From Eucommia ulmoides (Eukaryota; Streptophyta; Magnoliopsida; Garryales; Eucommiaceae), in contig CM028328.1 in the NCBI GenBank assembly GCA_016647705.1, positions 36,432,501 through 36,496,500 of the forward strand: a DNA stretch of 64,000 nucleotides, in the 5' to 3' direction. Each line of letters opens with the position of its first letter. Within the stretch, counting starts at the first letter, position 1. The notes beneath the pieces are model-generated. The model made no database searches and was not told the DNA's origin. It saw only the letters and a program-made list of their open reading frames with translations. This document shows positions 1 to 64,000 of this stretch, piece after piece. Both the position numbers and the translations under genes were made by a program.

Positions 1-1060
1 GGTCAGGAATATGCTTGACATCCTTCAGCTCCCATAAAGACCTGTTCAACTTAATCTTCACTACACCTTTACCAACAATATCACAAGGTTGGTCATCACC
101 AAGATATACCTTTCCAAGGTTCTCGGGAATATACTTCTTGAGGAGTTCTTTCTGCGAAGTAGCGTGAAACGATGCTCCAGAGTCTAACACCCAAGACTCT
201 TCCTTGTTTTCCAAGGAACATATTAATGCATCATTTTCTCTTGATGTGGAAGTGACATTTACCTCTACCTTCACCTCCTGATCCTTTGGTGCACTCTTAT
301 ACTATTAGTGCCTGTCCTTTCCACAGTTCTAACACTTGACTGTTTTTGAGCTTTGGGAATTACTAGGATTCCTGGATCTAGACCTCCTGTCCTTTGATCT
401 ATTGTAGTAGTTCGATCTGCCGCATTCTTTCTCTCTAGTTCTTCTTCTTGATTCTGTAGACAAAGCGGAAGACCATATCTCTTTACCCGACTCTCTCCGT
501 TGGATCTTCTCATTGAGAACCAGATCATATGAACATCATCAAATTTTAACTTAATGTTTCCCGACGAGCTACTCATAGCCATAACAGAAGCATTCCACTT
601 CTTTAGAAGATAAGCAAAAGTACCAATGCTCATATTTCTTCATCGAATTCAATTTCAACTGAACTCAACTAGGTTGTGATTGTATTGAGTTCATTGAGAT
701 GTCGAGCTACCGATCTGCCTTCTAACATTCGTAAATTGAATAATGGCCTTATCAGGTGCACTCTATTTGAGGCAGATGGCTTCTCGTACATATTGGATAG
801 CGCCGCCATAAGACCCACCGTGGTCTTTTCCTTTGCTATGTTGAAAGAAACATTGTGGGATAACAACAATTGGATAACTTTGAGGGCCTGTCTATCAAGA
901 AGATTTCAATCTTCATCCTTCATACCCTCCAACTTCTTTTCGGAAAGAGGTTGATACAGTTTTTTCTGGTAGATAATCCTCTATCTGTATTTTCCAGAAT
1001 CTGAAATCTGCACCATTAAACTTTTCAAGTTTCACATTCCCTTCATCTGTGACCATCACT
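1..1060 (-). pseudogene. Copia element J: protease and gag fragment
   Basis: The minus strand encodes the start of a Ty1/copia polyprotein, broken by frameshifts and stops. Reading leftwards, the gag N-terminus (KLEKFNGADFRFWK) lies near 970-1040. The central gag part (LMAALSNMYEKPS, LFNLRMLEGRSVARHLNE) lies at 669-869. A basic linker and a decayed zinc knuckle (NCGK visible) lie at about 270-340. The aspartic protease motif LDSGASFHA lies near 160-200. Integrase and RT would lie outside the left edge. Gag packages the RNA and the protease cleaves the polyprotein. Family placement (Tnt1/Tork-like) rests on remembered gag consensus and is inference. Confidence 0.85.
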
Positions 1061-1227
1061 CCCACTCGAATCTGGTTTCTTTTGGATCGTTTCTGACTAT
1101 TCCAACGAACCACCAAGTGTTAAAATATTTCTGTCGTCGAACCTGGATGACAAATTTTCATCGTTCACGAAATTTACTATTCACATAAATAGTAACCTCG
1201 AGAAGACTGTCAGAACTCACAACAAAA

Positions 1228-1239
1228 GCTCTGAAACCA
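1228..1239 (-). other. Primer-binding site of Copia J
   Basis: Read on the minus strand this is TGGTTTCAGAGC, one base away from the usual plant initiator-tRNA-Met primer site TGGTATCAGAGC. It sits between the LTR and gag, where a PBS belongs. Confidence 0.75.
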
Positions 1240-1241
1240 GT

Positions 1242-1800
1242 TGTTGGCGAATATGCTAATTCCCGATTAACCAGATATACGTGGAAGCGAAAAATACAAA
1301 AATAGTATGAACACTATTTACGTGGTTCGACACAAATCTACCTATGTCCACGGGCTACTGCAAACCTTTTACTAAAAGAAGGAAAATTACAAAGTGTTTA
1401 CAAACACTCACAAACTCACAACCCACACCCAATTATACCCATTATTTTTTCTCACAAAAATTCTCTCAAGAATCTTACTAGTCTTTTCTCTCTCTCTCTC
1501 TCTCTCTCATTGAGATTATTTCTAATTGGGTTGATACTCCTCAATGGATCATCTCTTCTATTTATGGAGAAGGTTTTTCCCTGTTCTTCAATTTGAACAT
1601 AGGTAATCAAAAAGCTTCATGAAGGTAGGAGTAGACATAAGGCTCCAGTAGCCTTCTGGTTCATTATTCATTCTTCCACCTTCTTCTTTCTTTTTCTTGC
1701 TTCTTTTGACTGACTTCTTCTTCTTCTGGTGAGTTGTAAGAATACTTCTATTGCCTTCCCAATTCTTCCTCCGAGATGTCATTTTGATTTGATTTTTTCT
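1242..1800 (-). mobile_element. 5' LTR of Copia J (right boundary uncertain)
   Basis: The LTR begins at TGTTGG two bases beyond the PBS. It includes a TATA-like box on the minus strand (CATAAATAGAAG, about 1556-1567) and a CT microsatellite at about 1489-1508. The partner LTR lies outside the window, so the right boundary cannot be fixed by comparison; 1800 is a guess. No convincing protein is encoded here. Confidence 0.55.
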
Positions 1801-2506
1801 TCTTTACTTTTTATTTTTGTCTTTTTCTTATCATTTGTTTTCCAACTTTTGCTTTGTCTTTTTGTGGTTTGGTGAGAAAATTTATTTGATTAACACGGTT
1901 AACTTCCAATCATGAATAACCCTTGCCACAAAATCTTTTGACTTGGCCCTCTCCTCGACCAAATCAGCCTCAACATTCTCCTTGGCGGCTCTCTATTCGC
2001 AGAGGCGGGTTTGAAGCCCTGCCTCCACCTTAAATGTAGATGGAATCATGCCCCCACCATAAAGGGCATCGGTGCAGAAGGTGATAAACTCAAGAAAATG
2101 GTGATACGGCCAAAACCCCGACTCAGGAAGAGACAATAATACTCTACCGACAATAGAGTAGTCGACATATATATTTCAGAGCTGGGTTTCATTGACACTT
2201 CCTGTGGCCTTAACCGCCTTAAGCTTATGGCCAAGGATAGAGAGATGGATGAAAACACAACTCGACATGAGTAGAATGAATAAGAGATGCAAAGTCAAGC
2301 AACTAAATAGAAGCAACAAGAAGAGGCTTACCAAAAGCAAAGAGGGAAAAAATGGTCGACGGTTGCGGAAAAACTATGGAAGAGTACCAACAAGAGATTG
2401 ATTGCAAAAGGGTTTTAGAAAAGTCGAAGTACAGAAGCTCAAATCCCTTTTATAAGGAAGTTCGTGTAAAAATATCTCCAACCGTCACCTAGGTAAACAA
2501 AGCAAC
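1801..2506. other. Unassigned DNA between Copia J and Copia1
   Basis: No recognised gene. On the minus strand around 1915-2030 a short charged stretch (RAAKENVEADLVEERAKSKDF) looks like a coiled-coil tail with one in-frame stop upstream. It resembles the end of an ORF in a decayed transposon or gag-like gene, but I cannot name it. The remaining short ORFs have no recognisable motif. Confidence 0.3.
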
Positions 2507-2720
2507 TGATGAAAGATTTTCTAGAATATTTGTAATTATTAACCATATTTGATTAGGTGCTATATTAGGTTAATTGAGAGATAATTATGTACCATATTTG
2601 ATTAGGTATTATATTAGGTTAATTGAGAGATTTGTGGGCTAGGATAGAAATCTTAGGAATCAGTATTTATTTTCCTCTTAATTTGGGAGATTAGTTGCCT
2701 TTTTTGTTTGAATCTAATTT
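2507..2720 (+). mobile_element. Copia1 5' LTR, 3' end deleted
   Basis: It matches the 3' LTR (28768 onward) through the shared TTGCCTTTTTTGTTT, then diverges. The last part, which in the 3' LTR includes CCTATAAATACC and the LTR end, is absent here, together with the primer-binding site. The LTR is joined almost directly to the gag start. The loss of R/U5 and PBS would prevent autonomous replication. Confidence 0.8.
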
Positions 2721-2732
2721 TTCATCCCTGAA

Positions 2733-3511
2733 ATGTCTAAAATCACGTCCGAGACAAGCCAGCCCCCTCAACCATCTCAGCCCGAACTTCAAACAGTCTA
2801 AAATCCATCTGAAAACCACCCATTCAGATTACCACAATCCAACTAAATGGTGATAATTTCCTTCGATGGTCACAATCTGTTCGCATGTACATAAGGGGGA
2901 GAGGCAAGATCGGCTATCTCACAGGAGATATAAAGAAGCTCGACATGAAGGATCCAACCTATGCCATTTGGGACATTGAAAACTCAATGGTGATGACATG
3001 GTTGGTTAATTCCATGGCCGAAGAGATAAGTGCGAACTATCTCTATTACTCTACAGCCAAGGAATTATGGGACAATGTTTCATAGATGTATTCTGATCTA
3101 GGGAATCAATCGAAAGTGTACGAGTTAACCCAACAACTTGTGGAAATTCTCCAAGGTGAGAACTCTATGACAAACTATTTTAATTCTTTGAAAAGGATTT
3201 GGCAGGACCTAGACTTATTCAACGATTACGAGTGGAAATCACTTGAGGACTGCAATCAATACAAGAATATAGTGGATGTTAGCCGAATCTTCAAATTTCT
3301 TGTAGGTTTGAATGTTGAATATGATGAGATATATGGCCGAATAGTTGGAAGGAACCCCTTGCTTCCAAATGGGAAAGTATTTGCAGAAGTACGGAGAGAA
3401 GAAAGCCGTAGACATGTGATGCTGGGAAAGAAGGTTGCAGGTACAACCGGATCTGTGGAAGGGTCAGCCTTGGCCATTCCTGAAGCTCAAATTAGCCATA
3501 GAACGTCCTAA
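2733..3511 (+). pseudogene. Copia1 gag
   Basis: The ATG at 2733 opens MSKITSETSQPPQPSQP. After a stop and frame change the conserved copia gag core follows: LNGDNFLRWSQSVRMYIRG, GKIGYLTGDIK, WDIENSMVMTWLVNSM, then an in-frame TAG at 3083 between DNVS and MYSDLGNQ. The second half continues to 3511 with LTQQLVEILQGENSMTNYFN and LVGLNVEYDEI. It would form the RNA-packaging particle. The stop at 3083 is consistent with a CAG-to-TAG change. Confidence 0.88.
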
Positions 3512-3751
3512 AACCAACGTACAGAGACATAAACAACCTGCGCTGTGACTATTGGGGAAAATCGCGCCATACTCGAGAGAATTGCTACAAGTTGCACGGT
3601 AGACTATCTAATAGTAGAGCAAACAAACCCAGTAAAATAGAGCACAATTAAAACAAATGAGGCTGAGTCATCTCCATTCAGTAAAGAGAAAATAGATCAT
3701 CTTCCTAAACTACTAAAATCCTATTCTTCACCTAATGCTCCTATCGGTTCT

Positions 3752-4080
3752 ATGGCACAAACAGATAACAATCCTTTGGCACTTTCTGTTCTTGGAAGAA
3801 CCGGTCCTCAGATCATAGATTCAGGGGCCTCCGATCATATGACAAGTTTTCCAGAATTGTTTGGTTCCTATTATCCATGTTCTGGCATCGAAAAAGTTAG
3901 ACTAACTGATGGTAGTTTTTTGCCCATTGCAGGCAAAGGGCACATTAAAATCTCAGAAAAAATCACTTTAAAATCAGTTTTACATGTTCCAAAACTTTTT
4001 TGTAATCTTCTTTCCGTTAGCAAATTGTCTAAAGATTCTAACTATTCCATTCTTTTCTTTTCTTCCACTTGTGTTTTTTA
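3752..4080 (+). pseudogene. Copia1 aspartic protease
   Basis: The protease active-site region reads IIDSGASDHMT near 3810-3845, followed by VRLTDGSFLPIAGKGHIKI and LKSVLHVPKLFCNLLSVSKL, the usual plant copia protease C-terminal half. The frame ends at 4080, and the link to integrase (4081-4216) contains further stops. In an active element it would release gag, integrase and RT from the polyprotein. Confidence 0.88.
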
Positions 4081-4216
4081 GGACCGGAACTCAAGGAAGA
4101 CGATTAGAACTGGTAGAGAAATAAATGGATTGTACTACTTTGATTAATCTGCTTTCGGGAATAAAAAGTCTCATGGATTAGGTAGTACTAGTTCAAACTT
4201 TGTCTATGATCAAGTC

Positions 4217-5224
4217 ATGTTATGGCATAAGAGATTAGGTCATCCTAGTTTTTCATATCTTAAACATTTACTTCCTGAATTGTTTAAAGGAATTGATTGT
4301 TCAAAATTTCATTGTGAAGCTTGTCATTTGGCTAAAGACCATTGTGTTTCATTTCCAATAAAACCCTATTCTACTTCAAAACCATTTTATTTGTTTCATA
4401 GTGATGTTTGGGGCCCATCCAAAGTTAACACACTTTTGGCAAAAAATGATTTGTAACTTTTATTGATGATCACACGAGAGTATGTTGGGTTTACTTGTTG
4501 GGAAACAAATTCGAAGTAGAACAACGGTTTAAAAGATTTTTTTTCTTATGATTGAAAATCAATTTCAAACAAAAATTGGCATTCTAAGAATAGATAATGG
4601 GACTTAATATTTTAAAAAATATTTGGGAACAATTTTTTTGGAAAAATGTGTTATCCATCAATCAACATGTCGTGACACACCACAATAAAATGGTATTGCC
4701 GAAAGAAAAAATAGGCATTTACTTCAAGTTGCTTGGGCCATTATGTTTTCAATGAATGTTCCTAAATATCTCTAGGGTAACGCACTCTTGATTGCTTGCT
4801 TGCTACTTAATAAATAGAATGCCATCTTGAGTTTTGAAATTTGAAACACCTTTACAGGTTTTAAAAGGTTTTTTCCTCGATCTCAGATAACTGTAGATCT
4901 TCCTTTAAAAGTGTTTGGTTTCATTTGTTATATATATATACCGAATATTTTTCGATTAAAACTAGACCCAAAAGCTGAAAAACGTGTCTCCATTGGTTAT
5001 GCATCTAATAAAAGGGGATACAAATGGTTTAATTCAGTCACAAAGAAATTCTTCGAGAGTGTGGATGTAAGCTTTGTTGAGGACAAACCTTTCTTTCAAA
5101 AATAAAATTCTTCAGGGGGAGAATATAGTAGAAAAAAATAATTTTTGGGAAACTTTACCTATTCCGAAGATGTCTATGCCTTTGATTGATTTTGATAAGC
5201 ATTTTTTGGAAACACCTGTTGGGA
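4217..5224 (+). pseudogene. Copia1 integrase, first part
   Basis: The HHCC zinc-binding domain is seen in WHKRLGHPSFSYL and HCEACHLAKDH (about 4220-4345), followed by the start of the catalytic core (LFHSDVWGPS). From 4456 to 4910 the core is frameshifted but still traceable. The C-terminal part is clean again at 4911-5105 (LDPKAEKRVSIGYASNKRGYKW, VDVSFVEDKPFF). The frame is then interrupted at 5230 by a SIRE-like solo LTR. Confidence 0.85.
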
Positions 5225-5229
5225 GTATG

Positions 5230-7552
5230 TGTTGACCTAGTGAGTTACTCAAGAGAGGGGTAAATTGGATAGTTATAAAACTTTAAACAAATTTCTTATC
5301 TTTCAACACTTAAATAATCAAATAATTAATTTATCCTAAATCAATTATTAGTTTTATAACACTACGAATAAGTGTTCAAATCTAGGTGCATACCCAAACA
5401 ACAAAATATAAATAAAGTAAATCAATACAACACATAAGGATATATCCTGGTTCACCAAGCTATTTTTGGTTAATCCAATCCTTCGAGCCTCATAGAGATT
5501 CGTACCTACTAAAATCTAGATTCCTTTAAAGGTAGAAACCAAACCCTCATAATAATTTTTTTTCACAGACTCAAAATCAACCTTTACAATTCCCTTTTCA
5601 CGGGCTAAGGAAGAACACTATCTTTTTTTAGGTTTAAGACTAATCTAATTCTATTACAGGAAGAATCACAACCTAATTCTTTTACCAGGCTAAGAATTAA
5701 ACCTCACAATCACTCCAAGTATCTTTTTCACCGATAAGGATAGAACCGTTACAATTCACTTACAAGTAATTCTAATCAGGAAGAATCAAACCTAATTATT
5801 TTTAAAGGAAAATAATAACCTAACCTTTTTGTCCACTAGGTAAAGATGAAACCTCAATTTGTTTCCCGCAAAAAAATTGAAACTCAGCTACCCTGACTAG
5901 ATATCCTCAATAATATCTAATCTGTACAAACTTACCATTTACAAGAAATCAATGAGTTTCTTCCCACTCGGAGCTTCTATCACTTCAAATCAATTAAACT
6001 CAATTAATGTCTCGAAATTATTAGTGATAGAAATTAAGTGAAGAATTCAATATTTAATTATAATATGTGTGGGTAGCACAGAATTTAAGCACGTAATCAG
6101 ATAATCACATAAATCGTTTTAAAAATATTTTTTATGTTCTTTAAAGTTCAAAAATGATTTTACTACGATCTTTAAACCAAGCAAAAAATGATAATATAAA
6201 TTCGTAATAAAGGATAAATAACTTGGAAAGATCTCCCCAAGATAACACCGAAAGACTGAAATCAGAATAACAATACAACACAGATTGGTGACGCCAAAAT
6301 AATTAGCGCTTTAACTCAAGAACTTTGCACACAATAATCTCACGATTGATCTCTTGAATATATCTCAGAATAAAAACTCTTAGAAATCTCAGGAATTGAA
6401 AGTTCTTGATTGATGTGATGTATTTTAATCTAAATTCGTAGGTCTATTTAATGAAATTTGAAACAGGCCGTCAAATAGCTAATTTTCTCAATGTAGGCCT
6501 CTAAAAAGCACCTATAGACCCCATATATCATTACCATTCATTCCTGGTATATTTCACTCAAATATGAATTTTAAAATATTCAATTTAGTCCCCAAATTAT
6601 TTCTCAATCTCAAATTGTATAGATAGGAAATATTAAACGAACCAAATTGAGAAACACTTTAATTTTATGTACCATATCTATAAGGTTATTAAAATAAGTG
6701 TATCATATCTTTAAATATCTCACTCATATATCCCAAAAATGGTTAGTTTTGAATAAATCCTTGAAATCCTCAAAATCTGAACCAAACTGTCGATTGACCA
6801 ATCATAGGACATTCGTCGATTGATCGATTCAAGTTACACGCCAAGCCATTTCTCAAACAACGGTCAGTTGACCAATCCTTCAACGGTCGATTAACCGATC
6901 AATTCAGGATGTGCTTCTAGGCCATTTTTAAGCCCTCGTCGATTGACCGATCGATACAGAGAGTTTCACTTCGGTCCATCAGTTGACCGATCTCCCTTAG
7001 TTGGTTGACCGATCGATTCAGAGACTCCTCATTTTTCCAGTCTTCTTCAATCGGTTGACTGATCCTTTGATGGTCATTTGCTCAATCCAAGCTGGAACAC
7101 TCATTTCTCAAATTAATTCAACTACAAACTTCAACGTTTTAATCCCGTTAACCGATTTCTTTTCTTGATTAACTCAATTGACACTAATATTCAATTTTAA
7201 ACACTAATCCTTCTTAGGCCAATTTTCATTTTTAATATCACATTAGAGCAAATAATTGAACACTAATTAGGACCTTAATTACATCAAATTAAATGCACAT
7301 AAATATTACTCATTAATTTGTGTCGTGTGTGTGATCCTAATCAGGATACATTAAGAGTAAAAGATGTTTGAGTTGTTTTCACCTAATTTTTTTAGAATCT
7401 TCAACACTCTTGATCTCTTTAATGTCCATCTATGTATCTTCAATAATTGTTTCATGATTTGATCTTGAATGTAACTCTTAAACTGAAACACTCAATTAGT
7501 TTCACCAAAAACATTAACGCTTAATTGTCCATCAAAACATCGGGATCAACAG
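5230..7552 (-). mobile_element. SIRE-like solo LTR A
   Basis: A 2.3-kb segment starts TGTTGACC and ends GGATCAACA. It is flanked by the exact 5-bp TSD GTATG (5225-5229 and 7553-7557). It has no internal domains, PBS or PPT, as expected of a solo LTR left by LTR-LTR recombination. The sense strand is minus: it aligns in reverse with LTR B, and a TATA-like box (TTAAATAGACC) lies at about 6440-6452. It contains a cluster of TTGACCGATC-type words at 6785-7075. The SIRE/Maximus assignment rests on the CTCTCTTGGGT-type terminus and is inference. Confidence 0.88.
6785..7075. repeat. TTGACCGATC word cluster in LTR A
   Basis: About eight degenerate copies of GTCGATTGACCGATCGATTC lie here at irregular spacing. 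Several are followed by CAGAGA. The cluster lies roughly 330-640 bp upstream (sense direction) of the TATA-like box of this LTR. Confidence 0.75.
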
Positions 7553-7557
7553 TATGG

Positions 7558-7949
7558 AAACTAATGGTAGTACTCTTTATCCTATTTTTCCAGAAGTTAC
7601 TTTATCAGAGACAAAGGAGAAGTACTTCCAACAAATCACAATCCTCAGTCTGAGCCTCAGGCTTATTCCAGAAAAAGGTTTCACAAACGTACTACTGCTC
7701 CAATTATTCCTCCAGCAGATGTTCAATCCAATTTTTTGAGTAATGGTCCTACAACTCAAAGTAATATTCCTTCTACTCCCATTCTTTCTTTATCTCTTGA
7801 TTTACCAAATTTATCTTCTTATGATCTTGATCTTCCTATTGCATTAAGAAAAGAAACCCGAACATACACTAAACACCCTATTGCAAAATACTTGTCATAC
7901 AAAAAATTGTCAAACACTCATAGAGCATTTGTGTCTAGGATTTCTAATC
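7558..7949 (+). pseudogene. Copia1 integrase C-terminus to RT linker
   Basis: After LTR A the Copia1 frame resumes with the variable, proline- and serine-rich stretch (NIPSTPILSLSLDLPN). It then reaches the conserved pre-RT motif TRTYTKHPIAKYLSYKKLSNTH and RISNLS. The next expected residues (VPRTIQEAL) appear only at 10145, on the other side of LTR B, which shows this is one interrupted gene. Confidence 0.85.
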
Positions 7950-7954
7950 TGTCT

Positions 7955-10139
7955 TGTTGATCCTAAAATTTTGATGAACAATTAAATGTTTATTTTTTTG
8001 GTGGAACTAACGGTTTGATTAAGTGTTTCAGTTTATTAGTTTCAGTGATGAAAATGATCATGAAGATATTGTGCCAATGCTAAAGATGATGACAAAGATG
8101 ATGGAAGATTAAGAGTTTGAAGAAATTGAAGAATCTAAGGAAAATAACTCAGGTTAAATTCTAACTCTTAATATCCCAATTAGGATCATACACGACACAA
8201 AATGATTTTTATAAATATGTATTTTTTTTTTCTAGGATCCTAATTAGTTAAATTATTTGCTCTTATGTGAAATTGAAAAAGAAATTTTGATAATTAATTA
8301 AAATTGAACTTAAGTATTTAGTGGAGCTAACTGAGAAAAAAAATCGATTGAAGGGGCGAAAATGTTGAAGAAAAAGGATTAAAAATGAATTTAGAAGAGG
8401 TTCCCAACATTGATAAGTCGACAATTAAGTCGACCGGAGCATACAAGGTGAAGTTGCTGAATCTCTCGGTCGACAAGTAGGTCGACCTGAGCTTAAATAT
8501 TGAACTCTCTAAATCGATAAGTCGACAGGGAGGTCGACCCGTGACCAGAAATGAAACTCTCTGAATCTCTAGGTCGACAGATGGGCGAAATTTTTTTGGC
8601 TTGGCTACATCTTGAGTCGACAGGTAACTCTTGGTCAGTCGAGTTATGGCACTGTTTCAAGATTTTGTGGAATTTCATATTTTATTCTAAAAGTAGACGT
8701 TACTAGCCATTTTATGGTTAAGATCTGAGAGATATCTTGGGGATTTGATGTTATTTTCCCTATAGATATAGTTCATTAAGTTTGAATATTTCTCAATTTG
8801 GTACATGTAATTTTTTCTATCTTATTTAATTGTGATTGAGAAATATTTGGGGGACTTAATTGAGATATTTAAAAGCCATAATTAAATGATTTGAACCAGG
8901 ATGAAGTCTTAATGATATAAGGAGTCTATAAGAGCAATTAAATATCATAACAAGTAGGAACTAGTTGTTGGAGAGCTTGTTTTATTCCCTTTTATATAGA
9001 CCTGTGTTTTTTTCACATTAAAGATAGACACATCAAGAGAATTATTCTAAGCTATTCAACTTTCGAGTTTTCTGAGAGGAATCATATTGATTGAGTTGTG
9101 AGATCTTTTTTGAGAGTTATTCTTGTGGAATATTTGCTGTGAATTATTGTTACTACCGATATGAAATTTCATTGCTATTTGTAATTATTATTTTTTCGAT
9201 GGAATCCTGGTGACATATTTTCAAATTACTTTCTATTAATTGTTGCTTGATTATATCTGGTTTTCGGAATTTGATATTTGAAATTGCTTTCGATTTTTTA
9301 TTGAAAATTATTCTTTGAAATAATTTCTTGAAGAAATCTGATTACGTGCTCAATTATGTGCTACCCAATTTTTGTTTAAAATCAGATTTTGGATATCTCA
9401 CTTTTCTATCGCTAGTTTTGGTATATTAATTGAGTTCTAATTTATCTGGGATGGTAGAATCTCCGGGTGAGAAAAATTACTTATTAATTTGTAATTAGTA
9501 AGTTAAGTGACGGATTGAATACTATTGGTAGTATTTAATCAAAGGGTAGCTGGTTTCAATCTCTTCCTGTAAAGAGATTGAGGTAGTAATTCTTCCTTGA
9601 TTGAATTGATTTGTGAGCAATTTTGTAACGGTTCAATCCTTACCAGGTAAAAGGATATTTGGAGTATTTGTGAGGTTTAGATTCTTTAGTCTAAGGTACA
9701 AAAAGAATTAAGTTATTCTTGAGCTTGTAAAAATTAGAGGTTATTCTTGAGCCTGTAAAAAGTAAAGGTTATTCCTGAACCTGAGAATTTTTTTTTAAAG
9801 GTTGATTATGAGCCTGCGAAAAGAATCATTGTGAGGGTTTGGTTCCTACCTTTGAAGGAATCTTGAGTTTAGTAGGTGCAACACTCCGTAGAGCTCGGGG
9901 GACTGGATTAGCCAAGAGTAGCCTGGTGAACCAGTATAAATTTCTGGTGTGCTGCCATTTTTCATTATTTATTTTTGTTGTTTGGTGTGCACCTAGTTGA
10001 TATTATATTTTCACTGTTATATGAAGATAATAATTAATTTAGGATTAAAATTAATTATTTGGATTTTTTGAAGTATTTTCTCTGATAATTTTTTATGTAC
10101 CCAATTCACTCCTCTCTTGGGTAGCTCACTGGGCCAACA
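7955..10139 (+). mobile_element. SIRE-like solo LTR B
   Basis: It starts TGTTGATCC and ends GGGCCAACA. It is flanked by TGTCT (7950-7954) and TATCT (10140-10144), a 5-bp TSD with one change. It is the same family as LTR A but in the opposite orientation. It carries a TATA-like box (TTTATATAGACC) near 8990-9001 and a terminus with CTCCTCTCTTGGGTAGC. No internal coding region is present. The palindromic word cluster at 8410-8640 differs from that of LTR A. Confidence 0.86.
8410..8640. repeat. GTCGAC palindrome cluster in LTR B
   Basis: At least four paired words of the form GTCGACAxGTAGGTCGACC lie about 350-590 bp upstream of the TATA-like box. GTCGAC is itself a 6-bp palindrome. The spacers contain near-repeats of CTCTCTGAATCTCT. 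The same word type recurs in the SIRE-like LTR C. Confidence 0.8.
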
Positions 10140-10144
10140 TATCT

Positions 10145-11208
10145 GTTCCAAGAACTATTCAGGAAGCATTGGGTGATCTGAATTGGAGATTAGCTGTGAT
10201 GGAAAAGATGAATGCTCTTAGGAAGAATAACACTTGGAGTGTCATTGATCTACCCAAAGACAAGAAGACAGTTGGGTGCAAGTGGGTGTTCAGAGTGAAG
10301 TGTAAAGCTAATGGAAGCGTAGAGAGATACAAAGTGAGACTCGTAGCAAAAGGGTTTACTCAAACTCATGGTATTGACTACCAAGAGACTTTTGCTCTTG
10401 TTGCTAAGATTAACTCTATCAGAATACTAATTTCTCTTGCAGTTAACGCCAACTAGCCACTTCATCAATTTGATGTTAAAAATTTCTTTTTGAATGAAGA
10501 CTTAGAAGAAGAAGTATATATGGACCTGCCACTAGGATTTGAAGAAAGACTTGGAAGTGGAAAAGTGTGCAAATTGAAGAAAGATCTATATAGACTGAAG
10601 TAGTCTCCTAAAGCTTGGTTTGGGCGTTTTGAAAATATTATTAAGAGACATTGTTTCTTACAAAACCAAGCTGATCACACCCTATTTTTCAAACATCCCA
10701 CTTAACATAAATTTTTTATTCTAATAGTACATGTGGATGACATAATCATGACTGGGGATGATTCTCTAGAGATCAACAACTTGAAAAGGAAGCTTGAGGC
10801 CGAATTTGATATCAAGGACCTGCGAAAGTTGAAGGAGTTCCTTGAAATGGAGTTCACAAGATCCAATGAGGGAATTTTCATAAACCAACGCAAATACATT
10901 CTTGATTTGCTCAAAGAAATAAGAATAACTGGTTGTAAGGCAACAGATACTTCAATCGAGCCTAATGTGAAATTGAAAGTAACGATAGCTAATGAAGTAA
11001 TGGATCGAGAACGTTATCAAAGATTAGTTGGGAGACTAATCTATTTGGCTCACACTAGACCTGACATAGACTTTGCAGTAAGTGTTGTAAGCCGGTTCAT
11101 GCATTCACCTGGACCTACTCACTTTGAAGTTGTGTTCAGAATTTTGAGATACCTCAAAAGGACTCCGGAAAAATAACTTTTGTTAAAAAATAGAGATCAT
11201 TTCCAGGT
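10145..11208 (+). pseudogene. Copia1 reverse transcriptase
   Basis: The frame resumes with VPRTIQEALGDLNWRLAVMEKM, then NTWSVIDLPKDKKTVGCKWVF and RLVAKGFTQTHGIDYQETF. A stop follows at 10454. The middle ([21 protein letters not shown], with a stop in the LYRLK region) is broken. The last part at 10733-11176 gives VHVDDIIMTGDD, FDIKDLRKLKEFLEMEF, LVGRLIYLAHTRPDIDFAVS and RILRYLKRTP. The catalytic YVDD is HVDD here. The gene is cut at 11214 by LTR E. Confidence 0.9.
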
Positions 11209-11625
11209 AGAGGTGATAGGTTGATTTTATCTATCTATTTCTAAGCCGATTTTGATAGTTTTCGAGTGTTATTGTAATGTTTTAATATGTTTTAATTCAT
11301 TTTTGATATACCTCAAAAGAACTCTGGAAAAATGACTTTTGTTAAAAAAATAGAGGTTATTTCCAGGTAGAGGTGATAGGTTGATTTTATCTATCTATTT
11401 CTAAGCTGATTTTGATAGTTTTCGAGTGTTATTGTAATGTTTTAATATGTTTTAATTCGTTTTTGATATACCTCGAAGGGACTCTGGAAAAATGACTTTT
11501 GTTAAAAAATAGAGGTCATTTTCAGGTAGAGGTGATAGGTTGATTTTATCTATCTATTTCTAAGCCGATTTTGATAGTTTTCGAGTGTTATTGTAATGTT
11601 TTAATATGTTTTAATTCGTTTTTAT
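11146..11625. repeat. Threefold ~160-bp tandem repeat across an insertion junction
   Basis: Three copies (starting near 11146, 11305 and 11465) each contain the end of the Copia1 RT reading frame (ATACCTCAAAAGGACTC type) followed by the first ~90 bp of LTR E (TGATAGGTTGATTTTATC). The LTR start appears at 11214, 11374 and 11533. Only the third copy runs on into the rest of LTR E. Because each unit spans the Copia1/LTR E junction, the triplication happened after LTR E inserted. Confidence 0.92.
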
Positions 11626-11746
11626 TTGTTTAGTATAAATCAGGTGTTTAGGACAAAAATAGATGAAAATGGTTAAAAATCGAGCAAATCGGTAGGACGT
11701 CAGTGGAGAAATGGTTGAAAAGATTAAAGAAAAGAAATGTAGCCTC

Positions 11747-11850
11747 CACTGCTACAGCAGTGAAAACCACCGCTGCAACGATCAAAAGAACGAAGACTTT
11801 TCGCTTAACCACTGTTGCAACGATGGTCTCCACCGCTGCAGCGGTCCGAT
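11747..11850. repeat. Palindromic words in LTR E
   Basis: CACTGCTACAGCAGTG (11747-11762) is a near-perfect 16-bp palindrome. CCGCTGCAGCGG (11833-11844) is a perfect 12-bp palindrome. Two further degenerate copies lie between. The core ACCGCTGCAGCG is identical to one in the unrelated Gypsy1 LTR. Confidence 0.85.
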
Positions 11851-12629
11851 ACCAGGTGGCTTAGATATTTTGGGATATTTTCTTAGATATTTTGAATCCC
11901 TTAATATCCCCTTTGTCACTCTACACCCCAGGTGCCCGTCACCCGAGGCCGGGCATGTCGTCGGCATGACACTCCCTGTCCAACCAACCAAACACACCCA
12001 AATATATATATTACGTACATACCTAGACACACGCGTACCACTATTAGTATTTTCTTTTTTTTTCCAAAACAATATCTCAATTTCATTCTCAAAAATATGG
12101 GACACACCCGTCCCAAGTATATATACAACAAAAATCACCAAAAGAAAATGATGAACCTTCCCCGGTTCGCCTCTGACCGGCCTACCTCCCAAAATAACAC
12201 TACTTCCCGGACTCTATCTAGTGCTAGGAGTGGACTCTCTCCTATTTGCGGCACCTGAAACTAAATTTTTTATCGGTATACTGTCTTCATAATAAAAACA
12301 TTTTGTATGGATCAAGTATAAGAATTTAAATACCACATTACAAAATATAATATTATATAATCACATACCGTACGGAAATCCAGTTTCCCGATCACCACTG
12401 AAATAAACTCATATTTAAAACACTCAATCCAAATATTTTAAGTCAACTAGAGCAACCAAAATAATATATATACGCCAATCCATTTTAAAATAATATATCC
12501 AAACCGAAGCAATCTAGGCAATTCATCGTAAAATACACCACACTCATTTTCTACCAGCCATAGGATCGTTTTTACCTCACGATCGAGAGTTGCAACGGTA
12601 CCGTACCACCCGCAGTGTTTACATCCCTG

Positions 12630-12900
12630 ACGAATCAATCAACCACCTGCATGACTAATCCTCCTAACAGGTCATAATATCAACAACCACCTGTCGGACT
12701 AACCCTCCGGATAGGTCATAATGTCAACAACCACCTGTCAGACTAACTTTCCAGATATGACATAATATTAACAACCACCTGCCAAACTAACCCTCTGGAC
12801 ATGTCATAATATCAACAACCACGACTAACCCTCCGGACAGGTCATAATATAATCAACCACCTGTAGGATATGCCCTCCTAGCAAGTCAAAACTATCCCAC
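12630..12900. repeat. 44-bp tandem repeats in Gypsy1 3' LTR (about 6 copies)
   Basis: The unit contains AACCACCTGYCGGACTAACC followed by CTCCGGACAGGTCATAATATCAAC. One unit is shortened. The same array in the partner LTR has about eight units. Confidence 0.88.
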
Positions 12901-13549
12901 AGGACATACCCTCCTGATGCGATCAAAATTATGGCATAGCCGTACCAAAAATCACACTCCACATTTAGAAATTTACTTAACCCATATAAGTTGTAAATTG
13001 TCCAATTTTAATAAACATATTTTTCCACAATTTATACGAAAATAAAATTTGTACGTTTACATAGAAGATAGTACACTCACCTCGTTCTCCGCCCTACAAA
13101 GACGTCACTGTCCACAACCTACTAGGACACTGGCGCCTGTGAACCTAACAACGATAAACTTAAATTAATATTTTACTTTAAAATAACCTAATGTGCAATG
13201 CAGACCCTAAATCTCATATTTCTCATTCCCCAAGTTTTCGTTATGAAGAATTTTTATTTCGTCCGTCTCGCTACGTTAATATTTATCGCACTAATTATTC
13301 AAGATTAACGATCATAACAATATTATTACGGTTTCAAAAATTACTATTTACCTCAATTCACGGCATTAAGACTTACTGTACAATATTTTTTTTAAATTAA
13401 CAGTTGTAAACATTACTATTGTCACGATTATTAATTTTAACAGTTATGGAAATTTTAACGCTAGAAATTCATTTTTTAACAAAATTAGAAATCGGTTGAA
13501 ATTTTACCCTTTTTACGAATTGTTGAAGTTCAATGTTTTCTGCCCAGGT

Positions 13550-13660
13550 TTTCACCGCCGCGGCGATGGTCTCACCGCTGCAGCGATGCAACAGCAATTC
13601 TGCACGCAAAAGCTCACCATCGCAGCGATGGATCTCACCGCTGCGGTGACGGTTATCGTC
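13550..13660. repeat. Palindrome cluster in Gypsy1 3' LTR
   Basis: CCATCGCAGCGATGG (13617-13631) and TCACCGCTGCGGTGA (13635-13649) are perfect odd-centred palindromes separated by 3 bp. CACCGCCGCGGCGATGG and CACCGCTGCAGCGATG precede them. The intervening TGGATCTCACC also occurs in LTR F. Confidence 0.88.
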
Positions 13661-14619
13661 TTCGTCTGCTCCTGCTTCGTTTCAGACCAGTCGCTTCTCT
13701 CTCTCTCTCCTCACTAACTCCAACAGCTCACTCGTCGCCCTTCACCAACGATCAAAACACACACACACACCCCACTCTGACACTTCCCCACTTATCAGCC
13801 CACACACATGCACACAACAAGCATCAGAGAAACAACGCATGAAATCATCACATGCACACCTACGGCCTTGTCGTCTGAATAGTGATGACCACACACCTAC
13901 CGTCACACACACACACGCATGCGTTTGAACCGCACACACACTCACATACCCACACACCCACAAACCGTCAAACAAAACCAACGAACGACACACACACATG
14001 CACCTATGCACACCGGATCAAAATAGAAGAACACACCCACACAGTCACACACACACCCCGACCAAAACACACACTCATGCACGATCACCAGATGATCGAC
14101 GAAGAACTCTCACATGAACTTTGCCAGACGAAGGCACCCATATCACCAACGATCAAAAACAGCACCGACGACGCACACCGGACCGACCAAACGCCTTCGA
14201 TCCTTTCTCTCTTTCTCTTCCCTGTTTTCGTTTCTGATTTCTTTCTTTTGAGATTGATAATCAAATTGTGCATAGACGAATTTATATGCATGATCATGGT
14301 GGTGGATCGTGAATCCTTGCGTTGCCACGTCGAAGGCCCTCTCTCTCTATTTTGGTTTTTGTGATCCCACTGCCGTAGTGAACATATAGGTGTATATATA
14401 TATATATAATATCCTTTTCCCAAATTACACTAGCCTCCCCTTAATTTTCTTTAGGTTTTTTCATTTGAATCCCCAAATTCCAAAATGAACATTTCAAAAA
14501 TTACCAATTGACCCCTAAACTTTTTAAGTAAATTAGAAATAATACATTCTACCCCGTTAATTTCTAAATGCTAAAAAATGAGGCTAAAATTATGCATATG
14601 CAAAAATTAGAGTCTTACA

Positions 14620-14636
14620 ACCCTTCCTTCCAAAAA
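14620..14636 (-). other. Polypurine tract of Gypsy1
   Basis: On the minus strand this reads TTTTGGAAGGAAGGGT, directly before the LTR start TGTAAGAC. It would prime plus-strand DNA synthesis. Confidence 0.85.
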
Positions 14637-14649
14637 TAAAATTTGTCCC

Positions 14650-15870
14650 GAAATTTTAGTTACCTTGATCGAACAATTGCGGGTATTTGTCTCTCATCTC
14701 GTCCTCTCGCTCCCATGTCGCCTCCTCTACCAAATGACTGCGCTAGAGCACTTTTACCAATGGGATCATTTTCATCCGCAACATCTGATTTTTACAACTC
14801 AAAATCTGGACCGGCTTCTCAACGTGTGTCAAATCTTCTTCCAACTCGGTTGGTTGAGAAGTCAACACATGAGAAGGATCTGGCACATATTTCCTAAGCA
14901 TCGACACATGGAAAATGTCGTGTAATCGGGACAATTCTGGCAGTAGGGCAAGTTGATAAGCTGTCGCACCAACCCATTCTTGGACCTCGTATGGCCCGAT
15001 ATATCTCGGACTTAGCTTCTCTTTCTTCCTGAACCTCATTATGCCCTTCAACGGGTAATATACGCAAAAATACATGATCGCCCACTTCGAATTCCAACTT
15101 CCGCTTACGTTTGTCAACATAACTTTTTTGTCGACTTTGAGCAATCTTCAATCTTTCCTAAATCACCTTTACTTTGTCTGTTGTCATTTGGGAAATATTC
15201 GGCATCAGTAATTTTCTTTCTCCCACTTCAGTCCAACAGACTGGGGTTCTGCATCTCCTGCTATACAACGCTTCATACGGGGCTATTTCGATCGCTGAAT
15301 GGTAGCTATTGTTGTAGGCAAATTCCATCAACGTCAAGTGATCATCCCAACTACAAGGAAATTCCAGGACACAACCCCTAAACATATCTTCCAACGTCTA
15401 AATCGTATGCTCTGATTGGCCGTCAGTTTGCGGATGAATAGCGATACTGAATTTCAGTTTGCTACCTAGAGCAGTTTAAAGATTCAGCCAAAACTTTGAA
15501 GTAAATCTCGGATCTCTATCCGACACTATAGAAACTGGTGCACCATATAACTAAACAATCTCATCAATATACAATCAGGCATACTTATCAAGAGAGTACG
15601 TCGTCTTTACAGTCGGAAAATAAGCAAATTTAGTAAGTCTATCAACGATCACTCAGATGAAATTATACCCTTTTTGAGTACGGGATAATCCTGAAACGAA
15701 ATCCATCCTGATATACTCCCATTTTTACTCTAGCATAGGTAGAGGCTGCAATAATCTACCTGGACGTTGGTGCTCGATCTTGACTTGCTGATAAACGAGA
15801 CATTTGGCAACAAATTCAGCAATTTTCCATTTTATTCCATTCCACCAGTAGTGTTCTCACATATCCCGAT
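14650..15870 (-). pseudogene. Gypsy1 integrase with chromodomain-type C-terminus
   Basis: On the minus strand the catalytic core can be traced from about 15840 to 15160: MDFVSGLSRTQKGYN, VSDRDPRF, HPQTDGQSEHTI (the D, D and E positions), then EFAYNNSYHSAIEIAPYEALY and RRCRTPVCWTEVGERKL. The C-terminal part follows at 14743-15151: KSYVDKRKRKLEFEVGDHVF, KLSPRYIGPYEV, LSRLHDIFHVSMLRKYVPDP. It ends with a VEEATWEREDEMR motif near 14680-14720. Several stops and a frameshift at about 15050 break it. The protein would insert cDNA into the genome; the chromodomain-like tail targets chromatin in the known family. Confidence 0.9.
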
Positions 15871-15950
15871 ATATTTTGGTATTGCCTGGGTGCATTGCGT
15901 ATGCTAAGCTGTGCGCTTTCTCCAAGATATCCTTCTTTAGATTAGCATCA

Positions 15951-17102
15951 TCAGGTACACAGTTTATTTTCCACCATCAAGGCTTCATCATTATCCTTGA
16001 CACGATAATCAGCTTTGTGACCACTCTTTACGTCATCTCTGATCTTTCCAAATTGGGCATCCGACTTCTGTGCTTTAATAATACAGTCGATCAATGTCAG
16101 CCTCAAAGTCAAAGTAGCAAGCAACGCTGCCGTCTGACCAACCACCAACTGAACTTGCAAAGATCTCAACTCGGCATACAGATTGGTATAAACAACTTGA
16201 ATGTGTGCGACCAAACCCGCTGATTTCCGACTCAATGCATCCGCTACAACATTGGCCTTCCCAGAGTGATAGTGGAGAGTACAATCATAATCCTTGATCA
16301 GCTCTATTCAACGTCTCTGCCTCAAATTTAGTTCCTTCTGAGTAAAAAACTATTTCCAACTCTGATGGTCAGTCTATATCTCACAAGTTTTACCATACAG
16401 GTAATATCTCCAAATCTTCAGGGCAAACACAATCGCCGCCAATCCCAAAAAGCTTCGAACTTCGGTCACACTCTTCGGCCTCTCCCATTGCACCACGGCT
16501 TTGACTTTCTTTGGATCCACTTGAATACCATCTCTTGAGATAACATGCCCTAAGAATACCACTCGATCCAACCAGAACTCACATTTACTGAATTTGGCAT
16601 ACAATTGCTTCTCTCGCAATGTTTGCAACACAATCTAGAGATGCTCTGCATACTCCTCTCTACTTTGGGAATAGATCAGTATATCATCAATGAACACGAT
16701 AATAAATTGATCTAGATAAGGTTGGAAGATCTGATTAATCAAATCCATAAAGGCAGCAGGGGCATTTGTCAACCCGAATGGCATAACTAAGAATTCGTAA
16801 TACCCATACCTCGTCCAGAACGTCGTCTTCGTCACGTCACTGTCTCTGACTTTCAACTGGTGATATCCTGATTAAAGATCTATTTTGGAAAATACCCTGG
16901 CCTGCTATAGTTGGTCAAACAAATCATCCATTCTAGACAACGGGTATTTATTACGAACCGTCACCTTATTCAACTGCCGATAATCAATACACATCCTTAA
17001 CGTACCATCCTTTTTCTTCACGAATAACACAAGGGCTCCCCACGAAGAAACACTAGGTCTGATAAACACACGGTCTAATAGATCTTGCAATTGAATATTC
17101 AA
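15951..17102 (-). pseudogene. Gypsy1 reverse transcriptase and RNase H, internally deleted
   Basis: RT motifs on the minus strand: [20 protein letters not shown] and [20 protein letters not shown] (16905-17102), then [20 protein letters not shown] and the catalytic [10 protein letters not shown] (about 16680-16700). Next come [11 protein letters not shown] and [11 protein letters not shown]. At about 16436-16441 FLGLA is joined directly to [20 protein letters not shown], so the end of RT and the first half of RNase H are missing (roughly 90 residues by comparison with the family). The tail ADALSRKSAGLVAHIQ (about 16210-16250) ends RNase H. Confidence 0.93.
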
Positions 17103-17109
17103 TTCTTTT

Positions 17110-17925
17110 AGTTCGGTAGGGTGGGATTGATATTGAAGCAGTTCCTGAAAGTAACTCGATGGTGAATTCCATCTCCCTATCCCCCGGAAACTCTGGCAAT
17201 TCTTCTGGAAACAAGTCAGGAAAATCCCTGACCACTAGAATATCCACCACCTGAATTTCATTCTGTCTGGTGTCAATCACATGTGCGAGATATCCCTGAC
17301 ATCCCTTATTTAGTAGCTTCCTAGCCTCCAAGACTGAAATCAAGCTAACAGGGGTAATGATTCTATCCCCCCAAAATACCAGCTCGGGCTCGCTTGAGAT
17401 CCAGAAGATAACTTCCTTCTTAAAGCAATCCACGGTGGCATGATAACCAGATAGCAAATCCATACCAAGTATCATATCAAAGTCGTGAATACTCAGGGGT
17501 AGTAGATCTACTAATAACTCTCTATCACCAATCCGAAGCAGACTGTCTTTATATGCATTATCTATCATCACATACTCACCTACCGGAGTAGAGATAATGA
17601 TTCTATATGGCAGAGAAATAGGAAATTTGCCTATATGCATCATGAAGGTTGCCGAAACAAATGAATGAGTAGAACCGGGATCAATAAGTACACGTACATC
17701 TCTATCATATAAAAATATGATACCTGTAACCATATTTAGAGTAGCCTGGGCATCCTGTCGAGTAGTAGTAAATACACGGCCTCGCGTCAAAGGTCTACCA
17801 GCAGATCCTCTACCACGCCCCTGGACAGTGCTAGGGCCTGCACTACCCACACTGCTTGTAGAAGGTGCAGAAAGAACAACAGATTGCAGACAATTCAAAG
17901 CTATATGATGCCTCTTCTTGCACAC
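17110..17925 (-). pseudogene. Gypsy1 aspartic protease
   Basis: A long minus-strand frame begins with HHIALNCLQ and a Gly/Arg-rich linker (VQGRGRGSAGRPLTRGR). It reaches the retropepsin motif VLIDPGSTHSFVS near 17660-17690, followed by LLPLSIHDFDMILGMDLLSG. It runs to the pre-RT region [20 protein letters not shown] near 17190-17240. The Asp-Pro-Gly-Ser variant of the active site is usual in this family. Confidence 0.93.
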
Positions 17926-18045
17926 CTCCCAGAAAGAGTCTATTGCGAGAATCGGATGCTAAGTCTCCCTTCCCGGAATGTTATCAGTCAGTCTAGCTAG
18001 TTGTAGTTCACTCCATCATTGAACTCGACTCATGACAATAGAAAC

Positions 18046-18896
18046 ATATGGGACTCGCCATAGGACAGTCTCTAATAAAGTGATCCGGCGATCTACATTG
18101 GTAACATACAAATACCCAGCTCGACTAAATGGTTGATTCCTCCCTGGCCCTTGCTGGCCAATACTCAATCCAGATACACCATGCTGTCGCCCGGAGTATG
18201 AACGTCGTGGACCATGGCTTCTAGTAAATTGGCAAACCGATAGGGCCCAAGCAACTGGCGGTTGAGATACTGTTCCCCAAGAAGTGCCACCTGGATATTT
18301 ACTAGGTGACTCAAATCTGCTCTTACCAGATCAGGAACAAAGCGGGACAAAACATTGAATCTAACTTCATACTGTTGGACGGTCATCTTTCCCTGCTTCA
18401 AAACTATGAACTCTTCCTCCATTTGGAACCGATAAGACTCAGGGAAATATTTCTCATTGAACACTGCAACAAAACGATCCCAAGTAATCTCTTTGTCTGG
18501 TTCCAAAAGTAACCTCTTTATCTCCCCCACCAATGTTCGGTTTCATCTTTCAGCTGAAAAGTGGCAAGAGGAACTTGGCTATCGTCAATAATCCCCATGG
18601 CCTCAAATACATGCCCCATACCTCTCAACTAGTTCTCCAGTTGGACTCGCTGTTCCTATGAAAACCGGAGAATCCAACTCCTTGAATCTTTTCAGAAGTA
18701 CTGCTTGGGACGTAGCAGTATCAATTTGGGCCTTTTGACATTCCATTATTTTCACCTGCTACTCTGTCAACTAGGCAGCAACCTGCAAAATCCTCTCGAC
18801 AACATCTAAACTCCCCTGCATCCTATCTTCTTGCCTCTGGGGTTCCACCAGTCTCTAGGGTCCCATACTCCCGGAGCTCTCGTTTCCAAGCTCCAT
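18046..18896 (-). pseudogene. Gypsy1 gag
   Basis: The probable start is the minus-strand ATG at 18896-18894 (MELGNESSGSMGP). Frames with stops follow, then the clean core at 18165-18533: EITWDRFVAVFNEKYFPESY and MTVQQYEVRFNVLSRFVPDL, the retrotransposon gag domain. A zinc knuckle CYQCRSPDHFIRDCP is present at about 18060-18110. The protein forms the particle and binds RNA. Several in-frame stops lie in the first third. Confidence 0.9.
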
Positions 18897-19065
18897 CGTC
18901 ACTATCTGAAATGAAATTTAATAAAGTATTGGCCAACCGAAAAAATAACAGTATTTAATTTAATAACGGAACTACCATTTGCGTGCCGAACCCACCTACC
19001 AACACCCAAACTCAAGGTCCACCACTGGCTCAACCACTTGACATGTCTACAGAACCTATAACCTA

Positions 19066-19078
19066 GGCTCTGATACCA
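19066..19078 (-). other. Primer-binding site of Gypsy1
   Basis: On the minus strand this reads TGGTATCAGAGCC, the standard plant site for initiator tRNA-Met. It lies 4 bp from the LTR boundary at 19083. Confidence 0.95.
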
Positions 19079-19804
19079 CAAATGTCACTCCCCACCTCGG
19101 GTGTCGTCACCCAAGGTCGGGCGTGACGTCTGCATGACACTCCATGTCCAACCAACCAAACATACCCAAATATATATATTATATACATACCCAGACACAC
19201 ACGTACCACTATTGGTATTTTTTTTTCCCCAAAACAATACCTCAATCTCATTCTCAAAAATATGGGACACACATGTCTCAAGTATATATACAACAAAAAT
19301 CACCAAAAGAAAATGTTGAACCATCCCCGGTTCACCTCTGATCGACCCACCTCCCAAAATAACACTACTTCCTAGACTCTATCTAGTGCTAGTAGTGGAC
19401 CCTCTCCTATTTGCGGCACCTGATACCAATTTTTTTTATCGATGTACTATCTTCATCATAATAAAAATATTTTGTATGGATCAAGTATATGAATTTAAAT
19501 ACCACATTACAAAATATAATATTATATAATCACATACCGTACGGAAATCTAGTTTCTGTGTCACAACTGAAATAAACTCATATATTTAAAACACACAATT
19601 CATATATTTTAAGTCAACCAGAGTAACCAAAATAATATATATACGTCAATCCATTTTAAAGTAATATATCCAAACACAATCAATTCAGGCAATTCATCGT
19701 AAAATACACCACACCCCTTTCCTACTAGCTATAGGATTATCTCACGAACGGGAGTTGCAACAGTACCGTACCACCCGCAGGGTTTACACCCCTGATGGGT
19801 CAAT

Positions 19805-20150
19805 CAACCACCTACAGGACAAATCCTCCCAACAGGTCATAATATCAATAACCACCTGCCGGACTAACCCTCCGGACAGGTCATAATGTCAACAACCACC
19901 TGCTGGGCTAACCTTCCGGACAAGTCATAATATTAACAACCACCCGCCGGACTAACCCTCCGGATAGGTCATAATATCAACAATCACCTGCCGGACTAAC
20001 CCTTCGGACAGGTCATAATATCAACAACCACCCGTCAGACTAACTCTGCGAACATGTCATAATATTAACAACCACCTGCCGGACTAACCCTCCGGACATG
20101 TCATAATATAATCAATCACCTGTAGGACATGCCCTCCTAGCAAGTCAAAA
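19805..20150. repeat. 44-bp tandem repeats in Gypsy1 5' LTR (about 8 copies)
   Basis: The same unit as at 12630-12900, with about two more copies. CTCCGGACAGGTCATAAT is the best conserved part. Differences between copies are mainly C-to-T and G-to-A. Confidence 0.88.
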
Positions 20151-20821
20151 CCATCCCACAAGACATACCCTCCTGACGGGATCAAAACTATGGCATAGCC
20201 GGACCAAAAATCACCCTCTACATTTAGAAATCTACTTGACGCATATAAGTTGTAAAATTGTCCAATTTTAATAAACACATTTTCCCACAATTTATACAAA
20301 AATAAAATTTGTACATTTGCATAGAAGACAGTACACTCACCTCATTCTCCGCCCTACAAAGACGTCACTCGCCCCAACCTACTAGGACGCTGGTGCCTGT
20401 GAACCTAACAACAATAAGCCTAAATTAATATTTTACTTTAAAATAGCCAAACGTGCAATGCAGGCCCTAAATCTCATATTTCCCATTCCCCAAGTTTTTG
20501 TTATGAAGAATTTTTATTTTGTCCGTCTCGCTACGTTAATATTTACCGCACCAATTATTCAAGATTAACGATCATAACAATATTATTACGATTACGATAA
20601 TTACTATTTTCCCCAATTCATGACATTAAGATTTACTGTATAATTTTTACGGTACAATATCTTTTTAAAATTAATAGTTGTAAACATTACTATTGTCATG
20701 ATTATTAATTTTAACTGTTACGAAAATTTTAATGCTAGAAATTCAATTTTTAACATAATTAGAAATTAATCAAAATTTTACCCTTTTTACAAATTGTTGA
20801 AGTTCACTGTTTTCTACCCAG

Positions 20822-20935
20822 GTCTTCACCGCTGCAGCGATGCAATAGCAGTTCTGCACATAGAAGCTCACCGCGGCGGCGATGGATCTCATCGCTGTGG
20901 TGACGGATCTCACCGCTACGGTGATGGTCGTCTTC
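20822..20935. repeat. Palindrome cluster in Gypsy1 5' LTR
   Basis: Includes CACCGCTGCAGCGATG, CACCGCGGCGGCGATGG and CACCGCTACGGTGATGG at positions equivalent to 13550-13660. It confirms that the module was present in both LTRs at insertion. Confidence 0.85.
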
Positions 20936-22864
20936 TTCGTCTGCTTCTACTTCGTTTCAAACCAACCGTCTCTCTCTCTCTCTCCTCACCAGCTCCAGCA
21001 GCTCACTCGCCGTTCTTCACCAACGATCAAAACATACACACACCCCACTTCGACGCTCCCCCACTCATCAACCCACACACATGCACACAGCAAGCATCAG
21101 AGAAACAACGCATGAAATTATCGCATGCACACCCACGGCCTTGTCGTCTGAACGGCGACGACCACATACCCACCATTACACACACACACGCACGTGTATG
21201 AACCACACACACACTCACACACACACACACCCATACACCATCGAACAAAACTAATGAACGACACACACACATGTACCCATGCACGCCAGATCAAAACAAA
21301 TTAACACACCCACACAGTCACACACACACACACATACATTGACCAAAACACACACCCACGCATGATCAATGGATGATCGACGACGAACTTGCACATGAAA
21401 TTCACTAGACGAACGCACCCATACTGCCAGCGATCACAAACAGCACTGACGACGCACACCCGGACGACCAAATACCTCTGATCCTCTTTCTCTTTCTCTT
21501 CTCTGTTTTCGTTTCTGATTTCCTTCTTTTGAGATTGATGATCAAATTGTGCATGGATGAATTTATATGCATGATCATGGTGGTGGATCATGAATCCTTG
21601 TGTTACCACGTCGAAGGCCCTCTCTCTGTGTTTTGGTTCTTGTGATCCCACTGCCGTAGTGAACATATAGGTGTGTGTGTGTGTGTATATATATATATAA
21701 TATCCTTTTCCCAAATTACACTAACCTCCCTTCAATTTTCTTTAGGTTTTTTTATTTGAATCCCCAAATTCCAAAATGAACATTTCGAAAATTACCAATT
21801 GACCCCTAAACTTTTTAATTAAATTAAAAATAATACATTCCACCCCGTTAATTTCTAAATGCTCAAAAATGCGGCTAAAATTATGCGTATGCAAAAATTA
21901 AGGTCTTACACCCTTCTTCCCCAACACAATAGGCACGTTTTTGGGACTCTCTTGAGAGCTCCAAGGCATACCAACAAGGAGAGATCATCCATTTGAAGAG
22001 GAGAAATCAAGATCAGAGTGGAAATCACGGACACAGAATAGTCAATTCTTCAAATAATGGCTATTCTCCTTTGTTTCTCTCTTTATTTCTTATACCCTTG
22101 TTGGTATTTGATGTTTTTTAACTTGTTTATAGTTGAATATTGGGCTATGGCCATGTGTAGCTAAACATGTATTGTCTAGGGTTTGATGTAGTCTATGAAA
22201 ATGTTGTTTGAATAAATCAATATTTTTTTAACGGTTGTTTATTTTTATCTGATTGTGTTTGCCATTTTATTATTCCAATATATGCTTGTTATGATATATT
22301 GGTTGGTTTGAGAAATCAAAAATCCTCGGGAAAGGTAACCCCAAATTTGGACTAAGGTTTAAACACAACGTGATGATCTAATGACTCGGGAGAGTATTAG
22401 AAAGTGTGCAATCCGTGAGGTTGGGGACGAGACTCATGTGATTAGTGTCGTTAGATGCTATATGGGGACATCGACATTGACACAAAATCGTATATTCATT
22501 CACTTTACACTCGGGAAAGGTAGTGAGTGAGTTTTTGATACCTAGATTGTCGGATAGTTTAAATACCTTTAACGTAAACGAGATTGAAACGAACACATTT
22601 AAGTGAACAAAGTTAATCCCTAGACAATATATTCCCATTAATGTCACTATTAGTATTTTAGTTTAATTAGTTTGGTTTAGTTTTATTTCTTTAAACAAAA
22701 ATCTAAATTTGAGTCACCTAGATAAAATTCGGTTATGACAATTGCAGTACTTAATGACAATTTAATTCCATCCTTGTAGATACGACAACCCTTACTCTTT
22801 TCTATTCTAGAAAACTTGACCTGTATACTTGCGATGAAAGTAGTGACGTAATATTCCGCTACCA

Positions 22865-23234
22865 AGAGGCCTACATAGATGCAGATTGGGCAGGCAATGT
22901 AACTGATAGAAGATCCACCTCAGGTTATTGCACCTTTGTAGGGGGAAATCTGGTTACGTGGAGAAGCAAAAAATAAAGTGTTGTGGCAAGAAGTAGCGCT
23001 GAAACAGAATTATGCTCCGTGGCACATGGATTTTTTGAAGTGTTATGGATCAAGAGACTTCTAGAAGAGTTGAAGGTTCCTATTCTAACACCAATTAAAG
23101 TCTATTGTCACAAGAAGGTTGCAATTTCTATAGCTCACAATCTAGTTCTACACGACAGAACAAAGCATGTAGAAGTGGACAAACATTTCATCAAGGAGAA
23201 GATAGACAGTGGCGTGATATGCATATCTTACATA
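22865..23234 (+). pseudogene. Copia1 RNase H, first part
   Basis: Copia1 resumes after LTR E with [20 protein letters not shown] and [15 protein letters not shown] stop follows (TAA at 22975), then VARSSAETELCSVAHGFFEV, LWIKRLLEELKVP and HVEVDKHFIKEKIDSG. The conserved residues D, E and D of the RNase H fold are visible. The frame is cut at 23240 by element F within ISYIP. The next part (VSQAANILTKGL) is at 28658. Confidence 0.92.
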
Positions 23235-23239
23235 CCTAC

Positions 23240-24619
23240 TGGTGGCGCAAAAATTACGTCGCCACTTTCACCGCAAGTGTACGGGTCAAGTTTTAGTATA
23301 GATGGGGAGAGTAAGGGTTATCGTGTCCATAGGGATTGGTTAAGACTATTGTCGAGTACCGTAATTATCATAACCTAATTTTATCTAGGCGATAAAAAAT
23401 GAAGTTTATAATTAATTAATACTAATATTAAGTTAATTAATCTAATTAAACTATAATACTAATATGAGATGTTTAGAGGGAAAGATTATCTAGGAATTAA
23501 CTTTGTTTGCAAAAACGTGTTTGGTCTCGTTTAGTTTACAATAACGGTATTCAACCTAACCGACAATCTCTGTATCGTAAACTTACTCACCACCTCTACC
23601 GAGTGTAAGATGAGTGAATATGTGACTTCGCATCAACGAAGAAATCCCCTTTAACGTCTTAACGACACTAGGTCACATGAGTCTTGCCCCAACATCATGG
23701 ATTGCACACTTTCTAACTCCCTCTCGGATTATTAGATCGTAGCATTGTGTTTACCCTAATCTGAATTCGGGGTTATCTCTTCCGAGTGTCAAACCCTGAT
23801 TTCTCAATATATATAAATGAGCGTATAAACATGACAAACCGGCAAACACAATCGAATTAGTGAAGAACAACCATTAACGAAACACAATTCAAATAAACAA
23901 CAATTTCATAAATATTATTAATCCCTAGACAAAATCCGTTTAGCTCATGGCCATAACCATTTATACATTGAGAAATGAGCTAAACATGCTCAACAAACTA
24001 CCGAAGTTAAGAAAATAAAAATATAAACGAAATAAACTTAGCCGTAGTCTGAAGATTTGGTGCTAAAATCGTTCAACGATCGCTTCTCCTTCTTCGTAAC
24101 GTGTTCTTCTCCTTCGGAATTGGTTGAGCACTCCCCAAAATACTCTTAAACTATACTAAAACCTAAGGGCTCTCTCCTAGCCGAATGGAGAGGAGAGGAG
24201 AAGAAATAGGGAACAAAAAATATCTAAAAAATATCTAAAATCTGTGCAGAGTGACCGTAGCGGCGGTGGGTATGTCGGCTATGGTCACGGCCCTGGCAGT
24301 GGATGCGGCAGTGGGTGCAGAGTTATTATATTGTTTCACCATCGCGGCAGTGGATCTTACCACTGCGGCGATGGATTTTCAGAGACTTTAGGCCTTTCTC
24401 TACATCTTGATCGTCGCGGCAGTGGGCTACAGGTTCTGAATTTTGCCTCTTTGCTCTTTTTCTACCGCTCTTGATCTGATTTGATTGTTTATTATTCGTT
24501 TGCCCCCCCCCCCCCACTTGATTTATACAAAAATACATAAAAACATAATAAAACGTAATAAATATACTCGAAAACTAACAGATTCGGTTTGAAAATAGAT
24601 AGGTAAATTACACCTATCA
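23240..24619 (-). mobile_element. Element F 3' LTR
   Basis: A 1.38-kb LTR closely matching 27265-28652. The Gly-rich plus-strand ORF at 24244-24474 comes from the palindromic GGCGGTGG words and is not a gene. A C homopolymer run lies at about 24506-24519. Confidence 0.92.
24245..24435. repeat. Palindrome cluster in element F 3' LTR
   Basis: Includes an inverted repeat with 15-bp arms CCATCGCGGCAGTGG (24339-24353) and CCACTGCGGCGATGG (24360-24374), one mismatch and a 6-bp loop. GGCGGTGGG and GGCAGTGGG words recur on both sides. Confidence 0.85.
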
Positions 24620-24635
24620 AATACCCCCAAACTTA
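24620..24635 (-). other. Polypurine tract of element F
   Basis: On the minus strand AAGTTTGGGGGTATT lies directly beside the 3' LTR start TGATAGG. This is the usual PPT form of Athila/Tat-type elements. Confidence 0.82.
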
Positions 24636-26168
24636 AAATTTTACTAATCCTTGAGCAAAACACTCACACAATACAAGAAAATATAACAAAAATAAAAAAT
24701 GAAAAACACTAAAAACAATAATGTGTAAGTTTTGAATATCATCTACCGGCCAAATGATTTTCCCTCATCGGCCCCCAATCCTATCAAGTTCAAGAATAAA
24801 ACACACCATGTGGTGTTCTAGAATTTCAACATTCGATGATAGTAAGGGCCATTCTAGATCCTTTAAAGTGTGTGTGTTACAACTCAAATATACAACTATC
24901 CATCGATCGGATTGGATTATCCACCAAATAAGGTCATGACTAAAACCCAAGGGTATAGGGAATCCATAAGTCTGACATGGATTCTATTCTCCACTAAAGT
25001 AGGCTAAGTAATTCAAAAAGATCAGTAGGACTTGGTTCAGTTTTGGAAAACGGCCAAGGGTATATCGGAAATAAAAAACAGGTTAACGTCGTTAACTTAA
25101 CGATACTCGAAGCACATGCTTGTCACTCTCACACTCGAGACCCCCATAGATAATTTGGAAACAAACCTGAACATACATTTAAGACCGACGTACTCACTTG
25201 TCAAAAGAAAAATAAATATTACTATATTTACATATCTTTTTTTCCTTCTTTTTTTTTTACAACAACCACACCCCTCAAATTTATTCGATTATTAGAATTT
25301 CACGGGTGTGGTTTAAACGAAAGAAAAATGACAAGTGAGTACTCAAATTACTGAAACAATTAAAATTTTGCCCTAGACCCAACCGCTCACTTCAAGTAGC
25401 ATTTGCAACTGTTAACTTGATTCACTCAAATTGTGTTTTTGGTTTAGCGATAAAGGTTTGGAACAAGTTCAATCAGTCAGGGTATTTGTTATGTGTTCAT
25501 AATTGAAATGGATATTTGACTTCGACAAGGTAATGAGGGATAAACATTTAACAAGGTAAGTTTCAAAGGCTCAAGCGATAAAAACGAATGCCTAAATCAT
25601 ATCTCCCGAACTACCTCGCCTAGGATTTTGCCTCGAATTTTCCTCACATCAAGTTCTAAAATCCCTATTGTCATGAATTTAGGTGACTGATAATCATTTT
25701 TAAATTAATTTGGATAGTTATACATTGAGTTTACGTGCTCGTGCATTTAAGATCTACAATAACTTTTACTAAAACTATACGTCAAGCATACAGAACACAC
25801 ATGAATGAGCTTTACGCTCGACCTTAATAAATAATCAGGAGACAGACTCATCATCGGGTAATGGCCCAGATGAAGTCAAAACTCAGCACACAATAACAAC
25901 TAACCTAAAAATATTTTATACTAAACAAACATGCAATACGGTAAAACAATAAAACATACTAACATCCTACACATTACCGCCAAACTTAAAACGGATAATG
26001 TCCTCAGCGACCCAATCATCAATATCAACATTTGAAATTAAAGCATACTGACGAAGGAGGTTTAGAACACATACCTGGGAGGCGAGAGAATCTCGCCTCT
26101 GAATCAAGTCGGCGGAAATGGATTTAACTTATTTTTTTCCTTGGGTTACCTGCCAAGAAGCGCCTGAT
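24636..26168 (-). other. Non-coding interior of element F
   Basis: No recognisable domain on either strand. The stretch lies where protease, RT and integrase would be expected on the minus strand and seems to have replaced them. Confidence 0.6.
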
Positions 26169-27123
26169 TTAAGGTCGTTGGCTTGACACGGCGAAGGGCT
26201 CATCAAAAAGTGTCTTTCTCCCATAGTAAGTATCGTATAACACCACGTATGGGTCTTGATTGTTTACGCCCTCAAGCTTGGTGAGATTTGGCTCTAAACA
26301 GCTCAAACTTTCAACAACATTCCTCACTGGGTCATGTACTTGGTGGGCATGAAAGGACATTGCTAATGGTAGCGAAGTTCAAGTGAGCTACATCAGATCC
26401 TCGTAGATGTGATTGTTTGGGATCAATGGTGGTATCACAATGTGGATCTCCAATGGTGACGAATCACAATCGTCGATCCCTGCTTGGGTTCTGGTCTCAT
26501 TTGGATAAGCATAGTTGAACTCTCTCAAGCTCCTTTTCCTCATTTCCAGCTCCTCAAGGTGGCTTTCACTGAATATGGCTTGTGAATCTCCCAGTGCCAC
26601 TGCGTCTGACTCGGCCTCAATAAAGCAGATTAGCTGACCAATTTGTGTCTAAAGAGATGTTATGGTTACATCTATTTCGGCGCAAGTTGTCTCAGTAGTG
26701 TCAAGACGAACCTCATGCTCATTAAGTCGGTTATTCATTTCCCTCCAAAATACCTGAGTCTCTCCCATAAATTCAGCTAACATTTCCTCCAGGGGGAGAA
26801 GACTCCACATCTTGGACCAGAGTGTCAATCAATGGCACCATAGCATTTAAACTTTGATAATAAAAGGCCTCCATGTCTTCTAACAACCAATTGGCTTCAT
26901 CCACAGTTAGTTGGCCGAAAGAGGTGGCATCGTTTCCTTTTTCAATCCACGTTCTAGTTGCAGGTAATAACCCATTGAGGAAGTTCAGTAGTTGACACTC
27001 CCTCAGGAAACAATGGTTCGAAAACCAGAACAACAATTCCTTAAATCTATTCCAAGCACAGTAAAACGGCTCGGAATCCCGTTGAAAGAAATGCAAAAGC
27101 ACTTGTTGATCTAACATCGTCAA
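26169..27123 (-). pseudogene. Element F gag-like remnant
   Basis: The minus-strand frame 27123-26773 contains FFQRDSEPFYCAWNRFKELL, LLNFLNGLLPATRTWIEKGN and TVDEANWLLEDMEAFYYQSL. This matches the pattern of the Athila-type gag core (aromatic-W-RFKELL, then F-NGL-P-TR, then A--LLEDMA). Further short frames continue to 26169. The rest of the polyprotein is absent. If expressed it would be an RNA-binding particle protein fragment. Confidence 0.75.
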
Positions 27124-27240
27124 GCACTCTGTAGGAAAACTAAAACAAAACTACAAAGAAAAAAAAATATAAACACTAAAAAATGCCTAAATTAAAATCA
27201 GATTATTTACTCACAATATCTACAATAATCTAAAATACAA

Positions 27241-27258
27241 TCCCCGGCAACGACACCA
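27241..27258 (-). other. Primer-binding site of element F
   Basis: On the minus strand this reads TGGTGTCGTTGCCGGGGA, close to the Athila-type primer site TGGCGCCGTTGCCGGGGA, which is attributed to tRNA-Asp. It lies 6 bp from the 5' LTR. Confidence 0.85.
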
Positions 27259-27264
27259 AAAATT

Positions 27265-28652
27265 TGGTGGCGTGGAAATTACGTCGCCACTTTTACCGCA
27301 AGTGTACAATTCAAATTTTAGTATAGATGGAGAGAGTAAGGGTTATCGTGTCTACAGGGATTGGTTGAGACTATTGTCGAGTACCGTAATTATCATAACC
27401 TAATTTTATCTAGGCGATAAAAAATTAAGTTTATAATTAATTAATACTAATACTAAGTTAGTTAATCTAATTAAATTATAATACTAATATGAGATATTTA
27501 GGGGAAAAGATTATCTAGGGATTAACTTCGTTTACAAAAACGTGTTTGGTCTCGTTTAGTTTACAATAACGGTGTTCAACCTATTCGATAATCTTTGTAT
27601 CATAAACTCACTCACTACCTCTCCCAAGTATAAGATGAGTGAATATATGAATTTGCGTCAACGAAGAAGTCCCCCTCAACATCTTAATGACACTAGGTCA
27701 CATGAGTCTTGCCCCAACGTCAGGGATTGCACACTTTCTAACTCCCTCCCAGGTTATTAGATTGTCGTGTTGTGTTTACCCTAGTCCGAATTCAGGGTTA
27801 CCTCTCCTGAGTGTTAAACCCCGATTTCTCAATATATCTAAATAAGCATAGAAACATGACAAACCAGTAAATACAATCGAATTAGTGAAGAACAACCATG
27901 AACGAAACACAACTCAAATAAACAACAATTTCATAAATATTATTAATCCCTAGACAAAATTTGTTTAGCTCATGGCCATAACCATTTATACAATGAGAAA
28001 CGAGCTAAACATGCTCAACAAACTACCGAAGTTAAGAAAAGAAAGAGAGAAACAAAAGAAACTTAGCCTTAGTTCGAAGATTTGGCGCTAAAACCGTTCA
28101 ACGATCGTTTCTCCTTCTTCGCAATGTGTTCTTCTCCTTTAGAATTGGTTGATCACTCCCCAAAACACTCTCAAACTATACTAAACCCTAAGGGCTCTCT
28201 CCTAGATAAATGAAGAGGAGAGGAGAAGAAATAGGAAACAACAAATATCTAAAAAATATTTAAAATCTGTGCAGAGTGATCGCCGTAGTGGTGGATATGT
28301 CGACTATGGTCACAGCCGTGGCAGTGGATGCGGCGGTGGGTGCATAGTCATTCTGTTGTTTCACCACCGTGGAGGTGGATCTCACCATTGCGGCGGTGGA
28401 TTTTTAGAGACTTTAGGCCTTTCTCTGTATCTTGACTGCTGCGGCGGTGGGCTGCAGGTTCTGAATTTTACTTCTTTACTCTTTTTCCTCCGTTCTTCCA
28501 CCATCTTGATCCGATTTGATCATTTATGATCTCTTTTCATCCTTTTTCACCCCCACACACCTGATTTATACGAAAATACATAAAAACGTAATAAACATAC
28601 TCGAAAACTAACAGGTTCGGTTTGAAAATAGATAGGTAAATTATACTTATCA
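27265..28652 (-). mobile_element. Element F 5' LTR
   Basis: A 1.39-kb LTR matching 23240-24619. Spaced CTCGGGAGAGG-type motifs lie in the transcribed half, and palindromic words lie at 28280-28455. Confidence 0.92.
28280..28455. repeat. Palindrome cluster in element F 5' LTR
   Basis: Repeated GCGGCGGTGG, CACCACCGTGGAGGTGG and CACCATTGCGGCGGTGG words. TGGATCTCACC at 28376-28386 is the same 11-mer as at 13629-13639 in Gypsy1, on the same strand and in the same position between two words. Confidence 0.85.
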
Positions 28653-28657
28653 CCTAT

Positions 28658-28755
28658 CGTGAGCCAAGCAGCTAACATACTCACCAAAGGACTTCCTAAG
28701 GTGCAGTACAGGAATTTAGTTAGCAAGCTTTCCATGAGGGATATATTCATGCTAG
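28658..28755 (+). pseudogene. Copia1 RNase H C-terminus
   Basis: The frame gives VSQAANILTKGLPKVQYRNL and VSKLSMRDIFMLV followed by a stop. This is the normal end of a copia polyprotein (ADILTKGL motif). It directly continues the segment ending at 23234, proving that element F split the gene. Confidence 0.92.
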
Positions 28756-28758
28756 TTT

Positions 28759-28767
28759 GAGGGGGAG
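28759..28767 (+). other. Polypurine tract of Copia1
   Basis: GAGGGGGAG immediately precedes the 3' LTR start TGATGAAAG. Confidence 0.85.
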
Positions 28768-29041
28768 TGATGAAAGATTTCCTTGAATATTTGTAATTAT
28801 TTACCATATTTGATTAGGTGTTATATTTGGTTAATTGAGAGATAATTATGTACCATATTTGATTATTTAGGTTAATTGAGAGATTTGTGGGCTAGGATAG
28901 AAATCTTAGGAATCAGTCTTTACTTTCCTCTTAATTTGAGAGATTAGTTGCCTTTTTTGTTTCCTAAAGAGACCTATAAATACCTGTACAGCAATACATA
29001 AAATTATTCAGCCTTTTGCATATTTTATTATCTATTTTTTA
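28768..29041 (+). mobile_element. Copia1 3' LTR
   Basis: A short LTR of about 274 bp with a TATA-like CCTATAAATACC near 28973. It contains a partial duplication of ACCATATTTGATTAGG also present in the 5' LTR. The right end is placed at 29041 because GTAAC follows, pairing with GCAAC before the 5' LTR. The terminal dinucleotide is then TA rather than CA, so the end is approximate. Confidence 0.75.
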
Positions 29042-29046
29042 GTAAC

Positions 29047-29661
29047 TTGTTGTCTAATCAATCACGGAGCATTGAATGCCCAACATGCCGTAGGAGTAAA
29101 AATCGAGGCGTCATATTGATAACGCATCCATTGGGCGCAATCATCGAGAAAACGTTATCCTGGTCTCGCGTCGAGTCCAGTCCGGGGAAAAATTACCTTC
29201 GTATTCCTGAGACACACCTTCCAACATGCTCGAAAATAGGGGCGTCTGATGAGGAAAAATCATGCAAGACCCAAATCGTTACAACGTATCCACAAGCACG
29301 TGCCAAGCACTTAAAGCTACAACGAGGTGTGAGCTGATCGACATGCCTACCCTGGAATGAGTACCACTCTGGGTAGCGCTTCATCACAAATGAGTCGGCT
29401 ACAACATCAGCTTGGCCAAGGGAGACTAGCCTCAACTCTTCACCCCGGCCAGTACTACGATCCAGGGGCGCAATACCACTACTATTCCTGCCCTAGAGAA
29501 GTTGTAGCATTCAACAATTATTTAGAAAAGAGCTGTTATCACTCCCTGAGTATTTACTCATTAACTCCATATCCAGCTATTTATACCACGTTGATTATAA
29601 TAGGCTGAGATTAAGGGAAAACTTACCAAAGAAGTTCTCCATCATTTATAAATACCAGAAA
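29047..29661. other. Unassigned DNA between Copia1 and SIRE-like element C
   Basis: About 615 bp, higher in GC than the neighbours. Short ORFs on both strands (for example 29047-29337 plus and 29193-29435 minus) show no motif I recognise. It should be the older DNA into which Copia1 inserted, but it is not obviously continuous in type with 1801-2506. Confidence 0.4.
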
Positions 29662-31054
29662 ATGGGCTCTAAATTAATTATTATCTTTATATCACTGCGG
29701 AATTAATTAATCAACTAGGTGCACACCCAAACAGCAAAAATAGCAAAGTAAATATTGCAGCACACCAAGCTACTCTTGGCTAGTTTAGTCCTCCAAGCCC
29801 TACGGAGATTCGCACCCACTAATACTCAAGATCCCTTTAAAGGTAGGAACCAAACTCTCACACTGATTCTTTTACGGGATCAAAATCAACCTTTACAAAA
29901 TTATTTTCTCAGGCTAAAGAATAACCTCTACTTTTTACAAGCTCAAGAATAACCTATCTTTTTACAGGTTAAAGACTAACCTAATTCTTTTTATACCTTA
30001 GGCTCAAGAATCAAAACCTCACAAAATACTTCAACTATCTTTTTTACAGGTAAGAATGGAACCTTTACAAATCATTCACAATTAATTCTATCTAGGAAGA
30101 ATTACTACCTCAATCTCTTTACAGGAAGAGACTGAAACTCAGTTACTCTTTGATTAAATACCCGCAATAGTATTTAATCCGTTACACTACTCACCAATAC
30201 AAATTGATAAGTAGAAAATCTCACTTGGAACTTCTACCACCCCAGATAAATAATAGCTAAATTAATATCCCAACTAATGATAGAAAAATGTGAGATAGAA
30301 AATCTGATTTTAACAAGATATGGGTAACAAATATTTGAGCACGTAATCAGATTCAAGAAATTGTTTGTGAAAATATTTTATTCAAAAATTATAAAAAATT
30401 TCTAAGATAAATTTCCTAAAGATAAACAAGTAATGCAATGATAGAATATAATTGGAAAGATCTCACCCGAAATCCACAGAAAGAATAATTAGAACGATGT
30501 AACTTCAAATTCGATAGCAGTAAAGATTAATCGCAATTATTCTCAAGATCACTCTTAGAATAGCTCACAAAATATTAGAAAGATAACTCTTAGAAAAGCT
30601 CACTCTTATGATATGATATGATTTGTCTTGATAGATCAGATATCACTTCATTTCATAATGAAAAACGCAGGTCTATTTATATAGGAACTAAATCAGCTCT
30701 CTAACGGCTAGTTCCCATGTATCATGACATTTTAATGATCTCTTAGACCCCTTATATCATTATGACTTTATTTTGGTTCAATTCACTTAATAACAACTTT
30801 CAAATCTTTCAATTAAGTCCCCCAAATATTTGTCAAACTCAATTAATTAGAATAGGAACAATTTTATGTACCAAATTGAGAAATAATAAAACTTAATGAA
30901 CCATATCAATAGGATTTAGATATTAGGTGAAGTATATCTTAAATTAAAAAATTCTCTAAAATCTCTCTCAAATCCTAACAATAAATGGTTACTTTTGGAT
31001 ATAATTTCGGATAAAACAGTTTTCTGAAACAATGCGTTCGGTCGACTACCCAGT

Positions 31055-32554
31055 TGATAAGTGTGAAAAACCTATCTATTTCTAAACCGGATTTGTTAGT
31101 TCTCAAGAATTTTAGTTATATTTAATTGTGTTTTAGTGTAGAACAGGTGAAAGGACATCAAAGGGCAAGAAACAAGTGAAAACGGTGGAGAAACGGTGAA
31201 CAAAATGTGCAAAACAGGATTTCGGTGAATAAAGACCACCGCTTAGGCGGAAAAGAGGCAGAATGTTGGAGTGCTGAAGGGCTGAACTACCGCCTAGGCG
31301 AGAAAATCACCGCCTGGGCGAGAAAACAACAGAATATCTTGCCAGCAGCCATCGCCTAAGCAGAAAAACCACCGCTTAGGCGAAGTTACCGATAGAACTT
31401 AACCAACTTAAGTCCACCGCCTAAGCAGTGAACCACCGCTTAGGCGGTGACACTCTGCACAAAAATATCTATTTTCAGATATTTTGAAGATATTTCCAAA
31501 CCTTGCCTATAAAACCCCTTTCTCCACCAAACCTAAAAAAAAGGTTAGGACCCCTTAGACGTGAGAGGAGGCTCCGGTTGTTCTTTGGGAGCTCTCTTCC
31601 ACCTTAGTTAGATTTAGGAAGTAGATTAGATTAGTTTTAAAGAGTGTTCTTGGCCAATCCTTGAAGAGCTAGAAGAGGAAGTTCATCAAGCGAGAAGAGG
31701 AAGCTCGGGAGGACTGTTCTTTGGCGAAAGTGGACTACTCCACTTTGTGATTTGGATTTTCTTCCCTTGTTTCCATCTTTGTATTTAATATTTATAGTTG
31801 GTAATGATGATCTCCTCTTGATTAAATGTTGTATTGGCTAAGAACATGTTAGTGTAATTTAGAGATTAGTTAGGGAAAGGTGTAGTTATGTAAATACTCG
31901 TTTGGTTTAATATACGTTTCTTTAACGATTGTTGTTTTAATTCCGATTGTGTTTATCATTTGATGACGATCTTAATATTCTTGTAACGGTATTAGGGTTG
32001 GATTTGAGAATCTAGGGTTTGACACTCGGGAGAGGTAACCCTGGATTCGGACTTGGGTAAACACATCGTTACGACCTAACGACCCGGGAGGGCATTAGTT
32101 AGTATGCAATCGATGATGTTGGGTCAAGACTCACGCGGCCTAGAGTCATTAATACATCGAGGGGGACCTCGGCGTCGACTCTAAGTCATGTATTCCCTCG
32201 TCTTACACTCGGAAGAGGTGGCGGAGGAGTTTACGAACCGAGATTGTCGGATACCTAAACTCCGTTATTGTTAACCAAACGAAATCAAACGTGTATTAAG
32301 TGAACGGAATCAATCCCTAATTAATCAACTTAGTTAGGATTAACTCACTAATTTTAGTTTAGCTTAGTTTAATTTCAATTCACATTTTCCGTCTTCAGGA
32401 TAACATGAGATTTCGTCAATTGCGGTATTCAATTCAATTATTCACACTTTTCTCTGTGGGAACGATATTCGATCTTCATAGATCCACTATATTAAAACTT
32501 TAGACCTCGTATACTTGCGAGCGTAAGTAGGCGTGCACAAAATCGCCCCTACCA
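31055..32554 (+). mobile_element. Athila-like solo LTR G
   Basis: It starts TGATAAGTGTG and ends CCCCTACCA. It is flanked by the perfect TSD CCAGT (31050-31054 and 32555-32559). It matches LTRs E and F at its start, in its spaced CTCGGGAGAGG-type motifs and near its end (TATACTTGCG). A TATA box (GCCTATAAAACCCC) lies at about 31506-31519. It inserted into the GTCGAC word cluster of LTR C. Its palindromes have TTAG/CTAG centres, unlike those of E and F. Confidence 0.92.
31235..31455. repeat. CCGCTTAGGCGG palindrome cluster in LTR G
   Basis: About eight words of the type CCACCGCTTAGGCGG or CCGCCTAGGCGAG, the clearest being CACCGCTTAGGCGGTG (31434-31449). They end about 50 bp upstream of the TATA box. 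Arms are the same as in LTR E and Gypsy1, centres differ. Confidence 0.9.
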
Positions 32555-32559
32555 CCAGT

Positions 32560-32790
32560 CGACTGCCCAATTTAGGTTGTAGCCAAGCTATCGTGGCTGC
32601 GTGCATCGGTCGACCTATCTGTCGACTTGTAGATTCAGAGAGTTCATTTTGCCTTCATCGATCGACCTACCTGTCGACTTATAGTTTCAGAGAGTTCAAC
32701 TCCTCTTGGCCGGTCGATCTACCTGTCGACTCATAGATACAGAGACTTCATGTTGATTGGTTAGGTCGACTGACCAGTTGACTTACATCT
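32560..32790. repeat. GTCGAC word cluster in LTR C
   Basis: Four or more words of the form GGTCGACCTACCTGTCGAC, each followed by TTATAG or similar and CAGAGAGTTCA. The first pair is split by LTR G and begins at about 31040. The words match those in LTR B rather than those in LTR A. Confidence 0.85.
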
Positions 32791-33074
32791 TTATTGATCT
32801 CTGTTCTAAACTCGTTTTTAACTTATTCTCTTTTACGTTTTTACCCATTTAACCATTTTCTCTTCTAAATAAGCTCCACTAATCTTCTTATATTCCATTT
32901 TAATCATTTAAAATTATTTCTTTTCAAATCACATATTGGAGAAAATAATTTCACTTAATCAAAACACACATAAAAAATACTTTTTGTGTCGTGTGTGTGT
33001 TCCTAATTGGGATATTAAGAGTTGACATTTACCTGTGTTATTTTTCCTAATTTCTTCAAACTCTTAATTCTTCA

Positions 33075-33220
33075 ATATCTTCAACATCATCGTTTAGTAT
33101 CCATTTAATTTACATCTTCATCACTGGAACTTTAAATCACTGCTTTAATATCTTCAACATCATCGTTTAGCATCCATTTAATTTGCATCTTCATCACTGG
33201 AACTTTAAATAACTGAAACA
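33075..33220. repeat. 73-bp tandem duplication in LTR C
   Basis: ATATCTTCAACATCATCGTT starts at 33075 and again at 33148. The two units differ at a few bases. LTRs A and B do not show this duplication. Confidence 0.88.
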
Positions 33221-33288
33221 CTCAATTAAAACATTAGTTCCACCAAAATATCAATACTTAATTGTTCATCAAAATCTTAGGATCGACA

Positions 33289-34570
33289 ATCTCCCCATTT
33301 TTTATTATGACAATTAACTTTGATATTTTCTTTAAAATAAAAATATAACCACACTCCCTCTGAATCCGATGACGGATTTTTTAACTCGTTAAAGCATCAT
33401 AATGAAGATATTATCAATAAAGCACAAATTTATAACAATACTCCCCCTTAATAAAACATCACTAATTTCTCCCCCTTTGTCATCTTCAAAAACAAAATTT
33501 AGGGAAGGGGGAACACAAAAACATCTCTACTTTACTTTAGGCAAATGTCATGAACTTTAATTCTCCGCTACAGATTTAGTGAGTATCACAAATTAATTGA
33601 AAGTATCAAAATCTTCAGCATAACACATTATTGCCTTTCTTATAAAAACTTCTCCCCCTAAATAATTGTAAACAAGTAAATTCATGCATAGGAGAATAAT
33701 CGTGAGACAATCAAAATATTTCAACAATATAGCATGTAATCATATTCAGTTAAGTCCGCATGCCTCACTAATGATACCAAATAATGTCTTCCCTTTATAG
33801 AAACAAAACATATGTTCTTTAATACACTAAAATAGAAAGCATTTCTCAAGTATTTCATCAATCATAAATCTAGTGCATGCATAAATACGGATAAATACTT
33901 ATTTCTCTCATAAAATCTCATTTCTCTTTTAGAATTAATACTCGTTTATAAATCAGACATGCAACATAAGAACATATTATCATTCATTAAGACGCATAAA
34001 AACTCAGCTCAATCCAACAAAATTCATACCAAAAACATCATTCTTAACAAGCAATCTCCCACTATACAAGTGTAAACAAATTAATTCATTTTAAGGAGAA
34101 AAATATAATCTTTGAAGCACTAAAGCATGAAACATCTCTCAAAGATAGTTTATGAAGCTCTCAATATAACGCATACTTATTTCATAAAAATTCAGCTCCA
34201 TTTTTCAACAATAATCTTTAACGCTCAAGAACATGAATAATATCTCAATCAATAACATTGTTATCTCATATTCTTTTAGATCCCTTCATAAACATAAGCA
34301 TTTAAAAATCAGGAAATATAAGAAAAATATATTATCATGTATATAGCAAGATACTTGATATCCATAAATATATTCAAACTTAATTCAATTTCTAAATCTC
34401 ATAACATGTTTTAAAAATTAACTCATGATCACTACTTGATATAAGCACATAAAAACATGTTAATAATCCTTAACTAAACGTGATTCTTATAATCACCATG
34501 CAATGTTTCTAAGACAAAAGGTGAATATATCATTTAAAATGGGTCTTAGAAACAATTATCAACTTACCTA
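33289..34570 (-). other. SIRE-like 3' untranslated interior with polypurine tracts
   Basis: The PPT on the minus strand (AAAAAATGGGGAGAT, 33289-33303) adjoins the LTR start TGTCGATCC. Further purine tracts (AGGGGGAG type) lie near 33440-33500 and 33650-33660. No protein domain is seen. The rest is AT-rich and carries many short TTAAT/ATAAA runs. Confidence 0.7.
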
Positions 34571-34574
34571 TTTG

Positions 34575-35011
34575 GCAAGTTGGGACTCTCCCTCTTTAAC
34601 AAATTTAATAAATTTAAAATGCGAGGGATTATGAGTACCTTTTCTATCATTTGAGACAACTTTGTTCTTTACCACATTTATACCAATGATTGATTTGAGT
34701 GCGCAATTCTTCTTGGCATGTTCGTATCCTCTCTTCCTTTGATTTTTGCCGTTTGACTCATTAATGATTCCCTTTGCACGTATCGCTTATGGTTTTCTGG
34801 TAATATCCCATCTTGTCTTTGTTACAACTTTTCTCTTAGCACATATCTCTTATGGTTTCTTTACAACTTCACCCCTTGTCTTTAGTGCATCTTTTCGCTT
34901 TGCACACGTCGCTTGTAGATTTTTGGTAACTTCCTGTTTTGGCTTTGCTCTAAACTCCTTAACTATTCCTTCAAGTCCACTTCCGATATTTTGAAATTCT
35001 GCACAAGACAT
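34575..35011 (-). pseudogene. Broken ORF with 21-residue repeats, SIRE-like element C
   Basis: From the minus-strand ATG at 35011-35009 the frame reads MSCAEFQNIGSGLEGIVKEF, then three approximate 21-residue units containing CAKRK. In-frame TAA stops interrupt two of them at the same unit position. It ends with basic NQRKRGYEHAKKNCALK and HNPSHFKFIKFVKEGESQL. At DNA level two full 63-bp units (about 34776-34838 and 34839-34901) and a partial third are visible. I do not recognise the product; it could be part of an element-specific extra ORF. Confidence 0.5.
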
Positions 35012-35025
35012 TTCAACAATTTTCT

Positions 35026-35499
35026 TCGATATTCATTTCATTCTAGAGTTAAGTTATTATTCGATTACAAACATTATGATTTTGGTTTTAGGTTTTTCTT
35101 GCCTATAAATACAGATTTTTTCATCTGTTTTGAAACACACAGAATTAGAATCTGCACAGTTTTTTTTTTAGAAAAAAAAAATAGCCTCTTCCCTGATCAT
35201 TTTTACTTTCAAATGATCAATCTATTCCGATTCAGCCTATTCAATTTTTTTCCTAATTTCATAGCAGTCTGTTCCTCCCGAATAGTGGGGGGGTGTTAAG
35301 GTTTTAGGCCTTCTGCCGCGCAAAGAAGGTCCTAAACAGAGGTGATTCTGGGTTGTTTTATCCTGGGGACGATGTGACTATTACACTGCTTGCACGTTCT
35401 TGGGTAGAGGCGTGAAACGTCTTAAAGAGAACGACCTAGTCTGTGACTCAATCGAAGCAAATTCGGTAAATTCGTTCTTTTCTAATTTCTGCAGCAACA
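35026..35499 (+). mobile_element. Copia2 5' LTR, left end deleted
   Basis: It aligns with 40389-40851 from GAGTTAAGTTAT onward, including GCCTATAAATACAG and the end GCAGCAACA. The missing part corresponds to most of U3. Its left edge coincides with the truncated right edge of element C. Confidence 0.88.
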
Positions 35500-35639
35500 A
35501 TTTTTAAGTCGATTACATCTTCTACCGATTATCTCCTATAATATCTTCTGATCATGAGTATAAACAAGTGATTGTTGATCTCAACAAGCTTTTCCATTTT
35601 GAAGGGTCTCGTTTTAAAAGATGGAGATAGAAAATGCTA

Positions 35640-36390
35640 TTTTTTCTAACTATTGAAAAAGTAACATGTTTGTACAACCGAAAAACCTGAATTACCTAGA
35701 GAATCTACTGATGCTCAAATTCAAGAAGATAAGTCTTGGGATGAAAATGATTTTCGTTGTAAGAATTTTATTCTTAATGGTCTATATGATGATTTGTATG
35801 ACTATTATTGTTTTAACAAAATTACAAATGAAATTTGGGATGCTCTTCAGAAGAAATACGACACTAAGGAGACTGGAACAAAAAAATATGTTATTAGTCA
35901 GTATCTAAAATACCAAATGACCGACGACAAATCTGTGGAAGCTAAGTCTCATGAATTTCAGAAAATTGCTCATGAAATAATTGCTAAAGACATGTCACTT
36001 AATGAACAATTTCAAATTGTTGTTTTAATTGACAAATTATCCCCTACTTGGAAAAAATTTAAGAATACTCTCAGGCACAAAACAAAAGAATTTTCGTTAG
36101 AAAGTTTGATTACTCATTTTCGAATTGAGGAAGTAGCCCGAAAACAAGATCAAAAAGATGAAGTGCTCATTGTTTCCAACAACGCTCACAGGAAATCATC
36201 ATCTGCTATTTTGAAACCCAAAGGAAAAAATATGAAGAATCAGAATTGTAACCACTTTAACTAGAACATGAATGTTCATCAAAATCAGAATAAGCTAAAA
36301 AACCCTTCAAGAAATAATTCTGAATAGTTTAATTGCTTTAACTATAGAAAGGCAGGCCACATGGCTTGGAACTGTTAGCAAAGACGTCGT
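35640..36390 (+). pseudogene. Copia2 gag
   Basis: The main frame 35794-36263 contains ITNEIWDALQKKYDTKETGT, QKIAHEIIAKDMSLNEQFQ and TPTWKKFKN-like LSPTWKKFKNTLRHKTKEFS, a copia gag core. The N-terminal part before it is frameshifted and has a stop. The zinc knuckle near 36330-36380 reads CFNYRKAGHMAWNC, in which the second cysteine is Tyr. Two stops separate the core from the knuckle. Confidence 0.9.
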
Positions 36391-36432
36391 CCTGCTCCGC
36401 AGGCGAATCTTACCGAGGACCAGCTAGTAGTT

Positions 36433-36850
36433 ATGATTTTTGAAATCAACACAGTTAGTGGATTCGAAGGGTGGTGCGTAGACACCGGTGCTTCTCGCCA
36501 TGTCTGCTATGATCTTGCCATGTTCAAGTCTTATCTTGAAACAGAAGACAAGAAAGTGTTGTTGGATGATTCCTATTCTACTATTGTTTCCAGTTCTGGT
36601 GAAGTGGAATTAAAGTTTACCTCTGGAAAGATAATCATCCTTAAAGATGTTCTGCATACTCCAAAGATGAGAAAAAAATTTGGTTTCGGGCTATCTTCTC
36701 AATAAGGCTGGGTTTACTCAAACTATTAGGGTTGATTTGTACACCTTAACCCAAAATAATATTTTTGTTAGGAAGAGTTATGCAACTGATGGAATGTTCA
36801 AATTGAATGTTGATGCTAATAAGATTTCACCTTCTGCTTACATGTTGTGT
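36433..36850 (+). pseudogene. Copia2 aspartic protease
   Basis: WCVDTGASRHVCYDLAMF (about 36472-36525) carries the active-site DTGA. It is followed by KKVLLDDSYSTIVSSSGEVE and LKDVLHTPKMRKK. A frameshift near 36690 leads into AGFTQTIRVDLYTLTQNNIF and then YATDGMFKLNV. Confidence 0.9.
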
Positions 36851-36859
36851 TCTTTTAAT

Positions 36860-37975
36860 ATTTAACATGTTAGACTTTGTCATGTTAACAAACACATTAT
36901 TAAAAATATGAGCAACTTAGAACTAATTCCGAAATTGTCTTTGAATGATTTTGAAAAGTGTGAATTTTGTAGTCAATCTAAAATTTCCAAAACACCACAT
37001 GAATCAGTAATTAGAGAATCTGAATCTCTTGAGTTGATACATTCTGATATTTGTGAATTTGATGGTGTCTTAACTAGAAATGGAAAACACTATTTTATTA
37101 TATTTATAGATGATTGCTCTGATTATACTTTTGTTTATCTCATGAAAAATAAAAGTGAAACATTTGATATGTTCAAATTGTTTGTGAATAGAATTGAAAA
37201 TCAATGCAATACGAAAATTAAGAGGTTGCGTAGTGATAGAGGAACCGAATATGATTCAGATATTTTTATTGATTTTTATAATTCTCATGGGATTATTCAT
37301 GAAAAAACGGCACCTTATTCTCCTGAAATGAATGATAAGGTTGAAAGGAAAAATAGAACTTTTGCTAAATCTGTAATTGTTATTTTGCTTAACTCCGGTA
37401 TTGTTTCTCACTGGTAGGGTAAAATTTTATTGACTGTTTGCTATGTGCTTAATAGAGTTCCCAAATCGAAAAGTAAAATTTCACCTTATGAAGTTTTCAA
37501 AAATAAGAAACCAAATTTGTCTTATTTTAAAACTTGGGGTTGTTTGGCATATGTTAGTATTCCTGATTCAAAAAGGAGAAAACTTGCAAGTAGAGCTTAT
37601 GAATGTGTTTTTATTGGTTATGCAGTGAATAGAAAAATTTATAGATTTTATGACTTGAAAGATCGGGTTATCATTGAATCTAATGATGCTGATTTTTATG
37701 AATATAAATTTCCTTTTAAATTGAAGAATAGTGGAGGCTCAACATCTAGTAATGTGCTTGTCATTAGAATTAATGAATCTAATAAAGAATTAGAAATTGA
37801 ACCTAGAAGAAGTAAACGGCCTCGTATCACTAAGGATTATGGTTTTGATTTCTACTTATATACCTTAGAAGAGGATCTGCACACACTCCAAGATGCGCTA
37901 TCTTCCATAGATGCCAATTTATGGCAAGAGGCTATAGATGATGAAATGGATTCTTTCAAGTCAAATAGGACTTAG
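36860..37975 (+). pseudogene. Copia2 integrase
   Basis: The zinc-binding half (RLCHVNKHIIKNM, then CEFCSQSKISKTPHE) precedes a long catalytic core: ELIHSDICEFDGVLTRNGKH, FIIFIDDCSDYTFVYLMKNK, RLRSDRGTEYDS and TAPYSPEMNDKVERKNRTF. The D, D and E positions are all present. A TAG at 37417 replaces a Trp codon. The C-terminal part (CYVLNRVPKSKSKISPYEVF, WGCLAYVSIPDSKRRKL, ASRAYECVFIGYAVNRKIYR) is intact to 37975. Confidence 0.92.
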
Positions 37976-39036
37976 CACTTAGTAGATTTACCTCCTGGTT
38001 GTAAAATAATAGGATGTAAATAGGTACTCAAGAAGAAACTAAAACCCGATGGAACTGTTGAAAAATATAAGACTCGCCTTGTAGCCAAAGGGTTTAGACA
38101 AAGAGAAAATGTAGATTTTTTTGACACTTTTTCACCTGTCTCTAGAATTACATCCATTCGTGTGCTTTTATCACTTGCTGCTATTCATGACCGTGTTGTG
38201 CACCAAATGGATGTTAAAACTAACTTTTTAAATGGTGAATTAGAAAAAGAGATCTATATGGACCAACCTGAAGGATTCATTGTTCCTGGTCAAGAAAACA
38301 AAATGTGCAAATTAGATAATCTTCTTTATGGTTTAAAACAAGCACCTAAGCAATGGAATGAGAAATTTGATAATCTTGGTATCTCACATGGTTACAAAGT
38401 GAATGAAAGTGACAAATGCATCTATTACAAATCTAAAAATGATGTTTGCACTATTATATGTCTTTATGTGGATAACTTGTTAATTTTTTGTTCTAATATT
38501 CATGTCGTGAACAATGTGAAATCTATGCTATGTGCTAATTTTGACATAAAATATCTTGGTAAAGCAAATGTAATCCTTGGTATTAAAATAACTAGGTCTG
38601 AAAATGGAATTTCTTTGGATCAATCTCATTACATAGAAAATATTCTAAAGAAATACAATTATATTTACTGTAAACCAACATGTACTCCTTATGACCCTAA
38701 TGTGAAGTTGTTCAAGAACACCGGTGACGATGTTAGACAATCTGAGTATGCGAGTATCATAGGCAGTCTTCGATATGCCACTAATTGCACTAGGCCCGAC
38801 ATAGCTTATGCTGTGGGATTACTATGCTGGTTTACAAGCAGATCTAGTATTGAGCATTGGCATGCTATTGAAAAGATCATGAGATACCTAAAAATAACTA
38901 TGAACCTTGGATTACATTATCAGAAATTTCCCGCTGTTCTAGAAAGATATAGCGATGCTGATTGGAACACTCTTTCAGATGACTCCAAGGCAACTAGCGG
39001 CTATATATTTAGCATAGTTGGTGGAGCTGTTTCTTA
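37976..39036 (+). pseudogene. Copia2 reverse transcriptase
   Basis: After a TAG at 37973 and another at 38020 (in GCK-stop-VLKKK, a Trp position), the RT reads TRLVAKGFRQRENVDFFDTF, MDVKTNFLNGELEKEIYMDQ, PEGFIVPGQENKMCKLDNLL and YGLKQAPKQW. The catalytic motif is YVDN instead of YVDD (about 38465). The thumb and connection are intact: LGKANVILGIKITRSENG, IIGSLRYATNCTRPDIAYAV. The Asp-to-Asn change alone would abolish activity. Confidence 0.93.
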
Positions 39037-39408
39037 GAAATCTAAGAAACAGACTATTTTGGCCCAATTTACTATGGAGTTTGAGATGATTGCACTAGTT
39101 TCGGCTAGGAAGCAGGTTGGTTAAGAAGTCTGCTTTCCGATACCCTTTTATGGGAGAAATTGATTCCAGCCATCTTGATCCATTGAGATAGTACCGCAGC
39201 TATTGAAAAAATTCAGAACCGTTATTATAACGAAAAAAATGACAAATACGTCGCGAACACAACACTATTAGAGTATATCTCGATTGGAGCTGTAAGAGTG
39301 GATCATGTACAATCTGATGATAACCTAACTGATCCTTTGATGAAAGGACTAGCTCGAGAAAAGGTTTACAAAACCTCGAAAAGAATGGGACTCAAGCTTA
39401 TAGATTGA
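39037..39408 (+). pseudogene. Copia2 RNase H C-terminal part
   Basis: RNase H begins in the preceding frame (RYSDADWNTLSDDSKATSGY). It continues after a TAG at 39036-39038 as KSKKQTILAQFTMEFEMIAL. A frameshifted tail gives DNLTDPLMKGLAREKVYKTS and KRMGLKLID, ending at TGA 39406-39408. From 39409 to 39953 there is only 3' untranslated DNA. Confidence 0.88.
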
Positions 39409-39953
39409 CGAATCACTTGTAAGAGAAACTCAACCTATAGACTGGAGATCCCAAGAAATAGGTTCAAAGGGTAATAACAACTTATGAAATGATATGAGTA
39501 GAATTATGCTATAATAATAATTTTGAGTTCTATTCCATACATATATTGATTGAAGCATGATATCATGAAGTGATAGAAGGTTGAGTTTTTATTAATTCTT
39601 AACGAGATCTATACTCTATTTGGAGTGGAGTGTCTAGCTACAAGAGTACTCTTGATAGACTCACCTATGTGAATGTGGAAGTGTGGCCGCTTCCTATGGA
39701 ATTTTGGGCAAATTCTCTAGAACATTCACTACATTGGGATATACGTGCATGGCCGTAAAGCACGGGTTTTTAGACTACACCCTGATAGGGTTGTGTGTGT
39801 AATGTTGTTAGAGATAGAGTTCAAAACTACGAGGTACTCTAGTATAATCAAAATCATCTTCACTATGTAAAGGTTCAAGTCGATAGACACCTTTGCTTAT
39901 GCACAATCTTATATTGTATTATACTGCTCGATGAAAAAAAAAATTAAAAATTC

Positions 39954-39964
39954 AAGTGGGGGAT
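39954..39964 (+). other. Polypurine tract of Copia2
   Basis: AAGTGGGGGAT directly precedes the 3' LTR start TGTTGGAGAA. Confidence 0.88.
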
Positions 39965-40851
39965 TGTTGGAGAATAATGAATTTTTACTTATTTAATTAA
40001 GATATAAAAATAATAATAAATGTCAAAGTTTTTTCTCTTTTTCTTTATCCCACATTGATTGAGATGAGGTGTCTAGAGGAGTATAATAGTAGATAGGTGG
40101 GATACTTGGGGTGTGTCCCAAGGATACCCACATTTTATGGAGGGGAGAGGAGTTACATCCCTATTGGTTTACCACACGCGCGCGCCGCCGTCCGTCGGGC
40201 CGGCCATGCCAAGCCGAGCGTGAAGTGAGGTGGTACTTATATATATTTTAGTTTGGACAAAATTTATTTAATAAACTATTAGTTTTATTTTTATTTTAGA
40301 ATGAACCGTTTCCAAAACGCAACGTTTAAGTTTTTTTTAACGTTATGAACGTTTCATTAAATAAAATTTTGAACGTTTTCAAAGCGTTACATTTTCTGGA
40401 GTTAAGTTATGATTCGGTTTCAAACATTTTGATTTGGTTTTAGGTTTTTCTTGCCTATAAATACAGTTTTTTTCATCTGTTTTGAAACACACATAATTAG
40501 AATCTGCACAGCTGTTTTTTGAGAAAAAAAAAAAAAAAACAGCCTCTTCCTCGATTATTTTTACTTTCAAATAATGAGTCTATTCCGATTCAACCTATTC
40601 GATTTTTTTTCCTGATTTCTGAGCAGTCTGTTCCTCCCGAACAGTGTGTGGGGGTGTTAAGGTTTCAAACCTTCTGTCGCGCAAAGAAGGTCCTAGAGAG
40701 AGGTGATTCTGGGCTATTTTATCCTGGGGACGACGGGGTTGTCACACTGCTTGCACGTTTTTGGGTAGAGTCTCGAAACGTCTTAAAGAGAGCGACCTAA
40801 TCCGCGACTCAACCCAAGTAAATTTGTTCCTTTCTAATTTCCGCAGCAACA
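39965..40851 (+). mobile_element. Copia2 3' LTR
   Basis: An 887-bp LTR from TGTTGGAG to GCAGCAACA. A GC-rich patch (40170-40230, CGCGCGCGCCGCCGTCCGTC) lies in U3, and a TATA box (CCTATAAATACAG) lies near 40453-40465. It is oriented toward the PME gene, so a transcript starting in it would read in the PME sense direction. Confidence 0.93.
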
Positions 40852-41354
40852 AATAGATTAAGCACTCTTGATCTCAGAGTGACGTGTCTGGTGAACCATT
40901 TTTATCATAAAATACCCATAAAATTATTTTTTAACATTAACTCACTACGCTGTAATATAGGAGTTTGGTAGTGGTTTTTTCCCTCTTCAATATTAATCTT
41001 AAGAAAAAGAATTTCCGTGTATTAAAAACAGAATTTCACTTTAATTTTTAAAAAGAAAATGAGTATACTGGAAGTAAAGTCGGAGGTGGTAGTACGCTTA
41101 TCCTGTATTTGTTTATTATTTTTGCATTTACTACGATGTCATCGTGACACCAACGCTTCCAACAGAGTTCTAAAAATGTAGTATACAATTATCTATGAAT
41201 TGACCAAAGTATCTAACATGAGAAGCACTTCGTCGTCGATATTGTTTTGCACGTAGCCCACGTTCACACAAATGTATGTGTGATACCCACCGTACCTATA
41301 AATGGTTCACCCTATGAAACCAATCAATCAGACCTAACAGAAAAATAAAACAAT
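40852..41354 (+). promoter_or_regulatory. PME upstream region with TATA box
   Basis: The 503 bp between the Copia2 LTR and the PME start codon form the gene's remaining proximal promoter. A TATA box, CCTATAAATGG with TATAAAT at 41297-41303, lies about 52 bp before the ATG, predicting a short leader. No other element could be assigned firmly. Confidence 0.7.
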
Positions 41355-44300
41355 ATGGCTTCTCTTCTTGCCTATGGCAAAGTTAACGAAGCCGACCAGG
41401 AGCGGATCCAAAACCGTCGAAAAACAAGAAAGCGAATCGCTATCATAACTTTATCCTCTGTCATTCTCGTCGGCGTCATCGTGGCTGCCGTCGTTGGAAC
41501 TTCTCATGGGAAAGACAAAGCTTCGGGCGGCAATGGCAAACCTCTCTCCGCCTCCATCAAAGCAATGTGCGACGCAACTCTCTACCCGGAATCGTGCCGC
41601 ACTAGCCTAACTCCGTTAGTAAACTCAAAACGTGCCATTCATCCCGAAGACATCTACAAGTTATCGGTTCAGGTAGCCGCGGAAGAACTATCAAGCGCTT
41701 CTCGTCGTTTAAAAAAGGTCTCGGATCCCCAAATGACGGCCGCTCTCGAGAGTTGTGTCGAACTTCTCGACTTGGCTTTGGACCATCTCGGTAGCGCGGT
41801 TTCCAACATCGAGGGGTCGTTATATGACGCCTCTGATGATCTCAAAATGTGGTTGAGCGCCGCCGGGACATACCAACAGACCTGCATCGATGGGTTCGAT
41901 TACGCAACCGGCGGGATAAAAAATGATGTTTATAAATACCTGAAGAACTCGACTGAGTTCACAAGTAATAGCCTGGCGATTGTGAGTGAGCTGGAGAGAC
42001 TCGCGAGTTCTTTCAAGCTAAGACGAAGACGCTTGTTGGGTATCGATAGTCATCATAATGATGTTGAAATGGAACCCAAATGGTTGGTTTCCAAGGATCG
42101 TAAACTGCTCCAGACAGGGAGTTCAAAAATAAAGGCTGACGTGGTTGTGGCGAAGGACGGGTCTGGGAAGTACAGGACCATTGGTGATGCACTCAAGGCG
42201 GTGCCGGAGAAGAGCAAGAAGAGGTTCGTCATCTACGTGAAGAAAGGGGTTTATTCGGAAAATGTGAGAATTGAGAAATCGAAATGGAACGTGATGATGA
42301 TCGGCGACGGAATGGCAGCAACTGTAGTAACCGGCGGGAAGAACTTTGTGGATGGAACTCCAACTTTCCAGTCCGCAACATTCGGTAAGTTTATATGCAT
42401 GCATGCACGTCTATATATTATTTGGAACCTAAAGCAATAAATTAAGACGATAAAGATAAAGGTTAAAACATGGGGAAAAAATCAGCAGTTTAATCTCAAA
42501 TGGTAAAAATTGAAGATTGCACATTTTACAATGCAATTTAACTAGTTTAGACATACTATTGTGCGGACTTAGAAAAACTTATAATTTTTTCTTAATATTG
42601 AAGCATGAAATACATACCTATTATTTAGTTATTCTCTTAGCAATGTCTGAAAACAGATGCATAAATTTCAATAAGTAATAGTGGTTTATAAATACTGAAA
42701 ATAAATATACTATTAAAAATTACATAAATATTTATAAGAGTGAAATAATATTTTTACTATTTTACTATAAAATAACAAATAAATAACCTAAGATCAATTT
42801 TATCAAATTTTGCACGTCAATAAATTCTAATTTAATTAATTTATATCGTATATATTTTCTTTTTGGGTAAAAATATTTTTTGAATTATAATTATTTTTTT
42901 AAGTAATTTAAAATGTGCACTATGAAATTTAATTATATATTTGTGCATTTATTAACAAAAAAATAAATGTAACTAAAATAAAAAATAAACAAAAATTGAG
43001 GGGAACCGCTCATTATTTGATATATAAAAAAAAAAAAAAAAAAATATAAAAACTCATCAAAAAACTTGAAGAGTTATTCTCAAATCTCATTAAAATATCC
43101 TCTCTCATTCCACTTTTAAGTAGTAGTATTGGAGATTAGATTAGATACTCAAAATGATTGCATTTAATAAAATATTGATTGCATTTAATAAAATAATATC
43201 ACTTAAATAGATCAAAATATTTCAAGTGATGCGCAAAATATTTATGGTTTGGTACTTAAAATTATAAAAAAATTATTTTTACAATTATCGTTAATAATAA
43301 CTATTTTAAGATATAGAGAAAATATAAAGTAAAATGTAGAGAAAGTAACAACTACCGAGAGAAAAAAAAATAGAGAGAAAAATGAGGAGAGTGTTTTTAA
43401 AGATATCAAATTGCAAAAAATAAAAAATAAAAAATAAAAAAGGAAATTGTAAACACACTTATTAAAATAAAAAATATTTTAAAAAATTACATAAAAAAAT
43501 TCCACTAATAAATTCAATATTAAATTAAAATACGTTAATTATTAATTTTCGTGAACTAATTTTCAATTTTATTAAAAGATCTTAAAAAAGAAGAAATTTT
43601 TGGCCCTTTTAATTTTAATTGAGGGACACTTATGTTTATACAGTTTACGTCTTAATAATTGAGATTGGTAACTTGTGAAATTTATGTGCGCAATGTATTC
43701 CTAAAAAATTTCTCATGACATTGTTTGTGCTTGTTCCAAACCATAAAAAGATTTATCTAATTTGCACACTTTGTTTTTTAGACCAGAAATTACAAATCCT
43801 TCAGGTTGGTCCATATAAATCTCTTCTTCTAATTCACCATTTAATAAGCAATTTTAACATTCACATGGTGCACAACTAGATCATAAATGGAAACAAGTGA
43901 TAAAATCACACGAATAGAAGTAATTCTAGAGACAAGTACATGAATTTCTTCTTAAGAATCCATTTATATCCTATTGTTTTTACAACCAGGAGGTAAATCT
44001 ACTAAATGTCAAGTTCTATTTGACTCGATAGAGTCCATTTCATCATCTATAGCCTCTTACCATAAATTGGCATCTACAGAGGACAATGTCTCTTGGAAGG
44101 TGGGCGGATCCTCCTCTAAAGTATATGCATAGAAATTTGAATCATAATCCTTAACAATACGAGTTCGTTTACTTTTTCTAGGTTCAATTTCTCATTCTTT
44201 AACTGATTCATTAATTCTAATGACAACCACATTACTAGATATTGTGCCCCCACTATTCTTCAATTTAAAAAGAAGTTTACGTTTATAATTATCAGCATCC

Positions 44301-47300
44301 TTAGATTCAATAATAACATGATCTTGCAAGTCATAAAATCTATATGCTTTGTTATTCACTGTTTAACTAATAAACACACATTCATATGTTCTACTTGCAT
44401 TTTAGGATTAGGAATATGAACATATGTCAAACAACTCCAAGTCTGAAAATAAAACAATTTTGATTTTTTTTTCTTTTTTTTAAATTTCATAGGGTGAAAT
44501 TTTACTTTTCAATTGCTTCACTTTTATTTTTTATGAGATAAATAAAAGTATAATTAAAGTAATCACCAATTAACATAATAAAATAGTATTTTCTATTTCT
44601 AGTCAAGACCCCATGAAATTCATTATTCTAAGTTTAAGGTGTACAAATCAGCCCAATAGTTTGAGTAAACCTGGTCTTATTGAGAAAATAGCGCAAAACT
44701 AATTTCTATCTCATCTCTGGAGTATACAGTACATTCTTAAGAATAACAGTTTTTTCACAGGTAAACTCCAATTCCACCTCATCAAAATCATCAACAATAG
44801 TGGAGTGGGAATCACCTAACAACACTTTCTTGTACTCAGTTTCAGAATAGGGTCTGAACATAGCACATTCATAGTAAACATGGTGAGAAACACCAGTGTC
44901 TACCCTCCACGCTTCGGATCCACCAACTATGTTGATTTCAAAAATCATAGTCACAAGTTGGTATTCGGTTAGATTCACCTGTAGAGCAGGACGAAGTCTA
45001 AGCCGGCAGTTCTGAGTCATATAACCCGCTTTTCCACAGTTACAATTAGTAAACTATACAATATCATTTCTTGAAGAGGGTTTGTGTTTTCCATTCTGGT
45101 TTTTCATATTTTTCCCTTTGGGATTCATAAGAGTGGAGGTGGTTCTCTTGTGAGCGTTGTTGGAAACAATGAGCACTTCATCTTATTGATTTTGTTAGCA
45201 GGCTGCCCCTCAATATGAAGACTAGTAATCAAACTTTCCAAATAAAATTCTTTTATATGGGACTAATAGTACTCTTAAAATCTTTCCAACTAAGGGGATT
45301 TTTGTCAATGAAAACAGTAATCATGAAACTGTTCATCAAGAGAATACTTAAAAAAAAAAAAAAACATGAACAATTTCCATAATTGAAACAATTGCAAACT
45401 TTAGGGTATTATGTGTCCAATAGAAACCTTAGGGAGCATAATGGGATTTAGGTCAAACAATAAGGATGCTTAGTGTAATAAACTCTAAAACAATTCACAT
45501 AATATACTACAAGCACTGCATCGCAGAAGGTAAGGCCTGTGAAATAATTCACATGATAACCTATAACCAATTCGCATGATAAACGTCTTTCAAGTTTCAA
45601 CAACCCATTTTTTTAAAAATCAGGGGTTCAAAGTGTAAAAACACCCTTACACCACACAATATATTTGTCAATCAAAACAGAAAGTTGCAATCATATGCAT
45701 AATACAAGACAAATAAGAAACTCTTATTGCTAAAAATATTCAATATGAATATATCCAAAAATAATTTCAAGCGAATAAGAATCAAAGATCAGGGGTGTAA
45801 AGTGTAAAAACTCTAATACAATTAATAGCTAGAACCCACATGCAAATAGAAACATGCTTTCACCCACAAAAATGCTTGCACATATTTTTTCAGTGTTTTT
45901 TTTTTTTTTTAAACTATTTATTAGTAAAGATTATATTTCAAAGATTTTCTTGAGTCAAACCGAGGAGCTTTTCAGAATTTTTTAAAACCATTTTCCTAAT
46001 TTTCCGAAAATTGTTTTGCTATGGTAAACTTCTCAAATATTTACCTGCACGAATGCATAGAACTATTAGATTCCTGTTGTGATGGCCTTTCTTGCAAACA
46101 TTGTGCATTATTTTTCTAATTAGCAACTTAATAATCATCGATCATTAAAGCATTCGTAAAATGCCAACAATGTACCAATTATAAATCAACCATTAATGCA
46201 TTCGTAAAATGCAGCATGAAATACCTAATCTGCTAATCAATTATCAGACAGACATGGCAGAAGAAAAAAAACAGAAACATTCATGGTCCAAATAATCATG
46301 ATCAAATTAATTAGAGCAGCTCCACGAATCCATATTTTGAAAAAGAATTAGCACAAATCCGTAAGTATAATAGACAATCTCATGATTAATTCGAAAAACT
46401 GGAATTAATCGAAACAACATGATTAACACAAGCATGTTCACGAAACAACATACTTAAATCGGTAATCGAAAATATGGCAGAAGATATAACGTCTTAAAAT
46501 TGTTACTGCACAATTAAAATAAAGAATGAAATTACCGAATTTTCTTGGATTGAGTCGCGGACTAGGTCGCTCTCTTTAAGACGTTTCGCGGCTCTGCCCA
46601 AAAATCGTGCAAGCAGTATCACAACCCCGTCGTCCCCAGAATAAAACAGCACAGAATCACCTCTGTCTAGGACCTTCTTTAGACTGAAGAAGACTTGAAT
46701 ACTAAACACCCCCACACAGTTCGAATAAACGAACAAACTGCTCTGAATACAACTTCAAAACCGAAATAAAAAATCTTACAAATAGAACGAATGATTCTGA
46801 TCTAAATAGACTAATGGTTTGAAAGCAAAAATTTATCGAGGAAGAAACTGTTTTTTTTTCTCTCGGAAATAGCAGTGTTTTGTTGCTAAAATGCGTTCTC
46901 AAAACAGATGAAAAAACCTCTGAATTTATAGAGGCAAAGCAAACCGAATCAAAACGTTTGAAACTGATTCAATAATTAATTCCAGAAAATGAAACAGTTT
47001 AAAAACGTTCAGAATTCAATGCTTTAAAAAATCTTCAGATTTTATAACGTTTTTGGAAACTGTTTCAAGAATAAAATTAATAGTTTAAAATGAATTTTGT
47101 CCAAAATAAATTATATAATTTTTGTCCAAAAAATAAATAAGTGTCACCTCATCACGCGCGACTCGACTCGACTCGACACGGCACGGCACGGCCGGACGGA
47201 CGACGGCGACGGCGCGCGCGTGTGGTAAACCAGTAGGGATGTAGTTCATCTCCCCTCCACAAAATGTGGGTACCCCTTGGGGCACACCCTAAGTATTCCA

Positions 47301-48557
47301 CATGCCCTTAATTATACTTCTCATCAACTTTTCTCCCAACCAATGTAGAATAGAAGAAATAGAGGGAAACCACTTTTGACACTTATCTTTTATTAATAAA
47401 AACAATTAAAAATTCATATGTTCCAACAGTCGATCAATTCTAAAAAAAAAAAAAGTTTATTTTAAAAATTGGACTAGACCAAAAACAAAAATCGTTCAAT
47501 GTCGTTAAGATCGTTAAGATCGAAAAACCAGTGACTGAATCAAGTATACTATGAAACCAGAACGACCAACTGATTCAATCTGTTGACAAAGTTAAACTAA
47601 ATGACAATATCTGAGATGATAGGTATAGTCACGTGAATCTGTTAGTCTATCTAAAATCTAGGAAGATTCATTTTTTAATTTTTTGCATTCCAATGTGAAA
47701 TTTTTTTAAAATATGTAAAAAATATATTTTGAAAACATATCTTGAAAATGTCTATGGAAATATTTTTTTTATATATAGATATTTCAATTCCATTATATTA
47801 ATGTATTCATTTAGCTTAGTAAAATTTACATCGAAGAATAAGGATTTTCGGATAAACCAAATTGCTTTTATTTTACGTAGCGGTATTCGGAAAAGGCTTT
47901 ATTGCTCGAGACATGGGTTTCAGAAATACAGCCGGCGCGGCTAAGCACCAGGCAGTTGCCCTTATGTCAACCGCTGATCAATCAGTCTTCTACCGATGCC
48001 GCATGGATGCATTCCAGGACACCCTCTACGCCCATTCCAACCGCCAATTCTATCGCGAATGCAACATCTACGGCACAGTTGACTTCATATTCGGAAACTC
48101 AGCCGTCGTCCTCCAAAACTGCAACATACTGCCCAGAAAACCATTACTTGGCCAGCAGAACACCATCACGGCCCAAGGTCGGTTCGACCCCAATCAGAAC
48201 ACTGGAATCTCTATCCAGAATTGTACCATTTGGCCCTTCGGAAACCTCACCAATGTTCATACTTTTCTGGGTCGGCCTTGGAAGAACTACTCCACCACGG
48301 TTTACATGAACAATGTGATAGGGAGTTTGATTGACCCGAAAGGGTGGTTGCCGTGGGTAGGAGATACTGCACCGAACACCATTTTCTACGCGGAGTTCAA
48401 GAATTTTGGGCCAGGTTCTTCTACCAAAAATAGGGTCAAATGGAAGGGGTTAAGAAACATTACCAGCAAACAAGTTGGGAAATTCACAGTTCAGTCATTT
48501 ATCAAAGGGGAAAAGTGGATCCCGGATACTGGGGTTCGCTACGAGTTGGGTTTGTAA
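41355..48557 (+). CDS. PME: Pectin methylesterase with PMEI pro-region (type I pectinesterase)
   Basis: Two coding exons, 41355-42384 and 47881-48557, join in phase to give 568 residues, a normal length for type I PMEs. The enzyme removes methyl esters from homogalacturonan in the cell wall. A cytosolic tail is followed by a signal anchor at residues 28-48. A PMEI-like pro-region spans about 62-215. Basic processing motifs occur at about 222-227 (RRRRLL) and 248-251 (RKLL). The catalytic domain spans about 261-568 and shows GVYSEN, QAVAL, QDTLY, GTVDFIFG and LGRPW. By alignment with the family the catalytic residues are Q367, Q389, D390, D411, R475 and W477, all present. Donor G|GTAAGT and acceptor TACGTAG| are canonical. 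No stops or frameshifts were seen, so the gene looks functional. Confidence 0.96.
44706..45060 (-). pseudogene. Copia D protease and zinc-knuckle remnant
   Basis: The minus-strand frame includes a decayed zinc knuckle (CGKAGYMTQNC, His replaced by Tyr) and the protease segment WRVDTGVSHHVYYECAMFRP, KKVLLGDSHSTIVDD and LKNVLYTPEMR. The Ala after DTG is Val. It is frame-interrupted on both sides. Confidence 0.88.
46501..47428 (-). mobile_element. Copia D 5' LTR
   Basis: A 928-bp LTR from TGTTACTGCA to TTCCAACA (plus-strand reading), matching the Copia2 3' LTR in reverse. A low-complexity GC patch lies at 47152-47222. It is inverted relative to the Copia2 LTR on the other side of PME exon 1. 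Confidence 0.92.
47152..47222. repeat. GC-rich patch of short tandem motifs in Copia D LTR
   Basis: Successive short runs of CTCGA, CACGG, GGAC, GACGGC and GC follow one another. The equivalent place in the Copia2 LTR (40170-40230) holds a different GC-rich sequence. Confidence 0.85.
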
Positions 48558-48904
48558 GAGAACTGCTACTGTATTGTTGATGTACTATTGAATTGATTGA
48601 TTTTCAATGAGAAATCGAATAAGACTAAATAGATAAAGAGTTTGTTTTCTAATTTTGCAGACATTCTCGCTATTTAGTAGTGCTTGTAAGTTGAGTCATT
48701 TTTGGCCTGGTGTATGGCAATCAACTCGAGAAGTATTCTTTCAAGTTGATACAATTTTTATCAAGTGTTTATTTTTTTATTTTTTTATCTTTAATCAAAA
48801 CTTTTATATATTTCAACTGTCAAAAAGTTTCTAGTTTCTATTTATACAATGATTATGTGTAACTGCTCCTATATTATAGATGCAACCGCTCCTAAATTAT
48901 AAGT
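48558..48904 (+). other. PME 3' untranslated and downstream DNA
   Basis: AT-rich DNA with possible polyadenylation signals such as GAATAAGA near 48617. No further gene is seen before the Mutator-like element. Confidence 0.6.
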
Positions 48905-48913
48905 TAAATAATA

Positions 48914-49040
48914 GGGTTAATAGCACTTTACCCCCTGTGATTTGGCCTATTTGCACTTTATCCCCTTGTGATTTAAATGTCGCCACTTATCCCCCTTGTG
49001 ATTTGTGGATGTAAGTGCAACGCTAACTCAGTTGACAGAA
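48914..49040 (+). repeat. MULE left terminal inverted repeat with internal subrepeats
   Basis: The TIR itself consists of three ~30-bp units, each with CACTT(T)A-CCCC-TGTGATTT. The right TIR at 53481-53605 has the same three-unit structure in reverse. Confidence 0.85.
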
Positions 49041-50404
49041 AACGTGAAATGTCAATTTTGCCCTTCCGTAATTATTCACAATTATTGGGGTGTAAAGTAT
49101 AATTAACCCTTTTCCGTTTCACAACACACACTAGACTAAGCCAGAGCTTCTCTCTCTAGAAACCCTAATCGAATGAAGCGGCGGTGGAGACTTCTCCATC
49201 GCCACCTCCCCTGCCAGCTTTGATTTACTCCCGCCTCCTCAACTCTCTGTCTCGGTGGTTGTTCAGCGTTGGCATCCCCCATTCTCTCCAAACGGACACC
49301 TAACTCACATCGCCACTAAATTCACCTCACCATCGACAACACCACTTTCGAGCCACTAGAAAATGGGCGTCAACGTCGAATCCAAACGAAGCCATCATCG
49401 TACCTTCAGGCTTCTCCTTAGATCTGAGTTCTCTTGCTTCTCTCAACCCCCTCTAGTTAGATTGGACTCGATCTGAGCGAATCTTGCAATTGAAATAGGG
49501 TTTACGGTCGACGGTGTAAGGCAGTGGTCAACTTCGGCCTGGTCGACGACCGGTGGTCGTCACATCTTCGATCCGCCTAGAAATGGATAGATCTGAAGGC
49601 ATTGGTTCCTCAATCAACCTTAGGTTTATCGGTCTGCTGTCGCCAGGATCCCCACTCGTTTTGATTCATCTCCTCCTAAATCCCCTTTGCCCCAAAATCA
49701 TTCGCAAAGTTCATGCAAAAACTCAAATCGCTCTCTTAATTCGTCTTTCACACTCCATTAAGCCGTCACAGGTAAACTCGATCGAGGTTGACCCTGTTTC
49801 GATTGAATTTTTGATTTTGACTTTGCATTCTACAATAGTAGAGTTTGTTTTGCTATTGTTAGGTTGTTTCAGGTCATTTCAATTTTTGTTCTTTGTTTGG
49901 ATTTGCTGCCTCTGTGCAGTGTTCTTGAGTATTCTTGATTCGCTTGTGCAAGCAGTGTTCTCCCTTGGTGTAGATAGTGTTCTGCTATGTTATGGTTCTT
50001 GAACTGGCTTGCTCGTGGTTTAGTTCATTTTGAATCTTGTCTGCTGAATACAGTTAGTGTTATTTTCCTAGTGTTCTATTCCTTTTACCGTGGTATTTTT
50101 GTTGTTGAGATAGATGGCTTTCGACTGCTGATATGTAGGCAATGGTTGTTGTCCTCTCTTTTGCTCCTGGATTACTGGATCACCAAGCTGGTAGTTCTTT
50201 ATGGTTGTGCCTAGAAGGCATGGTATGTTATGCTTTTTATGCATTTTGTTATTTTTGATTATTATATTCCCTCATTTGGTTGAGGATGTTGGTTTCCTGT
50301 TATTGTATTTCCTCTGTGATAGAGGTTTGTATTTGGTTTGGTTAGATATACCATTCCCTTTGTATTCCTTGGGGCTTTTAATTCTCCTTTTAATGTCATT
50401 CTAT

Positions 50405-50446
<42 letters not shown>

Positions 50447-50460
50447 TCTCCTTTTCAACC
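49041..50460 (+). other. MULE interior: gene-like leader and LINE-type poly(A) tail
   Basis: The segment near 49150-49560 looks like a captured plant 5' region: TCTCTCTCTAGAAACCCTAA followed by an ATG and Arg-rich, Pro-rich short frames. No intact protein could be assigned, including the 149-codon frame at 49553-50002. The end CTTTTAATGTCATTCTATTT followed by 34 A residues (50411-50444) resembles the 3' tail of dicot L1-type LINEs. CTTCTCCTT occurs after the tail and at about 49412-49420, a weak candidate TSD. Confidence 0.5.
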
Positions 50461-50673
50461 ATTATTCCTCCCTTCTTCGTTTCAAAAACAGACAAAAATA
50501 TGATAATTCATATTTCATTACTTCAAATATTACACATTCATTTCATTACTGTAAACATAAATAAACTTTCAATAACAACCACAAAAAATACAATTGAAAA
50601 ATAAAGGTCTCTCACTTTGAACAACTTTCAAGTCAGCTATTCGATCACGTTTGTATTTTTTTTCTAGATATCA

Positions 50674-50972
50674 TGTAAGACCCGGATTTTAGCGCGTACG
50701 TCATTTGAGTTGCATTTTAGAGCAATTGGAAAAAATACGGAGAAAAATTATGTTAATTCATATCCAAATTAAAAGTTTATGGGTTAAATTGCAAATTTAG
50801 AAACATTTATTGTAAACTTGGGATTCAAAATGTCATTTAAGTTATAAAACGTAAGTTTTTAGGGGTGAAATTACAATTTAAGAAAATCTTAAAGGTTAAA
50901 TTGGACAAAAATGAATAGTTAAAGAAATTAAGGGGAGAAAAGTGTAATTAAAAAAAAAAGATATTTTTTTTG

Positions 50973-51027
<55 letters not shown>

Positions 51028-53266
51028 GCATGTTGTGTGTGCGTGTGCCGTGAGCTCAGCCGGAGACAGGAGAGGATGAGAGAGGGGTGATGTGGCGTAA
51101 AGGAATCCAAAAACTAATTCACAAAAACCCATGCAATTAAATGATCCATAAAAATCATGATCTCAAAGCCGGAAAAGAATGAGAAAACGGAGGAGAAAAA
51201 TCAAAAATCTAGAGAGAGAGAGGGTCGTCGAAGCTGTGGTGATTACCGGTGGTGGTGGGTGTGTTCTTCTGGTTGTTTGGACAATTCCATGTACGTGGGT
51301 GCGGTTGGTCATGTGTGCTCTGTTCAGTTCGTCGCCATTTTGCGCGTCATCGGTGTGTGGGTGTAGGTGATCGACGGTGGTTGTGTTCCTCTGTTTTGAA
51401 CCGGCGTGCAGGTGTAAGTGTGTAGGAGTTTTGTTGACAGTGTGTGGGGGTGTGTGCTGTTGTGTGTGCTGTTGTGTGTGGTGTGTGCTTAGTCACCGGA
51501 GTAGGTAGAGATAGAGAGAAGTTCGCCGGCGGGAGTGATCGTCGTGTTTTGTGTTTCGTGGGTATGTAGGTGTTGTGTTGTGGGGTGGTTTGATCAGACT
51601 TGTATGGGGTGTTGTTGGTAGAACGAATTGCTGTGTAGGTGCGTTTTGGTTGTTGGTGAGGGGTGGTGAAAGAGCCGCTGAAGTTAGTGAAGAAGAGAGA
51701 AACAAGGGGGTTGTTCTGATCAAAGCATGAGTTGAACGAGGAAGACGGTTATTCGCCTAGGCAGTGACAATCTTTGCCTGGGCGGTGGAGCATCAGAACG
51801 CAAAGTAGAAAGAAACTGGAGTTTGTTTGCCTAGGTGGTAGGAAGACGGCCTAGGTGGTGGCGCGTTAGTAAGCAAATTAGGGAAAAGAGGAAGCGTGTT
51901 CGCCGCGGCGGTGAGTACTGGAGCATAAACTAAATTGTTTAAGGAAAAGGAAAATCGACAACCGTTTCGGAGCGGGTAACGTTTCTCGTTAAATTTTATG
52001 TTTGTTAAATTTAACTACTAGCATCAAAATTTCGTAATCGGAATAATAAATTTTAGGACTGTTCGTATTACTAAAGTTTATACAGTAAATTTTAACGAAA
52101 CGAAACCTAACCGAATGATAACTTTCCATAGTAAAACGTGGGGATGGGAAAATTGTGAAACTTAAGGCCTACATCGCTATTAGGTACGCAGGCACTGGAG
52201 TCTCGGTAGAATGTAGTCAGTGAAAGTTTTGCGGAGCAGATATCGAGGTGAGTGTACTGTCTTCTACGTAAATTACAAATTGTATTTTCACATATATTAT
52301 GGAAAAATTGTGTTTATTTAAAAATAGACGAATTTGCAACTTATATGGATCAAGCTGTTTTGGGTGTTTGTGGAAAAATGATTTGTTGAATCCAGTTGGT
52401 TGCTAAAATGGTGAAAAATGATTGTGCATCGAGTCAGTTGTTTTGAGGTGGAAGTTGATGGTCGGTATAGCTATGCCATAGTATTTTCTTCCCAGAAGGG
52501 ATGTGGATTATTTGCTAGGCATAGTCCTGCAGAGTGTTGATTATCTGTTAGGCAAAGTTCAGCAGAGCATTGTTGTGACCCGTTAGGAAGGCAAATCCTA
52601 TGGGTGGTACGGTACCGTTGCAACTTCCGATCGTGAGGTTAAAACAATCCTATAGCTAGTCAGAGAGTGGTGTGGTGTTTTGTCGTATACGGTGAACCAG
52701 TTGGTGTATATATATATTACTTTACACTGGATTGGTGTATTTATTATCCTGGTTGATTTTCACTACTTGGATGGAATGTTATAAATAGGTGAGTTTATTT
52801 CTGAGATGACAGGAAAACCGAGATTTTCGTGTGGTATATGATTTTATATCATTCTTTGACATGTGGTATTTAAATTTTTATACTTGATCCATACAAAATA
52901 TTTTTATTATGAAGGCAGTATACCGATAAATTTTTTGGTTTCAGGTGTGGCGGCTATGAGTCGGTCCTCTACTGGCACTAGATAGAATTATCCAATAGTG
53001 TTGTCTGGGAGTTTGAGAGTGGGCTGTCTGAGGCGAACTTGCCGGAGGTTCAGTGCTATTATTTTATTAATGTTGTTTTTGTTATATATATATTCGGGGA
53101 TGGGTGTGTCCCAATTTGAGAGGATGTATATGGTCTATATGCCTGTTTATTACATATGTGTGTGTGTGTGTGTGTGTGTGTGATTCTGGTTGGCTGGGTA
53201 TTCAAAGGGTGTCATATCGACGTCATGCTAGCCCAGGGTAACAGGTGTCTGGGGTGGAGTGTGACA
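50674..53266 (+). mobile_element. Gypsy solo LTR H (Gypsy1-related)
   Basis: It starts TGTAAGACCCGG and ends GGAGTGTGACA. The flanks are TATCA (50669-50673) and TATTA (53267-53271), a TSD with one change. Start, end and the degenerate 44-bp repeat zone (about 52490-52610, only about three units) match the Gypsy1 LTR in the opposite orientation. CA/TA and TG microsatellites lie at 50976-51027 and 53158-53181. No internal genes. Confidence 0.85.
51748..51920. repeat. CCTAGG-centred palindrome cluster in LTR H
   Basis: Words CGCCTAGGCAGTGAC, GCCTGGGCGGTGG, GCCTAGGTGGTAGG, GGCCTAGGTGGTGG and CGCCGCGGCGGTGAG. The centre is CTAG in most, as in LTR G, whereas the related Gypsy1 LTR has TGC/TGCA centres. 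Confidence 0.87.
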
Positions 53267-53614
53267 TATTAATTCAATATCACCACTATAAACACTTGAA
53301 TAATACATGAAAAATAAAAATAAGAGAAGTATGGGTAAGAATTTGTGTGAGAAAGATAAAGTTTTTGTTAAGAGAATAAGTAGGGGTAAAAGAGGAATAC
53401 AAATTACGAATTTTAGAGAGAATTCAACCAAAAAACATGCCTAGCCTTGAAATTGCACATGCACAACCAACATGGTTAGTTTGGATGGAAAGTGTTAGAT
53501 TTGCACTTAAGTCCAAGACCACGGGGGGTAAGTGGCGAAGTTCAAACCATAGGGGGTAAAGCGCAAATGGGCCAAATCACAGGTGAGTAAAGTGTTATTA
53601 ACCCTAAAATAATA

Positions 53615-54039
53615 AGACAGTCAAAATGAACAAGCATGATGGATGGAGTATTGTAGCGCTTATATATGCGACTCCCAACCAAGCTTGCGTCAACATAAGC
53701 ACACATCCCTTCAAAGTCAAGGCATACTGACCCGCTTAAATTCAAAGACTATGTCAATGGTCAAGGACCTGACAAAATAAGAGGAGTTTTCCTCCACTGC
53801 ACAAATTGATAGGGAGTTGGAACTATTTTCCTGATGAGCTCAAGGCAGGGCGAAACCAATCAGCATCGTACAAGAAGACAGACTTATCCTCGCATAGCGA
53901 ACGCGTCGGGAGTACCGCATAGGCAAATGTCACTGCCCTAGCTTTCATTACCTTTTCTTGCTATTGCTTTTTATTTCCCAATCTATTCCAACCAATAAAC
54001 TATAGAAATTACCCTTTGGCCTTCAATCGCGAACCCTAA
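53615..54039. other. Unassigned DNA between MULE and element I
   Basis: About 425 bp without a recognisable gene or repeat. It may be ordinary intergenic sequence. Confidence 0.4.
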
Positions 54040-54788
54040 TGATGCATCCCAATTTTTTTGAAAGCAGAGGAAGTAGAGAACGGAAAGAAGAGGAAAATAA
54101 AGTTTTATTCCTCTTTCTCAAAATCCTCAAAATCCGTTGATTTCGAAAATAAGTTTTCAGGGTCTTTTCTAGGTGTCAATTTTGAAAACGTTCTTTGGGT
54201 CGAGGGTCGGTTATGCTCGAGGAAGATGTTAAGCACCCCAAGACATTTGTCCGAAAACGGTACCTCAGTCTAAATAGATGTTCATATTTAAACAAAGCCC
54301 AAATAATTTTTCTTTGGTTTTGTTTAACAAAGTAACTCCCAATTTTATTTGTGGTCTTTTTTTTTTTATGTAGGGAAAGTAAGAAAATTTATTATCTATC
54401 AACAGCAACAGATACAACATATTAAATGAAAATATTTTTTTTCTTCATATTTTTATGTCGACCGAACCTGTAAAGATTGCCTACATATCCCGATTTTCAT
54501 GGGGAATCAGGTTGAAACGCAGTTCATCTATTCAAAATGAACTGATTTTAATTTAGATATGTGACTGAACTCGTACGTGGGTTGCCTACGTATCTCAGGT
54601 ATCTGAGAATCAGGTCAGCACGTTGTTTATCTCGAGATGACTTATATTTTGTTTTTTATTTATTTTTATGAGATAAGTACATGAATCACATCGATGATAT
54701 GTGGATATACACTTTTGATTTATCAAGAACACTCCAACCGAACTTATTTGCTTAGGTAAGTTTAATGTTTAGGTTTAGGTTATTAATT

Positions 54789-54826
<38 letters not shown>

Positions 54827-54954
54827 AATGTGCCAGTCCTACTCCTAACTAAGAAAAATGAAAATATTTCTGAAGAAGGTGCGCACATATCCCCAAATAA
54901 ATAGAGGTCCTCCCTTTATTTCTAATTTTTACCCACAAGGGTCTCGACATAATA

Positions 54955-54992
<38 letters not shown>

Positions 54993-56973
54993 GGTGCCAA
55001 TCCACGATCCCTATGACTTCGTGTCAGGCTGTGATCTAGACTATTGTAGATACAAAAGTTACTTGTTAGTAGTTAGTGGTTAGCAAATTAGTAATTCGAG
55101 GTTTGTTTTGAGTTTTTAGAGTTCGGTTTCTTGTATTCTTGAGAGAATCAAATATGTTATGCACAACTCGTGGTGTGGTTGATGTTTTTGTCATGCTCTT
55201 GACATGTTCTCAATGTTCTTGACATATTTTTGGATGTTTTTGACATATTTTGATGGTTTCTATGTTTTTTATTTGTTTCTTGATATATACACTATGTACA
55301 TGAAATATGAATCTAAGAACTAACCAAACATGTTATATACAAGCAATATAACAGTATTTAAGCAAGATTGAAGGGCATTTTAAGAAGATTTACCTAACCT
55401 TGGGGAGTGGTCTTTCCCTAAATGATTTCTTTCCTCTCATTCTTTGATATTTTCGGTTGTTCTCGATAGTTCTTCAACAACTTCTAGAGATATCCTCAAG
55501 AACACATTTAGGAAGCTATTTTGACATAATTTCGGGGTGTTTATGATGTAGAAGACTTGAGAATTCCCTAAACCTGAGAGATAAATTCGAGACTAGAGAG
55601 AGAGACTTGGATCAGGCCCTTCAAAATATGAAAACAAACTGCCTATTTATATGCTAGGGAAACCTGCGCATTGGCCAATGCGCAGGGTATCCCAACTAGC
55701 TCCTTAGGGGCTATTTGGTCTAGGTGTGACCCTTTGATATCTTCTAGTTTGATGGTTTTTGACAAATCTGGAAGATTCACTAAGATTTCCTCAAATTTTG
55801 TAATGATTATAAAATCTTAAAATATCTAAAGTGATGATTGGCAGTCATTACTCATGATTGGTCATCATTAGAAATATTGGTCATGATTGGCTTGCACATG
55901 GGATATTTAATGCTTGATGTGATGCTTTTCAGTTCGGTTTGCTCGCTACGTACTAGTTACTTGAACTATTTCGGTTAGCTTGCATTAAATGATTTGGAGG
56001 TGCAATGTATGCAATCTCTTCTTTTCATTTTTTATTTAATTCTTGATCATGACACTTGATTTTATGGGCCTTTAATTCCTTTTTGATGGAAGGGAATTGG
56101 TCCGGTTAGCCTTGTAACCATTTAGTTACTTTTCAAATAACTTGGTTTCCCTATGTTATTTTGATCAAAATATCTAGGTTCTTTGTATGTTGTCTCCCTA
56201 TGTTATTTTAAACATTTATTCTTGATGGGAGGTTGATTTTATGACTCATTTAATGCTTGACTTGATGGGAAACCGAATCGGTTGGATTTGTAACCGTTAG
56301 TTACTTTTCAAGTAACTTGATTTCTACCTTAGATATTTTGGTACGAAATTTCTTTTCATTTAATGCTCATTAATGAGTCATTAAATTCATGATAGGGCTC
56401 TTGATGTGATGGGCTTTGAATGCTAGTTATGATGACTTCGGTTTGGTTGGTTTCGAACCTTGTCTTAAGTACTTGTTACTTTGGGTAACTATACTTGCGA
56501 TGATAGTCTCCTTGGTTTGATCAAGGTTTTTGGTTTGATTTATGGAGGATTTATGCTTTAAATAAAAAAAATAAAAAAGTATTTTTGGTGTCAAGAAGAC
56601 GAAACCTGTGATAGTAAATATTTTAAGGGTCAAAACGGGTAACAAAGGTAATTAGTGAAATATCATTAAATTAAAGGGTAGTAACTAATTTTTATTCATA
56701 TTAAAGGTGATTTCATGAAAATCAACCTTTAATAATTTCATTTTAGTCCCCCCTTAACTTTAGGAATTTCGAGGTTGACCTGAAACTTTTATTTATACCG
56801 AATTTAGTCAATTTGACAATTTTAGGTTTTCTTGTGTTTTTTGCGATTTTTTCTATGGTATCCAATGTGTTATAAGGTATAAATTCATTCTATTTAAACC
56901 TCAGTATAAAGTTTATCTGAACTTGTACTTTAAATCCGATACTAACTGGGCGGGATAAAATGTTGTGTCTACA
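54040..56973 (-). mobile_element. Element I 3' LTR
   Basis: A 2.9-kb LTR ending TGTGTCTACA (plus strand), with the pyrimidine tract CTACCCCTCTTTGTCAT just outside. A TATA box on the minus strand (TATAAATAGGC, 55641-55651) lies beside a perfect 24-bp palindrome. TA microsatellites lie at 54792-54823 and 54956-54990. Confidence 0.8.
55663..55686. repeat. Perfect 24-bp palindrome upstream of the element I TATA box
   Basis: CCTGCGCATTGG is followed immediately by its exact reverse complement. It ends 11 bp from the minus-strand TATA box. No mismatches were found despite the decay elsewhere in the element. Confidence 0.95.
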
Positions 56974-56990
56974 ACTACCCCTCTTTGTCA
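56974..56990 (-). other. Polypurine tract of element I
   Basis: On the minus strand this reads TGACAAAGAGGGGTAGT, directly before the LTR start TGTAGACACAAC. Confidence 0.8.
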
Positions 56991-58014
56991 TGTGAGTTTA
57001 CTTGTAATGATAAGAAAGAGTCACGAACATTTTGTTCCATGAGAAATGAAAAGAAGTGACAAAAAATTTAAATCGACTAAGCAAAGTCAAGAGCGTTCAT
57101 GAACATTGTTTCATCTACCCTATGAAAGCGGTAAAGAATTTCCTAAAGGATGGTGATAATCGATCCTAGAGGATTACTGTTGGGTAAGGATGGTGACATA
57201 CTAATCCTAACTTTCTCTACATTCCTTTCTAGAGGATAGAAACAACCGATCCTAGCGAATTACGCCAGTAGCGTATAGAGAATGACAACTTATCGATTGA
57301 TTGTCATCTCCTAGTTAAAGTCATACCTTATTCAAAGGCTTTTCGACATATCTCAGGATAGCTGAGAATGAAGCCAAATATTTTTGTAACGGGTAAAGTA
57401 AATTAGACTTTGATTGATTGATTGGTTTGATTGATTGATTTGTTTAATTAAGCTGGCTTAATCGAATCCCATTGGGGCGCCTACATATCTCAGATAGCTG
57501 AGAATCAGATCCAATGTGGTTTGGGATTTGATTTTATGAAGATTAGCATTTGGTGGAAAAGGTTCTTGGTTAGAAAAATCAATTCCTGGGTCGTCATATC
57601 AATACATGATTGAAAAATAACTGAGAGGATTCTCATCTGGGAACTCTCTTGGGAAAACTCGATGCTTAGTAGAGTTTCATGGCCACATCCCACCTGGGAC
57701 TTCCGACAAGGATTAGAAAACTTCTCATGAGAAATTTTACCTCGGATAAAATGTGCCCCAGTCGTAGACTGAGGATTGATGATACTTGTTTCTTTTTTTA
57801 AAGATTCTAGATTTTCTTAGATTTTTTGAATTTTTCCCCAGCTCTAACTGGGGAAAATCTTATCACATAATCTCGATGGGAAAATCGGATATAATGTGCC
57901 CCATCTCTAGCTGGGGCACAGGAATATGTCCTGGGGGTTTTGGGAGAACAGATTCTAAGGTCTTTGGCCTTTTGGGGCAGGTAAAGGATGATACAGCTTT
58001 TCGACCAATTAGGT

Positions 58015-58925
58015 AAGATGGTATGGTAGGATCTCGACGGCTTGGGGTTGGATGGTATGGTAGAATCTCCGACTATTGAGGTAGGATGGTAAGGTAGAAT
58101 CTTCGACAGCTTAAGTCAGGAAAATATTGTTGGAATCTTTAAATCGCTTAAGGTATTATGGTATGTAATATTTTTCGACCACTTAAGATAGGACAATAGG
58201 TAAATTCTTCGGCCAATTAAGGTTGGACAATATGCTGGAATCTCCAACTAGGATGGTATATAAATTCTCCGACCACTTAAGGTAGTTAGTAGGTTAATTC
58301 TCCGACCACTTTAGGATGGACAATATGTTGGAATCTCCTACTAGGATGGTATGTAAATTCTACGACCACTTAAGGTAGGACAGTAGGTTAATTCTTTGAC
58401 CACTTTAGGTTGGACAATATGTTGGAATCTTTGACTAGGATGGTTTGTAGATTCTCCGATCACTTAAGGTAGGATAGTAGGCTAATTCTCCAACCAATTA
58501 AGGTATGATAGTAGGTTAATTCTCCGACCACTTGAGATTGGAATGTATGTCAAATTCTCTGACCAATTAAGGTAGGACAGTTGGTTAATTCTCTGACCAC
58601 TTGAGTTAGGAACGCTAGTTAATTCTCCTACCAACTAAGGTTGGACAGTAGGTTAATTCTCCGACCACTTGAGGTAGGAACGTATGTCAAATTCTCTAAC
58701 CAATTAAGGTAGGAGAGTAGGTTAATTCTCCGACCACTTGAGGTAGGAAAGTAGGTTAATTATCCAACCAATTAAGGTAGGACTGTAGGTTGATTCTCCG
58801 ACTACTTGAGGTGGGAACGTAGGTAAATTCTCGGACCAATTAAGGTAGGACAGTAGGTTAATTCTCCAACCACTTAAGGTTGGACAGTAGGTAAATTCTC
58901 CGACCACTTAATGTTGGACAGTATT
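58015..58925. repeat. 34-bp tandem repeat array (about 26 copies) in element I
   Basis: The consensus begins AGGTAGGACAGTAGGTTAAT and ends TCTCCGACCACTTG. From about 58480 onward units alternate between ACCACTTG and ACCAATTA endings, giving a 68-bp higher-order unit. Left-hand units are more degenerate and vary in length. It does not encode a protein; frames across it are artefacts of the repeat. Confidence 0.9.
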
Positions 58926-61900
58926 TCGCTTACCTCTCCCTTTTTCTTATGCTATTTAGTTTTTCAACTATCTACCATGAGATGTTAGTCATGGAAGTCA
59001 TAGTTTGCTGTGCAGGTTTGCTAGATTTTTAGTAGTTTTCGACCTTCTTTCCTTCTATTCCTGAATTACTAGTCAAATGTTATTGATTTCTCAACCTAAT
59101 TTTAGAATTGTCACCTTTAGATGGACCCAAGAACTCTGTTAGATGACAGCACGTTGACCAAAATCTCGTGTCGTTTCCCCTAGCATCCCTTAATCTGGAG
59201 TGAAGCTATGGACTTAGGTCCTTATCGCTTGGTAGATAACGTACCATGGATTTTATCATTTCGAAATCATGTATGATGATGGAAACTGTGAGAACACGCT
59301 GTAGCTAATCGATGAGGTTCATACAGTTGGATGACCAGACCTTAAAAGGTTTCCTACGTACCTTGGTGAGTTACTAAGGATCAAGTCAAGCGTAGTTCTT
59401 ACTGGATCCTCCCATGTTATTTGAATAACAAAGAGAGCAAGAATGGTTTTCCCAGGAAAGTCGATGGACTTCTCCGAAGATGCACCCTGATACAGGGCTG
59501 AGAGAATGTTACGAAGTTGACACCTCTCTTTCTTTTCATTTTGACTAGACCTGGTTGGGTTTTTTACATACCTTGTCAAGTTACCAAGGATTAGGTTGTA
59601 ACGTAATTCCAAACAACAAGGTGATTTTAAGGATCATAGCTATTGTAGGCAAAGATAGCTATGTTTATTGGCATCAATTTTGCTCTACTCTAATGGATAG
59701 TCTCTTGTCAAGCATTAGCTAGGTAAGATCGATCGTTGTTTTGATTAGTAGTTTGTTTAAGTCTTTAAATGAAGTTGTTCCATTTTGGACTATTGGAGGC
59801 TTGGCACATAGAGTACTCGAACAGTGCTACAAATTACTCAACTCTAGGAAGATCCTGTTAGATCCTAGCAAGGTCAATTTTCTAAGGACACTCTACTATA
59901 CCCCGACATTTCATAGGAATGGGTATAGTCTATTGTCAAGATGCCATTTATGCGTTATCGACTTTTTGCCTAACTTTTGCGCTAGTTGAATCCACTATTA
60001 GAGGTGGGTAATTGCATGGTAATAGGTGAGGTAATTAACCAGGTTATGGGTGCAAGTGTTATACTGATGATGGCTTATTGATGTGAAATGATATACAGGA
60101 TGCCACAGGTTTTTTGTTGAAGTATGATGCCTAATGTTCCTCATGTGAATGCAAGTTATGTATGCCTAATTGAAACATGATGCATGGTGTTTGTGTAGTA
60201 TTTCGATACTGACTTAGGTATTTTGTGATTTTTTTATTCCTAAATGTTTAACCTGGAATGTTTTCCTAGGGAACGTTTACATTAGGTACCTAGGCGCTTC
60301 CATATTTACTCTGATATGGAAGGCTAACTGGTGCTTCTGAGAGGCTATCGGCTCCTTTGCTTCTGCTTCCATTGTAATTGGAATTCTAAATGGGATTTCT
60401 CTTTGAATATTTTATGGGTTTCGTTTATGAGATAGAAAGGTTTGAACAGGAATGGTAGAGGGTTATTTCATGTCTTACTTAGTTGAGATAGGAATTTTCC
60501 AGAATGGGAACATCTGGCCAAGAATAGAGATCACTATCAAATTGGCTTGAGCTTTGAATGACTTTTGGATGAGTTTTGGGATAATGTTCAAATGAATGGC
60601 TTACTAAACATGGATTCTTGTTTCTTTTTCCTCTACTTTCCCAAGTTCATCTCTAATGTTTTAGGCATTCTACCTATACGTGCCATGTATATTTCCCTTT
60701 TCACATTTGTGCAAGATTATTTTGCCTAGAGTATGCTCAGGTTATCGTATTCAAGCATTCAATCATCACAATGATTATCACAATTTTTTTCATTGGATTA
60801 ATCTAAATTATGATAAAGATAAGTTCAATAGTAATTTAGACCAAATATCCATAGTTATTAGTTTGAAGAGTTTGTCTGGTTCAATTCTATCAAGTTCTGA
60901 TTTTGATCTTTTTTAAGATTATTATCGAGATTACCTAGGCCCTATATGTTACCCGAGGTTTCTTCGATGGCTTCAATTAATTTCTTCTGTCCTGAACTGA
61001 AGGCAAATGGAATGGGCCTTTCCAAGATGGCTCAAACGAAGGGGAAAAGAATTGATGGAGAAATAATGTTAGTTAATGATGACTAACAAATGTTGTTTCA
61101 TCCTAGTAGTGTTAAGAGAATCATTTTTATTCTATTTTGTTTTTCCTTTCACTCTCAAAACTAAGGGCTCATACTTCATATATAATCCATGTAGCAAACT
61201 TTGGATAGTGATCCTAATCCAGTTGGCCCAAGTCACTAGGTGTTGCGACGCCCCTACGACTTAATACTTGGATTATATAGACATCGTAATTCACCTGATT
61301 GTCTTTGTGTGACCACTCAGTGTTTAAAAACTTTTTGAGATCAGTCTTTATTTATTTTATTTTTTTCTCTTAACATGTAATTTCAGGATTTTTACATTTT
61401 GGAGAATTAAGGTAGTTTGAATCAATCTCGAGGCCTTTATTGATTTCACCCCTATCCCGGATACTTATCCAATAAAGTCTCATTATCTTCTTCCCATTGC
61501 TCCTTTTCTTCTTTGGACAAAAGATTATTTTATTTACCTACCTTACTCCTTTTGAGACTTTTGGATAAGGCTAGGTCTCACAAATTTTTAAGGACATTCT
61601 TTGATCGAATCTTCCAGTTTTTTTGTTTTTTTTTTTTTTTTGGAACACAACCTTGGATATTGACAGGTAATATTGGCTACAATTCTCCTTGGTTTTCTTC
61701 ACAACCCTCAAGTTGGAACATATATGTTGATTCCATACCAGGGCTCTTAGGTTTTCTTTCTTACTTTCTCAGATTTGTTTGCCAAGATCTCACCATTGTT
61801 TGGTTGAAACAAGATATTTCTTTTACCATTTTTCTTTGGATGATGGTCTAATTTAGTATCCAAATTATACTTTCATAAATTTTGATTAATTCATGGTGTG

Positions 61901-62570
61901 TGAATTATAACAAGCAAATTAATTTATGAAAGTTGAAGTATAAAGACCTGAGTCAACCTTAGATAACATAAGCCCAAATTTAGTGATATATACATCACGT
62001 ACATAGGTGTACAAGATAATACCTAATTCATTTAAGAGGTACTTAAGAAGTTAAGGGGAAGGCAAAGATATATATGGTTTTCTTTTCTCTTTCCTCAAAA
62101 TAGTAAGGTAAGGTTCATCCGACTCAGGGTTTGTCATAGAAAGGCAACGCTTCCTTGCATCATAGTAGTCTTTAATTGTCTTTGATAGAGGGAGGGATCG
62201 AGTCCTTTTTTTTCTTTTTTTCTTTTTTTTTTATTATCTTGCGAGCGGATCTTGGATGGCTTTTGGTAAAAGTTAATTAAAAACCTAAAGTTTTGCTAAT
62301 GATCCTTAAGGATGCAAATATTTCTATCCTTATGCATGATTGTATTCTTTTTTATGTATGAATAAGTCTATATGAATAGATGATTATGTTCGTGTTATAT
62401 GTATGCAATCCTAGGGAGAGGTAGCTCTAGTAGGAAACTTTGAGGTATGTTCTGGACAAACCTAAGCTAGGATTTGGCTTCGTAGGACCAAGGTAACTTG
62501 CAATCGAATTGTTTTATCCTCAAATTTAGAAGTTACAGTCATCTTAGGACTATAGCATGATTGTTCTTTT
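58926..62570. other. Non-coding interior of element I
   Basis: No retrotransposon domain was recognised on either strand. Hairpin-like words beginning CTACGTACC or TACATACC occur near 59350-59400 and 59568-59605. The short frames present have no motif. Confidence 0.6.
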
Positions 62571-62572
62571 TT

Positions 62573-62775
62573 TCTCAAGATATGGATCATTCCTCCTAGG
62601 ACTTTAAGGCAAAATCGTCATTTTCTTCCTCAAGCCATAGATCATTGCCCCTAGGACTTAATGTTTGAATCGTCTTTTTCTTCCTCAAAATTTGGATCAT
62701 TACTCCTAGGACTTAATGACAGAAATATCCTTTTTTTTTAAGAAATGGATCGTTACTCCTAGGACCCGATGAAGG
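62573..62775. repeat. Four ~65-bp repeats with CTCCTAGGAC core in element I
   Basis: Each unit has TGGATCATTACTCCTAGGAC (or a close variant), then a purine-rich spacer and TCTTTTTCTTCCTCAA. CCTAGG is a palindrome. The fourth unit is less conserved downstream. Confidence 0.8.
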
Positions 62776-63947
62776 GTCTAAAACACCTTTGAATTCATGT
62801 TGTCTTTCTAAGCGTGAATCCATTTGACAGTCTGACTGGTGAACCTTAGATGGATATCTATTGAAAAAAGGTTTTGACCTACTTAAGGCGTTTTGAACCC
62901 AACAAAATGTCTTCCTTATGTTTCATAATTCCTACTATATAGGCTTTTTGAGAAGGACACTACACTCAGGATGTAACATGTAAATCCTAGGGAAATGTGA
63001 CTCGAGGTATATTTATTATTAGATCGCACAGTCTTGATTTGATTGAGTGACAACACTTTCTTATATCTTGGTAAGTTGGGCGCGATTTTGCACGATCGAG
63101 GTAGATTCTTTCTTGTTGTCTTAGCGAACGAACATTAGACGACTTTGTTTAGCAAAGGCTATTATTTTTTTAAGATGACTTATCGAGATAGGATTTTTAT
63201 GTACATTATTCAAGAGGAAAAAGTATTCATGAATTATTGGCGTTAAGACCACATTGAGTCATGATAATTTTTGCGCTAATCACTGCATAGGCTAAATAGG
63301 AATTCCAAAACAATAGACGTGCAAGCAATGCACATAAGGTAGAAGTAAAAATTTTCTCTCTCCAAGATAGTATCCTAAGTACAACGGGGTTTTGGGTACC
63401 ATTCTATCCTAGGCTCACTATATGTGATTCATGGTTTTTCTACTAACGCATCCTAGAAAAGTTTGTCGGTGATCCGAGCAAGGTGAGTTTTGAAGTCAGA
63501 TCCCAAGGGATAAATCACCTAGCCTTGCTTCTATTGACTTTTCTTTCTAATCCTACAAGGTTTCAGAGCTAGATCGGTGGGACCAAATCGCACAACTTCA
63601 TCCCCTACTGTCATCCTCTCTATCCCTAAGAGATTTGTGGCTTTGGATTTTTCCTCATGATATGAAATGCAACGTGGTACTCGTACGTTGGAGAGAGTTT
63701 ACAGAAAGTAAATACAGATATTTAAAGATAATAATGTAAATACAAATATTTAAAGATAGTAAATTAAAATGTAGTAATGTAAGGACAGTAAATAGATTCA
63801 TGCAAGTATATAAGCGTATTAAAATAATTTATTTATTTATTTTTATTGAAAACGAATCATTTATGTTTAAAACCAAAGACATATTTCTTGGTGTTTATTT
63901 AATAGAGAACATAGATTTAGACTCCGACTAGGCTTAACTCTCAAAAG
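62776..63947. other. Non-coding leader side of element I
   Basis: No gene recognised. On the minus strand this is the region just after the primer-binding site, where gag would normally follow. No gag-like frame was seen. Confidence 0.55.
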
Positions 63948-63965
63948 TCTCCATCAAGGTAGCCA
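63948..63965 (-). other. Primer-binding site of element I
   Basis: On the minus strand this reads TGGCTACCTTGATGGAGA, similar to the tRNA-Arg-type site TGGCGACTCTGCTGGGGA known from Ogre/Tat elements, with five differences. It lies 2 bp from the LTR boundary at 63968. Confidence 0.6.
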
Positions 63966-64000
63966 GCTGACGCACCCCGAATTTTTTGAAAGCAGAGGAA

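Follow-up and report, generated by a model that had tools for sequence, protein, structure and literature searches.

The window, a 64-kb stretch of Eucommia ulmoides DNA, carries long terminal repeats (LTRs) of Copia and Gypsy retrotransposons in which short palindromes, here called words, are gathered into arrays. Three of these arrays, none with an assigned strand, are of the Copia type: array A (6785..7075), with TTGACCGATC and CGGTTGACCG words and a related locus, L005; array B (8417..8621), with GTCGAC and GGTCGACC words, which lies upstream of an RVT_2-bearing fragment; and array C (32558..32770), with GTCGAC words in an orientation inverted relative to array B. The label SIRE-like for these arrays comes from the initial annotation of the window, its basis here being the RVT_2 domain adjoining array B. 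The words are far in excess of expectation, CACCGC occurring 24 times in the window against 5.4 expected, GTCGAC 23 times against 5.0, and CACCGCN1-8GCGGTG twice against 0.00. Palindromes with 6-bp arms, an arm GC content of at least 50% and a CpG in the arm number 17, against 2-9 in five shuffles, and the same class is found 43 times, against 7-15 in shuffles, in 10-kb samples taken at round positions on 17 contigs, 17 samples in all.

The Gypsy LTRs of the window belong to two groups, Athila-like and Tekay-like (chromodomain Gypsy). Assignment to the Athila-like group relies on LTR layout and a putative tRNA-Asp primer site, which we take to be a mark of this group; one internal ORF of the group, compared with Pfam, gave no match. 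Its members include a U3 fragment at 11142..11913 (plus strand), where a 159-bp unit repeated three times is followed by words at 11747-11845 with TACA/TGCA centres, and two minus-strand LTRs with 87% identity, 23240..24619 (words at about 24250-24430, with GC-type centres) and 27265..28652 (words at about 28280-28450), as well as the 3' part of an LTR at 21930..22870 (plus strand), which has no words. A further Athila-like LTR at 31055..32554 (plus strand; element G of the initial annotation, as mapped) sits within Copia copy C and defines a 31-kb subfamily, with 39 further copies at 91-95% among the 40 scored of 7,237 candidates. It lacks the slot-1 word of its subfamily and has seven words at 31237..31449 (plus strand) with TTAG, CTAG and CTAA centres and one CTGG. 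The Tekay-like LTR at 11914..14622 (minus strand) contains the words CGCCGCGGCG, CGCTGCAGCG, CCATCGCAGCGATGG and TCACCGCTGCGGTGA at 13553..13649 (minus strand) and pairs with a second LTR at 19083..21915 (minus strand; words at 20827-20924), with 87% identity over the first 950 bp and 85-94% in further pieces. Between the two lie Retrotrans_gag, RVP_2 and SH3_Tf2-1 (E 3e-21), and the same element gives a weak Chromo match (E 0.018, below the curated cut-off) in a 28-residue piece behind a stop. Another Tekay-like LTR, with approximate ends at 51340..53126 (plus strand; H of the initial annotation, as mapped), has words at 51753-51913, three of them TA-, one TG- and one GC-centred. Palindrome clusters had been described in the LTRs of all these families and in a putative Ogre-like Gypsy LTR; the Copia, Athila-like and Tekay-like arrays are indeed present, but 55663..55686 (minus strand) is a lone perfect 24-bp palindrome, 11 bp from TATAAATA (minus strand, 55644-55651), and not a cluster. 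The observation that centres differ between copies of one family also stands, the centres being of the GC type at 23/27 kb and 13/20 kb, of the TA type at 31 kb and, for the most part, at 51.7 kb.

Palindromic words in LTRs are a real, genome-wide phenomenon. In the 946.7-Mb Eucommia ulmoides genome, the reference for all genome-wide counts, CACCGC-N4-GCGGTG occurs 11,873 times and the reversed pattern 8 times. The spacing of the half-sites is nearly all-or-none: spacings N0-2 together account for 2,645 sites, 49 of the 50 matches listed being N1 (an estimated 2,600 or so), N3 for 40, and N5 to N12 combined for 138. The count for N3 is no more than about twice the roughly 18 sites expected from post-insertion single-base deletions, a figure based on only three single-base indels in six LTR pairs and on an assumed 6-base target. 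Among 24 word loci on one chromosome, drawn from 50 CACCGC-N4-GCGGTG places listed and themselves situated in the initial 2.3 Mb of contig 1, 21 were Athila-like LTRs, one was Tekay-like and two belonged to a third family. The lineages bearing the site comprise the Athila-like group, the Tekay-like group and at least one further family of repeats.

The CACCGC...GCGGTG arms had been noted as common to two Gypsy families whose LTRs are otherwise unlike, and this was borne out when the 13- and 20-kb Tekay-like LTRs were compared by BLAST with 28 Athila-like sequences, seven of the eight matches being word pieces and one a GT-rich stretch. The word regions of the two groups, compared without the word-free LTR 21930-22870, have 48 13-mers in common, against 0.3 in shuffles, which places the sharing of words well beyond chance, as had been proposed. 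One explanation is that template switching or gene conversion has carried words or short arrays from one family to another. Besides the number of shared strings, this is consistent with a 39-bp two-word match between the 13-kb and 24-kb LTRs that includes a common AGATCCA linker, with a copy, L097, in which the promoter of another Athila-like LTR is joined to words of the 31-kb subfamily, and with the transfer between Copia and Gypsy LTRs proposed in wheat (PMC11302176, as excerpted). However, a search for orientation bias in the strings shared between the lineages gave none, 47 strings being shared in the opposite orientation; most shared strings lie inside palindromes, a few extending into linkers, e.g. 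ACGGTGAGATCCA; and the single clear chimera joins two Athila-like LTRs rather than two lineages. Sharing that is confined largely to palindromes and is as great in one orientation as in the other favours selection for one symmetric site used in common over the copying of longer modules, and the proposed exchange of modules between families seems unlikely. The two explanations overlap and are not mutually exclusive.

The symmetry of the Gypsy words extends into their centres. Genome-wide, 8,461 of the 11,873 N4 words have TA or GC as their central dinucleotide, and this dinucleotide is self-complementary in 39 of the 50 places listed (shuffle mean 16.6, largest 27). In the oriented LTRs, a set without L003, L065, L068 and L069 (the last being two Athila-like pieces that run in opposite directions), 87 of 105 strict words have a self-complementary centre (shuffle mean 42.4, largest 56). 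Four close copies, L001, L063, L070 and L071, are retained in this count and in the covariation test and are removed from the analyses of word complementarity, string sharing and between-subfamily conservation; without them, self-complementary centres are found in 66 of 82 strict and 114 of 162 relaxed words. A 4-nt hairpin loop leaves its centre unpaired, so that self-complementary centres are better explained by duplex DNA or by words that pair with one another. Symmetry within a word is only partly distinguished from pairing with another word, since shuffling the right half-centres within LTRs with at least two strict words equalled the real symmetry in 227 of 2,000 draws; with relaxed words, 15 of 2,000 draws did so. 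Covariation between the arms outside the CGC/GCG core was not found, and none was found for the outer centre pair in the combined set or among the places listed.

A role of the words in RNA has to be weighed against these properties. Folding of the transcript would keep or tolerate the words, and the arrays would be entry points for small-RNA silencing or the cost of it, as has been proposed for maize Sireviruses. Sense-strand RNA from the array at 31 kb (31230-31455) has a much better predicted fold than its shuffled versions (z -6.59, equalled by 0 of 200), compared with z -1.26 and 22 of 200 for the stretch just downstream, a comparison of one array with one control, and an excess of small RNAs at maize Sirevirus palindrome clusters is credited to Bousios 2016 in the excerpted text of PMC10760457. 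The arrays may accordingly have some RNA role. As the main explanation, however, hairpins seem improbable: loops other than 1 and 4 nt are almost missing although hairpins tolerate them, the self-complementary centre is unable to pair within the 4-nt loop, and G:U is not consistently favoured over C:A in the sense orientation, the counts being 16 and 18 at the outer centre pair and, at pair -1, 5 and 20 in Athila-like and 27 and 1 in Tekay-like words. Adjacent words, moreover, are no more complementary to each other (9.97/16, 31 pairs) than to other words of the same LTR (9.81/16, 141 pairs), some of the words being out of register. The arrangement of neighbouring words as inverted pairs, such as CTAA beside TTAG in the 31-kb subfamily, is not general.

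The arrays had been described as prone to turnover, which the copies confirm: words are gained, lost and fused as units of about 20 bp, even between the two LTRs of one element. At least one of the eight word slots is missing or fused in 13 of 22 copies of the 31-kb subfamily, all eight being present in 9, and whole-word indels separate the two LTRs in four of six LTR pairs. By pattern, each LTR has 0-7 words in the 28 Athila-like sequences and 1-4 in 37 Tekay-like sequences. Alignment indicates fusion of half-words in L070, where slots 1 and 2 have given a perfect CTAG word, and also in L080. Both LTRs of the L088/L089 pair are without the entire array and, by alignment, without the TATA box, so that one copy devoid of words seems to have replicated. 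Faster divergence of the word region than of its flanks, which had also been proposed, is rejected for substitutions in the 31-kb subfamily: with CpG columns masked, the 22 copies (without L088, L089 and L097) give 0.067 in words and 0.065 in the upstream flank, spacers between words being faster at 0.099. Unmasked values are 0.114 and 0.073, and much of this excess in words is attributable to CpG decay after insertion. Large gaps are not specific to words either, since the upstream flank of the 22 copies has 10 gap runs of at least 8. Purifying selection at word CpGs was sought by comparing private with shared variants (words, 13 and 23; flank, 63 and 34; p 0.003); the difference is in the opposite direction, is read as recurrent CpG change and decides nothing. 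Across subfamilies, conservation of the word block falls short of that of the LTR 5' end but not of that of the 150 bp following the block, as judged solely by differences from shuffles, because cheap gaps align shuffles well, and with the omission of D, L007b and LTR 21930-22870, of F and L061 (no recognised LTR start), and of L059 (too few words).

Centre type has switched repeatedly within both the Athila-like and the Tekay-like groups. On the LTR trees, the TA centre requires at least three changes in the Athila-like group and four in the Tekay-like group even when well supported branches alone are counted. Athila-like labels, for which row D (too short) and the word-free LTR 21930-22870 were left out, treat GT and AC centres as GC-type and are decided by 60% of the words of an LTR, L071 being set to TA by hand; Tekay-like labels depend on one word per copy, chosen and labelled by eye with AC taken as GC, and omit four unlabelled rows as well as L055, which overshot and would not align. 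Centre types are clustered on the two trees (5 changes where shuffles average 9.5, and 10 where they average 16.1), as they would be if slippage had multiplied founder words within each lineage and the resulting spacing and centres had simply been passed on by descent. The equal substitution rates of words and flanks after CpG masking and the existence of an element pair without any words agree with such a neutral by-product, and the fixed spacing could be partly inherited from one or two founder words. As a full account it is very unlikely, however, as half-sites, spacing and centres recur in a third family and in LTRs that are otherwise unmatched, Gypsy words have centres more symmetric than composition would give, and TA and GC centres have recurred independently.

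The arrays had further been called promoter-proximal, a description that applies where a TATA box is found. In LTR 31055-32554, the box (CTATAAAACCCC context; 31508..31514, plus strand) lies 58 bp past the last word (31449-31508), the layout is identical in aligned copies of the 31-kb subfamily that retain the array, and words are near a TATA box in several other Athila-like LTRs. No TATAA[AT] was present near the words of the Athila-like LTRs at 23 and 27 kb or of L014, and none was located in Tekay-like LTRs. GC content is raised in three arrays (0.51-0.60), but their CpG observed/expected ratios of 0.87, 0.92 and 1.22 are like those of the rest of the same LTRs (0.91-1.18), and the idea of the array as a CpG island was rejected. 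Overall, the initial interpretation of modular, turnover-prone arrays of shared words is partly supported.

On balance, the arrays are probably cis-regulatory parts of U3, their words being two-fold symmetric DNA sites for host protein(s) that feed the LTR promoter. The occurrence of the same fixed-spacing word with interchangeable centres in several unrelated families suggests that the same host protein(s) are used, most likely one or a few homodimeric DNA-binding proteins. We infer from the sequence patterns that binding to the words leads to activation and that selection, not descent, maintains their spacing. Such a protein would recognise the half-site CACCGC and its mirror GCGGTG at a fixed 4 bp, or at 1 bp in a second class, with the centre keeping its two-fold symmetry in Gypsy words while switching among a few values, TA, GC and more rarely AT. 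Slippage or unequal exchange between neighbouring words would make the arrays grow, shrink and change, and breakpoints falling within words would create new centres by fusing a left half to the right half of the following word, while selection for a common host factor would lead to repeated acquisition and upkeep of one site in several lineages. Half-word exchange is an observed route for the renewal of regulatory sites. If unrelated lineages depend on the same host-read palindrome, this would provide a concrete handle on how plants activate and silence retrotransposons, and CACCGC-N4-GCGGTG is a word directly usable in a protein-binding screen.

The Eucommia words come closest to a palindromic element known from Sirevirus (Copia) LTRs, the repeated motif (RM), described in the available part of PMC2829016 as many short dyad-symmetric palindromes, family-specific and with variable intervening bases, clustered upstream of the TATA box and Sirevirus-specific against other Ty1/copia elements. 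Clustered dyad-symmetric LTR palindromes with variable centres are likewise found here, and the RM copy number of at least eight per element can be set beside the eight slots of the 31-kb subfamily, all filled in 9 of 22 copies. In contrast to the Sirevirus (Ty1/Copia) hosts of the RM, two Gypsy lineages and a third family share CACCGC...GCGGTG at a fixed N4 (or N1), the Tekay-like host having Gypsy-type Retrotrans_gag, RVP_2 and SH3_Tf2-1; the RM core CGG-CCG is absent from Gypsy words, where CCG precedes CGG, and the CpG-island character ascribed to RM arrays is not shared by the Gypsy arrays. In maize Sireviruses, palindrome clusters with the consensus CACCGGACNNNGTCCGGTG are reported in the excerpted text of PMC10760457, which also places the palindrome in Helitrons and so beyond its first family. 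Their outer arms, CACCG...CGGTG, are identical to those of the Eucommia words and their centre is variable, but CACCG and CGGTG are 9 bp apart in maize and 6 or 3 bp in Eucommia, and the maize clusters are tied to small RNAs. The wheat case (an LTR segment moved between RLC_Gisela, a Copia element, and RLG_Quinta, a Gypsy element; PMC11302176, in excerpt) similarly concerns LTR sequence common to two superfamilies, though as one long homologous motif instead of mostly short symmetric words. A tentative and rather doubtful extension is a promoter code common to plant retrotransposons, in which unrelated superfamilies would converge on mirror-image CACCG half-sites at distances from CGGTG that are quantised (3 bp, 6 bp and, in the maize case, 9 bp), with a single host family of dimeric proteins as the reader and the centre as an exchangeable identity tag switched array-wide, perhaps in evasion of sequence-specific silencing. 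Should unrelated lineages indeed depend on one host-read palindrome, the Sirevirus palindromes would look less like a peculiarity of a single Copia genus and more like a widespread trait of LTR promoters in plants.

The Copia arrays of the window contain RM-like words of the CGGT..ACCG type, and the Vitis RM CGGTCGACCG is close to their GGTCGACC words (PMC2829016, in the part available). The array A word ATCGGTNNACCGAT occurs 3,860 times genome-wide, against 28 for the reversed pattern, and its centre is mostly asymmetric, a hand count over the 50 matches listed giving TG/CA in 33 and TA or CG in 16.

Palindromic words with CACCGC/GCGGTG arms sit in the window (contig 4, 36.43-36.50 Mb) where the initial annotation had placed them and are commoner than chance, and its assignments of family and centre type hold, with the reader's letters as mapped in the follow-up. 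Across the 946,670,599-base genome, which all genome-wide counts cover, CACCGC-N4-GCGGTG (N giving the bases between the arms) occurs at 11,873 sites against 8 for the reversed control, N0 to N2 at 2,645 against 19, N3 at 40 against 4, and N5 to N12 together at 138 against 646. N1 makes up 49 of 50 N0-N2 sites among the matches listed, or about 2,600 sites by extrapolation, and nearly all sites fall on two spacings, N4 and N1, three bases apart. Decay after insertion alone would be expected to yield about 18 N3 sites versus the 40 seen, a figure derived from six LTR pairs, with 3 single-base indels among them, in the subfamily related to the Athila-like LTR at 31055-32554 (+), hereafter the 31-kb subfamily. 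When 28 Athila-like and 37 Tekay-like oriented LTR sequences were scanned for CGC-Nd-GCG, d=4 was found 70 and 35 times, respectively, d=1 27 and 38 times, partly overlapping with CGCG-centred d=4 words, and the remaining distances up to 15 only 0-2 and 0-9 times. Measured from CACCG to CGGTG, the two spacings correspond to 3 and 6 bp, and the published maize consensus discussed below adds one of 9 bp.

In the Gypsy words the central pair is itself mostly symmetric. Of the sixteen possible central dinucleotides of the N4 word, TA (5,165) and GC (3,296) were counted genome-wide and together account for 71% of sites. Among the matches listed, the central pair is self-complementary in 39 of 50 N4 places (shuffles: mean 16.6, maximum 27), while the outer centre pair has no such excess (25/50; shuffled mean 25.2). 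The central pair is likewise symmetric in 87 of 105 words in the oriented LTRs, or 66 of 82 once four close copies are removed; covariation of the arms outside the core was not found in this set. A putative dimeric DNA-binding protein is the likeliest agent behind the words, at slightly better than an even chance, the odds of rival readings overlapping with its own and not being required to sum to one. The 31-kb array does fold strongly on its sense strand (z -6.59 versus -1.26 for a downstream control). Hairpin RNA as the selected form is nevertheless opposed by three features: spacing is discrete, the centre is symmetric and no consistent G:U bias is seen, although shuffling within LTRs leaves self-symmetry and word-to-word pairing unseparated.

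A survey of 24 word loci, all from the initial 2.3 Mb of contig 1, found 21 Athila-like LTRs, one Tekay-like locus (L068, recognised by 130 bp that match the window's 51-kb LTR) and two loci (L003 and L065) of a third family, with flanks 73-76% identical around a word stretch that is not alignable. This third repeat family with CACCGC words is unclassified, and in L003 (994-2500) it lies within Tekay-like LTR sequence. Athila-like copies are alignable outside the array too: the LTR start and the R/U5 part, which lie on either side of it, match at about 65-90% from copy to copy. BLAST of two Tekay-like LTRs against the 28 Athila-like sequences gave 8 hits, 7 of them word pieces and 1 a GT-rich stretch; Athila-like and Tekay-like LTRs have the words in common and almost nothing else. 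Sharing between families beyond chance, as initially proposed, is upheld by 13-mers common to the two word regions, 48 in the same orientation and 47 in the opposite one, against a shuffled mean of 0.3 (maximum 2 in 20 shuffles). Such orientation-blind sharing would be expected of a symmetric site under selection, whereas copied modules would add oriented linkers. Exchange between lineages, which the indifference to orientation speaks against, may still have contributed, because a few shared 13-mers reach into linkers and one 39-bp two-word match includes a common linker.

Centre types are inherited, yet have arisen repeatedly in both lineages, as the change counts on two trees indicate. With 26 Athila-like LTRs placed on a tree that leaves out the arrays, and with centres classed as TA, GC (including GT and AC) or mixed, centre type needs 5 changes against a shuffled mean of 9.5, and for TA alone 3 are forced by well supported branches. 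The tree of 37 Tekay-like copies, of which 33 were labelled by eye for the centre of one word in five states, needs 10 changes against a shuffled mean of 16.1; TA alone takes at least 4.

The modular turnover suggested earlier is borne out with the whole word as the unit of change. The alignment of the 31-kb subfamily comprises 25 copies, of which the array-free L088 and L089 and the chimera L097 were set aside; in 13 of the remaining 22, one or more of eight word slots is missing or fused. Position, on the same strand and about 5-6 kb apart, was used to infer seven pairs of LTRs, and in four of the six bearing arrays the partners differ by 19-20-bp indels, which make up 5 of 11 indels overall. 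Loci L070 and L080 carry word fusions with the breakpoint inside words, a CTAA word and a TTAG word in L070 having fused into a perfect CTAG palindrome. Large indels are not confined to words, since the upstream flank of the 22 copies has 10 gap runs of 8 or more. Differences per site are 0.114 in words and 0.073 in the upstream flank between elements, and 0.086 and 0.047 within elements. Masking CpG columns brings the between-element values to 0.067 in words, 0.065 in the flank and 0.099 in inter-word spacers; the higher word-region divergence that the initial annotation proposed to look for is then not seen, and apart from CpG the words are not substitution hot spots. When 18 LTRs drawn from different subfamilies are compared, identity exceeds that of shuffles by 0.172 at the LTR start, by 0.058 across the word block and by 0.052 over the next 150 bp.

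In the 31-kb LTR the TATA box starts 58 bp past the end of the last word; TATAAATA is frequent past the array in other Athila-like LTRs, among those listed, and was not found near the array in the LTRs at 23 and 27 kb or in locus L014. L097 (C9:26079808-26080307) is a chimera of two Athila-like promoters, in which words and TATA of another subfamily precede those of the 31-kb subfamily. L088 and L089, about 5.75 kb apart on C10 near 45.61 Mb, both lack the entire word array and, by alignment, the TATA box, so an array-free copy seems to have replicated. Among other repeats in the window's LTRs, the Tekay-like element carries a 44-bp tandem repeat in each LTR (12634-12864, 5.4 copies; 19800-20122, 7.3 copies), and a 159-bp unit present three times in tandem at 11142-11623 resembles the start of Athila-like LTRs.

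The Copia word ATCGGTNNACCGAT occurs at 3,860 sites genome-wide against 28 for the control. Its centre is TG/CA in 33 of 50 matches listed and self-complementary in only 16 of 50, which marks the symmetric centre as a feature of the Gypsy words. The TG/CA centre may have arisen from TCGA by a single C-to-T step, and TTGACC inside the Copia words may represent WRKY W-boxes. Sirevirus LTRs are described by Bousios 2010 (PMC2829016) as carrying, ahead of the TATA box, repeated motifs that are palindromic, termed there Sirevirus-specific against other Ty1/copia elements; PMC10760457 gives the maize consensus CACCGGACNNNGTCCGGTG and, citing Bousios 2016, a link to small RNAs, and PMC6911290 treats palindromes as insertion targets, not LTR words. 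In a search covering mainly non-subscription literature, no account of arrays of this kind in LTRs of the Athila-like or Tekay-like groups was seen among the papers listed.

Elsewhere in the window, a PMEI-pectinesterase gene has open stretches at 41349-42440 and 47856-48557, 5.4 kb apart with Copia-like sequence between them, and a 34-bp minisatellite at 58342-58923 comprises about 17 copies with higher-order periods of 68 and 137 bp.
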